In this document: piece by piece, positions 1 to 49,673 of the stretch
Layout: every line of letters begins with the position of its first letter
How positions within the stretch are numbered: the first letter of the stretch is position 1
Assembly (NCBI GenBank): GCA_007134485.1
Contig: SLKT01000090.1
Span: forward strand, 1-49,673
Source of the DNA: Wenzhouxiangella sp.
Lineage (GTDB): Bacteria > Pseudomonadota > Gammaproteobacteria > Xanthomonadales > Wenzhouxiangellaceae
DNA length: 49,673 bases
Direction of reading: 5' to 3'
The notes under the pieces: model-generated
The model's input: only the letters and a program-made list of their open reading frames with translations
The model's database searches: none
What the model was told of the DNA's origin: nothing
Made by a program: the position numbers and the translations under genes

Positions 1-102
1 GAACCCGAACCGGAACCCGAACCGGAACCAGAACCTGAGCCAGAACCCGAGCCAGAACCCGAGCCAGAACCCGAACCGGAACCCGAACCGGAACCCGAAC
101 CC
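1..102 (+). repeat. In-frame (Glu-Pro)n coding repeat
   Basis: Seventeen consecutive Glu-Pro dipeptides are encoded by a 6-nt unit (GAR CCN), and the array runs off the left edge. Codons alternate between gaa/gag and ccc/ccg/cca/cct, so the array is imperfect at DNA level although perfect at protein level. It ends in EAAPSRSPV before the mutase domain. It probably forms a stiff, extended, strongly acidic spacer between an upstream (possibly membrane) domain and the cytoplasmic mutase domain. Such arrays can change length by slippage in 6-nt steps without breaking the frame. Confidence 0.95.
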
Positions 103-1500
103 GAGGCGGCGCCCTCACGCTCACCGGTGGTGGATCCGGCACTGTTCCGGCTTGGCGAAATCAGTGGGGCCGTCGAGAAAACCCTGGATGCTCGCACCGC
201 GACACTGATCGGCCAGGCCATTGGTTCCCGGGCCCGCTCACAGGGGCTATCACGCATCATGGTCGGTCGTGACGGGCGCATGCATGGGGCGATGCTGCTT
301 TCGGCAGTGACCCAGGGATTGCGCTCGACCGGCATCGATGTCATCGATGCCGGAGCCGTGCCGATTCCAGTGCTCAATGCGGCAGCCATGGAAGCGACCG
401 AAGGATCCAGCGTGATGGTCACCGGCTCCCACCATGAACCTGAACGCAACGGCCTGCGGGTTCACCTGGCCGGTCAGGTCGTTCATGGCGATGGCATTCA
501 GGATCTGTTCCGGCGCATCCAGGAAGGTGACCTCGCCAGCGGCAACGGCGAAATCGAAGAGGCCAGTATCATCGAGTCTTATGTCGACAAGATCAGTATC
601 GATATTCAACTCGAACGACCACTGAAGGTTGTGGTCGATTGCGGCAACGGCATCACCGGGACCGTTGCACCCCAGGCGCTCGCTGGCATCGGCGCCGACG
701 TGATCCCGCTGTATGCCGATGTCGACGGCAGCTTCCCCAACCATTTGCCCGATCCGGCCAATCCGGAAAACCTCGAGGACCTCAAGCTCTGCGTTCGGAA
801 TTTTCAGGCGGACCTGGGCATCGCTTTCGATGGTGACGGCGATCGCCTGGGCATAGTGGCCGACGACGGCAATATCGTCTGGCCGGATCAGATTCTGATG
901 CTGCTGGCAACCGACATTCTTGCTCGTCATGATCAGGTTGCGGTGGTTCACGGGGTCGAATGCAGCGCCCATCTGATCGAGATGATCGAGCAGGCCGGAG
1001 GTCGATCGGTCGTGGTCAGAAGCGCCGAGCATTACGTGGCTGACAGGATGGCCGAGGAAGATGCTCTGCTGGGCGGCCTGCTCAGTGGTCACTTTTTCAT
1101 CGCCGAACGCTGGCACGGCTTCGACGATGCCTTGTACGCCAGCGCTCGTTTGCTGGAGATCCTGGCCGCCGACTCACGACCCTTGTCTCAGATCCTGGCT
1201 GAGCTCCCGAAAACCTACTCGACGCCCGAAGTCCGCATCGAATTCGACCAGCAGTCGCAGGTCGAGGCGCTGGTCAATGGTCTGGTTTCCGACGGTGACT
1301 TCGCGGACGGAGAAATTTCGACCACAGACGGATTGCGAGTCAACTTTGCCGATGGCTGGGGCGTGGTGCGCGCGTCACATACAGGCCCCGAGCTGGTCAT
1401 GCGCTTCGAGGGAGAGAACCCCAAGGCGCTCAATCGCATCAAGACCCTGTTAAAAAAGCAACTCAAGGCGCAAGATCCGAAGTTGAAACTGATGTTTTGA
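1..1500 (+). CDS. AlgC-like phosphomannomutase/phosphoglucomutase domain protein (5' end outside window)
   Basis: The reading frame is open from base 1, so the N-terminus lies upstream. A GTG at 127 would give a bare 457-residue mutase, but the frame continues upstream through an acidic Glu-Pro linker, so this is the C-terminal domain of a longer protein. Long AlgC forms with an N-terminal membrane part are known in pseudomonads (family knowledge). The four-domain alpha-D-phosphohexomutase fold is clear along its whole length. The catalytic serine loop TGSH (Ser codon 427-429), the metal loop DGDGDR (829-846) and the phosphate loop RASHTGPELVMRF are present. However, several residues I recall as sugar- or phosphate-binding in Pseudomonas AlgC are replaced: FRAYDIRG reads FRLGEISG (145-168), the sugar loop GEMSGH reads GLLSGH (1075-1092), and DVKC reads GVEC. 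The fold assignment is secure; mutase activity is doubtful. The 3' end overlaps rluE by 4 nt. Confidence 0.9.
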   Translation, partial: EPEPEPEPEPEPEPEPEPEPEPEPEPEPEPEPEPEAAPSRSPVVDPALFRLGEISGAVEKTLDARTATLIGQAIGSRARSQGLSRIMVGRDGRMHGAMLLSAVTQGLRSTGIDVIDAGAVPIPVLNAAAMEATEGSSVMVTGSHHEPERNGLRVHLAGQVVHGDGIQDLFRRIQEGDLASGNGEIEEASIIESYVDKISIDIQLERPLKVVVDCGNGITGTVAPQALAGIGADVIPLYADVDGSFPNHLPDPANPENLEDLKLCVRNFQADLGIAFDGDGDRLGIVADDGNIVWPDQILMLLATDILARHDQVAVVHGVECSAHLIEMIEQAGGRSVVVRSAEHYVADRMAEEDALLGGLLSGHFFIAERWHGFDDALYASARLLEILAADSRPLSQILAELPKTYSTPEVRIEFDQQSQVEALVNGLVSDGDFADGEISTTDGLRVNFADGWGVVRASHTGPELVMRFEGENPKALNRIKTLLKKQLKAQDPKLKLMF

Positions 1501-2042
1501 GCACCATCGTTTTCAACAAACCGTTCAAGGTCTTGAGCCAATTCACCGACCGCCAGGGCAGGGCCACTCTGGCCGATTACATCGACCTGCCCGGCATCTA
1601 TGCGGCCGGTCGGCTGGACTATGACAGCGAGGGTGTGCTGGTACTGACCGATGACCGCCTGCTCAAGGCGCGCCTGACCGATCCGCGCCATGAAACCCCG
1701 AAGACCTACCTGGCCCAGGTCGAGGGCCGCCCGAGCGTCCAATCCCTGACCCGGCTGGAACGCGGACCGCACCTGAAGGATGGGCCGACGCGACCGGCCC
1801 GGGTCGAGCTATTGAATCGAGCGCCCGGCTGGCTGTGGTCGCGCCAACCGCCAATCGCGCCACGCGCCGGAAAAGCGGTTGCATGGCTGGAAATCACCAT
1901 CACCGAGGGACGCAACCGCCAGGTCCGCCGGATGACCGCAGCAGTGGGTTTGCCAACCCTGCGTTTGATCCGCACTCGAGTCGGACCCTATCGTATCGAA
2001 TCTCTGCAACCGGGCCAGTATCGGCAGGTTGAAAGCGACTGA
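1497..2042 (+). CDS. rluE: 23S rRNA pseudouridine synthase RluE
   Basis: This is a 181-residue protein of the RsuA/RluB/E/F family. Escherichia coli RluE converts U2457 of 23S rRNA to pseudouridine. It opens with VFNKPFKVLSQFTD and carries the catalytic motif GRLDYDSEG, with the nucleophilic Asp at residue 41 (codon 1617-1619). Also present are the RluE-like segments LEITITEGRNRQVRRMTA and LPTLRLIR. There is no N-terminal S4 domain, as expected for RluE and unlike RsuA or RluB. The start is a TTG that overlaps the upstream stop as TTGA, which points to translational coupling with the mutase-like gene. It is convergent with the dehydrogenase gene, 24 nt away. Confidence 0.92.
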   Translation: MSTIVFNKPFKVLSQFTDRQGRATLADYIDLPGIYAAGRLDYDSEGVLVLTDDRLLKARLTDPRHETPKTYLAQVEGRPSVQSLTRLERGPHLKDGPTRPARVELLNRAPGWLWSRQPPIAPRAGKAVAWLEITITEGRNRQVRRMTAAVGLPTLRLIRTRVGPYRIESLQPGQYRQVESD

Positions 2043-2066
2043 AATCGCCCCACCCAACTGGATGGT

Positions 2067-3041
2067 TCAATACACCACCCGGTGGCACAGCACCTGGTCG
2101 GCGGACTCGACCAGTTTCGGCATGATCCTCGGCAGTTCGGAGAAGGCGCTTTCCCCGCTGATCAGTCCATCCAGAACCGGATCGACCAGCAATTCAAGGG
2201 CCTTGGCCATGCGGCGGCGATGATCCCAGCGTGAGCGCCGCTCGACCGGTAACTGGCCGACCTGGCTGGATCGAAGGGTCAGCCGTCGTGAATGAAACGA
2301 CTCGCCCAGGGCCAGGCGAGGCTGCCTGGCGCCGTACCAGCTCATTTCAGCAATCATCGCCTCGTCTCCGGCAAGCTGAAGTGCCCGGGCCAGTCCGGCC
2401 TGGGCGCCGCTGGCATGAATGACCACATCCTGCTCGCTCGGCGCCTGTTCGGGCAAGGCGAACTGCACGCCCAGCGATTCGGCCAGTGGACGACGGTTCG
2501 GGTCGATATCGACGAGCGTGGTCTCGGTGCCCGGTATCCGTCCGGCCAGCCACGCGCACAGGGCGCCCACCACCCCGGCGCCAATGATGACGACCTTGTC
2601 GCCGGGACCGATCCGACTGTCCCAGATTCCGTTCAGGGCAGTTTCCATGTTGGCGGCCAGTACGGCGCGGCTGGCGGGCACGCCGTCGGGCAGCACATGC
2701 ACCGCACCGGCGGGCACCTGATACCGTTCCTGGTGCGGATACAGGCAAAACACCTCGCGCCCGGACAGGTTCTCCGGACCGGCTTCCACGATGCCGACAC
2801 TGGCGTAGCCGTACTTGACCGGCGCGGGAAAATCACCCTGCTGGAATGGACAGCGCATGCGGGCAAACTCGCTTTCGGGAACCTGACCGTGAAAGACCAG
2901 GGATTCGGTGCCGCGAGAGATGGCACTGTACAGGGCGCGCACCACGACGCGGTCATCGTATGATTCGACCGAAATCTCCTCCTCGCGGAGTTCTCCGCGC
3001 CCGGGGGCGGCCACCCAGAAAGCCCTGGTTTTCACTGTCAT
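2067..3041 (-). CDS. MDR-superfamily dehydrogenase lacking zinc ligands
   Basis: A 324-residue medium-chain dehydrogenase/reductase-like protein. The chosen ATG at 3041 gives MTVKTRAFWV; a longer frame exists upstream but lacks family-like sequence. The N-terminal GroES-like part contains LYSAISRGTESLVFHG and KYGYASVGIVEAG. The Rossmann part has VVIIGAGVVGALCAWLAG followed by the acidic end of beta-2, LVDIDPNR, which suggests NAD(H). The usual catalytic-zinc cysteine (CxxD) and GHE histidine are replaced by SRGTE and KYGYA, and there is no structural-zinc lobe, so it is probably zinc-independent. The substrate cannot be read from the sequence. The gene diverges from the CDP-alcohol phosphatidyltransferase gene over a 67-nt gap, so control may be shared. 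Confidence 0.75.
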   Translation of the reverse strand: MTVKTRAFWVAAPGRGELREEEISVESYDDRVVVRALYSAISRGTESLVFHGQVPESEFARMRCPFQQGDFPAPVKYGYASVGIVEAGPENLSGREVFCLYPHQERYQVPAGAVHVLPDGVPASRAVLAANMETALNGIWDSRIGPGDKVVIIGAGVVGALCAWLAGRIPGTETTLVDIDPNRRPLAESLGVQFALPEQAPSEQDVVIHASGAQAGLARALQLAGDEAMIAEMSWYGARQPRLALGESFHSRRLTLRSSQVGQLPVERRSRWDHRRRMAKALELLVDPVLDGLISGESAFSELPRIMPKLVESADQVLCHRVVY

Positions 3042-3108
3042 GATCCAAGCCTGCCCGAGGAGCGGGCATTGACGCAAGTTTAATCGTCCCTGAAGTATCC
3101 TCTGGTAC

Positions 3109-3849
3109 GTGGTGAAAGGAAGTGAATCGCCCAAGCTGGTCCCGGAGCTGATCATCGGATTGATACCGATGGGCGTGCTGGCGCTGGCTTTCGGGGCATG
3201 GGTCGAAGCACACTGGATGGTGGCGCTGACGGCTATCGCACTCTATGGGTTGTTGACAGGATTGTTGTTCCGAGAGGGCAGTTCCCGGCTGCCCCGGCTC
3301 GGTTGGGCCAATCGGATCACCCTGCTGCGGGCCATGCTGGTGACGCTGCCGGCCGCGGCACTGCTGCAGCCCCAACTGTTCATCGATGCCGGCTGGACGA
3401 TGGCCCTGGTGGCCTTGACGGTTCTGTTGCTCGACGGCCTTGATGGCTATCTGGCGCGCACCCTGAATGAAGAAAGTGAATTCGGAGCCCGCTTCGACAT
3501 GGAGGTCGATGCCGCGCTGATATTCGTGCTCTGCCTCGGGCTGGCCCTGTCCAGCGCGATCGGGATCTGGGTGCTGGCGATCGGTCTGATGCGCTACGCG
3601 TTCCTGGCCGCAATGGTGATCTGGCCATGGCTGTCGCGACCCCTGCCGGATAGTGTTCGCCGCAAAGCGGTGTGTGTGTGGCAGATGACCTGTCTGGTGC
3701 TGGCCACCACTCCCCTGTTCGGGCCCGGCGTCAATGCGATGATTCTGGCCAGTGCGCTGATCGCGCTGGTGCTGTCCTTTGCCGGCGATGTTGCATGGCT
3801 GTATCGCCGGCGGGATTCCAACCCAACCGCCTCCTGGAGGATGTCATGA
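3109..3849 (+). CDS. CDP-alcohol phosphatidyltransferase family membrane protein
   Basis: A 246-residue integral membrane enzyme with about six hydrophobic helices. The family signature D-G-x2-A-R-x8-G-x3-D-x3-D is complete: DGLDGYLAR, then GARFDMEVD. These aspartates bind the metal and the CDP-alcohol. The family moves a phosphatidyl or phospho-alcohol group from a CDP-linked donor to an acceptor alcohol, as in phosphatidylglycerophosphate or phosphatidylinositol synthesis. The acceptor cannot be told here. The start is GTG (3109), and the first 55 residues are an extra hydrophobic region ahead of the usual LPRLGWANRITLLRA beginning. The stop overlaps the yceI-like start (ATGA), so the two genes are translationally coupled. 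Confidence 0.85.
   Translation: MVKGSESPKLVPELIIGLIPMGVLALAFGAWVEAHWMVALTAIALYGLLTGLLFREGSSRLPRLGWANRITLLRAMLVTLPAAALLQPQLFIDAGWTMALVALTVLLLDGLDGYLARTLNEESEFGARFDMEVDAALIFVLCLGLALSSAIGIWVLAIGLMRYAFLAAMVIWPWLSRPLPDSVRRKAVCVWQMTCLVLATTPLFGPGVNAMILASALIALVLSFAGDVAWLYRRRDSNPTASWRMS
3836..3848 (+). promoter_or_regulatory. Ribosome binding site deciding the YceI start
   Basis: GGAGG at 3836-3840 lies 5 nt before the ATG at 3846. It is inside the end of the upstream gene. Together with the signal peptide that begins at this ATG, it rules out the longer upstream reading of the frame. Confidence 0.75.
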
Positions 3850-4427
3850 AATTATCCCTGTTGACCACAATCCTGCTGGCCCTGGCCGTCAATGCCGCCT
3901 GGGCCGAGCCACGCGAATTCAAGATTGATACAGAGCATTTCTCGATCGCATTCGCCGTGGATCATGTCGGCTATGCCGATCAGCTTGGCCTGTTTCTCGA
4001 GGCCGAGGGGCATTTCATCTACGACGAGGATGCCAACGAGTTGCATGAAGGCGAGGTGATCGTCACGGCCGACAGCGTGTTCACCAACCACGAACGCCGC
4101 GATGATCACCTGCGCAACGAGGATTTTCTCCATGCCGATCGCTACGACACCATTCGCTTCAAGGCCGATCGCTGGGAACCTGAAAATGACCGCAGCGGCA
4201 CCCTGCATGGCGAGCTGACCATGTTGGGTGAAACCCGTCCGGTGGAACTGGACGTGACCATCAACAAGACCGCCGACTATCCGTTCGGCCACCGCGCCTA
4301 CACCCTGGGCCTGTCGGCGACCACCGCCATCAAGCGTAGCGAATGGGGCATGACCTATGCCATCGACGATGGCCTGGTCGGCGACGAAGTGCGCCTGACC
4401 TTCGAGCTCGAGGCGCTGGCGCAATAG
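3846..4427 (+). CDS. Secreted YceI family protein
   Basis: A 193-residue protein with a clean signal peptide (MKLSLLTTILLALAVNAAWA, cleavage after AWA). The mature part is the YceI lipocalin-like barrel: FKIDTEHFSIAF, GYADQLGLFLEAEGHF, a TNHERRDDHLRNEDFLHADRYDTIRF block, LTMLGETRPVELDV and KRSEWGMTYAID. Family members are periplasmic and bind long polyisoprenoid chains, often a quinone-like lipid. The classic H-x-G opening of the barrel is varied here (HVGYADQLGLF). Coupling to a CDP-alcohol phosphatidyltransferase suggests a joint role in membrane lipid or isoprenoid handling (inference). It ends one base before the convergent hrpB stop. Confidence 0.9.
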   Translation: MKLSLLTTILLALAVNAAWAEPREFKIDTEHFSIAFAVDHVGYADQLGLFLEAEGHFIYDEDANELHEGEVIVTADSVFTNHERRDDHLRNEDFLHADRYDTIRFKADRWEPENDRSGTLHGELTMLGETRPVELDVTINKTADYPFGHRAYTLGLSATTAIKRSEWGMTYAIDDGLVGDEVRLTFELEALAQ

Positions 4428-4428
4428 C

Positions 4429-6915
4429 TCAGGATTTGCGCCGCGGGTGTTTGACACCCTCCCGGGCCGGGGCCGATAACGGATCCTCCGGCCAGGGATG
4501 CTTGGGATAGCGCCCGCGCATGTCCTTGCGCACATCCGGGTAAGCATTTTTCCAGAAACTTTCGATATCCGCCGTCACCGCCAGCGGCCGGCCCGCCGGT
4601 GAAAGCAGGTGCAATACCAGTGGGATCCGTCCGTGCGCCAGGGTCGGGTGGCGTGTCATCCCGAACAGGCTTTGCAGCTTGGTCGCCAGGACCGGGCCAC
4701 CCTCGGCGCAATAGTCGATTCGAACCCGTCGTCCAGTCGGGATACTCAAATGGGTGGGCAAGAGCGCGTCCAGTCGAGCCGGCAATTCCGGATGCAGGCG
4801 GGTTTTCAGGGCCATGACCGGGTCGATTCGCCTGAGCTCGGCCAGTCGCTTCCTGCCGGCCAGGAAAGGCGCAAACCAGGTATCGAGCTCTTCCATGAGC
4901 GTTGGCTCGCTGAAGTCCGGCCACTGATCCGGATCGATGCTGTGCGCCAGGCGCACCCGGGCCAGCCACTGGCGCGCCGGTTCCTTCCATTCGAGCACGT
5001 CCAGTCCGCGCTTGCGAACGGCATCCAGCAAGCCGGCCTCCAGCACTTCCGGCGCTAGCTCATCCACGGCCTGCTCTTCAAGGACCAACTCACCCAACCG
5101 ACGCCTTCGAAAGGCCCGCACCATGCCGCGTTGCTCATCCCACTCGGCCTCGACCTGTTCGCGGACATGGTCGGCCAGGTCATGGGCCAGATCATCGGGC
5201 AACACCGCCGAGGCCAGAAAGATTCGCGCCTGGCGCGCCTGACCATCAAGCTCGGCAGCCACCAGCCAGGGACTGCCTGCCAGCGGGTCATCCTCGAAGA
5301 CAAAGGCGCCACGGCCGTTGCTCAGGCGGAAATGTCCGCGGGGTCCACGCGCCCGGCCAATTCGATCCGGGAAGGCCAGCGCCAACAGACGCCCGATGGC
5401 ACGATCCCGGTCGGTTTCCTGGTCGGCATTTCCTCCATGGCCCTTGTGCAGTGAACCGGCCAGTTGGCGAACCTGTTTCAGGCGACCTCCATGCACCCCG
5501 TTTCCAGCGCCCGAAACGAGTGCCTGGTAACGCAGCGCCAGATCGGCGCCGGGCCGGTCGATGAGAATGTCGGGCTCGCTGAGCAAGGCCGCCAGACTGG
5601 CCGCCATTCGACCCCAACCGCGCTTGCGACCGACCAGAACCATGTGAGCCAGACGGGGATGCAGGCCGACCTTGAGCATTTCGCCCCCGTGCGCGGTCAT
5701 CAGGCCGTCTTCATCCAGCGCGTCCAACCATTGCAGCAACTCTCGCGCCTGATTGAAATGGGCCGCAGGTGGTGGGTCCAGCCACTGAAGGGTGGATGGA
5801 TCGGTGCAGCCCCAGTGAGCCAGTTCCAGTACCAGCGGGGCCAGGTCGGCCTGCTCGATTTCCGGCGGGGTGAAGGCCGGCAACGAGCGATGCTGGCCTT
5901 GTGACCACAATCGGTAACACACACCGGGCGCCAGACGCCCGGCCCGACCGCTTCGCTGCTCGGCGCTGGCCCTGGAGACCGGTGTCGTGATCAGTCGGTC
6001 CATGCCACTATTGGGATCAAATCCGGACCGACGTTGCAGGCCGGCATCGATCACCACTCGAATGCCCTCGATGGTCAGGCTGGATTCGGCAATCGACGTG
6101 GCCAGCACCACCTTGCGACGGCCCTCGACCGGCGCGGCGATGGCGGCATCCTGTGCCTGGGCGGCCAGATTGCCGTACAACGGCACCAGATCGACATCGT
6201 CCGGCATTTGCTCCTCCAGCCTTTTGGCAACCCGGCGTATTTCGCCAACCCCCGGCAGGAAGACCAGCACCGATCCGGAATCCTCGCCAAGTGACTTGAG
6301 CGTCGTGGCGGCGACATGGGCGAGCAGATCGCGTTCGCGCAGCGGTGGACGATGGCGAACCTCGACCGGATAACTACGGCCCGTGGCATGAACCACCGGA
6401 GCGCCGTCAAGCAACCTGGCCAGGGGCTCGACATCGAGCGTGGCCGACATGATCACAAGGCGAAGATCCTCGCGCAAGGCTTGCTGGGACTCGCGCGCCA
6501 GGGCCAGGCCCAGGTCGGCCTGAAGCGAGCGTTCATGAAACTCGTCAAACAGTACCGCAGCGTAATCCGAAAGCGCCGGATCGGATTGCAACAGCCGGGT
6601 CAGCACCCCCTCGGTGACGATCTCGATTCGGGTTTGCGCGGACACACGACTGTCCAGCCGCACTCGATAGCCGACCGTCGCACCCACCGACTCATTGAGT
6701 TGGCGGGCCATGAATCTGGCCGCCGCCCGCGCCGCCAGCCGCCGCGGCTCGAGCATCAAAATCTTTTGGTCAACCAACCAGTCGGCCTCCAGCAAGGCCG
6801 GCGGCACCCGGGTGGTCTTGCCCGCCCCGGGCGGGGCCTGCAGCAACACGGTATTGTGAGCACTCAACGCCCGCAACAACTCCGGAATCGCATCGTCTAC
6901 AGGAAACCTCGCCAT
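4429..6915 (-). CDS. hrpB: ATP-dependent RNA helicase HrpB
   Basis: An 828-residue superfamily 2 DEAH/RHA-type helicase, close to the usual 800-850 residues for HrpB. Walker A is APPGAGKTT (about residues 27-35), the DEAH-box variant is DEFH (124-127), and motif III is SAT (157-159). SIAESSLTIEGIRVVIDAG and the motif VI-like SAEQRSGRAGRLAPGVCYRLW follow. The C-terminal HrpB-specific part includes PSGRRVRIDY-like and HLLSPAGRPLAVTADIESFWKNAYPDVRKDMRGRYPKHPWPEDP segments. HrpB proteins are cytoplasmic, and their RNA targets are mostly unknown. The gene stands alone on its strand and meets the yceI-like gene tail to tail with a single base between the stops. Confidence 0.95.
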   Translation of the reverse strand: MARFPVDDAIPELLRALSAHNTVLLQAPPGAGKTTRVPPALLEADWLVDQKILMLEPRRLAARAAARFMARQLNESVGATVGYRVRLDSRVSAQTRIEIVTEGVLTRLLQSDPALSDYAAVLFDEFHERSLQADLGLALARESQQALREDLRLVIMSATLDVEPLARLLDGAPVVHATGRSYPVEVRHRPPLRERDLLAHVAATTLKSLGEDSGSVLVFLPGVGEIRRVAKRLEEQMPDDVDLVPLYGNLAAQAQDAAIAAPVEGRRKVVLATSIAESSLTIEGIRVVIDAGLQRRSGFDPNSGMDRLITTPVSRASAEQRSGRAGRLAPGVCYRLWSQGQHRSLPAFTPPEIEQADLAPLVLELAHWGCTDPSTLQWLDPPPAAHFNQARELLQWLDALDEDGLMTAHGGEMLKVGLHPRLAHMVLVGRKRGWGRMAASLAALLSEPDILIDRPGADLALRYQALVSGAGNGVHGGRLKQVRQLAGSLHKGHGGNADQETDRDRAIGRLLALAFPDRIGRARGPRGHFRLSNGRGAFVFEDDPLAGSPWLVAAELDGQARQARIFLASAVLPDDLAHDLADHVREQVEAEWDEQRGMVRAFRRRRLGELVLEEQAVDELAPEVLEAGLLDAVRKRGLDVLEWKEPARQWLARVRLAHSIDPDQWPDFSEPTLMEELDTWFAPFLAGRKRLAELRRIDPVMALKTRLHPELPARLDALLPTHLSIPTGRRVRIDYCAEGGPVLATKLQSLFGMTRHPTLAHGRIPLVLHLLSPAGRPLAVTADIESFWKNAYPDVRKDMRGRYPKHPWPEDPLSAPAREGVKHPRRKS

Positions 6916-6944
6916 CGAACCTCAGCAAGCCCCAATCCCGAAGC

Positions 6945-6985
6945 CACCCCCCTGACCCCCGACCCCTGATCCCTGACCCCTGTCC
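6945..6985. repeat. Imperfect heptamer repeat (CCCTGAC / GTCAGGG)
   Basis: In the 73-nt gap between hrpB and the thioredoxin-like gene, a C-rich tract repeats units of about seven bases: CCCTGAC, CCCCGAC, CCCTGAT, CCCTGAC, CCCTG. Short heptamer tracts of this sort lie between genes in several Xanthomonadales (general recollection). Function is unknown. It lies immediately downstream of the thioredoxin-like gene's stop and upstream of the hrpB start. Confidence 0.7.
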
Positions 6986-6988
6986 TTC

Positions 6989-7549
6989 CTACCCACTGCG
7001 CCACTTGATATTGCAGCCGATCGACGGCTTCTGCTCGCCGGCCACTTCCCGGCCCTCGAGCAAGGCATCAAGCGCGGCTCGCACATCCTTGCCGGTGACC
7101 TCGATGCCGTTGCCCGGGCGCGAATCGTCAAGCTGGCCGCGGTAGACCAGCTTGCGCTGAGCATCGAAAATGTAAAAGTCAGGGGTGCAGGCCGCATCGT
7201 ATGCACGTGCGGTGTTCTGGGACTCATCGAACAGGTAGGGGAATTCGAAACCGGCCGATTCGGCCAGTTCCTTCATGCGTTCGGGCCGGTCCTGCGGATA
7301 ACCGGTGACATCATTGCTGCTGATCGCCACCATGCCGATTTCTCGATCGCGATAATCCTGACCCAGTCGAACCAGCTCTGCGAGCACGTGCTTGACGAAC
7401 GGGCAATGATTGCAGATGAACATGACCAGTGTGCCCTTTTCGCCAGCTACCTGGTCGAAGCTCACCGTCTGACCGGTGACGGTGTCGGGGAGCGCAAAAT
7501 CAGGCGCCGGAGTCCCCAGCGGCAGCATTCTTGATTCGGTCTTGGCCAT
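6989..7549 (-). CDS. Thioredoxin-like (AhpC/TSA-Redoxin) protein with CNHC motif
   Basis: A 186-residue cytoplasmic thioredoxin-fold protein of the type that begins LPLGTPAPDFALPDTVTGQ and has the redox motif CNHC in FICNHCPFVKHV. A cis-proline-like AACTPDFYIFD segment and YRGQLDDSRPGN follow, typical of the 180-200-residue 'thioredoxin family protein' group often annotated as alkyl hydroperoxide reductase/thiol-specific antioxidant. No signal peptide is present. The C-terminus KPSIGCNIKWRSG contains a further cysteine, conserved in this group as far as I recall. It starts 15 nt after the kinase stop on the same strand, so it is likely the last gene of the DUF432-mscS-kinase operon. The link could be redox output, or merely co-transcription. 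Confidence 0.88.
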   Translation of the reverse strand: MAKTESRMLPLGTPAPDFALPDTVTGQTVSFDQVAGEKGTLVMFICNHCPFVKHVLAELVRLGQDYRDREIGMVAISSNDVTGYPQDRPERMKELAESAGFEFPYLFDESQNTARAYDAACTPDFYIFDAQRKLVYRGQLDDSRPGNGIEVTGKDVRAALDALLEGREVAGEQKPSIGCNIKWRSG

Positions 7550-7564
7550 GTCGGATTCCTTGGT

Positions 7565-9985
7565 TCACAGATGTTCGTCGTAACGCTCTCGCCAGTAGGC
7601 GCTGTCCTCGCCACGCTCGAGACCATCCAGGGCCTCAAGCAGGCTCTCCACCGCCTCCAGCGTTCGCCGATGTTCGATGCCGAAGCGTTCTTCGAGCCCC
7701 TGGACCGCGGCATCAAGCATCTCGGCGGCCCGGTAATCATCCCCGGCGGCCAGCAGTGTTTGCCCCAGGCCGGTACGGTAGATCGGCAGATTGTCGTGTG
7801 AGGACGGCTCGGATTCGGCCGTGCTGACCACCCATTGGTGGACCTCCAGTGCTTCGCGATACGCCCCGGCTTCGCGCAGCAGATTGCCCAGATTGTATCG
7901 AATCAGGATGGTGTTATAGGCGGATCGGCCATGATGCCGGCGGGAGATCTCGTAGGCCGTTTCGATGAACTCGCGAGCCTCTTCCAATTCGCCTTGCTGG
8001 CGCAGACTGCTCCCCAGGTTCGACAATGCCGGCAGGGTCAGCGGATGATCATCGCCGAGTCGCTGGCGAGTCAGCGCCAGCGACTCACGCAGCAGGGGCT
8101 CGGCATCGCCAGGACGTTGCTGCTCCAGGTATACGATCGCCCGGCCGTTGAGCCCGTCAGACAGGTGTCGTCTGGCCATTGGCGAATCCCAATCCCGGGC
8201 CAGCGCCTCCTGCTCGAGGTAGGTGGCCTCGGCCCGGTCCATCTCGCCTTGTGTGAAATAGGCCCTCGCCAGGGCGCTCAGTCCGCTGAGCTGCACGCCG
8301 ATCATCTCCCCCGGATGTTCGGTGCGTATGGCCTCCAGGGTCGGCTCGATGAGCTCCCGGGCCTGCTCGGATCGTCCCGTGTCGGCGTACAGTGCGCCCA
8401 GTTGCACGCGCGAATCAAACGCTTGCTGTGGATGCTCGGCCAGTAGCCGATGCTGTTCCAGGACACGGTCATAGAGCGCCTCGCTGCGCTCGAAATCACG
8501 CTTGTTCTGATACAGCAGGGCCAGCGAGCGTTTGGCCTGGAGCGCCTGCCAGTCGAGACCTTCCTGCTGACTCAGGGCAAGGCTGCGCTGCAGATGGTCC
8601 TCGGCGCGGTCCGTGTCATTCAGGGCCACATAGGTCGCGCCGATAATGCCCTGGATTTCGGCTTCAATGTCGGGATGGTCATTGAGTACATCGCCGGCGC
8701 GCCGAGCCGCCGTGGCCAGCAACTCCTGCATCACCATCAGATCACCGCTGGCGGCAAAATCGGGATCGATGGATTGCAGCATTTCGGTGACGAATTCCAG
8801 CGCCATGTCGGATCGTTCCATCTCGACCTGGGCGATGTCGCGCTGGGTGCTGGCTTCCATCCATCCCCACACCGCCAGGCCGAATCCGGCGATCAGCGAA
8901 GCGCTCACGATGACCGCGAAGGTGGTTGCCAGTCGGTGACGACGAAAGAATTTGCGCAACAGGTAACGCCGGGTATGCTCGATGGCGCTGATCGGTTCTT
9001 CGCGCAGAAAGCTTTCCAGATCCGCACCAAGGGCATCGGCAGACTGGTAGCGCTGATCGACATCGAAAGCAAGCGCCTTGGCCACGATGCAGCGCAATTC
9101 GTAGGGCAGGTGACGGGCATTGTCCACCAGGTCGAGCAATGGGGAGTCCTGTCCCGAATCGGACATGCGGGCTTCCGGTGGCAGACTGGAGCCGGTCAGT
9201 CGCCGGTGCTTGAGAGATTGGCACAACAGGCGCAATTGACTCTCGGCGCTGCTGCGCGGTGGCCGTTTCTCAACCAGCAACTCGAACAGAATGACGCCGA
9301 GGGCATAGACATCGCTGCCAATGCTGACGCTGCCCGGACGATTGGACAGTTGTTCGGGACTCATGTAGGCGGGCGTTCCGACCTGCATCGGGCGATGGGC
9401 CTTGCCATCCTTGTGCTCACGCAAGCTGGTGGCCACTCCGAAGTCGATGACCTTGGGCATGGACACACCATCCACCTGGCTGACCAGAATGTTGGCCGGC
9501 TTGAGATCGCGATGAATGATGCCTCGGTGATGCGCATGTTGAACGCCCTGGCAGACCCGCATGAACAATCGCAGACGCTGTTCAAGACTCAAATCATGGG
9601 ACTGGCAATGCCGGGTGATCGGTTCGCCCTGGACCAATTCCATGGCGAACCAGGGCATCTTGCCCGGCCCGGTACCGGCTTCGTAGACCTGGGCGATATA
9701 GGGGTGATGAAGTCGCGCCAGGGTTTGTCGCTCGACATCGAACAGGGCGCTGTAGAGACTGTCACCACGCTTGCCGCCGATCAGCTTCAAGGCCACCTTG
9801 CGCTGAACCGGCTCGGTCTGCTCGGCCAGAAAGACCTTGCCCATGCCGCCGGTGCCGAGTTCCCGGATCAGCCGATATCCGCCGATCCGCACATCGTTCC
9901 GTTTCCTGGTCGGCCGTTCAGGCTCCTGGTCAAGAATCCGGGTGACCTCGTCATCGGGCGCGGACCTGCGCGGCGATTCGCTCAT
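7565..9985 (-). CDS. Membrane-anchored Ser/Thr protein kinase with TPR sensor domain
   Basis: An 806-residue PknB-type kinase from the ATG at 9985. That ATG overlaps the mscS stop (ATGA), which argues against longer upstream starts. Kinase domain about residues 36-330: glycine loop GTGGMGKV (44-51), VALK lysine 67, helix-C Glu 85, HRDLKPANI (158-166), DFGVA (181-185) and a GTPAYMSPEQ activation segment. All catalytic residues are intact. One membrane helix follows (about 353-375, ATTFAVIVSASLIAGFGLAVW). The C-terminal half (about 400-800) is a run of tetratricopeptide repeats of the kind EEAREFIETAYEISRRHHG; with one helix it would lie outside the cytoplasm. It is coupled to an MscS channel, so sensing of envelope stress is plausible (inference). 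Confidence 0.93.
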   Translation of the reverse strand: MSESPRRSAPDDEVTRILDQEPERPTRKRNDVRIGGYRLIRELGTGGMGKVFLAEQTEPVQRKVALKLIGGKRGDSLYSALFDVERQTLARLHHPYIAQVYEAGTGPGKMPWFAMELVQGEPITRHCQSHDLSLEQRLRLFMRVCQGVQHAHHRGIIHRDLKPANILVSQVDGVSMPKVIDFGVATSLREHKDGKAHRPMQVGTPAYMSPEQLSNRPGSVSIGSDVYALGVILFELLVEKRPPRSSAESQLRLLCQSLKHRRLTGSSLPPEARMSDSGQDSPLLDLVDNARHLPYELRCIVAKALAFDVDQRYQSADALGADLESFLREEPISAIEHTRRYLLRKFFRRHRLATTFAVIVSASLIAGFGLAVWGWMEASTQRDIAQVEMERSDMALEFVTEMLQSIDPDFAASGDLMVMQELLATAARRAGDVLNDHPDIEAEIQGIIGATYVALNDTDRAEDHLQRSLALSQQEGLDWQALQAKRSLALLYQNKRDFERSEALYDRVLEQHRLLAEHPQQAFDSRVQLGALYADTGRSEQARELIEPTLEAIRTEHPGEMIGVQLSGLSALARAYFTQGEMDRAEATYLEQEALARDWDSPMARRHLSDGLNGRAIVYLEQQRPGDAEPLLRESLALTRQRLGDDHPLTLPALSNLGSSLRQQGELEEAREFIETAYEISRRHHGRSAYNTILIRYNLGNLLREAGAYREALEVHQWVVSTAESEPSSHDNLPIYRTGLGQTLLAAGDDYRAAEMLDAAVQGLEERFGIEHRRTLEAVESLLEALDGLERGEDSAYWRERYDEHL

Positions 9986-10833
9986 GACTTCTGCTCGGGC
10001 GGAGCGGGCTCGACAATGCGGACTGGGAACGGTTGGGTGACTTCCCCGGCATACAACGACCGATGGGGAAACGGAATTTCGATACCGGCTTCGTCGAAGG
10101 CCGACTTGATCTCGGCGGTGATCCCGTTTCTCAGCGCCAGGAAATTCTCGCGCCGCGCCCAGACCGAGAACTGGATGTCCAGGGCGGAATCGCCAAAACC
10201 CGAAAAGATGAACAACGGCACGGGTTCGTCCAGGCACAGCGTGTTGGCATCAGCCACCGCCATCAATACCTCGCGCACCTGGTTGATATCTTCCTTGTAC
10301 GCCACCCCGAGCTTCAGATCCAGACGCCGGATCGGGAAGCGGGTCAGGGTAGTCACCTCACTCTTGATCAGCGTTTCGTTGGGAATGCGTACAAACAGGT
10401 TGTCGAAAGTCCGCAGCTTGACCGACAAGGCATCGATCGACAGCACTTCACCGGTGGTGTCACCGACCCGGATGATGTCACCGATTTCGAAGCTGCGCTC
10501 ACCGATCAGGAACAAGCCACTGATCAGGTTGGATGCCGTCGTTTGAGAGGCAAATCCCAGCGCCACGGTCAATACGCCTGCCGCACCCATGATGACGGCC
10601 AGGCTGAATCCCAGCTCACGCATGGCCGAGGCGATGAACAGCGCCAGCACACCGTAGAACACGATTCTGCGCAGTAACTGGGTTGTCTGAGCGCTCAGAC
10701 GCTGCCGGAGCACTCTCCGGGTCAGGCGACCAGCCAGCGAAGCCACCAGCAGACCTGCCGCCACGAGGATTGCAGCGCGCAAAATGGCCAGAAGAGATCC
10801 GGCTTGCAGGTTGGCCAACAGTTCCTGAATCAT
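9982..10833 (-). CDS. mscS: Small-conductance mechanosensitive channel, MscS family
   Basis: A 283-residue inner-membrane channel near the size of E. coli MscS (286). There are three N-terminal hydrophobic helices. The third carries the pore-lining small-residue pattern in LAVIMGAAGVLTVALGFASQTTASNLISGLFLIGERSFEIGDII. The beta domain continues with TTGEVLSIDALSVKLRTFDNLFVRIPNE and the C-terminal cage domain with GIEIPFPHRSLY. It opens under membrane tension during osmotic downshock (family knowledge). The start overlaps the DUF432-like stop by 4 nt, and the stop overlaps the kinase start by 4 nt. Such tight coupling on both sides suggests co-translated, perhaps stoichiometric, products. Confidence 0.93.
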   Translation of the reverse strand: MIQELLANLQAGSLLAILRAAILVAAGLLVASLAGRLTRRVLRQRLSAQTTQLLRRIVFYGVLALFIASAMRELGFSLAVIMGAAGVLTVALGFASQTTASNLISGLFLIGERSFEIGDIIRVGDTTGEVLSIDALSVKLRTFDNLFVRIPNETLIKSEVTTLTRFPIRRLDLKLGVAYKEDINQVREVLMAVADANTLCLDEPVPLFIFSGFGDSALDIQFSVWARRENFLALRNGITAEIKSAFDEAGIEIPFPHRSLYAGEVTQPFPVRIVEPAPPEQKS

Positions 10834-11639
10834 GATCCGTCTCCGAACAGGAGATTGAATGCGCGCGTCATGCCGGAACGCTCCGAATCGATGCGGGGTT
10901 CGGCCAGGCGGGTCAGACTGGAATCACCATCGGTTTTGCTGCTCTCGATCTGGATCGAGGCCAGATCGCCCTGCTCGTGGCGCGTCAGGGTCAGCTTCTG
11001 AGTCCACAGTCTGCCATCCTGATCAGCATACAGTGCAAGCATGGGCACCGGCAGGCTGACCTTTTCAAGCGGTAATGGCGTGCTGGCCTTGTTGTGAATG
11101 GTCAGGGGCGTGATGGCACGGTGCGGCCGATCGGGCAATTCGGCCGGGTCGTGGCGCGCCTGGGTTCTTCCGGCATAACATAGTTCACCCTCGCGGGTGG
11201 AAGGGCCGAACCAGGTGTCGGACGGCACGATGACCGGCAACTCCTTGAGCAGGACAGCCGGATCGCCGACCAGAATCTGTAACCAGATCGGTGTCGACAG
11301 ATACAGCGTGGTGGTCTGGCCACTGAGCAGAAACACGGGCTGTCGGGGTCGAACGACGATCGGACGATCAGCCAAGAGGGGGGCCAGGATGACGCGGCCG
11401 GACTCGCCAACCTGTACGAAACGCTCCTGTACCGCTTCCGGCACACCCTCGCCAAGATCGAACCGGACCTGCGCATCCGCCTCCTCCTCGGCGATCGAAC
11501 GGCTGAAAAGCATCCATTCCCCCACGCCATGGGCAATCGTCAGCTCCAGAGTACCGATGCGGCACTCGAGCTGTTGACCGGAATTGACCTGCGGGACTTT
11601 CCACAGGTTCTGATGGCGCTTGGTGACTGACTTTTCCAC
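10830..11639 (-). CDS. DUF432-like protein of unknown function
   Basis: A predicted soluble 269-residue protein, rich in beta structure, with no signal peptide or membrane segment. Segments such as LSGQTTTLYLSTPIWLQI, VIVPSDTWFGPSTREGELCYAGRT and LTIHNKASTPLPLEKVSLPVPMLALYAD resemble DUF432, a family I recall beside MscS-type channels in archaea and gammaproteobacteria. The family match is from memory and moderate. The start is a GTG (11639) lying 4 nt after the LysR gene stop, without a clear Shine-Dalgarno sequence, so a later start is possible. Its stop overlaps the mscS start (ATGA). It may be an accessory subunit of the channel or a ligand-sensing partner (inference). Confidence 0.65.
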   Translation of the reverse strand: MEKSVTKRHQNLWKVPQVNSGQQLECRIGTLELTIAHGVGEWMLFSRSIAEEEADAQVRFDLGEGVPEAVQERFVQVGESGRVILAPLLADRPIVVRPRQPVFLLSGQTTTLYLSTPIWLQILVGDPAVLLKELPVIVPSDTWFGPSTREGELCYAGRTQARHDPAELPDRPHRAITPLTIHNKASTPLPLEKVSLPVPMLALYADQDGRLWTQKLTLTRHEQGDLASIQIESSKTDGDSSLTRLAEPRIDSERSGMTRAFNLLFGDGS

Positions 11640-11643
11640 ACTG

Positions 11644-12549
11644 TCAGTTTACATGTGTCGGCATGGCCAGGACTCGTTCACGCAGCAATCGAGCCAGGCG
11701 CTGACTGCCCGGACCCGCCCCATCCGGATCGGCATGCACCAGGTACAGTGTCGCCCACCGTTCGGCGCCTTCGATCAGCGGCAAGGGCTTGAGTGCGCCG
11801 GAATCAAGCTCGCGACGAATGATGTCCTCGGCATACCAGGCAAATCCCAAACCCATGCAGGCCGCCCGGATCGAGGTCGCCTTGGCCGAAACCGTCCAGC
11901 GCTGGTCAGTCACGCTCGGTGCCTGGTCACTGGCCGGTTGCACTCCGGTATCCCGGACTACAAGGTGTCGGTGGCCGCGCAAGTCCTCGCGCGTCAAGGG
12001 ACGATCGAGGCGATGCAGCGGGTGGTTTGGCGCTGCCGCAGCGATGAAACGGACCTTCATGAGGGGGTCGCCAACGAAGCCGCCGGGAATGCTCGAAGCA
12101 ATGGCCAGATCAACCCGACCGGCGGTCAACAACTCGGTGGTTCCCGCCAGTACCGATTCATGCAATTGAATGCGCATCTGGGGTTGCTCACCGGACAGCT
12201 GATCGAGACACTCCAGCAACAACCAGGTCGGGAAGATGATTTCGGCGGCCACGCGCAGTTCCGTCTCCCATCCGGCGGCGGCGCGAGCAGCGGAACGCTC
12301 CAGCCTGGCGGCCTCATCGATCAGCGCCTTGCCGCGACGATACAGCATCCGACCGGTATGGGTCAGCTGCGCCTTGCGTCCAATCACTTCGAGTGCCTTG
12401 ACCCCGAGCAGCTCCTCGAGACGACTGACGGCGTGGCTGAGCGTGGACTGTGACTTGTTCAGAACCCGGGCTGCTTGCGCATAACCACCGTTTTCAACCA
12501 CCGCGACCAGGGCACGCCATTGTTCCAGACTGACGCGCGGATGATTCAT
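11644..12549 (-). CDS. LysR family transcriptional regulator
   Basis: A 301-residue protein from the ATG at 12549 (MNHPRVSLEQW). The N-terminal winged helix-turn-helix (about residues 5-65) reads LVAVVENGGYAQAARVLNKSQSTLSHAVSRLEELLGVKALEV. The LysR substrate-binding domain follows, with VDLAIASSIPGG and a GLGFAWYAEDII segment. It is about the usual length for the family. The inducer is unknown. Most LysR regulators act on a divergent or nearby gene. Here azoR lies across one small gene, and the DUF432-mscS-kinase cluster follows 4 nt downstream on the same strand; either or both may be targets (inference). Confidence 0.92.
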   Translation of the reverse strand: MNHPRVSLEQWRALVAVVENGGYAQAARVLNKSQSTLSHAVSRLEELLGVKALEVIGRKAQLTHTGRMLYRRGKALIDEAARLERSAARAAAGWETELRVAAEIIFPTWLLLECLDQLSGEQPQMRIQLHESVLAGTTELLTAGRVDLAIASSIPGGFVGDPLMKVRFIAAAAPNHPLHRLDRPLTREDLRGHRHLVVRDTGVQPASDQAPSVTDQRWTVSAKATSIRAACMGLGFAWYAEDIIRRELDSGALKPLPLIEGAERWATLYLVHADPDGAGPGSQRLARLLRERVLAMPTHVN

Positions 12550-12552
12550 GAC

Positions 12553-12570
12553 CCGCTTGTTACGAAGCGG
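12553..12570. promoter_or_regulatory. Short hairpin between membrane gene and LysR gene
   Basis: CCGCTT (12553-12558) and AAGCGG (12565-12570) form a perfect 6-bp stem with loop GTTACG. It lies a few bases upstream of the LysR start codon, between the stop of the membrane-protein gene and that start. There is no following T-run, so it could be an attenuating structure or an operator half-site pair rather than a classical terminator. Confidence 0.3.
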
Positions 12571-12598
12571 AACGGCGGATCGGGCTGCCCGGCCGACG

Positions 12599-13030
12599 CT
12601 AGCGCGCGAATACGTAGCCGCCGTAGGCCACAAAGGCAGCAGCAAACAACGGCAGCATGTAGGAGTACCATTCCGGGAACTGGACGTAACTCATCAACTG
12701 AAATGTCCCCAGGCCTTCCAATGCGGCGAGACTGCTCGGACCGTCGAGCGGCTGGGGAATCATGGCCAGACCCTGTATCGCCACCAGCACGCCCAGGACG
12801 ATGGCCGCTTCGCCGCGATTGCTGATGGTCGCAGCAAGCTTTCCCGCCGCCCCGGCCAGCCAGCCAACCAGAAACAGGGAAATGATCAGCCACCGCCAGG
12901 ATACCTCGAGCGTGGCCGCATCGAGCAGCCGCTCGAGGCCGAATACCGTAAGAATTCCGAAAAATAGAACCACTCCCACGACCAGGAAGAAGATGTAACC
13001 GACCAAGGCACCCCACAACATCCGCATCAT
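12599..13030 (-). CDS. Small integral membrane protein, unknown function
   Basis: A protein of about 143 residues with four hydrophobic segments: LWGALVGYIFFLVVGVVLFFGILTVF, LIISLFLVGWLAGAAGKL, AAIVLGVLVAIQGLAMI and YMLPLFAAAFVAYGGYVFA. Two adjacent ATGs (13030 and 13027) are both possible. A GGAGG-like stretch sits about 10 nt before them. A longer reading starts at 13090 but adds a poorly conserved-looking, Cys/Arg-containing leader. I do not recognise a named family. It precedes the LysR gene on the same strand with a 49-nt gap and diverges from azoR. Confidence 0.7.
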   Translation of the reverse strand: MMRMLWGALVGYIFFLVVGVVLFFGILTVFGLERLLDAATLEVSWRWLIISLFLVGWLAGAAGKLAATISNRGEAAIVLGVLVAIQGLAMIPQPLDGPSSLAALEGLGTFQLMSYVQFPEWYSYMLPLFAAAFVAYGGYVFAR

Positions 13031-13091
13031 CACTGCGCCCTCCACACCGACACTCCAGCAACGACCCCTTGCCGTGTAAGCGTAGCCCACG

Positions 13092-13190
13092 ACTGACGAT
13101 CAGTTCAAGTCGGCTGAAATGATTGAATGTTCGATTCATTCGAAAGATCTGAGCGAAAATATCCGCTTTTATTTCGATGGAACGGATATT
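13092..13190. promoter_or_regulatory. Upstream region of azoR with three inverted repeats (operator candidates)
   Basis: The 210-nt gap between the divergent membrane-protein gene and azoR is AT-rich relative to its surroundings. It holds ACTGA-CGA-TCAGT (13092-13104), GAATG-N7-CATTC (13125-13141) and a perfect 8-bp pair AATATCCG / CGGATATT (13158-13165 and 13183-13190, 17-nt spacer). The last lies about 50-80 nt before the azoR start, where a regulator or promoter would be expected. LysR regulators commonly bind imperfect dyads (T-N11-A); this one is longer-spaced, so the binding protein is uncertain. Confidence 0.5.
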
Positions 13191-13240
13191 ACATTAATTT
13201 TCTCAATGATTCCTCGGTACGCAAGCAAGGAGCAATTGCA

Positions 13241-13843
13241 ATGAACACCCTGTTAGTCATCCGTTCGAGCCTGTTCAATGGCTCCGGCCAGTCCAGCCAG
13301 CTGGTCGATGAATTCACTCGACAGTGGTCGGACACCCACTCGCAAGGCAGGGTCGTTTGCCGTGATCTTGCCGCTGACCCGATTCCGCACCTGAGTGCCG
13401 AGGCATTTGCCGGCTTCGGGCTGCCGGCCGAGCAACGCAATCCGGCCCAGACCGCGGCTGCCGCTGTTTCCGATAGTCTGATTGCCGAACTCAGGTCCGC
13501 CGACGCCGTGGCCGTCGGGCTGCCCATGTACAACTTCACCATCCCGTCGACCTTCAAGGCCTGGATGGATTACGTGGCCCGAGCCGGTGAGACTTTCGAG
13601 TACACCGACTCCGGATCACGCGGGCTGATTGCCGACAAGCCCGTTTATGTCTTTGCCGCTCGCGGTGGCTATTACGCGGGCACAACGAAGGATACCCAGA
13701 CCGCCCTGATCCAGACCTTCTTCAATTTTGTCGGCATCAACGACATCCATTTCACCTACCTGGAAGGTCTGGCCATGGGTGAGCATGCCGTGCATGAGGC
13801 CCGGCAATCGGCAAGCGCTGAAATCTCCCGACTGGCAGCGTGA
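13241..13843 (+). CDS. azoR: FMN-dependent NADH:quinone/azo reductase AzoR
   Basis: A 200-residue flavodoxin-fold protein, the same length as E. coli AzoR (201). The N-terminus MNTLLVIRSSLFNGSGQSSQL is the FMN phosphate-binding loop. PMYNFTIPSTFKAWMDYVARAGETF and VFAARGGYY are the flavin-contact segments typical of the family. It reduces quinones and azo compounds with two electrons, protecting against thiol-reactive quinones. The ATG at 13241 is preceded by AAGGAG (13226-13231), so longer upstream starts are rejected. The pirin gene follows 11 nt later. Confidence 0.95.
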   Translation: MNTLLVIRSSLFNGSGQSSQLVDEFTRQWSDTHSQGRVVCRDLAADPIPHLSAEAFAGFGLPAEQRNPAQTAAAAVSDSLIAELRSADAVAVGLPMYNFTIPSTFKAWMDYVARAGETFEYTDSGSRGLIADKPVYVFAARGGYYAGTTKDTQTALIQTFFNFVGINDIHFTYLEGLAMGEHAVHEARQSASAEISRLAA

Positions 13844-13854
13844 AGGAGGTCAAC

Positions 13855-14718
13855 ATGAATGCTCGCAGTGTTCGTCATGTCATCGAATCCGTGCCCACCT
13901 CGGATGGCGCCGGCGTCAAGCTGCGTCGCAGCCTGGGTTCCGGACCGTTTGCGCGCCTTGATCCGTTTCTGATGCTTGATGAGTTCTACTCCGACAACCC
14001 CGATGATTACCTGGCCGGTTTTCCGTCCCACCCGCATCGTGGCTTCGAAACCGTCACCTACATGCTTGACGGGCGCATGGAGCACAAGGACCACCTGGGC
14101 AACACCGGAGACCTCGGGCCGGGCAGCGTGCAATGGATGACCGCGGGTCGCGGCGTGATCCACTCCGAAATGCCTCGCCAGAGCGAAGGCCGCATGCGCG
14201 GCTTTCAGCTCTGGATCAACCTGCCGGCTCGAGAAAAGATGAAGCCGGCCGACTACCGTGATATCCCATCCGGCGATGTCCCGGAGCTGGCCTTCGACGG
14301 AGGAATCGCTCGAATCATCGCCGGCACCCTGGACATGGCCGGACAACGCGTCGACGGCGCGGTCAATGGCACCGGGGATTCGATGAGCACCGACCCTCTG
14401 TATATCGACCTGCGACTGGATCCCGGTTCAAAGACCACCATAGCGGTCAAGTCCGGACACAACAGCTTCGTCTATCTGTATGAAGGGGATGCGGTCATCG
14501 GTGATCAATTGCTGCAGCGGCGCAATGCCGGTGTGCTGGATGGCGGCGACCAGGTCACCGTTCAGGCTGGAGACCAGGGTGCACGCTTGCTGCTGCTGGC
14601 CGGAAAACCGTTGGACGAACCGGTGGTGCAGTACGGACCATTTGTAATGAACACGCGTGAGGAAATCGAACAGGCCCTGAGTGATTACCAGGAAGGCCGT
14701 TTGACCGAGCCGGCCTGA
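13855..14718 (+). CDS. Pirin family protein (cupin, quercetinase-like)
   Basis: A 287-residue bicupin. The metal site of the N-terminal cupin is complete: HPHRGFETVTYMLDG gives two histidines, and GRGVIHSEMP gives the third histidine and the glutamate. Bacterial pirins such as E. coli YhhW have quercetin 2,3-dioxygenase activity, and others act as redox-sensing partners of regulators or enzymes. The start at 13855 has a strong AAGGAGG (13843-13849) six bases before. The gene sits 11 nt after azoR, so the two are probably one transcript that deals with quinones or flavonoid-like aromatics (inference). Confidence 0.94.
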   Translation: MNARSVRHVIESVPTSDGAGVKLRRSLGSGPFARLDPFLMLDEFYSDNPDDYLAGFPSHPHRGFETVTYMLDGRMEHKDHLGNTGDLGPGSVQWMTAGRGVIHSEMPRQSEGRMRGFQLWINLPAREKMKPADYRDIPSGDVPELAFDGGIARIIAGTLDMAGQRVDGAVNGTGDSMSTDPLYIDLRLDPGSKTTIAVKSGHNSFVYLYEGDAVIGDQLLQRRNAGVLDGGDQVTVQAGDQGARLLLLAGKPLDEPVVQYGPFVMNTREEIEQALSDYQEGRLTEPA

Positions 14719-14797
14719 ATCCATGATGGTCATCTCCGGCCCGGAACCCGGGGAGCCGCTATACTGGCTCACCCCGGCCCACCCTCCTGGAGACTTC

Positions 14798-17035
14798 ATG
14801 ATCCGGCTTTTCCTGCCCGTGCTGCTGGCCGCCTTGCTATTGCCCAACCTGGCGCTGCCCTCCGAAAATACAGCCCCCGACCTGGAAAGCATCGTGACCT
14901 TGCCCAGGCTGGCCGGTACCGCGCCATCTGGTCCGGAATGGTCGCCGGATAGCGAGCGGGTCGCTTTTCTGTGGAACGACCATGGCATGCCGTTTCTCGA
15001 TTTGTGGCTTGTCGAAGCCGATGATGATGAACCGACTCGTCTGACCCGATACGCGCCCGAACCCGAATCGATCCTGGGGCCCGGTGACGACCTGGGTCTG
15101 GACGCATTGCGCGCACGTGCCCGTGAACGTGAACATCGCGGCATCTCGGAACTCGTCTGGCATCCGGACGGCAAGCGGATTCTGTTCGTGCTCGATGGCC
15201 AGCTCAAGATCATTGACCGCGACGGCCACGAGCCCGAATCGGTCGGTCCTGGCGGCAGCGCTCTGGCCGTCTCGCCTGACGGCCGGTTTTTGTCCATGCT
15301 GCGACGGGGCGATCTGTGGCTGATGGACCTGGAAACTTTCGAGATCGAGCAGGCCACCGACCTGGGTCAATCCGGCATCGGGACCGTCCCTATCGGCGCG
15401 TTTGTTCGGCCGGACGCCTATGTCGGACGTTACCAGTGGGCGCCCGACAGTGGTCGGATTGCAATAGAGTTCATTGACCAGCGCGAGGTCCGGCGCGTGT
15501 CATTTCCCAGCTACCTGCACGAGGAACCCCTGTTGCACGAAGTCCGGCGCCCGTACCCGGGTGATACCGACCTGATTCGCAGGGTCGGGGTGATCACCAT
15601 CGGCCGGGACGAGATCGACTGGCTGGAGCTGGAACAATCCAACCGGCGCCTGGTGCTCGATATGGACTGGGCGCCAGACAGCGAGCGCCTGCTGGTCATG
15701 CAAGGCGCCGATGTGGCCGAGGATCGCTGGATATTCGTCGCCCATCTCGGCTCGGACCAAATCGAGCAGGTCTGGCACGATCATCGCCCACGCCGCATCT
15801 ATCCCATCTTTCGGGCTCTGTGGGACCATACCGGAGAACGGATCCTGTTCATTGGCGATCACGAGGATTACTACCGCCTGTATGCCTTGCCCGGCAATGG
15901 CGAGCCACCGGCGCGCCTGAGCGGCGATTACGACATTGCCGGTGAGCGCTCGGCCGCCTGGATGGCGCTGGATCGTGCCGGCGATGGCCTGCTGGTGATG
16001 TCCAGCGAGCACAGCCCCCATGAACGGCATGTGCATCATCTCAACCTGGATGACGGCGCCAGTACCCGGCTGACCCGCATGCCCGGAGTGCATCAACCAG
16101 CACTCTCACCGGATGGACGCAAGCTGGCCCTGATCAGCTCAAGCGACACCCGACCGGGCGAGTTGTACCTGCTCGACCTCGAGAACGATCAGGACGAACG
16201 CCGTGTCACCCATTCACCACTGGAGGCGTTCCATGACTATGACTGGCTCGAACCGCGCTATGTGAGCTTTGCCAGCCGTATCGATGATTTCACCCTGCAT
16301 GCCCGGATCATCGAGCCACCCGACATGCAACCCGGTGAACGCTATCCGGTGATTCTCGGCAGCATCTATTCCAACACCGTGCTCAACGCCTGGAATCCCG
16401 ACCGACCCACCTCGATTCTGCAGCAGCAAATGGCCATGGCCGGCGATTACATCACCGTGCTCGTGGATGTGCGCGGCAGTGTCGGTTACGGGGTGGAATT
16501 TCGCGAAGCATTCCAGGGTGACTGGGGCGGCGACGACCTGGAAGATTTGCACAGCGCGGTCGAGTACCTGGCCGGACTCGAGCATGTCGACGGCGATCGC
16601 ATCGGCATCTGGGGCAACAGTTACGGCGGATTGTTGGTGCTGGCCGCGCTGTTTGAAAAACCGGGTCTGTTCGCCGGCGGCGTGGCCGGGGCGCCCGCGG
16701 TCGATATTCATCACTTTACCGGCTTCGACCAGCACCTGACCCGTCGACCCGATACCCATCCGGAAATTTTCGAACACGGCAGCCTGCTGGACATGGGCGA
16801 GCATCTCGAAGATCCCTTGCTCATCATTCACGGTCTGCACGATGACATCGTGCCGCTCAAGACCACGCTGATGATGGCCGAAAAGCTCAAGTTGCTGGGC
16901 AAGACTTTCGAGCTTGATATCGTCCACGACTCCGGTCACTGGTGGGCAGCCAGCGACCACTACGCGCGCTATACCTTCGGTCGGCTTGACGCATTTCTGC
17001 GCCGCCATGTCCCGCCCGGGCCAGAGAGAGATTGA
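14798..17035 (+). CDS. Secreted S9 family (DPP IV-like) serine peptidase
   Basis: A 745-residue protein from the ATG at 14798, where a signal peptide starts (MIRLFLPVLLAALLLPNLAL, cleavage near ALPSE); a GGAG sequence precedes it. The N-terminal beta-propeller has WSPDSERVAF, WHPDGKRILF, VSPDGRFLSM and WAPDSERLLV blades. The C-terminal alpha/beta-hydrolase contains the nucleophile motif GNSYGG, the acid in HGLHDDIVP and the histidine in HDSGHWW. It likely removes dipeptides or cuts short peptides in the periplasm or outside the cell. The gene follows pirin after 79 nt and may have its own promoter. Confidence 0.93.
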   Translation: MIRLFLPVLLAALLLPNLALPSENTAPDLESIVTLPRLAGTAPSGPEWSPDSERVAFLWNDHGMPFLDLWLVEADDDEPTRLTRYAPEPESILGPGDDLGLDALRARAREREHRGISELVWHPDGKRILFVLDGQLKIIDRDGHEPESVGPGGSALAVSPDGRFLSMLRRGDLWLMDLETFEIEQATDLGQSGIGTVPIGAFVRPDAYVGRYQWAPDSGRIAIEFIDQREVRRVSFPSYLHEEPLLHEVRRPYPGDTDLIRRVGVITIGRDEIDWLELEQSNRRLVLDMDWAPDSERLLVMQGADVAEDRWIFVAHLGSDQIEQVWHDHRPRRIYPIFRALWDHTGERILFIGDHEDYYRLYALPGNGEPPARLSGDYDIAGERSAAWMALDRAGDGLLVMSSEHSPHERHVHHLNLDDGASTRLTRMPGVHQPALSPDGRKLALISSSDTRPGELYLLDLENDQDERRVTHSPLEAFHDYDWLEPRYVSFASRIDDFTLHARIIEPPDMQPGERYPVILGSIYSNTVLNAWNPDRPTSILQQQMAMAGDYITVLVDVRGSVGYGVEFREAFQGDWGGDDLEDLHSAVEYLAGLEHVDGDRIGIWGNSYGGLLVLAALFEKPGLFAGGVAGAPAVDIHHFTGFDQHLTRRPDTHPEIFEHGSLLDMGEHLEDPLLIIHGLHDDIVPLKTTLMMAEKLKLLGKTFELDIVHDSGHWWAASDHYARYTFGRLDAFLRRHVPPGPERD

Positions 17036-17086
17036 TGCACGCTACAATGCACTTCTGGCCCGCTTGATCAAAACAGACCTCAGGCA

Positions 17087-18772
17087 ATGACCAACAGCGG
17101 CAATTCCGAATCTCCACAACATACCGAGTTGACCCAGCTCGAACCGACCGGCCCTTCCGATAGTCAGCATGCCGCCCGACTGGTGGTGATCCAGGGGCCG
17201 GACCTGGGCGAACAGGTCGAGTTTTCCGACCAGGCCCGTGTGCTCGGCCGTTCGACGCAGGCCGATGTCCGGTTAACCGCGCCCGGGGTATCGCGACGCC
17301 ACTGCCGGATCGAGCAACGCGATGGGGCCTGCTGGATCGAAGACATGGGCTCGACCAACAAGACGCGGGTCAACGGGGCAGCTGTCGAGTCGCATGCGCT
17401 GACCGACGGCGATCTGATCCGGCTGGGTCAGACCATACTCAAGTTCGTCGCACCCACCAATCCCGAAGCGCCGTATTACCACAAGCTGGCCGAAGAGGCG
17501 ACCCGCGACCCGCACACCGGACTGCTGCGTCGCGCCTTTGTCATCTCCTCGCTGGAACAGGCCGCGGACAAGGCCAGCGCCAATCCGGCAGAACCAGCCG
17601 GCGGCGTCATCTACCTGGCCCTGGACGCTCACAGTGAACTCCGGGACCGAGTCGGAATGGCCGGTATCGAGAAACTGCTCGGCCTGATCGGCCAGCGTCT
17701 GGTTTCAGATGTTGACTCGCATCACCTGCCAGCCATCTATGGCGAGCACAGCCTGATCGTCCTGGTCCGGGACCTCGATCCGGAGCAGTTGTTGAAACTG
17801 GCCGAGCACATGCGCCGGCACATCCGATCCGAAGTGTTCGAAGTCGACACCGAAGAGCTGGCAGTGACCGTCAGCCTTGGCGTGTGTCCGTTCAACCTTC
17901 GTATTGGCAACGCCGACGCCATGTTGGTGCGCGCCGCCCGAGCCGCCGAGGCCTGTCAACGCGAGGGCGGCGACCAGTGTCGCGACTATCAACCCACGGT
18001 CCTGGCGGGACATTCCGGTGAAGACGAGCAAGTCATGCTCGGACTGCTGCGCGAGGCACTGACCAAGGGCACACTGCAGATCCGCTTCCAGCCGGCCGTG
18101 AGCATGGATGACGATGGGGTCAGCCACTACCAGATTCTGCCGCGCCTTCTGACCGACGATGACGAGCTGATTTCGGCCGGTGTATTCATTCCCATCGCCG
18201 AGCGTCATGACGAGGTCCGTTCCATCGATCGCTGGATGAGTGTCCGCGCGCTGCGCGCCATCGAAGATCAATTGGAGAATGATCGGCGCATGCGACTGTT
18301 TGTCAGTCAGTCGGCCCAATCACTCGATGACTTGGCACGCTACCGTGCCCTGGCCGACAAGTTACCGAGTGCGGTCGCCAACGATGAACTACTGGTGTTC
18401 GAGTTTCGACAAGGTGATGTTTCCAGGAATCTCAAGGCCGCCCGCCAGCTTCTGCCGCAACTGAAGGAACTGAATTTCGGGGTGGCGATTTCGGGTATTG
18501 ACGACGCCTCCGAAGCGGGCTTGATGCTGCCCCACCTGAACGCTGACTATTACCGGCTCGCACCATCACTGACCCAGGAGGTCGGTCACAATGATGCGGC
18601 AACCACGCGCTTTGACAACATGGTGCGACAGATTCACGAAAACGGCGGAAAGGTCATCGTCTCGCAGGTCGAGGATGCCGAGACCATGAGCAGGCTCTGG
18701 AGCCGCAACGTCGACCTGCTGCAGGGCAATTTCATTCAGCAGCCCAGCCAGAAGCCGGACTTTTCCCTGTAA
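17087..18772 (+). CDS. FHA domain protein with degenerate GGDEF and EAL domains (FimX-like effector)
   Basis: A 561-residue cytoplasmic protein. FHA domain about residues 30-121 with the phosphothreonine-binding residues present: GRS (Arg55), SRRH (Ser69, His72), STNKT (Asn91). A GGDEF-like domain spans about 135-290, where the signature reads YGEHS (218-222), so cyclase activity is unlikely. An EAL-like domain spans about 305-555: FQPAVSMDDDG is kept, but the EAL position reads YQILPRL and no metal-binding ExN set is seen, so phosphodiesterase activity is unlikely. SAGVFIPIAERHDEVRSIDRWM resembles FimX-type domains, which bind c-di-GMP without cutting it. It likely joins Ser/Thr kinase signals (FHA) with c-di-GMP, perhaps for type IV pili. 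Confidence 0.85.
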   Translation: MTNSGNSESPQHTELTQLEPTGPSDSQHAARLVVIQGPDLGEQVEFSDQARVLGRSTQADVRLTAPGVSRRHCRIEQRDGACWIEDMGSTNKTRVNGAAVESHALTDGDLIRLGQTILKFVAPTNPEAPYYHKLAEEATRDPHTGLLRRAFVISSLEQAADKASANPAEPAGGVIYLALDAHSELRDRVGMAGIEKLLGLIGQRLVSDVDSHHLPAIYGEHSLIVLVRDLDPEQLLKLAEHMRRHIRSEVFEVDTEELAVTVSLGVCPFNLRIGNADAMLVRAARAAEACQREGGDQCRDYQPTVLAGHSGEDEQVMLGLLREALTKGTLQIRFQPAVSMDDDGVSHYQILPRLLTDDDELISAGVFIPIAERHDEVRSIDRWMSVRALRAIEDQLENDRRMRLFVSQSAQSLDDLARYRALADKLPSAVANDELLVFEFRQGDVSRNLKAARQLLPQLKELNFGVAISGIDDASEAGLMLPHLNADYYRLAPSLTQEVGHNDAATTRFDNMVRQIHENGGKVIVSQVEDAETMSRLWSRNVDLLQGNFIQQPSQKPDFSL

Positions 18773-18849
18773 CCTGCGCGTCCACGCAGAGTGATCCAGA
18801 CGCTCCCGACAGAACAGGAGACGACCGGATCCTGACCCGGTCGGCCGGC

Positions 18850-20754
18850 TTACTGAAAGGCGCCTTCGAAACGGTCACGCAGGATGATTTCACCCGCCTG
18901 GTCAAATGCACCCACGTCATCATATTCTGCTCCCAAAAGGATTTTTCTCAGGTGGTGATCAATGTCGCGTCCAGATGACGTCAATGGGGGATCAGGATCG
19001 AGATCTTGCGCACAAGCATCCAGGGCCGGGGAGTCGTCGGAAAGCCTGTGATTGCCCTGGTGTGGATCGACCAGCCCGGGGTCATCCTCGATCAAGGTGG
19101 TGACCAGGTCGGCCTTTCCACTGTGATTCTCGATCGAAGTGATTTCGCGGGCCACGATGCAGGCAGCCCTGGTCACCCTGGTTTCACCGGCCCCGCCACT
19201 GACCAGGCTTGCGGTATCCGGCTGATCAATCAGCAACCCCTCGATGTGCAACTCCATATGCTCGAAAGGAGCAACCTGCGTTTCGATCACGCCCGTGAAT
19301 GAGACGGGGGAGCTCTGTGTTGAGACGGTAGACCATTCCAGCGAGGCGCTGCTGGAGTTGAACAGGCCAAATACGCTTGATTCGGATCCACCCTCGCTGA
19401 GAAACTGGTTGTTGGCGACCAGGCTGTTGTGCAGGACCAGCGAATGCACTTCGTCATCATCGCTGGTATCGCTGCCGTGAACATGGAACACGAGTCCATG
19501 ATCCAGCTCATTCCCTGTGATTTCCGTTTGGTGAAAACTGGCGTAAGCATCGGAGCTGACCGATACAATGCTTCCCGCAACGGGATCAGTCATCGAGTTC
19601 GAGATGATTTTGGAGCATGTCAGCGAGGATTTCCGGATTCGGCAGTCATCATCGCTTTCCATGGCCAGGGAGGCCTCATCGATCACGGTAATCGCGGCCG
19701 CCCCTGACTCGGCTTGATTGGAATCGATGATGACATTGACCAACTCGGCTTCAGTCTCGGCGCCCTCCAGGTAAATCGCTCCCCCATTCAAGGCGCTGTT
19801 GTCGACCATCTCAACCGGCAAGTGTGACTGTTCGCTGATGTCGGGATCGGCGCCATCCATGCGTACCGGGCTTTGACCCGTCGCAAACAGTCCGCCGCCA
19901 AAACCTTCCGCCTCATTTTCCACGATGCCCGACGGATCATCGGAACCGGGCAGGTCTCGACCGCCTGAACCAAACTCAAGCTGGCAGTCGTCCAGGTAAA
20001 TTCCACCACCGTTGGAACCCGCTGTATTCAAGTGGATACCCGTGTCGTTGTCGATGTGAATACCACCACCCTGACAGTAAAGGCCGCCCCCGTGACCCTC
20101 TGCTGAACTCGAGAACAATCGACTGGATCCCGAAATCGTCAGTTCCGGAGCGCCATCATCGGTTTCAATCAATGCGACGGCGCCGCCGTTACCGGTGGCA
20201 TTATTCAGACCGATCCGAACATTGGTGGCAATGATGGTGTGCCCTCCAAGGACCAGCAACCCGGCCCCATCGGCATCGAACGACCGGCCCGTGGCCGAGG
20301 CCGATTCCGTAGTTCCGCCTCCGAACCCGATATCTTGAAATTCAACGTTCAAACTTTCTCCTTCAGGACTGTAAACCTGGACGGCACGATGGTCGTCGAA
20401 GGCAAACAGCACCAGTGGTGGATCAGCCGTAAAATCAAGTAAACAGTCCTCGAAGCCCCCTTTCAGGGTGACTGACTTGGTGATCACGAGTTCGTCGTTC
20501 AATGCAACCAGCCCTTCGCCAGTCATGATGATCGTGTCGCCGTGCTGCGCGGCGTCCATGGCGTCTTGCAACGATTCAAAATCACATTCCTTTTCATCAT
20601 CCCCGACCACGAGTGTCTGGCCCGAGCCGCGCTCGCCGGCATCGATAGAGGCCGGGGCGACCCCGGGCAGTCCCAGCAGCAGGACGAGAATGGGCCACAA
20701 GGCAATGCGCGAGAGACCAAGTCGATCTAGGCAAGTTCCGGGAATTTTATTCAT
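18850..20754 (-). CDS. Secreted parallel beta-helix protein with DRFE tail
   Basis: A 634-residue, acidic exported protein. The N-terminus has a signal peptide (hydrophobic core IALWPILVLLLGLPGVAPA). The body has the hallmarks of a right-handed parallel beta-helix: FESLQDAMDAAQHGDTIIMTGEG at the start of the helix, then many GNGGAVAL, GHGGGLYCQGGGI, SNGGGIYLD and LNGGAIYLEGAE turns. A DSPALDACAQDLD...YDDVGAFD segment near the end matches 'choice-of-anchor Q'-type domains. The last residues are EIILRDRFEGAFQ, a tail shared in variant form by three other proteins here. It is probably a surface or extracellular binding protein or polysaccharide-active protein; no catalytic motif was recognised. 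Confidence 0.85.
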   Translation of the reverse strand: MNKIPGTCLDRLGLSRIALWPILVLLLGLPGVAPASIDAGERGSGQTLVVGDDEKECDFESLQDAMDAAQHGDTIIMTGEGLVALNDELVITKSVTLKGGFEDCLLDFTADPPLVLFAFDDHRAVQVYSPEGESLNVEFQDIGFGGGTTESASATGRSFDADGAGLLVLGGHTIIATNVRIGLNNATGNGGAVALIETDDGAPELTISGSSRLFSSSAEGHGGGLYCQGGGIHIDNDTGIHLNTAGSNGGGIYLDDCQLEFGSGGRDLPGSDDPSGIVENEAEGFGGGLFATGQSPVRMDGADPDISEQSHLPVEMVDNSALNGGAIYLEGAETEAELVNVIIDSNQAESGAAAITVIDEASLAMESDDDCRIRKSSLTCSKIISNSMTDPVAGSIVSVSSDAYASFHQTEITGNELDHGLVFHVHGSDTSDDDEVHSLVLHNSLVANNQFLSEGGSESSVFGLFNSSSASLEWSTVSTQSSPVSFTGVIETQVAPFEHMELHIEGLLIDQPDTASLVSGGAGETRVTRAACIVAREITSIENHSGKADLVTTLIEDDPGLVDPHQGNHRLSDDSPALDACAQDLDPDPPLTSSGRDIDHHLRKILLGAEYDDVGAFDQAGEIILRDRFEGAFQ

Positions 20755-20804
20755 GAGTTCACGACCTCTGGTTTGGTTGTTCTCATTGAGTCCAAACGCA
20801 AAAT

Positions 20805-20833
20805 CCGGAAAAACGTGCCAACCAAATTTCCGG
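20805..20833 (-). terminator. Possible terminator of the HD-GYP gene
   Basis: CCGGAAA / TTTCCGG arms (20827-20833 and 20805-20811) are 7-bp perfect and 15 nt apart. Read on the minus strand the hairpin is followed by ATTTTG. It lies just downstream of the HD-GYP stop and about 50 nt upstream of the secreted beta-helix gene, so it could terminate the former or regulate the latter. The loop is long and the T-run weak. Confidence 0.35.
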
Positions 20834-20853
20834 TTGCCCCCTTGCGGAGCGAT

Positions 20854-22131
20854 TCAAAGGTGGAGGGTGAGCTGGGCGGTCAGTTCGCGCATGTCGATGC
20901 CGTCATGGCTGTCCGGCAACACTTCCGATATGCGCAACGGATTGGAGACCCCGGCGGCGCGCTGTCCGGCAAGGTCCAGCTCCGCGCCAAGACGCGGGCC
21001 CTCGTCGTCGTGTTCAACGATTCGGACCAGCGGAAGAAATCCGCGCACCGAAGGAGATTCCATCACCACGGCCAGCGATTCGTTGCTCAATCGCACCAGC
21101 GTTCCGGGGGTCACCCAGCCCATGAGACTGGTCAGACACTCGACGTACTTTCGATCGAACTGGGTGTCACGATTCTTCCACAATATACCCAGCGCCTGGT
21201 GATGGGACCTGGCCGGATCGTAGACACGATGGGAAGTGATCGCGTCATAGGCATCGATGATGGAGATCACCCGGGCCAGCGGCAGGATCTGGTCGCCGGT
21301 CAGTGCCTGCGGATAGCCACTGCCATCGGGTCGTTCGTGGTGACTGAGCACGGCCTGGGCGACCTCACCCGGAACGGCGGATTCGGTCTTGAGCATTTCG
21401 TATCCGAATTCGGAGTGACGCTTGACCTGCTCGAATTCTTCCGGCGTCAGCCGCCCCTTCTTGTTGAGAATGTTCATGTCAATACGCATCTTGCCGAGGT
21501 CATGCAGCAAGCCCGCCAGTCCGGCCATTTCCATTTCCCGCTTTCCCCAGCCCAGACTGGCCGCCAGACCCATGCTGAGAATCGCCACATTGATGCAGTG
21601 CTGGGCAGTGTAACGATCTCGCTGCTTGATCCGGCTGAGCCAGACCAGGGCCGCCAGGTTTTCATCCAGGGACTCGGCCATTTCGCCGACCACCGTTCGG
21701 GCGCTCTGGAAATCAATGCTGGCGTCATTCGACAGGGCATGGATCAGACTTTCCGCCTGCAGATCAAGCTGGTGATAGGTATTGACGGCAGCCGACAGCG
21801 AGTTCCGATCAATGCCCGCTCGGCGCAGCAGATCGACCGCATGATTGGTCGGAGCATCACCTCCGTGACGCGCGAAAATCGTCGGGCGATAGGGGTTGGG
21901 GCTACGATCGAGATCAATGACCACCCAGTCACAATGGGCCTGCAGCCAGCGCTTTTTCTCGAAAGTATCGACCACCATGCCCTGGAGTGGGAAATCAGTC
22001 TGTTCCCAGGGGATGGACAACTGACGTACGAAATGACCGAGCCTGAGATCGGCGGGCAAAATCTTGAGCTCATACTCCCAGAGGCTCCGCTCGCGGAATT
22101 CCTCCCATGACTGGATGCTCACAGCCCTCAA
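20854..22131 (-). CDS. HD-GYP domain cyclic-di-GMP phosphodiesterase
   Basis: A protein of up to 425 residues. The N-terminal DUF3391-like segment reads LPADLRLGHFVRQLSIPWEQTDFPLQG. The HD-GYP domain spans about 160-370: His178, HDLGK (210-214), RHSEFGYEML, HHERPDGSGYP (264-274) and IIDAYDAITSHRVY. All metal-binding and GYP signature residues are present, so c-di-GMP hydrolysis is expected. The start is uncertain: TTG at 22131 or GTG four codons later; neither has a strong ribosome binding site. No response-regulator receiver domain is attached. It probably opposes c-di-GMP signals read by effectors such as the FHA/FimX-like protein. Confidence 0.92.
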   Translation of the reverse strand: MRAVSIQSWEEFRERSLWEYELKILPADLRLGHFVRQLSIPWEQTDFPLQGMVVDTFEKKRWLQAHCDWVVIDLDRSPNPYRPTIFARHGGDAPTNHAVDLLRRAGIDRNSLSAAVNTYHQLDLQAESLIHALSNDASIDFQSARTVVGEMAESLDENLAALVWLSRIKQRDRYTAQHCINVAILSMGLAASLGWGKREMEMAGLAGLLHDLGKMRIDMNILNKKGRLTPEEFEQVKRHSEFGYEMLKTESAVPGEVAQAVLSHHERPDGSGYPQALTGDQILPLARVISIIDAYDAITSHRVYDPARSHHQALGILWKNRDTQFDRKYVECLTSLMGWVTPGTLVRLSNESLAVVMESPSVRGFLPLVRIVEHDDEGPRLGAELDLAGQRAAGVSNPLRISEVLPDSHDGIDMRELTAQLTLHL

Positions 22132-22272
22132 TCCCGCCAGCGATCACTCGCCGAGTCGAAGTGTGAAAATCCTTGTTGACCATTCATACCGAGCCCCCCT
22201 TTAATTTCTGGCTTATCGTGATGGACCTCACATCTTAGGCCGATTGCTCGCGTTTTTCAAAGATTCTTGCTT

Positions 22273-22329
22273 GACACGGACCGATCGTTGCGTGTCGCCG
22301 GTCCGAACTGCGGCTGGTCCCTGCCGCAG
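22273..22329. promoter_or_regulatory. Two hairpins in the 231-nt gap after the S9 gene
   Basis: The gap 22132-22362 contains a GC-rich perfect stem CTGCGGC / GCCGCAG (22308-22314, 22323-22329, 8-nt loop) and GACACG / CGTGTC (22273-22278, 22291-22296). Both lie downstream of the S9 peptidase stop and upstream of the HD-GYP start. No T-run follows on either strand. They could be a factor-dependent termination region or a 5' leader structure of the HD-GYP gene. Nothing else was recognised in the gap. Confidence 0.3.
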
Positions 22330-22362
22330 ATCGAGCCCAGGCGCCGGACGACAGGACTATGG

Positions 22363-25113
22363 CTATTCGAAGCTGGTCAGTTCGGTCACGAATTCCGCGC
22401 CTCCCATTTCTTCCGGCAGGCGGCCTTCGGCTCTGAGCAGCATGCGCGGAGATTCATCACCGATCCAGATTGTCTGAGCGCCGCCGTCACCATCCAGTGG
22501 CGAAAGCTTGACCGGCCAGGCCTGGAATTCACCGGCCTCGGTTTCGATGGTCTCTTGCGCTTGAACCTCGATCTGGAAATAGCGCACCCGTTGCTGCATG
22601 CTGATTTCGGCAAAACGCACCGGCGAGCGGTAACCTTCGCTCAGCGGCAGGGCGGTCAACACTGCTTCCAATCCGGAATCCCCCCCGAAAACCGGGGCTT
22701 CCAGGTCGATCTGGACCGGGATTTGCGTACCACCGGCATCGATCTGGCCGGTGATTTCGCGGCTGTCGAACTCGACTTCGATGGTGGCCGGACCCTGGTG
22801 GGTGACCCGGCTGATCGGTCGCAGCGTGGTGGCGTCGATCCGGTACTCATCACTGACTTCTCCCATCGGCGTCGTGCTGGAAGACTCGATCACCAGTACC
22901 GCGCGATCATCCTCGCTGTCGTGACGGATGTTGCGCTTTGAATCGATGCTCGTTTCGCCACCGCCCATGTTGAGGCGCGTGGTGTACTCGAATTGTCCAG
23001 TGGCGACCTGGCCGGCATCCACGGTCGGCAAGGGCCGGGTCCGGGCGGCGGCCAGTTCATCCGCCAGGTCGGTGACCTCGACGCTGTCCACATCCACGGT
23101 AATCGCAGCCAGACGTTCAGCGATGGGCTCGGGCCGTTCGGCCTGGTAGCGCCCACCCAGGTGGCCGGCCAGGAATTGTTCAATGCGGGCAAACATGGCC
23201 AGACGATTCTCGCGGTCGCGGAAACCATGGCCTTCATCCGGCGCCACGATGTATTCCACCGGCAGCCCGGCCTCGCGCATGGCGACCACGATCTGGTCGG
23301 CCTCGGCCTGGCGCACGCGCGGATCGTTGGCGCCATGAATCACCAGTAACGGACGCTTGATGTTGTCGACATGGTTGATCGGCGACTGGCGTTCAAGCTG
23401 GGCGCGGCCCTCGTCAGTGTCCGGGTCACCCATGCGCAGGGTAAACATCTTGCGCGCCGGGCCCCAGTAAGCCGGAATGGAGTTGATCAGCGTGATCAGG
23501 TTGGACACGCCGACGATGTTGACCCCGCAGGCATACAGGTCGGGCGTGAATACCATGCCCGCCAGCGTGGCGTAACCGCCGTAAGAGCCGCCCATGATGC
23601 AGACCCGCTCCGGGTCGGCGATGCCTTGCTCGACCAGGTAATTCACGCCATCGGTGATGTCATCCTGCATGGCGTCGCCCCACTCCAGGTTACCGGCATT
23701 GAGAAAGTCCTTGCCTAAACCGGTGGAGGCGCGGAAGTTTGGCTGGAACACGGCATAACCGCGGTTGGTCAGGAACTGGACCTGGGCGCGGTAGCCCCAG
23801 GTATCGCGCGCCCATGGCCCCCCGTGGATCAGGGCAACCACCGCCAGGTTCTCGGCCGGTACGCCACTGGGCAGGCTCAGGTAACCGGGAATTTCCAGGC
23901 CATCGCGGGCCGTGTAGCGAATCGGCTGCATTTCGGCCATGTGTTCGACCGGAATCTCGGGCCGGGAGCGGTACAGTTTTTCGACCGTTTGCTGCTCGCG
24001 ATCAAACAGGTAAACCGTACCGGGATCGACATCACGTGACAGGCTGACCAGGGCCATGCGACCGTCGCGGGTCTGGGAAGGCAAACCGATCTCCCCTTCG
24101 GGCAATTCATTGCGCAAAAATTCCAGGTCGGCGGCAAAGTCATCGTCATGCGGATAGATTCTCGGCCGGTCGCCAACATAAATCGTGGCCAGCAGGCGGT
24201 CATCTTCCGGGTGGAAGATCGCTCCGGAGAAATCCACCTCGCCTTCCGGGTCACGCTCGAAAAGGGTCTTTTCGCCAGTCTCCAGGTTGAACTCGTACAA
24301 CCCGGTCAGGTCGACATCCTCACCCCTGTTGGACATCAACCAGACCGACTGCCCATCCGGGTGGAAATTCATCGGTGCGCAGCTTTCCAGCCAGCTGCAT
24401 TCATAGACCGCCTCACCCAGCTCGCCGTTGTTGACCTCGAGAATCTCGGTCCCGCCTTCGCTGGTCTGGCGCATCGCCAGGCGCACCTCGCCTTCCAGGT
24501 CGGCTGACCAGCCGGCGACACTGAGATCGTTCTGGATCAGCAACTCGCGCTCGCCGGTACTGATGCTCACTGCATAGACATCGTGCAGGGCCGGGTCGCG
24601 ATCATTGAGGCCGACCAGGATCCGATCGGGGGTGTTGCGCGGCACGGAAATGATCATGGCGCGCACGCCATCCAGGTCGGTCAGGTTGCGGGCTTCGGGG
24701 ACCTTGGTCTCGGCATCGACCTCGCCGCTCGGATCGACCGCCCAGACGTGAAAATCTTCATCCCCGTCACGGTCTTGTACATACAGAAGGTAGCCACTGT
24801 CCTGGCTCCAGAAGTAACCGGGCACAGGACGCTCGTCAGCGGTCACCGGACGGGCCTCATCAAAGGACTGATCGACCTTCTTGACCCAGATATTGCGCAC
24901 TCCCTGGTGGGGTCGCATGAAGGCCATGTAACGACCATCCGGTGAAATCTGAGCGCCGGAAATCTCGGCATCGTCGAAGAACAACTGTCGATCCAGCAGG
25001 GGCGGCAGATTGTCCAGGTAAGCCAGCGGCTCGACCGATTCGGCCTTGATCACCAACGGCAGGCATATCAGCAAGCCGGCCAGCACACTTGCGGTTGAGC
25101 GTTGCGAGAACAT
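22363..25113 (-). CDS. S9 prolyl oligopeptidase family peptidase with C-terminal DUF3108-like extension
   Basis: A 916-residue exported protein, longer than typical S9 acyl-peptide/prolyl peptidases of 650-700 residues. Signal peptide: [24 protein letters not shown]. The beta-propeller contains [11 protein letters not shown] and [26 protein letters not shown]. The hydrolase domain has the nucleophile [10 protein letters not shown], Asp in HGANDPRV and His in DEGHGF. After the peptidase ends (near AGHLGGRY, about residue 690) there are some 220 extra residues that include [28 protein letters not shown] and [18 protein letters not shown], reminiscent of DUF3108-type periplasmic beta domains. 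The extension is in one uninterrupted frame, so it is a genuine fusion. It is monocistronic as far as can be seen. Confidence 0.92.
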
Positions 25114-25285
25114 GGGAGGACTCCTTGGAATTCAGAATGACATCAGAATCGATCCGGGCAAAATAACAAGACATTCCGGGGTCTGTCATGGGCCAGAGGT
25201 CATGGCCGCGCGGCTCGCCCGGCCCGAACCTCGGTGCTGGTAATTTGACGACCGTCAACGATGCCGATTGGGCCGTGGCAGGATA

Positions 25286-27316
25286 ATGAGTAGAAATCAC
25301 CAGGCTCGATCTCCCATGGGCAAACCTGAAAACAATTCCCGGGGCTGGCTGCATCCCCTTTTTCTCGGCACCTACGCCGAGAACGACGAGCTGCTGGAAA
25401 AGGTGCTGGTCGAGTTTCTGCGCGACCATGTCTACTGGCGGCGCAACGTCCACCCCGAAGACCGGCCGCAGATTCCGGTCATGGCCCGCTACGACCGTGA
25501 CTACCAGGAATTTGTCGGGCGCATGAAGAGCGAGTTGCATGGTCTGAGCGCTCGACTCAAGAACTCCGCGCCCTTCTTCAATCCCCGCTACATCGGCCAC
25601 ATGGCCTCGGATCTGCTGCTGCCGGGCCTGATCGCGCAACTGGTCACCACGCTGTACAACCCCAACCATGTCACCGACGAGGCCGCACCGGTCACTCTGG
25701 AGCTGGAACTGCAGGTCGGGTTGCAACTGGCGACCATGTTCGGCTTCAACGTCGACCCGCAGGTCGAACCCTGTGCCTGGGGTCATGTCACTTCGGGCGG
25801 CACGCTGGCCAATGACGAAGCCCTGTGGTATTTGCGCGCATTGCGCTACTGGCCACTGGCGGCTGCTCGGGCTCTGCGAGAGGCACAGGTCGAGGTCGGT
25901 CAATTGAGCGGTCTGGAAGACGAGTTTGCCCGCGCCTCGGACTGGCAGTTGTTCAATCTGGGGATCGACCAGGTCATTCACCTGCGCCGCGAACTGCTGG
26001 CCCAGCTCAAGCGCGATCACAGCCCGGCGCAAGCCCACAAGCTGGCCGCCTTGATCGAATCCGAACGGGTCGAAACGCTGGGCATGGCCGAGTTTCATCA
26101 GCGCCACCCCGATCTGGCGACCCCGAAGGTGCTGGTCCCGGTCACTGCCCACTATTCATGGGAAAAGGCGCTGAAACTGCTCGGCCTGGGCAGCGCCAAC
26201 CTGCACACCGTGGCCGTGGATGAGCGCATGCGCATGGATGGCAAGGCCCTGGATCGCGAACTGGATGAATGCCGACGCGAACAGCAACCGGTCCTGGCAG
26301 TGATCGGGGTGCTCGGCACCACCGAATACGGCAGTATTGACCCAATTGACGACATCGTCGCCGCTCGCCAGCGCCAGCGCCGCCAAGGCCTGGATTTCGG
26401 CATCCACATCGATGCCGCCTGGGGCGGCTACCTGGCCAGCATCTTTCGCCACGCCGATGGCAGCCTGGTTTCCCACGAGTCATTGCGTGAACAGTTCGCC
26501 CACTTTCCCTCGCCCGAGACCTACCAGGCCTTTGCCGCATTGCGCCATGCCGACTCGATCACGGTCGATCCACACAAGCTCGGTTTCGTGCCGTTTGGCT
26601 GCGGCGCATACGTGGCCCGCAACCGCAGCATGACCGATTTCATCAGCCAGCGGGCCGCCTACGTGTTCGATCCCGAGGAATCGACTGCCGAACGTGAATA
26701 CGAACGCCGTTTCCGCAATCTCGGCCAGTACATCCTGGAAGGCTCAAAACCGGGTGCAGCCGCGGCCGGCGTCTGGGTCACCCACAAGGTCCTTCCATTG
26801 GACCATGACCACTTCGGCCGGCTGTGCGGCGAGACCATTCGCAACAACGAATATTTTTTCGATCACATCGACGAGTTGCGCCAGAACCTGGCCGGCATCG
26901 CCCGCATCGTGCTGCCCTTCGAGCCCGACACCAACCTGATCTGCCTGGCCATCAACCCCGAGGGCAACCGCAGCCTGGGCGCCATGAACGCCTTCGGCAA
27001 ACGCATCTATGCCCACCTGCGCGTGGGCGGCGGCATGCACATCCACCAGCGCGAATTCTTCGGATCACGCACCCTGGTCCATCGCTCGGCCTTGAGCCCG
27101 ACGGTGGCCGAGCGTCTAGTCTCAGAGCTCGGCCTGGACCCGGCCACCTTCGTGGAAGATCCCGACGATTCAGGCGACCAGGCCGACAGCATCTTCCTGC
27201 TGCGCCACACCCTGATGAACCCGTGGCTGTCCAATCGCGAACACGGGCTCAACTACCTGGACCGCTACTGCCGCTACCTGGCCGACCTGGTGCGCAATGA
27301 ACTGGTGAGCAAATAA
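25286..27316 (+). CDS. PLP-dependent group II decarboxylase (tyrosine/glutamate decarboxylase-like)
   Basis: A protein of about 676 residues, near the size of bacterial tyrosine decarboxylases. Features: NPRYIGHMASDLLLPGLIAQ, GHVTSGGTLANDEALW (phosphate loop), HYSWEKALKLLGLGSANLHTV, HIDAAWGGYLASI (the Asp and Ala that hold the PLP ring) and the Schiff-base lysine in SITVDPHKLGFVPFGCGA. The substrate amino acid cannot be assigned. ATG at 25286 has GCAGGA four bases before; ATG at 25316 and a TTG at 25268 are alternatives. It could serve acid resistance or biogenic amine formation. It stands alone between a divergent S9 gene and the nested inverted-repeat element. Confidence 0.88.
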   Translation: MSRNHQARSPMGKPENNSRGWLHPLFLGTYAENDELLEKVLVEFLRDHVYWRRNVHPEDRPQIPVMARYDRDYQEFVGRMKSELHGLSARLKNSAPFFNPRYIGHMASDLLLPGLIAQLVTTLYNPNHVTDEAAPVTLELELQVGLQLATMFGFNVDPQVEPCAWGHVTSGGTLANDEALWYLRALRYWPLAAARALREAQVEVGQLSGLEDEFARASDWQLFNLGIDQVIHLRRELLAQLKRDHSPAQAHKLAALIESERVETLGMAEFHQRHPDLATPKVLVPVTAHYSWEKALKLLGLGSANLHTVAVDERMRMDGKALDRELDECRREQQPVLAVIGVLGTTEYGSIDPIDDIVAARQRQRRQGLDFGIHIDAAWGGYLASIFRHADGSLVSHESLREQFAHFPSPETYQAFAALRHADSITVDPHKLGFVPFGCGAYVARNRSMTDFISQRAAYVFDPEESTAEREYERRFRNLGQYILEGSKPGAAAAGVWVTHKVLPLDHDHFGRLCGETIRNNEYFFDHIDELRQNLAGIARIVLPFEPDTNLICLAINPEGNRSLGAMNAFGKRIYAHLRVGGGMHIHQREFFGSRTLVHRSALSPTVAERLVSELGLDPATFVEDPDDSGDQADSIFLLRHTLMNPWLSNREHGLNYLDRYCRYLADLVRNELVSK

Positions 27317-27322
27317 AAATTT

Positions 27323-27603
27323 CTCGCGCAGAGACGCAGAGACGCGGAGCCAAAACGTTTCCTGATTAGCGTTGTGACTCAGCCGACATTGGCAATATCG
27401 ATGGACGGTTGTGCTGCAAGCCGTCCTCGGGTGGGGGATTTCGCTGAAGGCCTCGCAACCGCGTCGAACTGAAGCGGAATTCACCGCCCGAGGACGGCTT
27501 TGGCCGGAACGAAGCCCGACCACTGAGACACGACGCTAATCAGGAAAGGTTTTTCTTCTTTCGTTTTTACCAACGCCTCTGCGCCTTTGCGCCTCTGCGC
27601 GAG
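27323..27603. repeat. 281-nt nested inverted-repeat element (MITE-like or structured RNA)
   Basis: The whole gap between the decarboxylase and M28 genes is built from three nested inverted repeats. Outer arms 27323-27349 and 27575-27603 are purine/CGC-rich repeats of the CTCGCGCAGAGACGCAGAG type. Middle arms 27358-27382 and 27523-27547 are 25 nt, with two mismatches. Inner arms are AAGCCGTCCTCGGG at 27418-27431 and its exact complement at 27487-27500. No open frame of note lies inside. The outer repeat resembles a CGCAGAG-type repeat I recall seeing between genes in many bacteria (recollection). It is probably a non-autonomous mobile or palindromic element; it may also end transcription from both flanking convergent genes. 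Confidence 0.85.
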
Positions 27604-27617
27604 CATCATTGTGACTT

Positions 27618-28646
27618 TCACTCGCCAGCTAATTCCTGGACCACCGCCTTGAGCCCCACGGCCACCCGCGCCATGCGCTCGTAATCGAGACGCTCGGGCG
27701 TATCGGCCGGAGAGTGGTAATGCGGGTCGCGAAACGGCAGGGTGTCGGTGACCAGAAAGGCCGGATAACCATGCTGCCAGAATGACCAGTGATCCGACCA
27801 GCCGACCCCGGGCAGGAACGAGGGCAGGGCGGCACCCTCGGAGGGAATGCTGGCTTTGCTGCGAAAGGCGCCAAGCGCGTCGGTAAGCACGGAACGATTG
27901 CGCATTCGGGTCACAAAGGCAATGAACTCGGCGCGATTGGAATAGGCCAGCCCCAGGCCAGGTGCCGGAAACTGCTGGGATCCGGATTCGGTCGAAAAGA
28001 AGCCCAGCCCGTCAAGCGCCATCATCGCCGTGACCTGTTCGTCGGTGTCCCGGAGGTCAGCGGCGTAGGCATGGCTGCCCATGTCGGCAGAGAGATAAAA
28101 GGGCGGTTCCTCGTTGGCGAATATCACGAAACGCAGCGTTCGCGCCTGCGGTCGTTCGGAAAACCAGTCGGCTAGCGCCAGCACAACAGCCACCGCCGAG
28201 GCGTTGTCGTTGGCGCCGGGCGAACCGGGCACGCTGTCGTAGTGTGCGCCGACAACAACCAGTTCCTCGGCGCGGCTGGTGCCGGGAATTTCGCCAATGA
28301 CATTGACTGCTGTTTCCCCTGCATGCCCGCTGCCGATCAGCGTGTACTCATGATGCGCGGGGTTCAGCCCGGACTCGATCAGTCGCTGGTCCAGCCACTC
28401 GACGGTTCGGTCCATCGAACCCGGGGTGCCCATATTGCGCTCACCGATCTCACCGGCCAGCATGTGCACATCGCGCTCCAACCTGGCAGCCCACTCGCGT
28501 TCGAGCTGGGTCGGTTCTGCAAGCGGTTCGGATACGCTTTTCCCGGGCATGATGGTCATCCAAGATACCGACCCGGCCAGCAGCACGATCACCGCCACCC
28601 AGAATCCGATCCGGGCAACTATCAATATCCGTTTCGAGCCGGTCAT
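27618..28646 (-). CDS. M28 family zinc aminopeptidase, membrane-anchored or exported
   Basis: A 342-residue protein. An N-terminal hydrophobic segment (ILIVARIGFWVAVIVLLAGSVSWM) acts as signal anchor. The M28 di-zinc site is complete: GAHYDSVPGSPGANDNASAVA (His, bridging Asp, and helper Asp in HYDS), NEEPPF (Glu pair), MALDGLGFF and HYHSPADTPERLDYERMARV (final His). These enzymes remove N-terminal residues from peptides. The gene starts 39 nt after the ECF sigma stop on the same strand, so it may share the kinase-sigma transcript. That would make it either a passenger or a target. Confidence 0.92.
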   Translation of the reverse strand: MTGSKRILIVARIGFWVAVIVLLAGSVSWMTIMPGKSVSEPLAEPTQLEREWAARLERDVHMLAGEIGERNMGTPGSMDRTVEWLDQRLIESGLNPAHHEYTLIGSGHAGETAVNVIGEIPGTSRAEELVVVGAHYDSVPGSPGANDNASAVAVVLALADWFSERPQARTLRFVIFANEEPPFYLSADMGSHAYAADLRDTDEQVTAMMALDGLGFFSTESGSQQFPAPGLGLAYSNRAEFIAFVTRMRNRSVLTDALGAFRSKASIPSEGAALPSFLPGVGWSDHWSFWQHGYPAFLVTDTLPFRDPHYHSPADTPERLDYERMARVAVGLKAVVQELAGE

Positions 28647-28685
28647 ACATCCAATCGACTCGGCCCGCGCCCGATAACCACCTTG

Positions 28686-29270
28686 CTAGCTGGCATCTTC
28701 AAGCTTGCGGCGCAGCCAGGCGCGGGCCAGGCTGAGATCGCGGTCGACCGTGCGGGCGCCGATGCCCAGCACCTCGGCGACGGCATCGCGGTTCAGGCCG
28801 CCGAAGTAGGTCAGTTCCATGATCTCGGCGGCGCGCGGACTGTGCTCGGCCAGCCGCTCGAGTGCTTCATCCAGGGCCAGCAGATCGACATGGGGTTCCG
28901 GCGCGGCCAGTTTTGAGCCGGTCAGTTCGACACGCACGCGATCTCCGCCGCGCATGGCGCGCTGGCGACGCCGGGCGTGATCGACCAGCAAGCGCCGCAT
29001 GGCGCGCGCCACGGTGGCGTAGAAGTGACTGCGGTCGCGCCAGTCGACGTTGCTGCCGTCCAGGTTCATGAAGGCCTCGTGCACCAGGGCGGTGGGCTGG
29101 AGAGTATGGCCGGCGCGCTCGCGCGCGAACTGGCGGTTGGCAAGCTGGTGCAAGGTATCGTAGACGCGCTGGATCAGTAGCTCGCGCGCACCTTCATCGC
29201 CTGCTCGCCAATGGTGCAACAGGCGCGTGATTTCCCCCCAGTCCTGATCACGGGTGGCATCCTGCGCCAT
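28686..29270 (-). CDS. ECF-type RNA polymerase sigma factor (kinase-linked, TIGR02999/ECF43-like)
   Basis: A 194-residue sigma factor. Region 2 is about residues 25-95 (LIQRVYDTLHQLANRQF, LQPTALVHEAFMNL, FYATVARAMRRLLVDHARRR); region 4 is about 130-190 (LERLAEHSPRAAEIMELTYFGGLNRDAVAEVLGIGARTVDRDLSLARAWLRRKL). In place of the acidic region 2.2 stretch seen in most ECF factors (DAEDLVQ-like) it has QPTALVH, with Thr60. In the Vibrio EcfP/PknT system, as I recall it, a Thr in this region must be phosphorylated by the partner kinase for polymerase binding. The Ser/Thr kinase gene lies 71 nt upstream on the same strand. No anti-sigma gene is adjacent. Confidence 0.92.
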   Translation of the reverse strand: MAQDATRDQDWGEITRLLHHWRAGDEGARELLIQRVYDTLHQLANRQFARERAGHTLQPTALVHEAFMNLDGSNVDWRDRSHFYATVARAMRRLLVDHARRRQRAMRGGDRVRVELTGSKLAAPEPHVDLLALDEALERLAEHSPRAAEIMELTYFGGLNRDAVAEVLGIGARTVDRDLSLARAWLRRKLEDAS

Positions 29271-29341
29271 TGCCGGTCACCATGAAAGCACTCCAGGAAG
29301 CCATGACTCTAACAGAACAGGGCGGCTGTTTCCGGCGCCTC

Positions 29342-32116
29342 TTACGGATGATTCCGCCAGCAATTCCTTTCGATGCGTTCCTGCTGGAGACAATCGAGTT
29401 GTCTCAGTACTTCGGAGTCTGACACCATGCTGGCTTGCAGGAGAGGCGCTGTTCGCGCCAGTCGCTCCTGCGCCGATTCGGCGCGGCCGTCGAGCAGTTC
29501 GATTCGGGCCAGGTCGACTTCAAGGGCAGCGGCCAGCGGATGGTCCGGGTCGAGCGCTTCCCGGTACAGTTCGACAGTCTCGGTCAGCATGGCCTCGGCC
29601 TCTTCCAGCGATCCACGCTCGATGAGCGTACCGGCCAGGTCGCCACGTACCGTCAACATCCAGAGATTGGTATCAGGCAGGTGTTCGCTCATCTTTCTCA
29701 AAGCCTGGCGTTGCCGATCTTCAGCGCTTTGGAAATCGCCCTGAAGTGCAGCCAGGCGGCCGGCCAACGCGTGCGAGTATTGGGTGGCCTGATGATCCTC
29801 ATCAAACAGCCGGGTGCGCATGGCAATGGCTTCATTGATCAGCGCCTCGGCTTCATCCAGCGCTCCGGCCATCAGCAGGTTACCGGCAAGATTGTGCAGG
29901 GCGATGGCAACCGACGCGTGCTCGTCGCCCAGAATACGCTGGCGCAGCTCCAGGGAGTCTCGAAACAACGCAGTGGCGCGTTCGGGATCACCGCGATCAC
30001 GGTGAGCAGAAGCCAGGTTGTTGGTATAGATGGCGCGGGCGAACGATTCCGCGTCCAGGCTTTCGATCCACTCCAGCGCCGATTCGTACAGACCGATGGC
30101 TTCCTCGAACTCGCCCAGGTCGTGATGAGCGTTGGCCAGCTCGTTGTAATCGGCGTGCAGGCCGGGGTGGTCCTCGCCGAACAGCCTGATGCGGGTTTGC
30201 ACGCTCTGCTCGGTGGCTTGTTGAGCGCCCCGGTGATCACCCAGGCGCCTGAGAATCTGCGCCAGCAAGCGCTGGCTGAGCGCGTAGTCGGGATGCGACT
30301 CGCCAACGGTGCGCTCCATGATGGCCAGGGCCTCGCGATACAGTTCGGCGGCCGCTTCGTTCCGGCCCAGACGCTGTTCGGACAGGGCGAGATTATGCAG
30401 AAACCGGGCGGTTCTTGTTTCGTTCTCGGACCGCTTGCGAGACTCATCCACCACACTTGAAAACTGCGCTCGGGCCGCTTCGGCGTCACCGGTTTCCAAC
30501 AGCCACAACCCCCAGTGGTTGCGCAGACTCAGACGGGTGCCGGCCGACACTTCGGCATCCTGCTCAATCATGGCCAGCGCTTTTCGAAAAGGCGCTTCGG
30601 CTTCGTCAAAGCGCTGATGGCGAGTGCGCACGTACCCAAGCAGGCTCAGCGCCCGGGCACGAACCTCGGGCTCGCTCGATTGACCGGCGCGTTCCAGCAG
30701 CTCGTCGGCCTGGTCATAGGCTTCAAGTTGTTGGTACACCTCGCCGAGTGCGAGCAACATGCGGTGCTCGAGTTCGGGGTCAAGACCGGGGCTTTCCTGC
30801 AGGGTGCGGTAACCGCGCTCGAGCACCTCGGCCACGGTCACATCACGGTCCAGCGACTGTTCGGGTGAAGCCGAACCGATGATGTCGATCAGAAAATCGA
30901 GCACCTGGCCGGCATGCTGCGCCTCGCGGGCCGCGGTCGCTTCGGCCAACCGGGCGCTCTGATATTCGCCCAACCACTGCCAGGCCATGGTGGCGGTGAC
31001 AACCAGCGCCAGCACGGCCGCGGCCACCGCGGTGCGATGGCGCCGAACGAACTTGCCGAGTCGATAGGCGAAACTGCTGGCCACCGCATCGACGGCCCTG
31101 CCTTCCAGATAATTGAGCAGATCGGCCTTGAGGGCGGCCACCGACGAGTAGCGCCGTTCCGGCTCCGAGCGCGTGGACTGATCGATGATGGCGGCCAGAT
31201 CGCGCGGCAACTGACGCTGCCAGAGAGTTCGTCCCAGCGCTTCGTCTTCGGGGGGGCGCCTGGCATCGTCCTCGAAACCCAGCAAGGCCAGCAGCAATCG
31301 GCCAAGGCTGTACACATCGCAGGCCGTGGTCACCGGTTGGCCATCGAGTTGTTCGGGACTGGCGTAGCCCGGGGTGTAGTAGCGGGTGGTCTGTTCTGCA
31401 CTGGCGGTCGGCGTGGACAACAGCTTGGCAATGCCGAAATCGAGCAGCATCGGGCGGCCTTCACGGGTCACCAGTACATTGCCCGGCTTGATGTCGCGAT
31501 GAATCACCAGGTTCTGGTGGGCGTAGTGCACGCCATCGCACACGGCCATGAACAAGCGGATGCGCGCATGGCGATCAAGCTCTTGGTCGCGACACCACTG
31601 CGTGATCGGCACCCCGTCAATGTACTCCATGACCAGGTAAGGTTGACCGTCTTCGGTACTGCCGCCGTCAAGCAGGCCCGCGATATTCGGATGGGAAAGA
31701 TCGGCCAGGATCTGGCGCTCACGCCTGAGCCGTTCCAGCGCCTCGTCACCCGGAAAACCGCGGATCAGCTTGATGGCCACGTGAGTTATGTATTCATCAT
31801 CGTCGCGCTCGGCCAGGTAGACCGTGCCCATGCCGCCGCGACCCAGCGCCTCGATGATCCGGTAGGGCCCGAGTTTGCGTGATTCGGGCACGGCATCAGG
31901 GCGATCAACATCCCTGGCGATGCCGGAAACCGCTCGATCGACACGCTCATCATCCGTGTCGTGGCGCTCAAGCAATTCAAGCACCTCCTCGACCTGTTCG
32001 GGTGAATCCGGACACTGATCCTCAAGCCACTCCCGGCGCCGGCTTTCCGGGATATCCAGTGCACCGTGAAACAGTTGACGAAGGGTTCGCCAGTAGCGGC
32101 TTTCGGTTTCAGTCAT
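29342..32116 (-). CDS. Membrane Ser/Thr protein kinase with TPR region, partner of the ECF sigma factor
   Basis: A 924-residue protein. A short N-terminal helical segment (residues 1-75, WRTLRQLFHGALDIPESRRREWLEDQC) is typical of sigma-linked kinases of this class. Kinase domain about 85-345: GRGGMGTVY (92-100), VAIK (Lys116), HRDIKPGNV (206-214), DFGIA (226-230), YYTPGYASPEQLDG. All catalytic residues are intact. One membrane helix follows (about 365-387). The remaining 500 residues are TPRs (for example GEVYQQLEAYDQADELLERAGQ and NLASAHRDRGDPERATALFRDSLELRQRILGDEHASVA), predicted outside the cytoplasm. It likely passes an envelope signal to the downstream sigma factor. Confidence 0.94.
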   Translation of the reverse strand: MTETESRYWRTLRQLFHGALDIPESRRREWLEDQCPDSPEQVEEVLELLERHDTDDERVDRAVSGIARDVDRPDAVPESRKLGPYRIIEALGRGGMGTVYLAERDDDEYITHVAIKLIRGFPGDEALERLRRERQILADLSHPNIAGLLDGGSTEDGQPYLVMEYIDGVPITQWCRDQELDRHARIRLFMAVCDGVHYAHQNLVIHRDIKPGNVLVTREGRPMLLDFGIAKLLSTPTASAEQTTRYYTPGYASPEQLDGQPVTTACDVYSLGRLLLALLGFEDDARRPPEDEALGRTLWQRQLPRDLAAIIDQSTRSEPERRYSSVAALKADLLNYLEGRAVDAVASSFAYRLGKFVRRHRTAVAAAVLALVVTATMAWQWLGEYQSARLAEATAAREAQHAGQVLDFLIDIIGSASPEQSLDRDVTVAEVLERGYRTLQESPGLDPELEHRMLLALGEVYQQLEAYDQADELLERAGQSSEPEVRARALSLLGYVRTRHQRFDEAEAPFRKALAMIEQDAEVSAGTRLSLRNHWGLWLLETGDAEAARAQFSSVVDESRKRSENETRTARFLHNLALSEQRLGRNEAAAELYREALAIMERTVGESHPDYALSQRLLAQILRRLGDHRGAQQATEQSVQTRIRLFGEDHPGLHADYNELANAHHDLGEFEEAIGLYESALEWIESLDAESFARAIYTNNLASAHRDRGDPERATALFRDSLELRQRILGDEHASVAIALHNLAGNLLMAGALDEAEALINEAIAMRTRLFDEDHQATQYSHALAGRLAALQGDFQSAEDRQRQALRKMSEHLPDTNLWMLTVRGDLAGTLIERGSLEEAEAMLTETVELYREALDPDHPLAAALEVDLARIELLDGRAESAQERLARTAPLLQASMVSDSEVLRQLDCLQQERIERNCWRNHP

Positions 32117-32211
32117 GTCAGCTCACCAGGGCAGTACTCGGGTCGCCTGTATGATCATTCTAGCGCTTGACCAAAACACGCCCGGATCGGACCGGTCGGC
32201 GACCCTTTGGG

Positions 32212-35200
32212 TCAGGGCTGCTCGAAGCGATCGCCAAATACCGAATCGGCCAGTTCGAATGCGCCCAGGTCCACGGCTTTGCCGGTCACTCTTGGATTTC
32301 CGTCCAGGTCCGTGGACACATCCTCGACGTATTCGTTGTTGCCGGCGGCAATGACCGGGGAAGCAGGAGCGAGGCGCAGGTTTCCGTACGTGCTGGGCGC
32401 CTGGGTCGGGTCGGCAGGCTCAATGAAGGCTGGATCCGCATCGGGCAGGTTGGATCCATCGATCTCCTCACCGCATTGACTCAACCAGGTGCCTTCGGGC
32501 TTGCAACCGTAAGCCAGGCTGTGGCTCGCGGTCAAGTGAGCGGGTCCGAGATTGCTGATCGAATTCGGGAAATTGATCCAGAGAATACTGTTGCGAATCT
32601 CAACCTCGACGGCAAAACCATAATTGAGAATGGCCCCTCCCTCACTGTCCGCCACGTTGCCACTGAAAGTAACGTTGGTCAGGACGGAATGGGCGCCGTC
32701 GGAGTTGCTATCCCGGTGGGCAAACCCGCCACCGGAATCGGCATGGTTGCCGCTGAAAAGAGCATTGTTCAGGACCAGGTCACTGCTGCCTGTTCGGACA
32801 AAACTGGATATGCCGCCTCCGTACCGACCCGCGGAGTTGCCGATGAAGGCGACGTTGGTCAGTACCGGATTACTGGATCCGGACTCCTCGATGAGGATCG
32901 ACATGCCGCCGCCACTTGCTGCTGCGGTATTGTCAATGAAGGTCACGCTGGTCAGCGTGGGCGTGTCCTCGCCAGCCGGACCTTCAATGGCCATTCCCCC
33001 ACCGGTGTTGGCGGAATTGTTCTTGAAGGTCACCTGGTTCAGCACGGGACTGGTCGAGCCATCCCGGCCATCATTCATCATGCCTCCACCGCTGACTTCG
33101 GCAACATTGTCGGTAAAAAGGACCTGGTTCAGCACCGGATGGCTGTTTCCCTCTCGACCGTCATTGAGCATACCGCCGCCCCGGGTGCCTCCCCAGTTCT
33201 CATAGAAAACGACATTGGTCAGCACCGGGCTGGCATTGCCGCCGTAACGCCCATCATTGAACATGCCGCCTCCTCTTTCGGCGACCTCGTTTCTGGTGAA
33301 GGTGACGTTGTTGATGGAAGGGCTGCACTCATTGCCGCTGCCCTGACCGCGACAGACCATCCCGCCACCGCGATTGTGTGGATTGTGATTGCCATGGCCG
33401 CCGGTGATGACAAAACCGTCGATCACGGTCTCGTTGGTGATGTTGTCGCCGGCCTGTCCATCGACGACGACCACGTTATAGGCATTGCCTAAAAGATCGC
33501 CCGAAGCATTGATATCACCGCTGAGCACGGTTTCATTGGCTTCCCAATCGCGCTCATCAAGGCTGGTTTCGCCGCCGGCAAAACCACCGTACACCTGAAT
33601 GCCATCATGAACAATCGTGAAGCTGGCCAGACGGTCACTCGGATGATCAGTGGGCAGATAAGCACCCTTGGCCACCCAGACCTGGCAGGGTTCGGTTACA
33701 CGCAAGGCATCCTGCAGGTCGATAAATGCCGAAGCCCAGGTCAGGCCATCCTGGGGTTGGGAGGCTTGTTGGTCGACATGCACCACGCCTGCGGCAGGGC
33801 ACCGGGAGGACGGCGTTTCATAGGCGCCCAGATCGATAGCCAAACCCAGCAGCCGGGCATAGCCTGCCAGATCGATATCGGGCAGCCCGGCATCGAATGC
33901 ATCATTGTCACCGGCATCGATGGCCGGTGATTCGGATGTCAGGCGCAGATCACCCGACACTGTCGGTGCATCGACCGGGTCGACCGGTGCAATGAACAGC
34001 GGATCGGCATCAAGGTTGTTGCCGCCGTCCGCACCGATCTCCGATACCCAGTCCTGGCCACTGCCACCGGAATTGGCAACCAGACTATGCGAGATACTCG
34101 TTATCGAATGCTCCAGATTGTAAATCGACGCCGAGACGGAAAAGGAATCACCGTCTGCTTCGTTGTTCCAGATGATGACGTTGACCAGATCGGTGATCGT
34201 GCCCAGACCATTGGCAATGGCTCCACCGCCACTGTCTGCAACATTGCCACTGAAGGTCGAATTGACTACCGTGGTTTCGACTTGATGGCCGATGTCCATT
34301 GCGCCACCATTATGTCCTGAGCTGTTGCCTGAAAACACCACGTTGAACAACTCGGCAGAAGCTTGATTGGCGAGCCTTATCCCGCCACCGTTGGAGTTCG
34401 CCACATTGGCCTTGAAAACCGTGTTGAGAATGGTCAGTGATGCATTGCTTCCAGAGGTGCTGATTCCCGCACCCAGGCTGGAAGCGTTGTCGGTAAACAC
34501 CACACCGTCGAACAGGGCTTCTCCACCGTCGTGATACAAGCCGCCCCCGGCCACTGTCCCGGTATTGTCACGAATCGCTACATCGACCAGGACGAGGTCG
34601 GCATCCCGATTGTGGATTCCACCGCCGCGACCATCTACCGGGCCGGTTCCGGTCGTGTATCCGTGCTGAATGCTCAAGGCGGCAAGGGTTACCGAGTCCG
34701 TGCCTTCCGGAATCATGATGACCCGATCGTCAGCCTCGCCCGCCACAGCGTGGGCCTGGATGATGGTTTCATCCCGACCCTCTCCGAGCAACGACAAGGG
34801 CTTGTCCAGGGTGAGTGTCTCCGTGTACACCCCGGCGGCAATCTGAATGTCGTCATGGTCAAGCGCCATTTCGATGGCATGTGCGATGCTTTGACATGGA
34901 GTCGCAACGTCGAGACAGGCATTGCTCGTGTCGCTTCCATCGGTGGCCACGTAGCGCGTGCCGGCCAACTCACTGACGAGCATGCGAACTTCGCCGGCAT
35001 TGTGCGTGATGAGCTCGGCGCCAAGCCCCGGCGGCAGGTGGGCTACAGCCGGACCATTGTTCACCAGAGATCCGGAATAGGTCATCAAGGTATAACTACC
35101 GGGCTCAAGTCCCTGCGAATGGGACAGATCGATAACGCCATCCAGGACCAGGTCACCATCGATTGCGATCAGATCATTGACTCCTTCACCGACAGTTTCC

Positions 35201-36384
35201 GGGATCGAAAGCTGAAATTCTAGGATCGCGTTCTCATCCAGTGTCAGATCACCCATGGTGAGGGTGCCGACCGCATGACCGGGTGACAATGTTCCACTGT
35301 TGACGATGACATCGCCGACTTCTCCGTGACCGGCCAGTGTGCCGCCGGCATTCACCGTGACCACCGATTCGGCGCTGGTCCCGTTGATCACCAGCGTGCC
35401 GCCCTCAATCGTGGTTGCGCCGGTAAACGCATGCTCTCCCTCGATGACGGTGGCCCCAATTCCGATGTGTTCCAGCTGCGTGGAACCAGCGATTTCGACC
35501 GCTTCCCCGTCGGCTTGACCGTTGCTGGTGAAGTAATGGTTGTCATGGTCATGGTCGAAGATGATGCGGGCATCGCCAAATCCCCCCTCCACAAACGAAG
35601 CAGAGAAAATGCCCGGCGCTTCGCCGGCGCCAATCCGGATCTGTGCGCCTGAACCCGCTGCCCAGGCTAGCTCTACAGTTGAGCCCTCGCCGAAATCGGC
35701 GGTTCCGCCACCCTCGACGCTGACTCCCCCGGCGCCGAACTGACCGACCCTCACTGTGGGAGACTCGGTCAGCGTCCCCGCACTCAAATGACTGCCCTGG
35801 CCCTGCACCACCACTTGGCCTTCTGCCAAAGCGTTGACTCCGACTCGGAAGTTTTGGCCGATCTCCAACTGCCCGCCATCGGACACGGTCACGGTTCCCC
35901 GGCCACTGGGTGCAACCACAAACTCATCCGAGGCATGCCAGGATGAATCTTCACCTTCCACGATGGCCGTACTGGTTTCCCCTTTGGTCGTGGTTTCAAC
36001 CCGGACAGGCGACTGACTGATCAAGGCGCCGCCATCGAGAATGTAGAGGCTGCCGACGCCGAACTGCCCGATGCGAGTGAAAGAACCGTCCACCACAAGC
36101 TCCCGGCCAAAGCGAACAACAAGCGTCCCGGAAGCGTCCTCCTCCGTGCCCACGAAAAGACCGTATGCCGCTCCGTCCGCCGTTTGTACGGCGGCCATGC
36201 CACCATTATTGATAACGGCTGACACGGATTCGGTCGGTACGCCATTCGACCAGTGGAAAGGGTCACTCCACAGGTCGTTCACGGCTGTCCAGTGGGTCGT
36301 TTCGGATCGTGCAGTTGTCATGCCCGACGCGATACCGCACGCGACCAGGACGATCAGAAACTGAATTGCAGGTTTGAAATTCAT
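32212..36384 (-). CDS. Giant secreted beta-helix protein, paralog A (autotransporter-like passenger, DRFE tail)
   Basis: A 1390-residue exported, acidic protein. Signal peptide about 1-26 (FLIVLVACGIASGMTTARS). Residues about 30-420 hold autotransporter-associated repeats: GVGSLYILDGGAL, GRGTVTVSDGGQLEIG, FTGATTIEGGTLVING, GHGEVGDVIVNSGTLSPG. Then comes a first polymorphic-outer-membrane-type beta-helix beginning GTRYVATDGSD and ending with SPAIDAG...DLGAYE. A second helix starts VVHVDQQASQPQDGLTWASAF; it contains about eight 33-residue repeats of the GGGMxNDGR...SPVLxxVxF type and ends DLGAFELADSVFGDRFEQP. No C-terminal beta-barrel follows. It is a likely surface or matrix adhesin. The gene starts 40 nt after its paralog's stop. 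Confidence 0.88.
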   Translation of the reverse strand: MNFKPAIQFLIVLVACGIASGMTTARSETTHWTAVNDLWSDPFHWSNGVPTESVSAVINNGGMAAVQTADGAAYGLFVGTEEDASGTLVVRFGRELVVDGSFTRIGQFGVGSLYILDGGALISQSPVRVETTTKGETSTAIVEGEDSSWHASDEFVVAPSGRGTVTVSDGGQLEIGQNFRVGVNALAEGQVVVQGQGSHLSAGTLTESPTVRVGQFGAGGVSVEGGGTADFGEGSTVELAWAAGSGAQIRIGAGEAPGIFSASFVEGGFGDARIIFDHDHDNHYFTSNGQADGEAVEIAGSTQLEHIGIGATVIEGEHAFTGATTIEGGTLVINGTSAESVVTVNAGGTLAGHGEVGDVIVNSGTLSPGHAVGTLTMGDLTLDENAILEFQLSIPETVGEGVNDLIAIDGDLVLDGVIDLSHSQGLEPGSYTLMTYSGSLVNNGPAVAHLPPGLGAELITHNAGEVRMLVSELAGTRYVATDGSDTSNACLDVATPCQSIAHAIEMALDHDDIQIAAGVYTETLTLDKPLSLLGEGRDETIIQAHAVAGEADDRVIMIPEGTDSVTLAALSIQHGYTTGTGPVDGRGGGIHNRDADLVLVDVAIRDNTGTVAGGGLYHDGGEALFDGVVFTDNASSLGAGISTSGSNASLTILNTVFKANVANSNGGGIRLANQASAELFNVVFSGNSSGHNGGAMDIGHQVETTVVNSTFSGNVADSGGGAIANGLGTITDLVNVIIWNNEADGDSFSVSASIYNLEHSITSISHSLVANSGGSGQDWVSEIGADGGNNLDADPLFIAPVDPVDAPTVSGDLRLTSESPAIDAGDNDAFDAGLPDIDLAGYARLLGLAIDLGAYETPSSRCPAAGVVHVDQQASQPQDGLTWASAFIDLQDALRVTEPCQVWVAKGAYLPTDHPSDRLASFTIVHDGIQVYGGFAGGETSLDERDWEANETVLSGDINASGDLLGNAYNVVVVDGQAGDNITNETVIDGFVITGGHGNHNPHNRGGGMVCRGQGSGNECSPSINNVTFTRNEVAERGGGMFNDGRYGGNASPVLTNVVFYENWGGTRGGGMLNDGREGNSHPVLNQVLFTDNVAEVSGGGMMNDGRDGSTSPVLNQVTFKNNSANTGGGMAIEGPAGEDTPTLTSVTFIDNTAAASGGGMSILIEESGSSNPVLTNVAFIGNSAGRYGGGISSFVRTGSSDLVLNNALFSGNHADSGGGFAHRDSNSDGAHSVLTNVTFSGNVADSEGGAILNYGFAVEVEIRNSILWINFPNSISNLGPAHLTASHSLAYGCKPEGTWLSQCGEEIDGSNLPDADPAFIEPADPTQAPSTYGNLRLAPASPVIAAGNNEYVEDVSTDLDGNPRVTGKAVDLGAFELADSVFGDRFEQP

Positions 36385-36424
36385 TTGCAGACCTCTTGCG
36401 CGGTTTCTCGTGGCAACGATGATC

Positions 36425-39400
36425 TCAGGGCTGCTCGAAGCGGTCGCCGAATACCGAATCGATCAGTTCGAACGCACCCAGGTCCACGCCATCGCCTGAA
36501 ATCCTCTGGTGTCCGTCCAGGTCCGTGGGCACATCCTCGACGTATTCGTTGTTGCCGGCGGCAATGGCCGGGGAAGTCGCCCTCAGGCGCAAATTCCCAT
36601 CGGTGCTGGGCGCATCGGACGGGTCGACCGGTTCGACGAAAGCCGGGTCCTCGTCGGGCAGATTGGATTGATCGATTTCGTCGCCGCAATGGGTCGCCCA
36701 GATCCCAGACATCTTGCATCCTTCGGCCAGGCTGTGGCTGACCGTCGAGTGCGCACCTTCGAGGTTGTGGATCGCATGCACGCCATTGTTCCAGAGCAGG
36801 CTGTTGCGAATCTCGACCTCGATGTCACTGCCGGAATTGAAGATGGCCCCGCCGTCATTTGCCGACGAGTTGCCGCCGAAAGTGACATTGGTCAGGACGG
36901 CGCTGCTGCCGCCGATATGGACGGCCAGGTGGGCCAGCCCGCCGCCGGCGTCGGCGGCAGCATTGCCGCTGAACACAACATTGGTCAGGGTCGGGTTGCT
37001 GGTACCGGTCTGGGCAAAGCTGTGCATGCCGCCACCGAACTGACCGGCGGAGTTGCCGATGAATTCGACATTGGTCAGTACCGGTTCACTGGCTCCGAAT
37101 TCATCGATGAAATTCAGCAGCCCGCCACCCGATGTTGCGGCGATATTGCCGCTGAAGACCACGTTGGTCAGCCTGGTCGTGTTATCCCCGTCCGGTCCAT
37201 CATTGGCCATGCCGGCGCCGGTGGTGGCGGAATTATCCTCAAAGATCACGTGCTCGAGGGTCGGGTTGCTCGATCCACCGCGACCATCGTTCATCATGCC
37301 TCCGCCGCGCTGGGCGTCATTGCCGGTAAAGCTGACCTGGTCAAGGCTGGGACTGCTGTTGCCGGATTGACCGTCGTTGAGCATGCCGCCACCGCGGGCG
37401 CCGCCCTCGTTCTCGTCAAAACTGACCTGGGTCAGAACCGGACTGGCATTGCCGCCGAAGCGTCCGTCATTGAACATGCCTCCGCCGCCCAGGCTGGCAA
37501 AGTTTCCGTGAAAGCTGACATTGGAGATTGAAGGACTGCATTCGTTGTCACTGCCCTGGGCGCGGCAGACCAGGCCGCCGCCAAGATTGCGGGGTATACC
37601 GCCGTCGGCGTTGCCGCCGGTGATGACAAAGCCGTCAATGACGGTTGCGTTGGTGATGTTGGCGCCGGACTGGCCATCGACAACAACCACGTGATAGGTA
37701 TTGCCTGAAAGCTCGCCCGAGGCATTGATGTCACCACTGAGCACGGTTTCGTTGGTTTCCCAGTCGCGCGCTTCAAGACTGATTTCACTGCCGGCAAAGC
37801 CGCCGTAAAGCGCCAGGCCGTCTTGATCGATGGTGAAGCTGGCCTGGCGGTCATTCGGGTCATCGGTGGGCAGATAGGTGCCCTTGGCCACCCAGATCTG
37901 GCAGGGCTCGGACAAGCGCAAGGCATCGTGCAGGTCGGTGAAAGCCGAACCCCAGGTCAGACCATCAGCGGGCTCGGTAGCTTGCAGGTCGACATGCACG
38001 ACACCGTCGTCCGGGCACTGCGAAGACAGCGTTTCGTAGGCGCCCAGATCAAGCGCCGAGCCGACCAGTCGGGCATAGCCTGCCAGATCGCTGTCGGGCA
38101 ACCCGGCGTCGAATGCATCATTGTCTCCGGCATCGATGGCCGGCGATCCGGACATCAGTCGCAGATCACCCGACTCGGTGGGGGCATCGGCCGGGTCAAG
38201 CGGAGCCACGAACAACGGATCGGCATCCAGGTTGTTGCCGCCGTCTTCGCCAATGTCCGGATTCCAGCCCGCGCCACTGCCACCGGAGTTGGCGATCAGA
38301 CTATGGAAGACCTCGGTGGTGGCATCAATCTCGTTGCAAATCGAGGCTGAAGCCGAATCGTCATTTCCATCGGCTTCGTTGTCCCGAATGATGACATTGG
38401 TCAGTTCGACGGAAGCGCCCAGGAAATTGTAGACGGCGCCACAGTCGCTGCCGGCGGCATTGCCACTGAATGTCGAGTTGACCACCATGGCATCGACAAG
38501 ACTGCCGTTGGCCAACGCACCACCATCTCTTCCCGCGGCATTGCCGGAGAAGACCACATTGAACAACTCCACGGTCGCACTGTTGATGCCATACATGGCG
38601 CCGCCGTCGGCATCCGCCTCATTGGCCTTGAATATCGTGTTCACGATGGTCATGGACGCATTGCTGCCGGAGACATTGATTGCACCGCCCAGGTTGGACG
38701 CATTGCCGACGAACACCACACCGTCGAGCCAGGCCTGGCCGCCGTCATGGTAAAGACCGCCTCCGGCCTGTTCGCCCGAATTGTCACGAAACGCCACGTC
38801 GACCAGGGTCAGGTCGGCATCCAGGTTGTGGATGCCGCCGCCACGTCCCGCGAACTGATCGGCGTCCGACGCATATCCGTGACGAATAGTCAGGGCGGCC
38901 AGGGTGGCCGAGCCGGCAACTTCGGGAATCAGGATGACCCGTTCATCGGCTTCTTCGGGCAGCGCATGGGTCTGGATGATGGTTTCATCCCGGCCGGCGC
39001 CAAACAGGGACACGGGCTTGTCCAGGACCAGGGACTCTGTATAGATCCCCGCCGCGATGACAATGTCGTCGTGATCGACGGCCACATCAACGGCATGAGC
39101 AATGGTTGCGCAGGGTGATTCGATTTCAAGGCAGAAATTGTCCGCGTCGTCCCCTTCCGGCGCGACATAGCGAGTGCCTGTTCCACCCGTGACCACGGCC
39201 CGGATCTGGCCGGGCTGACTGGTGTCAATGGAGGCTTCAAACCCTTCTGGAAGCTCACCAATGCTCAGCCCGTTGTCCGTGAGCGTGCCGTCATATATCA
39301 TCAAGGTATAAGTGCTGGCCGCGAATTCTCCCGTGTCGCTGATGTTCAACTGACCATCCAGGGTCAGGTCGCCATCGGTCATGATCAGATCGTTGATGCC

Positions 39401-40945
39401 GCCACCAACGGTTCCCGGCGCGCCCAGGTCGAATTCCAGAATGGAGCCAGCGGAAAGATCAAGGGTATCCATTGACAAGGTGCCCGTCGAAGGTCCCGGT
39501 GCAATGACCCCACCATCGAGCACACTGACGTTTCCGACGGTACCCAGTCCTTCAAGAATTGCTTCCGATTCGACCGTCATTTGCCCGGCGAGAAAATCAT
39601 CGACCCGTAAGCTGCCCTCGGCAATCCGGGTTGATCCACTGAAGCCGATGCTCATCCCTGTCAGCGTCAGGACCCCCTGACCGGTCTTGGTCAATTCGCC
39701 TTCGCCCTGAAAATCCGTGGCGATGGTAATGTCGTATCCTGCGGTATCAAAAAACGCGCCACCGGATTCGATGACGATATCCTCGGATGCAAACGCCCTG
39801 AGAAAGTCATCCTGATGTCCGGATGCCCTCAGCACACCGCCGTCGAAATGGATTTGCGCGCTTCCTTCACCCTTTTCAACATAAGAAACCGTCACGGCGC
39901 CGCGTGCCTGCTCGCTGCCTTCCAGGTTCAACACACCATGGGCGTTGTCCGTGATCGCACCCTCTCCGAGGATGAGGTGTTCTCCAATCTCGATCAGCCC
40001 GCCATCATCAACCGTAAAAGTACCCAATTCACCCCGGCCGATCGACATCACCCCGCTGACTTCCAGCAGCGAATCCTGACCGCGTACGGTGGCCGCGGAC
40101 CCCGAACCCAGACCGGAGGCGGTGTTGGCATTCCCATGCACGGTCGTGGCGGCGCCATCCTCGATGGTCAGCGTGCCCCAACCGAATCCACCCACCAGCA
40201 AGCCCGTGTCGCTGACGTTGTTTTCCCTGCGAATGTCCCAGAGAGTACCCTGACCGGTCACCAGCACCGCACCACTGCCCTGGGTGCCGGGTCCGATCCA
40301 GCCGTTGCCCACGGACACAACCTCTGCGCCATCCTCGATGGTCAGCGTTCCGTCACCGAATCGGCCGATGTATGAAATATGCTGGACCTCCAGGTACGAA
40401 TCCGGACCGGTGACGGTCACCGCTGCCTGAGCGGGGACACCCGAGCCGATCTCCACCGACGCAGCGCCAGAGCCGGAAACAATCACCTCACCGCCGTCTT
40501 CGATAATCAATGTCCCGGAATCATCATTCTTGGCAATGATGAGTGCGACGTTTTCCGGTTGATTGCCAAGAATATGCCAGGCAGCATCCTCGCCGCTGAC
40601 CGTGACCAGGCTTTCAGAGCCGGGTTCCCTGGTCATCCAGACTTGCCCATCGACCTCGACCTTTCCACCCGCCAGGATGGACAACGAAGCCGTTCCGGTA
40701 TCGGCCACCACCAGGTCACCGATCTCCCAGGGACTGGCATGGTCCCCGGGAACCGTCACATCCTCATCATCGATCACGATCTCGGCGCCGGCCGGAAGGA
40801 CATGCAGGGCCAGGACGCAAGAGGCCGCGAGCAGGCCGCAGAAGAATCCGGTCGGCAGACCGGTACTGAAGACAATCTGGCGGTCGGTGGTGTCGGTGGC
40901 CGCGCAGTCGGTTGGCCCGGGATGTTCCATTGTGTGTGTAGTCAT
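36425..40945 (-). CDS. Giant secreted beta-helix protein, paralog B (autotransporter-like passenger, DRFE tail)
   Basis: A 1506-residue protein with the same plan as the downstream paralog. The signal segment FFCGLLAASCVLALHVLPAGA follows a 30-residue polar N-region; a later internal start is possible. Residues about 60-560 are passenger repeats (GWGTLTIEDGAATTVHG, ELTKTGQGVLTLTGMSIGFSGSTRIAEGSLRVDD, a classic autotransporter-associated beta-strand repeat). A GTRYVAPEGDD beta-helix ends SPAIDAGDNDAFDAG...DLGAYE. A second helix, VVHVDLQATEPADGLTWGSAF, carries the NDGR repeats and ends DLGAFELIDSVFGDRFEQP. The two paralogs are nearly identical in the last 60 residues and in the DNA there. There is no barrel. 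The two genes likely form one transcript with this one first. Confidence 0.88.
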   Translation of the reverse strand: MTTHTMEHPGPTDCAATDTTDRQIVFSTGLPTGFFCGLLAASCVLALHVLPAGAEIVIDDEDVTVPGDHASPWEIGDLVVADTGTASLSILAGGKVEVDGQVWMTREPGSESLVTVSGEDAAWHILGNQPENVALIIAKNDDSGTLIIEDGGEVIVSGSGAASVEIGSGVPAQAAVTVTGPDSYLEVQHISYIGRFGDGTLTIEDGAEVVSVGNGWIGPGTQGSGAVLVTGQGTLWDIRRENNVSDTGLLVGGFGWGTLTIEDGAATTVHGNANTASGLGSGSAATVRGQDSLLEVSGVMSIGRGELGTFTVDDGGLIEIGEHLILGEGAITDNAHGVLNLEGSEQARGAVTVSYVEKGEGSAQIHFDGGVLRASGHQDDFLRAFASEDIVIESGGAFFDTAGYDITIATDFQGEGELTKTGQGVLTLTGMSIGFSGSTRIAEGSLRVDDFLAGQMTVESEAILEGLGTVGNVSVLDGGVIAPGPSTGTLSMDTLDLSAGSILEFDLGAPGTVGGGINDLIMTDGDLTLDGQLNISDTGEFAASTYTLMIYDGTLTDNGLSIGELPEGFEASIDTSQPGQIRAVVTGGTGTRYVAPEGDDADNFCLEIESPCATIAHAVDVAVDHDDIVIAAGIYTESLVLDKPVSLFGAGRDETIIQTHALPEEADERVILIPEVAGSATLAALTIRHGYASDADQFAGRGGGIHNLDADLTLVDVAFRDNSGEQAGGGLYHDGGQAWLDGVVFVGNASNLGGAINVSGSNASMTIVNTIFKANEADADGGAMYGINSATVELFNVVFSGNAAGRDGGALANGSLVDAMVVNSTFSGNAAGSDCGAVYNFLGASVELTNVIIRDNEADGNDDSASASICNEIDATTEVFHSLIANSGGSGAGWNPDIGEDGGNNLDADPLFVAPLDPADAPTESGDLRLMSGSPAIDAGDNDAFDAGLPDSDLAGYARLVGSALDLGAYETLSSQCPDDGVVHVDLQATEPADGLTWGSAFTDLHDALRLSEPCQIWVAKGTYLPTDDPNDRQASFTIDQDGLALYGGFAGSEISLEARDWETNETVLSGDINASGELSGNTYHVVVVDGQSGANITNATVIDGFVITGGNADGGIPRNLGGGLVCRAQGSDNECSPSISNVSFHGNFASLGGGGMFNDGRFGGNASPVLTQVSFDENEGGARGGGMLNDGQSGNSSPSLDQVSFTGNDAQRGGGMMNDGRGGSSNPTLEHVIFEDNSATTGAGMANDGPDGDNTTRLTNVVFSGNIAATSGGGLLNFIDEFGASEPVLTNVEFIGNSAGQFGGGMHSFAQTGTSNPTLTNVVFSGNAAADAGGGLAHLAVHIGGSSAVLTNVTFGGNSSANDGGAIFNSGSDIEVEIRNSLLWNNGVHAIHNLEGAHSTVSHSLAEGCKMSGIWATHCGDEIDQSNLPDEDPAFVEPVDPSDAPSTDGNLRLRATSPAIAAGNNEYVEDVPTDLDGHQRISGDGVDLGAFELIDSVFGDRFEQP

Positions 40946-41244
40946 GACAGGATCCGGCTCTTGTTGTCCTTATCCTGTCTAGCGACATCACGCCTGATAA
41001 TTCGCCATCCGGTTTTCGGTTCATCGACACGGACCGCTTGTTTGCATGCCTCACAGGATCCGAAAACCCGGGTGAAGCCGGCCGATGAAACACGCTATAA
41101 CCACATTGTCACATCCGGTACGATAGCCAATTCACGTTCACACCTGATCGGCGCCGGTGCTCCGGTCCGGTCAATGGCATTACTTGTCACACCTCCAAGC
41201 GGTGCGCGTGGCTTAGACAGAAAGATTCAACAGGGAGTAATCGG
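40946..41244. promoter_or_regulatory. Divergent 299-nt intergenic region (giant exoprotein / S41 peptidase)
   Basis: This gap must hold the promoters of both divergent transcription units. An imperfect inverted repeat is visible (CCGGTTTTCGG near 41009 against CCGAAAACCCGG near 41060). No convincing sigma-70 -35/-10 pair could be picked by eye on either strand. AGGGAG at 41232-41237 is the ribosome binding site that fixes the S41 ATG at 41245. No small ORF of interest is seen. Confidence 0.4.
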
Positions 41245-43470
41245 ATGTTCTCACGAACCGGTCTTTTTTCACTGCTGGTCCTGGTGGCGTTTTCCACCCA
41301 GGCCAATGATGAAGCGACGGACAAGTCACTGCTGGAGCGCCAGGTCAATGCTGTCGCATCGATTGGGGTAGTCCGCCATTTCCACCCGCACGATGGCGTG
41401 GAGGCAGTGGATTGGAGGAGTGTCTTGCTGGAGGCCTTCGCGCTGGCCGAAGACGCGGGATCGGATGCCGAATTCGCATCCGGGCTGGCCGACTTGCTGA
41501 GCCCTATTGGAACCGGCCTGCAACATGACGCACCCGAGGATGGTGACATCGAGCTGAAGGAATTCGAGTGCGAGTCCGACGATCCGGTCATTCGCTGGGT
41601 TCACAGTGGCTTCGGAGCCCCGCCCCTGGCCGCCAGGAGCGGCATCTATGCCAGTCGCCGCAGCATTTCCGGGGTCGAGGAGTCGGTCGCGGAAGTCGAG
41701 ATTTCCAATGCCATGAAATCCCTGTCCGCAGACGGGCTTCGGGGTCGTTCGCTGAAGTATTCCGCACAAGCTCGGTTGATCGACGGTGGGCAGGCTGCTC
41801 TTTGGCTGCGTGTCGATGGGCCGGAAAGCGAAGTGCTGTTTTTCGATAACATGCATGACCGGCTCATCGACAGCAGCGACTGGTCCGAGCACGACATTAC
41901 CCTTGATGTCCCTGAAAAGGCCGAACAGATCTTGTTCGGTGTTATGAAATTGGGCCCGGAACATGCCGATTTCCGATCGATCCGCCTGCGTGATGTCAAC
42001 GCATTCGATGAACAGGAGCAATCCCTGCTGTCGGATACTGAAAAGTGGAACCTCGTGTCGCCGCAGAACGGCCATGAGATGAATATCGAGCTCGACGATG
42101 ATGGTTTCGCGATCGAGCTCGTTCCCAATGCTCTCGAGATGCAAGAGGCGGCCATCGACCGGATCATGCCGGAGGATGCACCGTCGCATGCGCAAATCGA
42201 ACTCAAGGATGGCTCCACCCTGCATGTGCCTTTGGTACTTTGTCAGAGCGATTCGGCACTGGATGAGAGCCACCGGCACAAGCTCGCGGCTCGCCACGGC
42301 GCCTTCGACCCCGAAGCGCTGACACCGGCCGAGCTGGCACGACTGGACGTGGCGACGGCCTGGCCGGTTGTTCGGCATTTCTATCCCTACCAGGAGCTGG
42401 TCGATGACTGGGCCGCCATATTGCAGGATGCACTTCAAGCAGCAGCCTTGGTGACCGACCGCGAAGGTCATGGTCAAGTATTGAAGCGCATGCTGGTGCC
42501 GCTGGAGGATGGCCACGTGTATGTCATCGATAACGACCCATCCAGTGCGATCGATTGGGCCGGCTTGCCGGTTGCGCTGAGTTTCGCCGAAGATGAACTG
42601 TTCGTGGTCAACAGCCTTGAACCCGAGCATATCCGCATCGGTGACAGGATCGTATCCATCGACGAGAAGCCGACCAGTCAGTGGTTTGAAGATCGCCGCC
42701 CGCTGTATAGCGGGTCCCCGCAATGGCAGACGATGCGCGGAATCAGGGACCTGGTCTGGGGAGATCGAGGGCAAACGCGGGCGCTGATGCTGGAGCGCGG
42801 TGATGAATTGATCGAGACGGTGCTGGAACTCGAGTCGGGAACGATTCTCCCCGCTCACACGCACGATACGATCCGGGAGCCCGCGGAGGGGATCATCTAT
42901 GTTGATCTCGTGGCCATAGATGAAGGCCAGCTTCAGGAGGTCCTTCCACGCCTGGCCGAAGCGCGCGGCGTGGTTTTCGATATTCGCGGTTATCCGGGCG
43001 AACCAGCCCAGCGCATTCTCTCTCACCTGCTCGAACAAGACGATGACTGGGAAGACTGGATGCGAGTGCTTGTGGCCCGCGCCCCCGGCGGCGACCTGGT
43101 CGAGGCCGCAAGCTTCGGGTGGACACGCCCCGCCGACACGCCTCACATCGAGGCGCCCGTGGCATTCCTGACCAACGCAAACGCCATCAGCTACCCGGAA
43201 TCCATACTCGGCCTGGTCAAATATCACGGCCTGGGCACCATTGTTGGCTCCAACACGGCTGGTTCCAACGGCAACATCCTGTTCCTGAACCTGCCCGGCA
43301 ACTTCCGGGTCTCCTACACCGGCATGCGCGTAATCGGTCCCGATGGCGAGCCGTTCCAGGGACAGGGCATCAAGCCGGATGTCGAAGTGCATCCAACAGC
43401 CGACGGGCTCCGGGAAGGCCAGGATGAAGTCCTGGAACGGGCTCTGGAAGTGCTGGATCGAGGACAATGA
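41245..43470 (+). CDS. Secreted S41 family (C-terminal processing-like) peptidase
   Basis: A 741-residue protein with signal peptide MFSRTGLFSLLVLVAFSTQA. An N-terminal helical domain (VVRHFHPHDGVEAVDWRSVLLEAF) is followed by a beta domain (about 130-260, FFDNMHDRLIDSSDWSEHDITLDVP) like those in S41 proteins of the 'hydrolase/tricorn-like' type. A second copy of the helical domain (VVRHFYPYQELVDDWAAILQDAL) occurs near residue 370. A PDZ-like segment follows (ALSFAEDELFVVNSL... IRIGDRIVSIDEKP). The catalytic part has GVVFDIRGYPG, NANAISYPES (nucleophile Ser) and GSNTAGSNGN. It is likely active in the periplasm or outside the cell. It is transcribed divergently from the giant exoproteins. Confidence 0.9.
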   Translation: MFSRTGLFSLLVLVAFSTQANDEATDKSLLERQVNAVASIGVVRHFHPHDGVEAVDWRSVLLEAFALAEDAGSDAEFASGLADLLSPIGTGLQHDAPEDGDIELKEFECESDDPVIRWVHSGFGAPPLAARSGIYASRRSISGVEESVAEVEISNAMKSLSADGLRGRSLKYSAQARLIDGGQAALWLRVDGPESEVLFFDNMHDRLIDSSDWSEHDITLDVPEKAEQILFGVMKLGPEHADFRSIRLRDVNAFDEQEQSLLSDTEKWNLVSPQNGHEMNIELDDDGFAIELVPNALEMQEAAIDRIMPEDAPSHAQIELKDGSTLHVPLVLCQSDSALDESHRHKLAARHGAFDPEALTPAELARLDVATAWPVVRHFYPYQELVDDWAAILQDALQAAALVTDREGHGQVLKRMLVPLEDGHVYVIDNDPSSAIDWAGLPVALSFAEDELFVVNSLEPEHIRIGDRIVSIDEKPTSQWFEDRRPLYSGSPQWQTMRGIRDLVWGDRGQTRALMLERGDELIETVLELESGTILPAHTHDTIREPAEGIIYVDLVAIDEGQLQEVLPRLAEARGVVFDIRGYPGEPAQRILSHLLEQDDDWEDWMRVLVARAPGGDLVEAASFGWTRPADTPHIEAPVAFLTNANAISYPESILGLVKYHGLGTIVGSNTAGSNGNILFLNLPGNFRVSYTGMRVIGPDGEPFQGQGIKPDVEVHPTADGLREGQDEVLERALEVLDRGQ

Positions 43471-43561
43471 CCGGGCTCAAGCCCCGGCGCAACGGTTTGA
43501 AATAGCCGGGCGTGATGCGTATACATCGGGCTGGCCCAAAACTGCCTTGGCCGATTTAGTC

Positions 43562-44202
43562 ATGTTTGCTGCGCCCTGGCTGGATGCCTTCCTCTTCGGA
43601 GCAGTGGCGGCGATTTCGCTTCCGATTGGTGAGGCTATTGGTGCGCTGTTGCGGCCCTCGCCGCGTACCATCGCCACCATCATGGCTTTTGGCGCCGGTG
43701 GGCTGTTGGCCGCGCTGAGCTTCGAACTGGTATTGCCTCCGATCGAACGAGGTCATCATGCGGTGCTCGCCGGTGGGCTGATCATTGGCCGCCTGACTTT
43801 TGTCGGACTCAACCACCTGCTCAACAAACGGGGCGCCTTCCTGCGCAAGGCGGCCACGTTATCCAGCCGTGCACGCGGGCATCGCATCCGCGAAGTCAAA
43901 GCGGCCGTCAAGGAGCTTGCCCGAATCGACATACTTCGCTCGCTGACACCCAAAGTTGGTCAGGGCCTGGTGGCGCAGGCCAGACATGTCCAGGTGCCGG
44001 CCGGAGATGATATCGTCCGACAAGGTGAATCGGGCGATTGCCTGTTCGTGATCAATCCGGTGGCGAAGGGTGGGCTGCCGTGATGACCGTGTTCGGTTTT
44101 GTCGCGGGCATCATGCTGAGGATATTCGCAATCGGAATCCCGATTGACCAGAAATCGGCAGGTTATTCAGAGGCTCCTTATTCTTTCGCGAGCCCTAACT
44201 AG
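43562..44202 (+). pseudogene. Broken ZIP-type transporter with cyclic nucleotide-binding domain
   Basis: The first frame (43562-44083, 173 residues) begins MFAAPWLDAFLFGAVAAISLPIGEAIGALL and contains three ZIP-like membrane helices, including IATIMAFGAGGLLAALSFELVLPPI. It then enters a cyclic nucleotide-binding domain (LARIDILRSLTPKVGQGLVAQARHVQVPAGDDIVRQGESGDCLFVI) that stops after only about 50 residues, before the phosphate-binding cassette. At the stop the sequence shifts frame: 44083-44202 encodes MTVFGFVAGIMLRIFAIGIP..., which looks like the last helix of a ZIP protein. Intact relatives, as I recall, are ZIP half - cNMP domain - ZIP half, so a large internal deletion plus frame loss is inferred. 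A short functional fragment cannot be excluded. Confidence 0.65.
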
Positions 44203-44212
44203 TCAGCTTCGA

Positions 44213-45808
44213 TCATTCAATAGATAAGTGGGCACTTGTCGGTCGATACCCTTTGAAGTGCTGATTGCCAAAGGCAATGAACTTTTCCGATCGATCTTCA
44301 GAAAGTCTTTGATAGGTTGTGTCACAGATTAGAATCTGCTTCGGAGGGCAGGCCGATTCAAGGCGTGCGGCCAGATTGACCGTTGGGCCCAGGGCCGTGT
44401 ATTCGATTCGTTGTGTACTGCCAATATCACCGACCACAGCCGGCCCGCTGCTGATGCCCAGACGCATTTGCAATGGATAGGGTAGCAGCTTCTGTGTGTT
44501 CAGGTGATGCAGGCGCGACAGCATGGCACAGGCCGCATCAATACAGCGATCAGCGTGATCGGCAGCCGGATCCGGCGCACCGAAAAACGCCATGATACTG
44601 TCCCCGATGAACTTGTCCAGGGTGCCGTTTCGATCAAAGATTTCGCCGAGCATTTCTTCGTGGTAGGCGCTCAAAAGGTCTGCGACATCCGCCGGGCCGA
44701 GTCGCTCGGAAAGCTCGGTGAAAGGCACCAGATCAGCAAAAAGCACACTGATCTCACATTCTTTTGGAATGAGTCGCTCACGATCAAGATTGCTGCCGGA
44801 CAGAAGTTGGTTCACTACGGCCGGAGCGTGGTATCTCAGCAGCCTGTTGCGAATTCGTTCTTCATCCTGAAGGCGTTCAGCGAGCAGTGTTCTTCTGACG
44901 CTGTAGGCCATCAGGTTGCCAAGCGCACTGAAAAAGGTGATGTCCTCTTCATGCCCTTCCAGCCAGTGATCCACAGGCAGGGTTGCATCAGCGTAGAGCA
45001 CTCCGAAAACCTGGTTTTCATCCCAAACCGGAACCGCCATCGCGCCGCGGATCCCCTTCTTGTGTATGCTGCCACTGGCTGACAGGCGGTTGTCCTTTCT
45101 TGCATCGACTGTCTTGAGAGCAACCTGCCCGGAGTAGACATGGTCGCAAATGGTACGGCTGATCCACTCGGCATCTGACTCAAAGGGCTGATTCTTGCGT
45201 ACCGCACACAGCGGTACAAGTTTTCCACTGCTTTCCGAATCCACCAACAATGCAAGCCGCTCAACGCCCTGGATATCACTGAATACGGCATCCGAAACGG
45301 CCTTGAAGACCTCATCGACACCGGAAGCGCGGCCCAGTTTCTTGGACAGATCCATCAGGTATTGAAGCCGCTGGACGGCCTGTTCGGACTTGTCTCCTGC
45401 AATCCAGCTATTCTGAAGTTCGCTTGCGCTGCGAATGGTTGTAAGGCCCGGGTTTCTGGAAGAGCGCCGTTGATCATCACTCTCATGTCCTTTCTTGCTG
45501 ACCTTGACTTGGCTCCTTACGCGCGCAAACTCGATAAGGTCTCCGTCGTTCAATGGCACGGGAATGTTGCCAATGAACGTGCCGTTGATCTGGGTTCCGT
45601 TCTTGCTGCCCAGATCCCGGATTCTCCACAGGCCCTCTTCGTCGCGGATCAGCTCGGCATGGTGCCGGGACACGCCGAGGACCTGCAATCTCAAGTCGCA
45701 ATCGCTTCCCCGCCCGATTGTGGTGGGGCTGTTTCGTGCCACCATTACTTCGGGCCAGGGTCTCTGAATATGCAGCATCAGTTGGCCGCTATCGGTACGG
45801 TCGGACAT
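44213..45808 (-). CDS. FHA-GAF class III adenylate cyclase
   Basis: A 531-residue cytoplasmic protein from the ATG at 45808 (MSDRTDSGQLML); ATGs at 45829 and 45847 are alternatives. FHA domain residues 11-98 has its phosphothreonine pocket intact (GRG Arg33, SRHH Ser47/His50, SKNGT Asn70). A GAF domain spans about 150-300 (SDIQGVERLALLVDSESSGK, GAMAVPVWDENQVFGVLYAD). The class III cyclase domain is about 330-525: FADLVPFTELSERL (first metal Asp), DKFIGDSIMAFFGAP (adenine-binding Lys and second metal Asp), YTALGPTVNLAARLE. The residues fit ATP as substrate, so cAMP is the probable product. It converges on a broken cNMP-binding transporter gene. The FHA domain suggests gating by a Ser/Thr kinase. 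Confidence 0.92.
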   Translation of the reverse strand: MSDRTDSGQLMLHIQRPWPEVMVARNSPTTIGRGSDCDLRLQVLGVSRHHAELIRDEEGLWRIRDLGSKNGTQINGTFIGNIPVPLNDGDLIEFARVRSQVKVSKKGHESDDQRRSSRNPGLTTIRSASELQNSWIAGDKSEQAVQRLQYLMDLSKKLGRASGVDEVFKAVSDAVFSDIQGVERLALLVDSESSGKLVPLCAVRKNQPFESDAEWISRTICDHVYSGQVALKTVDARKDNRLSASGSIHKKGIRGAMAVPVWDENQVFGVLYADATLPVDHWLEGHEEDITFFSALGNLMAYSVRRTLLAERLQDEERIRNRLLRYHAPAVVNQLLSGSNLDRERLIPKECEISVLFADLVPFTELSERLGPADVADLLSAYHEEMLGEIFDRNGTLDKFIGDSIMAFFGAPDPAADHADRCIDAACAMLSRLHHLNTQKLLPYPLQMRLGISSGPAVVGDIGSTQRIEYTALGPTVNLAARLESACPPKQILICDTTYQRLSEDRSEKFIAFGNQHFKGYRPTSAHLSIE

Positions 45809-45894
45809 TTGTCTCTTTTTCCCTTCCATTCCCCCACGGGCCATCATGACGTCATTTGCGGTGATCGTTCATTGGTGAAGACTGCGCAGGTACA

Positions 45895-48800
45895 CTATTC
45901 TTCGAATCGATCAGCGAAGATTTCGTTGCCGACGCCCAGCGTATGCTGTGCCTGCAACGGGGAGACACCGTCGGCCTCGGCCTCGGCGATGTTGACGATC
46001 ACGCCGTCATCCATGTCATTCTGGGTCACCGTATATGTGCCGGTCAGGATACAGGTATTACCCGGCGCCACACTTGCACAGTTCTGCACATCGGGATCGA
46101 GCATTGGGTCGCTGACGGCCACGTTGTCGAGCGAAACATTGCCGGTGTTGGTCGCCGTGACCGTGTACTCAATAACACTGTCGACATCGATTGGATCCGG
46201 AACATCGGTCAATTCCTTGTCCAGACTCAAGTCCAGCTCCATGACCAGGAAAGCGAGCGCACTGGATCCACCACCGCCCGGTGAAGGGTTGAACACGGTC
46301 ACATCCACGTTGCCCGGTTCGGTGACCTCGCTAGCCGGCACCTCGGCGGTCAATTCGGTTTCACTGATAAAGTTGGTGACGAGATCAACGCCGTCAAAAC
46401 GCACCACCGAGTCTTCCACAAAGTCCTGCCCGAAAGCGCTCAGGTTGAAGCTGCCGCTACCAACCTCGATCGAGTCCGGGTCAATCGAAGTCAGCACCGG
46501 CTCGGGATTGTCCGGTGGAAGCACTTCGAGCTGCAGGTCGACTTCGGTGACCGGGTTGGCCGGGTCGTTGCTGTCGATGCACACCGTGGCATTGTAGATA
46601 TTCGGAGTCAGTCCGGTGGCGTCGAAGTCGACAAAGACGTCCATGTTGTCGTTCCCGTCGATCGATCCGGATTCGGGATCAATATCATCGACCCAGACCG
46701 GCAGAACGCATCCCGGATCGGATTCGTTGACGGCCCAGTCCAGACGCTGTTCACCGTGGTTGTTGATGGTGAACATCTTCGTGTCGGCATCGTCGACTTC
46801 GAGGGTTTCGGACAGGCTGGGGGGAACCACGTCGATGTCCGGTGGATCGATGGCCGCCACTTCCAGTTCGACCGGAACGACCATCACGCTTCGCCGAGGA
46901 TCATTGGTTTCAATACAGATCTGGGCTTCATGGATTCCCTGGGCAAGGCCATCGGCGTCAATTTCCACTTGCAGGGTGTCGGTGCTTCCGGCAGCGGTGG
47001 TGCCTGAAGTCGTCATGATAGCCAGCCAGTCAATGGCATCTGGAGAGGCGCACGCTGTCGGCACCGCAATGCTCATCGAAATCAGACTGGACCCTCCGTC
47101 GATATCATCGATATAAGTGGCAGTACCGGTGTCGGTATCGATTGTCATCATCTCGGACGGACCCCCGGTGGCAGGCACCCGGGCCCAGTAAAGTGTGTCG
47201 GTGGAATGATCGAAGTCCATGTCCTGGATTTCGGTTGCCATGTCAACGCCCAATGAACCGACAACATCTGCCTGTCCGCTGTGCTTGTCGATTGCCAGCA
47301 GCACTTCATCCTCGATGTCGATGCCATACATCTGACCGTCGAAACTGATTGCGATGGCGACGACGATAGCATTCGTCGACATGCCGGACCATTCAATCTT
47401 GCCCACTTGGGTAGCTTCCAGGCTGGCGACGTCGATGGTATAGATATAGGAGTCCTCAAAGTCGTACAGTACTGCGTACAGTGCTTCGGTGGAATAGTCC
47501 CAACTCATGCTTGTCCAGACATTCGACGCGTGAGCGCCGGTTACATCCCCGACCTCGGTAAAATCACCGGTTTGCGTGTCAAAGGAAAACAGGGTGTGAA
47601 AAGTCGATCGAAGCAACAGGTGCTCGCTGAAATCGTTGTCGACAAAGGCACCTGCAGTCAGGGGTACGAATCCGGATGAATCATTAAGCACATTGAATGT
47701 CCCCGGATCGAGCACATCGAGGCTGACATAACCCTGATCGGGACTTTCCGTGGTTGAAAACGCCGGCACGGCCTGCGAAGACCGCATCTGTGGACCGGCT
47801 TGAGCCGGTTCGTGAAGGAATGTGCTCCAGTTCAGCGCGATGGAACCATCGACATTGTCAATGGTCAGCGAATCGCTGGCGGTTCCATCCGTGGCCACAG
47901 TCACTTCCAGCGACTCCGGATCCGTGCGAGCACACGGCGATTCGACCAGCAGATCGAGATCGACGATTTCGGTGGCGCCGGCACCCAGCATCAGTCCGGA
48001 TTCGACCCCGTCCAGATGGCCGGCCAAGCTGGCCGTGATATCGATCGGTGATTCCCCCGAGTCAATCTGGACCGAGTACTCGCCATTTTCATCGGCGCTG
48101 ATGTTCCAGGTGGTATCGGCGCCGGCGATTTCGATGTCGGCATGTTCGGCCGGCTGGAGATCATCGTTGCAGTAACCCAGGCTGTCGATCTGCCCGGAGA
48201 TGGTTCCGTAGTGGGCCGGCGCCTGAACGTCCAGGTTGATCGGAACGAAAAGCACCGGGCGCATCGGATCATTGGTCAGCACGCACAACGTGGTCGAGTA
48301 ATCGCCCGGAAGCAGTCCGTCGGTATCGAATTCGACATCGATCGTGTCAGCATCACTGCCTCCCACGCTCCCGCTTTGAGCTGACAGCGACAGCCACTCG
48401 ACACTGACCGGGCTGTCACAGGTCGGTGCATCGAAGTTGGTCAGACCGAACTCGGCCGGACCACTGTAGCCTTGTAGTACATGGACCCGGAAGCCGAGCA
48501 GGTCTCCCGCTTCCACGGGAATGGTTTCCGACTCCTCGAAATGATCCACCTCGTTCCAGGTATCGGCCAGGAATGTAAAGTCGTCATTGACTCTGTACCA
48601 GGCATCGCTGTACCAGGTGACCGGGGTCTCAAAGCCCCAGTCAAAAGAAACTTCGCCATCGCGCGGAACGGTGATCTGGAACTCGGTATAGCCGACGACC
48701 CCTTCGTCACCACCCATGACAAAGAGCTCTACCGGCGGTCCCGGTTCATCGTCAATGAATCCGCCAACGGCCGGAGGGTTGTTGACAACCGTCCAATTGG

Positions 48801-49673
48801 CCGGGTCGTAATAGCCGGCAAAGTCGCTGATGCTTCGCGCGCCGGATGTTGTGTCCTTAACCTCGATGGCCCACTCCAGGGTCTGGTCACCCAGATTTTC
48901 CAGTGTCAGCGGGACCGAATCGGTATCATCCGGAAACATCTGCATGTCAATTTCTGTCGGCTGCAACTCTGCCGTTGGCGGCAGCTCATCGAACAGGCAT
49001 TCGTAACCCTCGATCCGCACATTGTCAACAAAGATACCGGGTGTAGTCGATGAGCCGGAATCCAGTGTCCATCTCAGTCGCAGATTGTTGCCCGCGGCAT
49101 TGGTGATATCCGCATCCAGCCGATTCCAGAACCGTGTTTCCATGAATTGATTCTCCCAGACCGTACTCGATACACCATCGACGATCGCTTCGAGCGTTGC
49201 TTCATGGTTATTGGGGCCGAGCAGGTCCCACGCCTGGCCCCAGTAAAGAGTCATTCCATCGACACCGGCTGCCGCCGAAAGGTCGATGGTCCCCGATTGA
49301 AGGGACTCATGACCCAGGGTCGCGAAATCCCCATCCAGATTGGTCCCCCAGCAGTTATCCCCCACCTTGCACTCGTTGGGCCAGTCGTTGGGACTGCCCC
49401 ATTCCCAGGGCAGGGGAAAGCCGGGAGCATCGGTGAAATAGCCCCCGTCATCGGAATCGAAGTCCTCGCTGTAATAGGTCGTGGCGTCCTTGAAATAGCC
49501 CGGTGCTTCACAGGCATGGAGATCGGGATCGACATCGATGTCGACGGTGATATCTTCGGTCAGCGGGCCGACGGTCACCAGTGTTTCGTCGTAGCCATCG
49601 GCCAACACGGTGACCTGGAGTTCGAACTGCTGACTTTCCGGCAGATCGATGGCGTACTGGCCATCCGGACCGA
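45895..49673 (-). CDS. Huge secreted multidomain protein, C-terminal part, DRFE tail (5' end outside window)
   Basis: The frame is open from the right edge; a GTG at 49608 lies inside a carboxypeptidase-regulatory-like domain (GPDGQYAIDLPESQQ... upstream of it), so the true start is beyond the window. At least 1259 residues are visible. In order: regulatory-like beta domain; a carbohydrate/MAM-like module (YYSEDFDSDDGGYFTDAPG ... GIFVDNVRIEGYE); several repeats of about 90 residues ending CVLTNDPMRPV / CIETNDPRRSV / CIDSNDPANPV; a second regulatory-like domain; a WD/kelch-like central part; an IPT/TIG domain (PVLTSIDPDSIEVGSG); a DUF11-like domain (YTVTATNTGNVSLDNVAVSDP); and the tail GVGNEIFADRFEE. 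It is strongly acidic. Such C-termini often follow an S8 peptidase, but none is visible here. Confidence 0.9.
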   Translation of the reverse strand, partial: GPDGQYAIDLPESQQFELQVTVLADGYDETLVTVGPLTEDITVDIDVDPDLHACEAPGYFKDATTYYSEDFDSDDGGYFTDAPGFPLPWEWGSPNDWPNECKVGDNCWGTNLDGDFATLGHESLQSGTIDLSAAAGVDGMTLYWGQAWDLLGPNNHEATLEAIVDGVSSTVWENQFMETRFWNRLDADITNAAGNNLRLRWTLDSGSSTTPGIFVDNVRIEGYECLFDELPPTAELQPTEIDMQMFPDDTDSVPLTLENLGDQTLEWAIEVKDTTSGARSISDFAGYYDPANWTVVNNPPAVGGFIDDEPGPPVELFVMGGDEGVVGYTEFQITVPRDGEVSFDWGFETPVTWYSDAWYRVNDDFTFLADTWNEVDHFEESETIPVEAGDLLGFRVHVLQGYSGPAEFGLTNFDAPTCDSPVSVEWLSLSAQSGSVGGSDADTIDVEFDTDGLLPGDYSTTLCVLTNDPMRPVLFVPINLDVQAPAHYGTISGQIDSLGYCNDDLQPAEHADIEIAGADTTWNISADENGEYSVQIDSGESPIDITASLAGHLDGVESGLMLGAGATEIVDLDLLVESPCARTDPESLEVTVATDGTASDSLTIDNVDGSIALNWSTFLHEPAQAGPQMRSSQAVPAFSTTESPDQGYVSLDVLDPGTFNVLNDSSGFVPLTAGAFVDNDFSEHLLLRSTFHTLFSFDTQTGDFTEVGDVTGAHASNVWTSMSWDYSTEALYAVLYDFEDSYIYTIDVASLEATQVGKIEWSGMSTNAIVVAIAISFDGQMYGIDIEDEVLLAIDKHSGQADVVGSLGVDMATEIQDMDFDHSTDTLYWARVPATGGPSEMMTIDTDTGTATYIDDIDGGSSLISMSIAVPTACASPDAIDWLAIMTTSGTTAAGSTDTLQVEIDADGLAQGIHEAQICIETNDPRRSVMVVPVELEVAAIDPPDIDVVPPSLSETLEVDDADTKMFTINNHGEQRLDWAVNESDPGCVLPVWVDDIDPESGSIDGNDNMDVFVDFDATGLTPNIYNATVCIDSNDPANPVTEVDLQLEVLPPDNPEPVLTSIDPDSIEVGSGSFNLSAFGQDFVEDSVVRFDGVDLVTNFISETELTAEVPASEVTEPGNVDVTVFNPSPGGGGSSALAFLVMELDLSLDKELTDVPDPIDVDSVIEYTVTATNTGNVSLDNVAVSDPMLDPDVQNCASVAPGNTCILTGTYTVTQNDMDDGVIVNIAEAEADGVSPLQAQHTLGVGNEIFADRFEE

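Follow-up and report, generated by a model that had tools for sequence, protein, structure and literature searches.

Introduction

PEP-CTERM, LPXTG, GlyGly-CTERM, and MYXO-CTERM signals each mark exported proteins with a short C-terminal signature. PEP-CTERM tails contain a transmembrane helix and a basic cluster and have a cognate exosortase, LPXTG motifs are followed by a hydrophobic tail, and in GlyGly-CTERM tails a Gly-Gly precedes a transmembrane helix. T9SS cargo combines a Sec signal peptide with a C-terminal address, and the C-terminal signals of RTX proteins, exported by the T1SS, are short and uncleaved. LapA, ExeM/NucH, M36, and VesB-type proteins are cargo of the type II secretion system (T2SS) or of rhombosortase in other bacteria.

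For cargo choice by the T2SS, no common linear signal appears in the available portions of PMC12369372 and PMC7949064, and the authors of the former hold that there is no universal linear signal. According to the same portions, the EpsC PDZ domain selects a subset of T2SS cargo and is fully needed only for VesB (PMC12369372), while a 9-residue exposed loop of PelI is a T2SS signal and several loops together form a composite signal (PMC7949064). The Xps assembly platform is treated in PMC11981180, likewise available in part.

Here, a stretch of 49,673 nucleotides (the window) was analyzed, which is contig C158 of a Wenzhouxiangella genome of 3.35 Mb in 206 contigs (G000, the home genome). Searches at the level of titles and listings, with the motif strings and for sorting-signal, secretion, and choice-of-anchor literature, found nothing on the tag described below, which as an address label looks unreported.

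Four tagged exoproteins in the window

A preliminary description of the window had reported a shared FxDRFE tail on four exoproteins. Translations place all four tails at the C-termini of minus-strand proteins, in the common form (F/L)xDRFE (Table 1). The first motif position is L, not F, in the shortest protein. The description had also placed the tail behind a choice-of-anchor Q domain in three of the proteins. This is correct for the two giants (NCBIfam, E = 2e-19 and 1.4e-20) but not for the 634-residue protein, which gave no such match with E up to 1. The association with this domain type is thus partial, and the tag is not tied to it: 8 of 49 tagged proteins match it in NCBIfam. The contention that the tail lacks a hydrophobic helix, and so differs from PEP-CTERM and LPXTG signals, holds: a median of two residues follows FE in the home genome, and there is neither a transmembrane helix nor a basic end.

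Table 1. Tagged proteins of the window, with positions counted from its first letter.
Protein	Coordinates	Strand	Tag (coordinates)	C-terminal tail	Domain content
634-aa exported protein	18850..20754	-	LRDRFE (18865-18882)	EIILRDRFEGAFQ	Weak POMP-type repeat (TIGR01376)
1390-aa exoprotein	32212..36384	-	FGDRFE (32221-32238)	DSVFGDRFEQP	T5SS/PEP-CTERM-associated repeats; two choice-of-anchor Q stretches
1506-aa protein	36425..40945	-	FGDRFE (36434-36451)	DSVFGDRFEQP	Repeat and choice-of-anchor Q types as in the 1390-aa exoprotein; same similarity cluster
Exoprotein of at least 1258 aa, cut at the contig edge	45895..49671	-	FADRFE (45901-45918)	NEIFADRFEE	BACON/HYDIN-type, IPT/TIG, and DUF7507 domains

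Anatomy and placement of the tag

The DNA pattern for FxD(R/G)FE, TTYNNNGAYSGNTTYGAR, was searched with its reversed form as control. It occurs at 57 places in the 3.35 Mb of the home genome, against 0 for the control. DRFE is the form at 54 of these places, and at 50 the F lies at most 25 residues before the stop, directly preceded by I, L, V, M, or F in 48. When the first position could be any codon with a middle T, 71 places were found, versus 4 in the control. Among the non-F matches that were read (10 of 17), a C-terminal tag was found only in the LRDRFE protein of the window.

Places were read in the home genome (57 of 57), G005 (19 of 20), G010 (7 of 10), G031 (22 of 36), G110 (26 of 51), and G063 (13 of 16). 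Across these six genomes, 124 of the 144 places read are C-terminal, and I, L, V, M, or F precedes the first F in 119 of the 124. The median number of residues after FE is 2-3 in five genomes and 8 in G010, the latter from four tails only. Forty-nine complete C-tagged proteins from five genomes were aligned; these were picked by the motif, hence F, D, F, and E are invariant, and no other column is. The order-wide form of the tag is the seven-residue [ILV]FxD(G/R)FE.

The tag had been presented as C-terminal, which is mostly but not strictly the case. By eye, it directly follows the signal peptide in L090, L105, L106 (two copies), L114, and L130. It lies at domain boundaries in L051, L108, L139, and L146, in L139 at the point where the C-tagged homologue L126 ends, and L044 has tandem tags at a single C-terminus. 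A further placement is seen in L016, a GSDH-type propeller of the home genome, where FSDRFE sits in an extra loop stretch and the C-terminus has no tag. The homologues L065, L076, L096, and L254 from other genomes have a C-terminal tag and lack the extra stretch, which is also absent from L037, a cut-off fifth homologue in the home genome. On these comparisons, the tag has moved naturally from one site to another within a single fold. An AlphaFold model of the loop-tag propeller had a mean pLDDT of 52 and was set aside.

Families and export of the tagged proteins

Tagged proteins include subtilases, M28, M36-like, and LapA-like peptidases, endonucleases, propellers, FG-GAP, beta-helix, and Ig-like proteins, and choice-of-anchor B, D, J, and Q proteins. 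Relatives of LapA, ExeM/NucH, and M36 carry the tag, below NCBIfam cut-offs where shown, and VesB/HYDIN-type Ig domains are present in five tagged proteins. Some tagged proteins are paralogues.

A crude predictor called a signal peptide in 37 of the 49 C-tagged proteins versus 99 of 483 untagged neighbors. T2SS substrates are extracellular enzymes or adhesins that carry a Sec signal peptide and fold in the periplasm; by these calls and their cargo-like domains, the tagged proteins may be such substrates. The predictor also called a signal peptide in six of ten proteins with the tag elsewhere than at the C-terminus. Several of the 12 C-tagged proteins missed by the predictor visibly have a signal peptide.

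Distribution of the tag and the G-to-R switch

Many of the 250 Xanthomonadales genomes surveyed contain dozens of copies. The tag is abundant in most families of the order and near the control in most of f2 and f12. Outside the order, at most nine matches occur in 316 of 317 genomes (of 321 of the class), the exception being G496 with 14. Counts there are low yet often above the reversed control, so a few tags are possible. Three of the 14 matches in G496 were read; they have Q, F, and R before F, not I, L, or V, and lie near stops, two of them in short frames.

The residue after D differs between lineages. R occupies this position in 732 of 789 motifs in genus g1, in 40 of 45 in g6, and in 10 of 45 in g7. 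The corresponding counts are 12 of 160 in g3, 12 of 99 in g2, g4, and g5 together, and 59 of 1069 in a 31-genome sample of other families. That a whole repertoire switched one residue together points to one common reader, as expected of a single partner that reads every tag. Positions 268 and 279 of the GspC PDZ domain were considered as partners of the switch, being acidic in R genomes and not in the G genomes of f1. They are given no weight, because the switch happened once in evolution and acidic residues also occupy these positions in some G genomes from other families.

The order-wide survey, the enrichment in signal peptides, and the repertoire-wide switch support the view that something reads the tag. 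These comparisons establish, in sequence terms, a real and conserved order-wide tag on exported proteins of many unrelated folds, placed flexibly at ends, domain boundaries, or in a loop and changing as a set. Thus, the earlier proposal of a recognition tag for exported proteins gains support, except that the tag is not strictly C-terminal.

Co-occurrence with a type II secretion system

A survey of GspD in 75 genomes revealed two full-length secretin types, A and B. In the home genome, the B secretin is encoded in an Xps-like operon and the A secretin in gspC-D-E-F, next to rhlE, trx, and rho. For A and B, genes other than gspC and gspD were named by eye, those of GspE and GspF of A also from the similarity of the A copies to those of B. 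The located components of T2SS-A are those of a type II system: GspC with HR and PDZ, GspD with N0 and secretin domains (both assigned by Pfam), GspE, and GspF, with pseudopilins and GspL/M not among them. Pfam assigns T2SSC and PDZ domains to GspC of A, whose model (mean pLDDT 75.7) matches the EpsC PDZ, the PulC PDZ, and the GspC HR. For the GspC-like protein of B, there is no Pfam match and no detectable PDZ. GspC (PF11356) scored above its curated cut-off in 27 of 66 genomes, which are all 26 tested genomes with an A secretin and, in addition, G123, in which the secretin had escaped detection; the other 39 gave two weak matches below the cut-off.

The A secretin was then used as query in the 250 genomes, 200 of them at least 90% complete, and compared with the presence of at least eight motifs. 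This threshold is reached by 70 of 76 genomes with the A secretin versus 10 of 124 without in the at least 90% complete set, by 91 of 107 versus 17 of 143 in all 250, and by 21 of 31 versus 7 of 19 below 90% completeness. In f1 (at least 90% complete), 24 of 25 genomes with the secretin reach it, and there are no genomes without. The counts are 2 of 2 (49 and 68 motifs) versus 0 of 51 in f2, 5 of 6 versus 1 of 46 in f12, and 20 of 20 versus 1 of 1 (G048, 180 contigs) in the smaller families. The one f12 genome that reaches the threshold without the secretin, G189, was rejected as a tag carrier; six of its nine matches were read, five are clearly not tails, and the sixth lies 16 residues before the stop of a short frame. 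In f9, 18 of 20 genomes with the secretin and 4 of 5 without reach the threshold. Of these four, G123 has an A-type GspC and G153 a fragment of the secretin, the assembly of G118 consists of 460 contigs, and G019, with no tails in the three of eight matches read, was rejected as a carrier.

The link fails in f8: 1 of 3 genomes that have the A secretin reach the threshold, compared with 4 of 21 that lack it. G063 and G097 of this family (97-98% complete) have true tails but neither an A secretin nor a PDZ-type GspC; G117, also of f8, has the A secretin and true tails among seven matches. Conversely, four genomes (G089, G064, G082, and G229) have the A secretin yet only 0-3 matches, and those read in G089 (1 of 1) and G082 (3 of 3) are not tails. 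The secretin branches of G229 and G064 are very long and that of G089 is longer than its neighbors', which is not so for G082. G089 belongs to the same genus as the home genome. A-type secretins also occur in Woeseiaceae, Chromatiales, and Beggiatoa-type records outside the order, where the sampled families have few motifs, so T2SS-A is not sufficient for the tag. Since the secretin seems to be inherited vertically within the order, a correlation with the tag would also be expected of any other ancestral gene that these lineages have lost.

Candidate readers of the tag

The preliminary description had proposed a dedicated machine that should co-occur with the tag. The best co-occurring candidate is the canonical T2SS, although it is more widely distributed than the tag and missing from two tagged genomes. 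A search among 682 ORFs near tags in five genomes found seven clusters present in at least three genomes and no machine; four clusters contain tagged proteins, and the others are Ser/Thr-kinase/TPR, winged-helix regulator/TPR, and ABC-ATPase paralogues. Three properties make T2SS-A the best candidate reader: its cargo consists of folded proteins exported by Sec, it includes a PDZ domain, and it co-occurs with the tag; from this, we infer that it may read the tag. We assign a probability of about 0.45 to the reading that the tag is a periplasmic address bound by T2SS-A, which routes Sec-exported folded exoproteins out of the cell.

In such a mechanism, [ILV]FxD(G/R)FE would be a short, portable, linear address that Xanthomonadales place on folded exoproteins exported by Sec, and the canonical T2SS-A (gspC-gspD-gspE/F) would bind it in the periplasm. 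Docking would most likely be strand-type, on the GspC PDZ and/or the GspD N-domains. Cargo with the tag would thereby enter T2SS-A, not the Xps-type T2SS-B that exists alongside it, and so leave the cell. It may have arisen to split cargo between the two systems within one cell, as suggested by the few motifs that accompany the same secretin type elsewhere in gammaproteobacteria. A bolder version is more tentative still: FxDGFE/FxDRFE might be the first linear, transferable, terminus-independent T2SS signal, which evolved in Xanthomonadales with two parallel T2SSs as a routing label for the GspC PDZ, and the G-to-R switch might reflect co-evolution of label and reader.

A surface receptor is a serious rival reader, even if we lean against it. 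The tag would then be an attachment ligand on proteins that leave by any export route and are held by the receptor, comparable to a non-covalent dockerin. The tag's independence of the terminus suits a ligand, as do the choice-of-anchor B, D, J, and Q types among tagged proteins and the persistence of tags in G063 and G097 without T2SS-A. Wenzhouxiangella AB-CW3 is described, in the available part of PMC7691419, as releasing no proteolytic activity into the medium, with surface anchoring assumed, an observation that an anchor would explain as readily as an exporter. However, no receptor family was found among the tag neighbors of five genomes, and the association with T2SS-A is strong outside f8.

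A reader in the form of the Xps-type T2SS-B, or of a component common to both T2SSs, is rather improbable. Such a reader would explain the f8 genomes that have tags and only T2SS-B, among them G063, whose one full-length secretin is of the Xps type and which has about ten clear tails; G019, with no GspD match, lacks tails in the three of eight matches read. Against this, 22 of 23 tested f2 and f12 genomes without T2SS-A have a full-length GspD above cut-off but no tag repertoire.

Exosortase-type processing of the tail by XrtH is highly improbable. XrtH partly correlates with the tag, as T2SS-A does. PF09721, whose matches in the three proteins scanned are XrtH (TIGR04177, 181-209 bits), is found in 22 of the 34 genomes tested that have eight or more motifs, including G063 and G097. 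It is found in 0 of 10 tested tag-free f2 and f12 genomes and is absent from the tagless G064 and G089. However, the tails have no transmembrane helix or basic end, and XrtH is present in the tag-poor G007, G018, and G087. As a reader, it was rejected because of the 12 of 34 tag-rich genomes without a match, including the home genome and the single-contig G037 (84 motifs). A tail with no signal function, inherited with a common last domain or arising by compositional accident, is least credible of all and already contradicted: some tagged proteins are indeed paralogues, and FxDGFE resembles the first strand of some domains that we take to be jelly-rolls (FADGFETGDTSAW), but the 49 tagged proteins span many families, 57 places stand against 0 in the control, the G-to-R switch is coordinated, and the tag has moved to a loop.

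Comparison with known systems

The tag is not accounted for by a transmembrane segment, an exosortase, or any library family. Like PEP-CTERM, LPXTG, GlyGly-CTERM, and MYXO-CTERM signals, it is one short C-terminal signature on many unrelated exported proteins, and it shares with them choice-of-anchor domains and M36-type proteases whose NCBIfam families are named after other signals. Unlike these signals, it has no transmembrane helix or basic end and also occurs N-terminally and in a loop. No C-terminal helix or basic cluster of the PEP-CTERM kind follows the tag, and PF09721, the cognate exosortase family, has no match in 12 of 34 tag-rich genomes. The tails read have no LPXTG-like motif with a hydrophobic tail and no Gly-Gly followed by a transmembrane helix, nor a helix of any kind.

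T9SS cargo resembles the tagged proteins in pairing a Sec signal peptide with a C-terminal address on folded proteins. However, the T9SS address is a folded domain and the tag has six core residues; no T9SS sorting domain was found for the 49 tagged proteins among the 25 of 50 NCBIfam families listed. RTX/T1SS signals are likewise short signals at the C-terminus, which are not cleaved, but most tagged proteins have a Sec signal peptide.

A further parallel is T2SS recognition, as in PelI loop 3 with the OutC PDZ and OutD or the VesB Ig domain with the EpsC PDZ. There, the GspC PDZ selects folded proteins of the periplasm by an exposed stretch or a small domain, as it would select the tag, and the cargo types are similar. 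The known T2SS signals are structural and protein-specific in the available parts of PMC12369372 and PMC7949064, whereas the tag is one shared linear motif. A seven-residue tag on dozens of unrelated proteins per genome, which evolution has moved between terminus and loop, would make T2SS cargo choice directly testable, and it would allow secreted or surface proteomes to be predicted in much of the order. A surface receptor as reader would instead mean a novel system of non-covalent display. In both cases, the tag could be of use in annotating many uncharacterized exoproteins.

GspC residues and the form of the tag

In GspC, a component of the canonical type II secretion system (T2SS), which is the candidate reader of the tag, the genomes that use DRFE have acidic residues at PDZ-domain positions 268 and 279, and the DGFE-using genomes of family f1 have non-acidic ones there. 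The match between acidic 268/279 and DRFE represents a single event only. In genome G229 (family f12), the canonical T2SS secretin (locus L163) is divergent and forms a long branch, clustering with Thiohalomonas and Parabeggiatoa rather than with its own order. No Xps-type secretin of G229 was found among the matches listed.

XrtH in tag-carrying genomes

A short exosortase-like protein is common in tag-carrying Xanthomonadales (loci L341-L353 and L355-L360), and all three proteins scanned were XrtH (TIGR04177). None of the ten tag-free f2/f12 genomes tested gave an exosortase-like (XrtH) match. The loci examined showed no IPTL-type target.

Tagged proteins, their neighbours, and tag origin

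The family of the window's kinase/TPR protein (29342-32116) is the top recurrent untagged neighbour of tagged genes (4/5 genomes). The repeats of the two giant proteins are named after other export routes; these proteins carry the tag instead.

Features and their coordinates
Sequence	Position	Feature
Window	1-110	ORF with long Glu-Pro repeat run; contig starts inside it
Window	29342-32116	TPR-repeat Ser/Thr kinase
Window	32212-40945	Two adjacent, related giant proteins; T5SS/PEP-CTERM-associated repeats, tag at end
L157	4779-5663	GspC with PDZ domain
L044	5988-6044	Tandem tag, FWDRFEKPADELFWDRFEQ, at a single C-terminus

Two proteins (L106 and L107) contain FADGFE(T/S)GDTS(A/S)W; here the tag overlaps a stretch that resembles the opening of a jelly-roll type domain. 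The first strand of such a domain may be the source of the tag, or a model that the tag mimicked.
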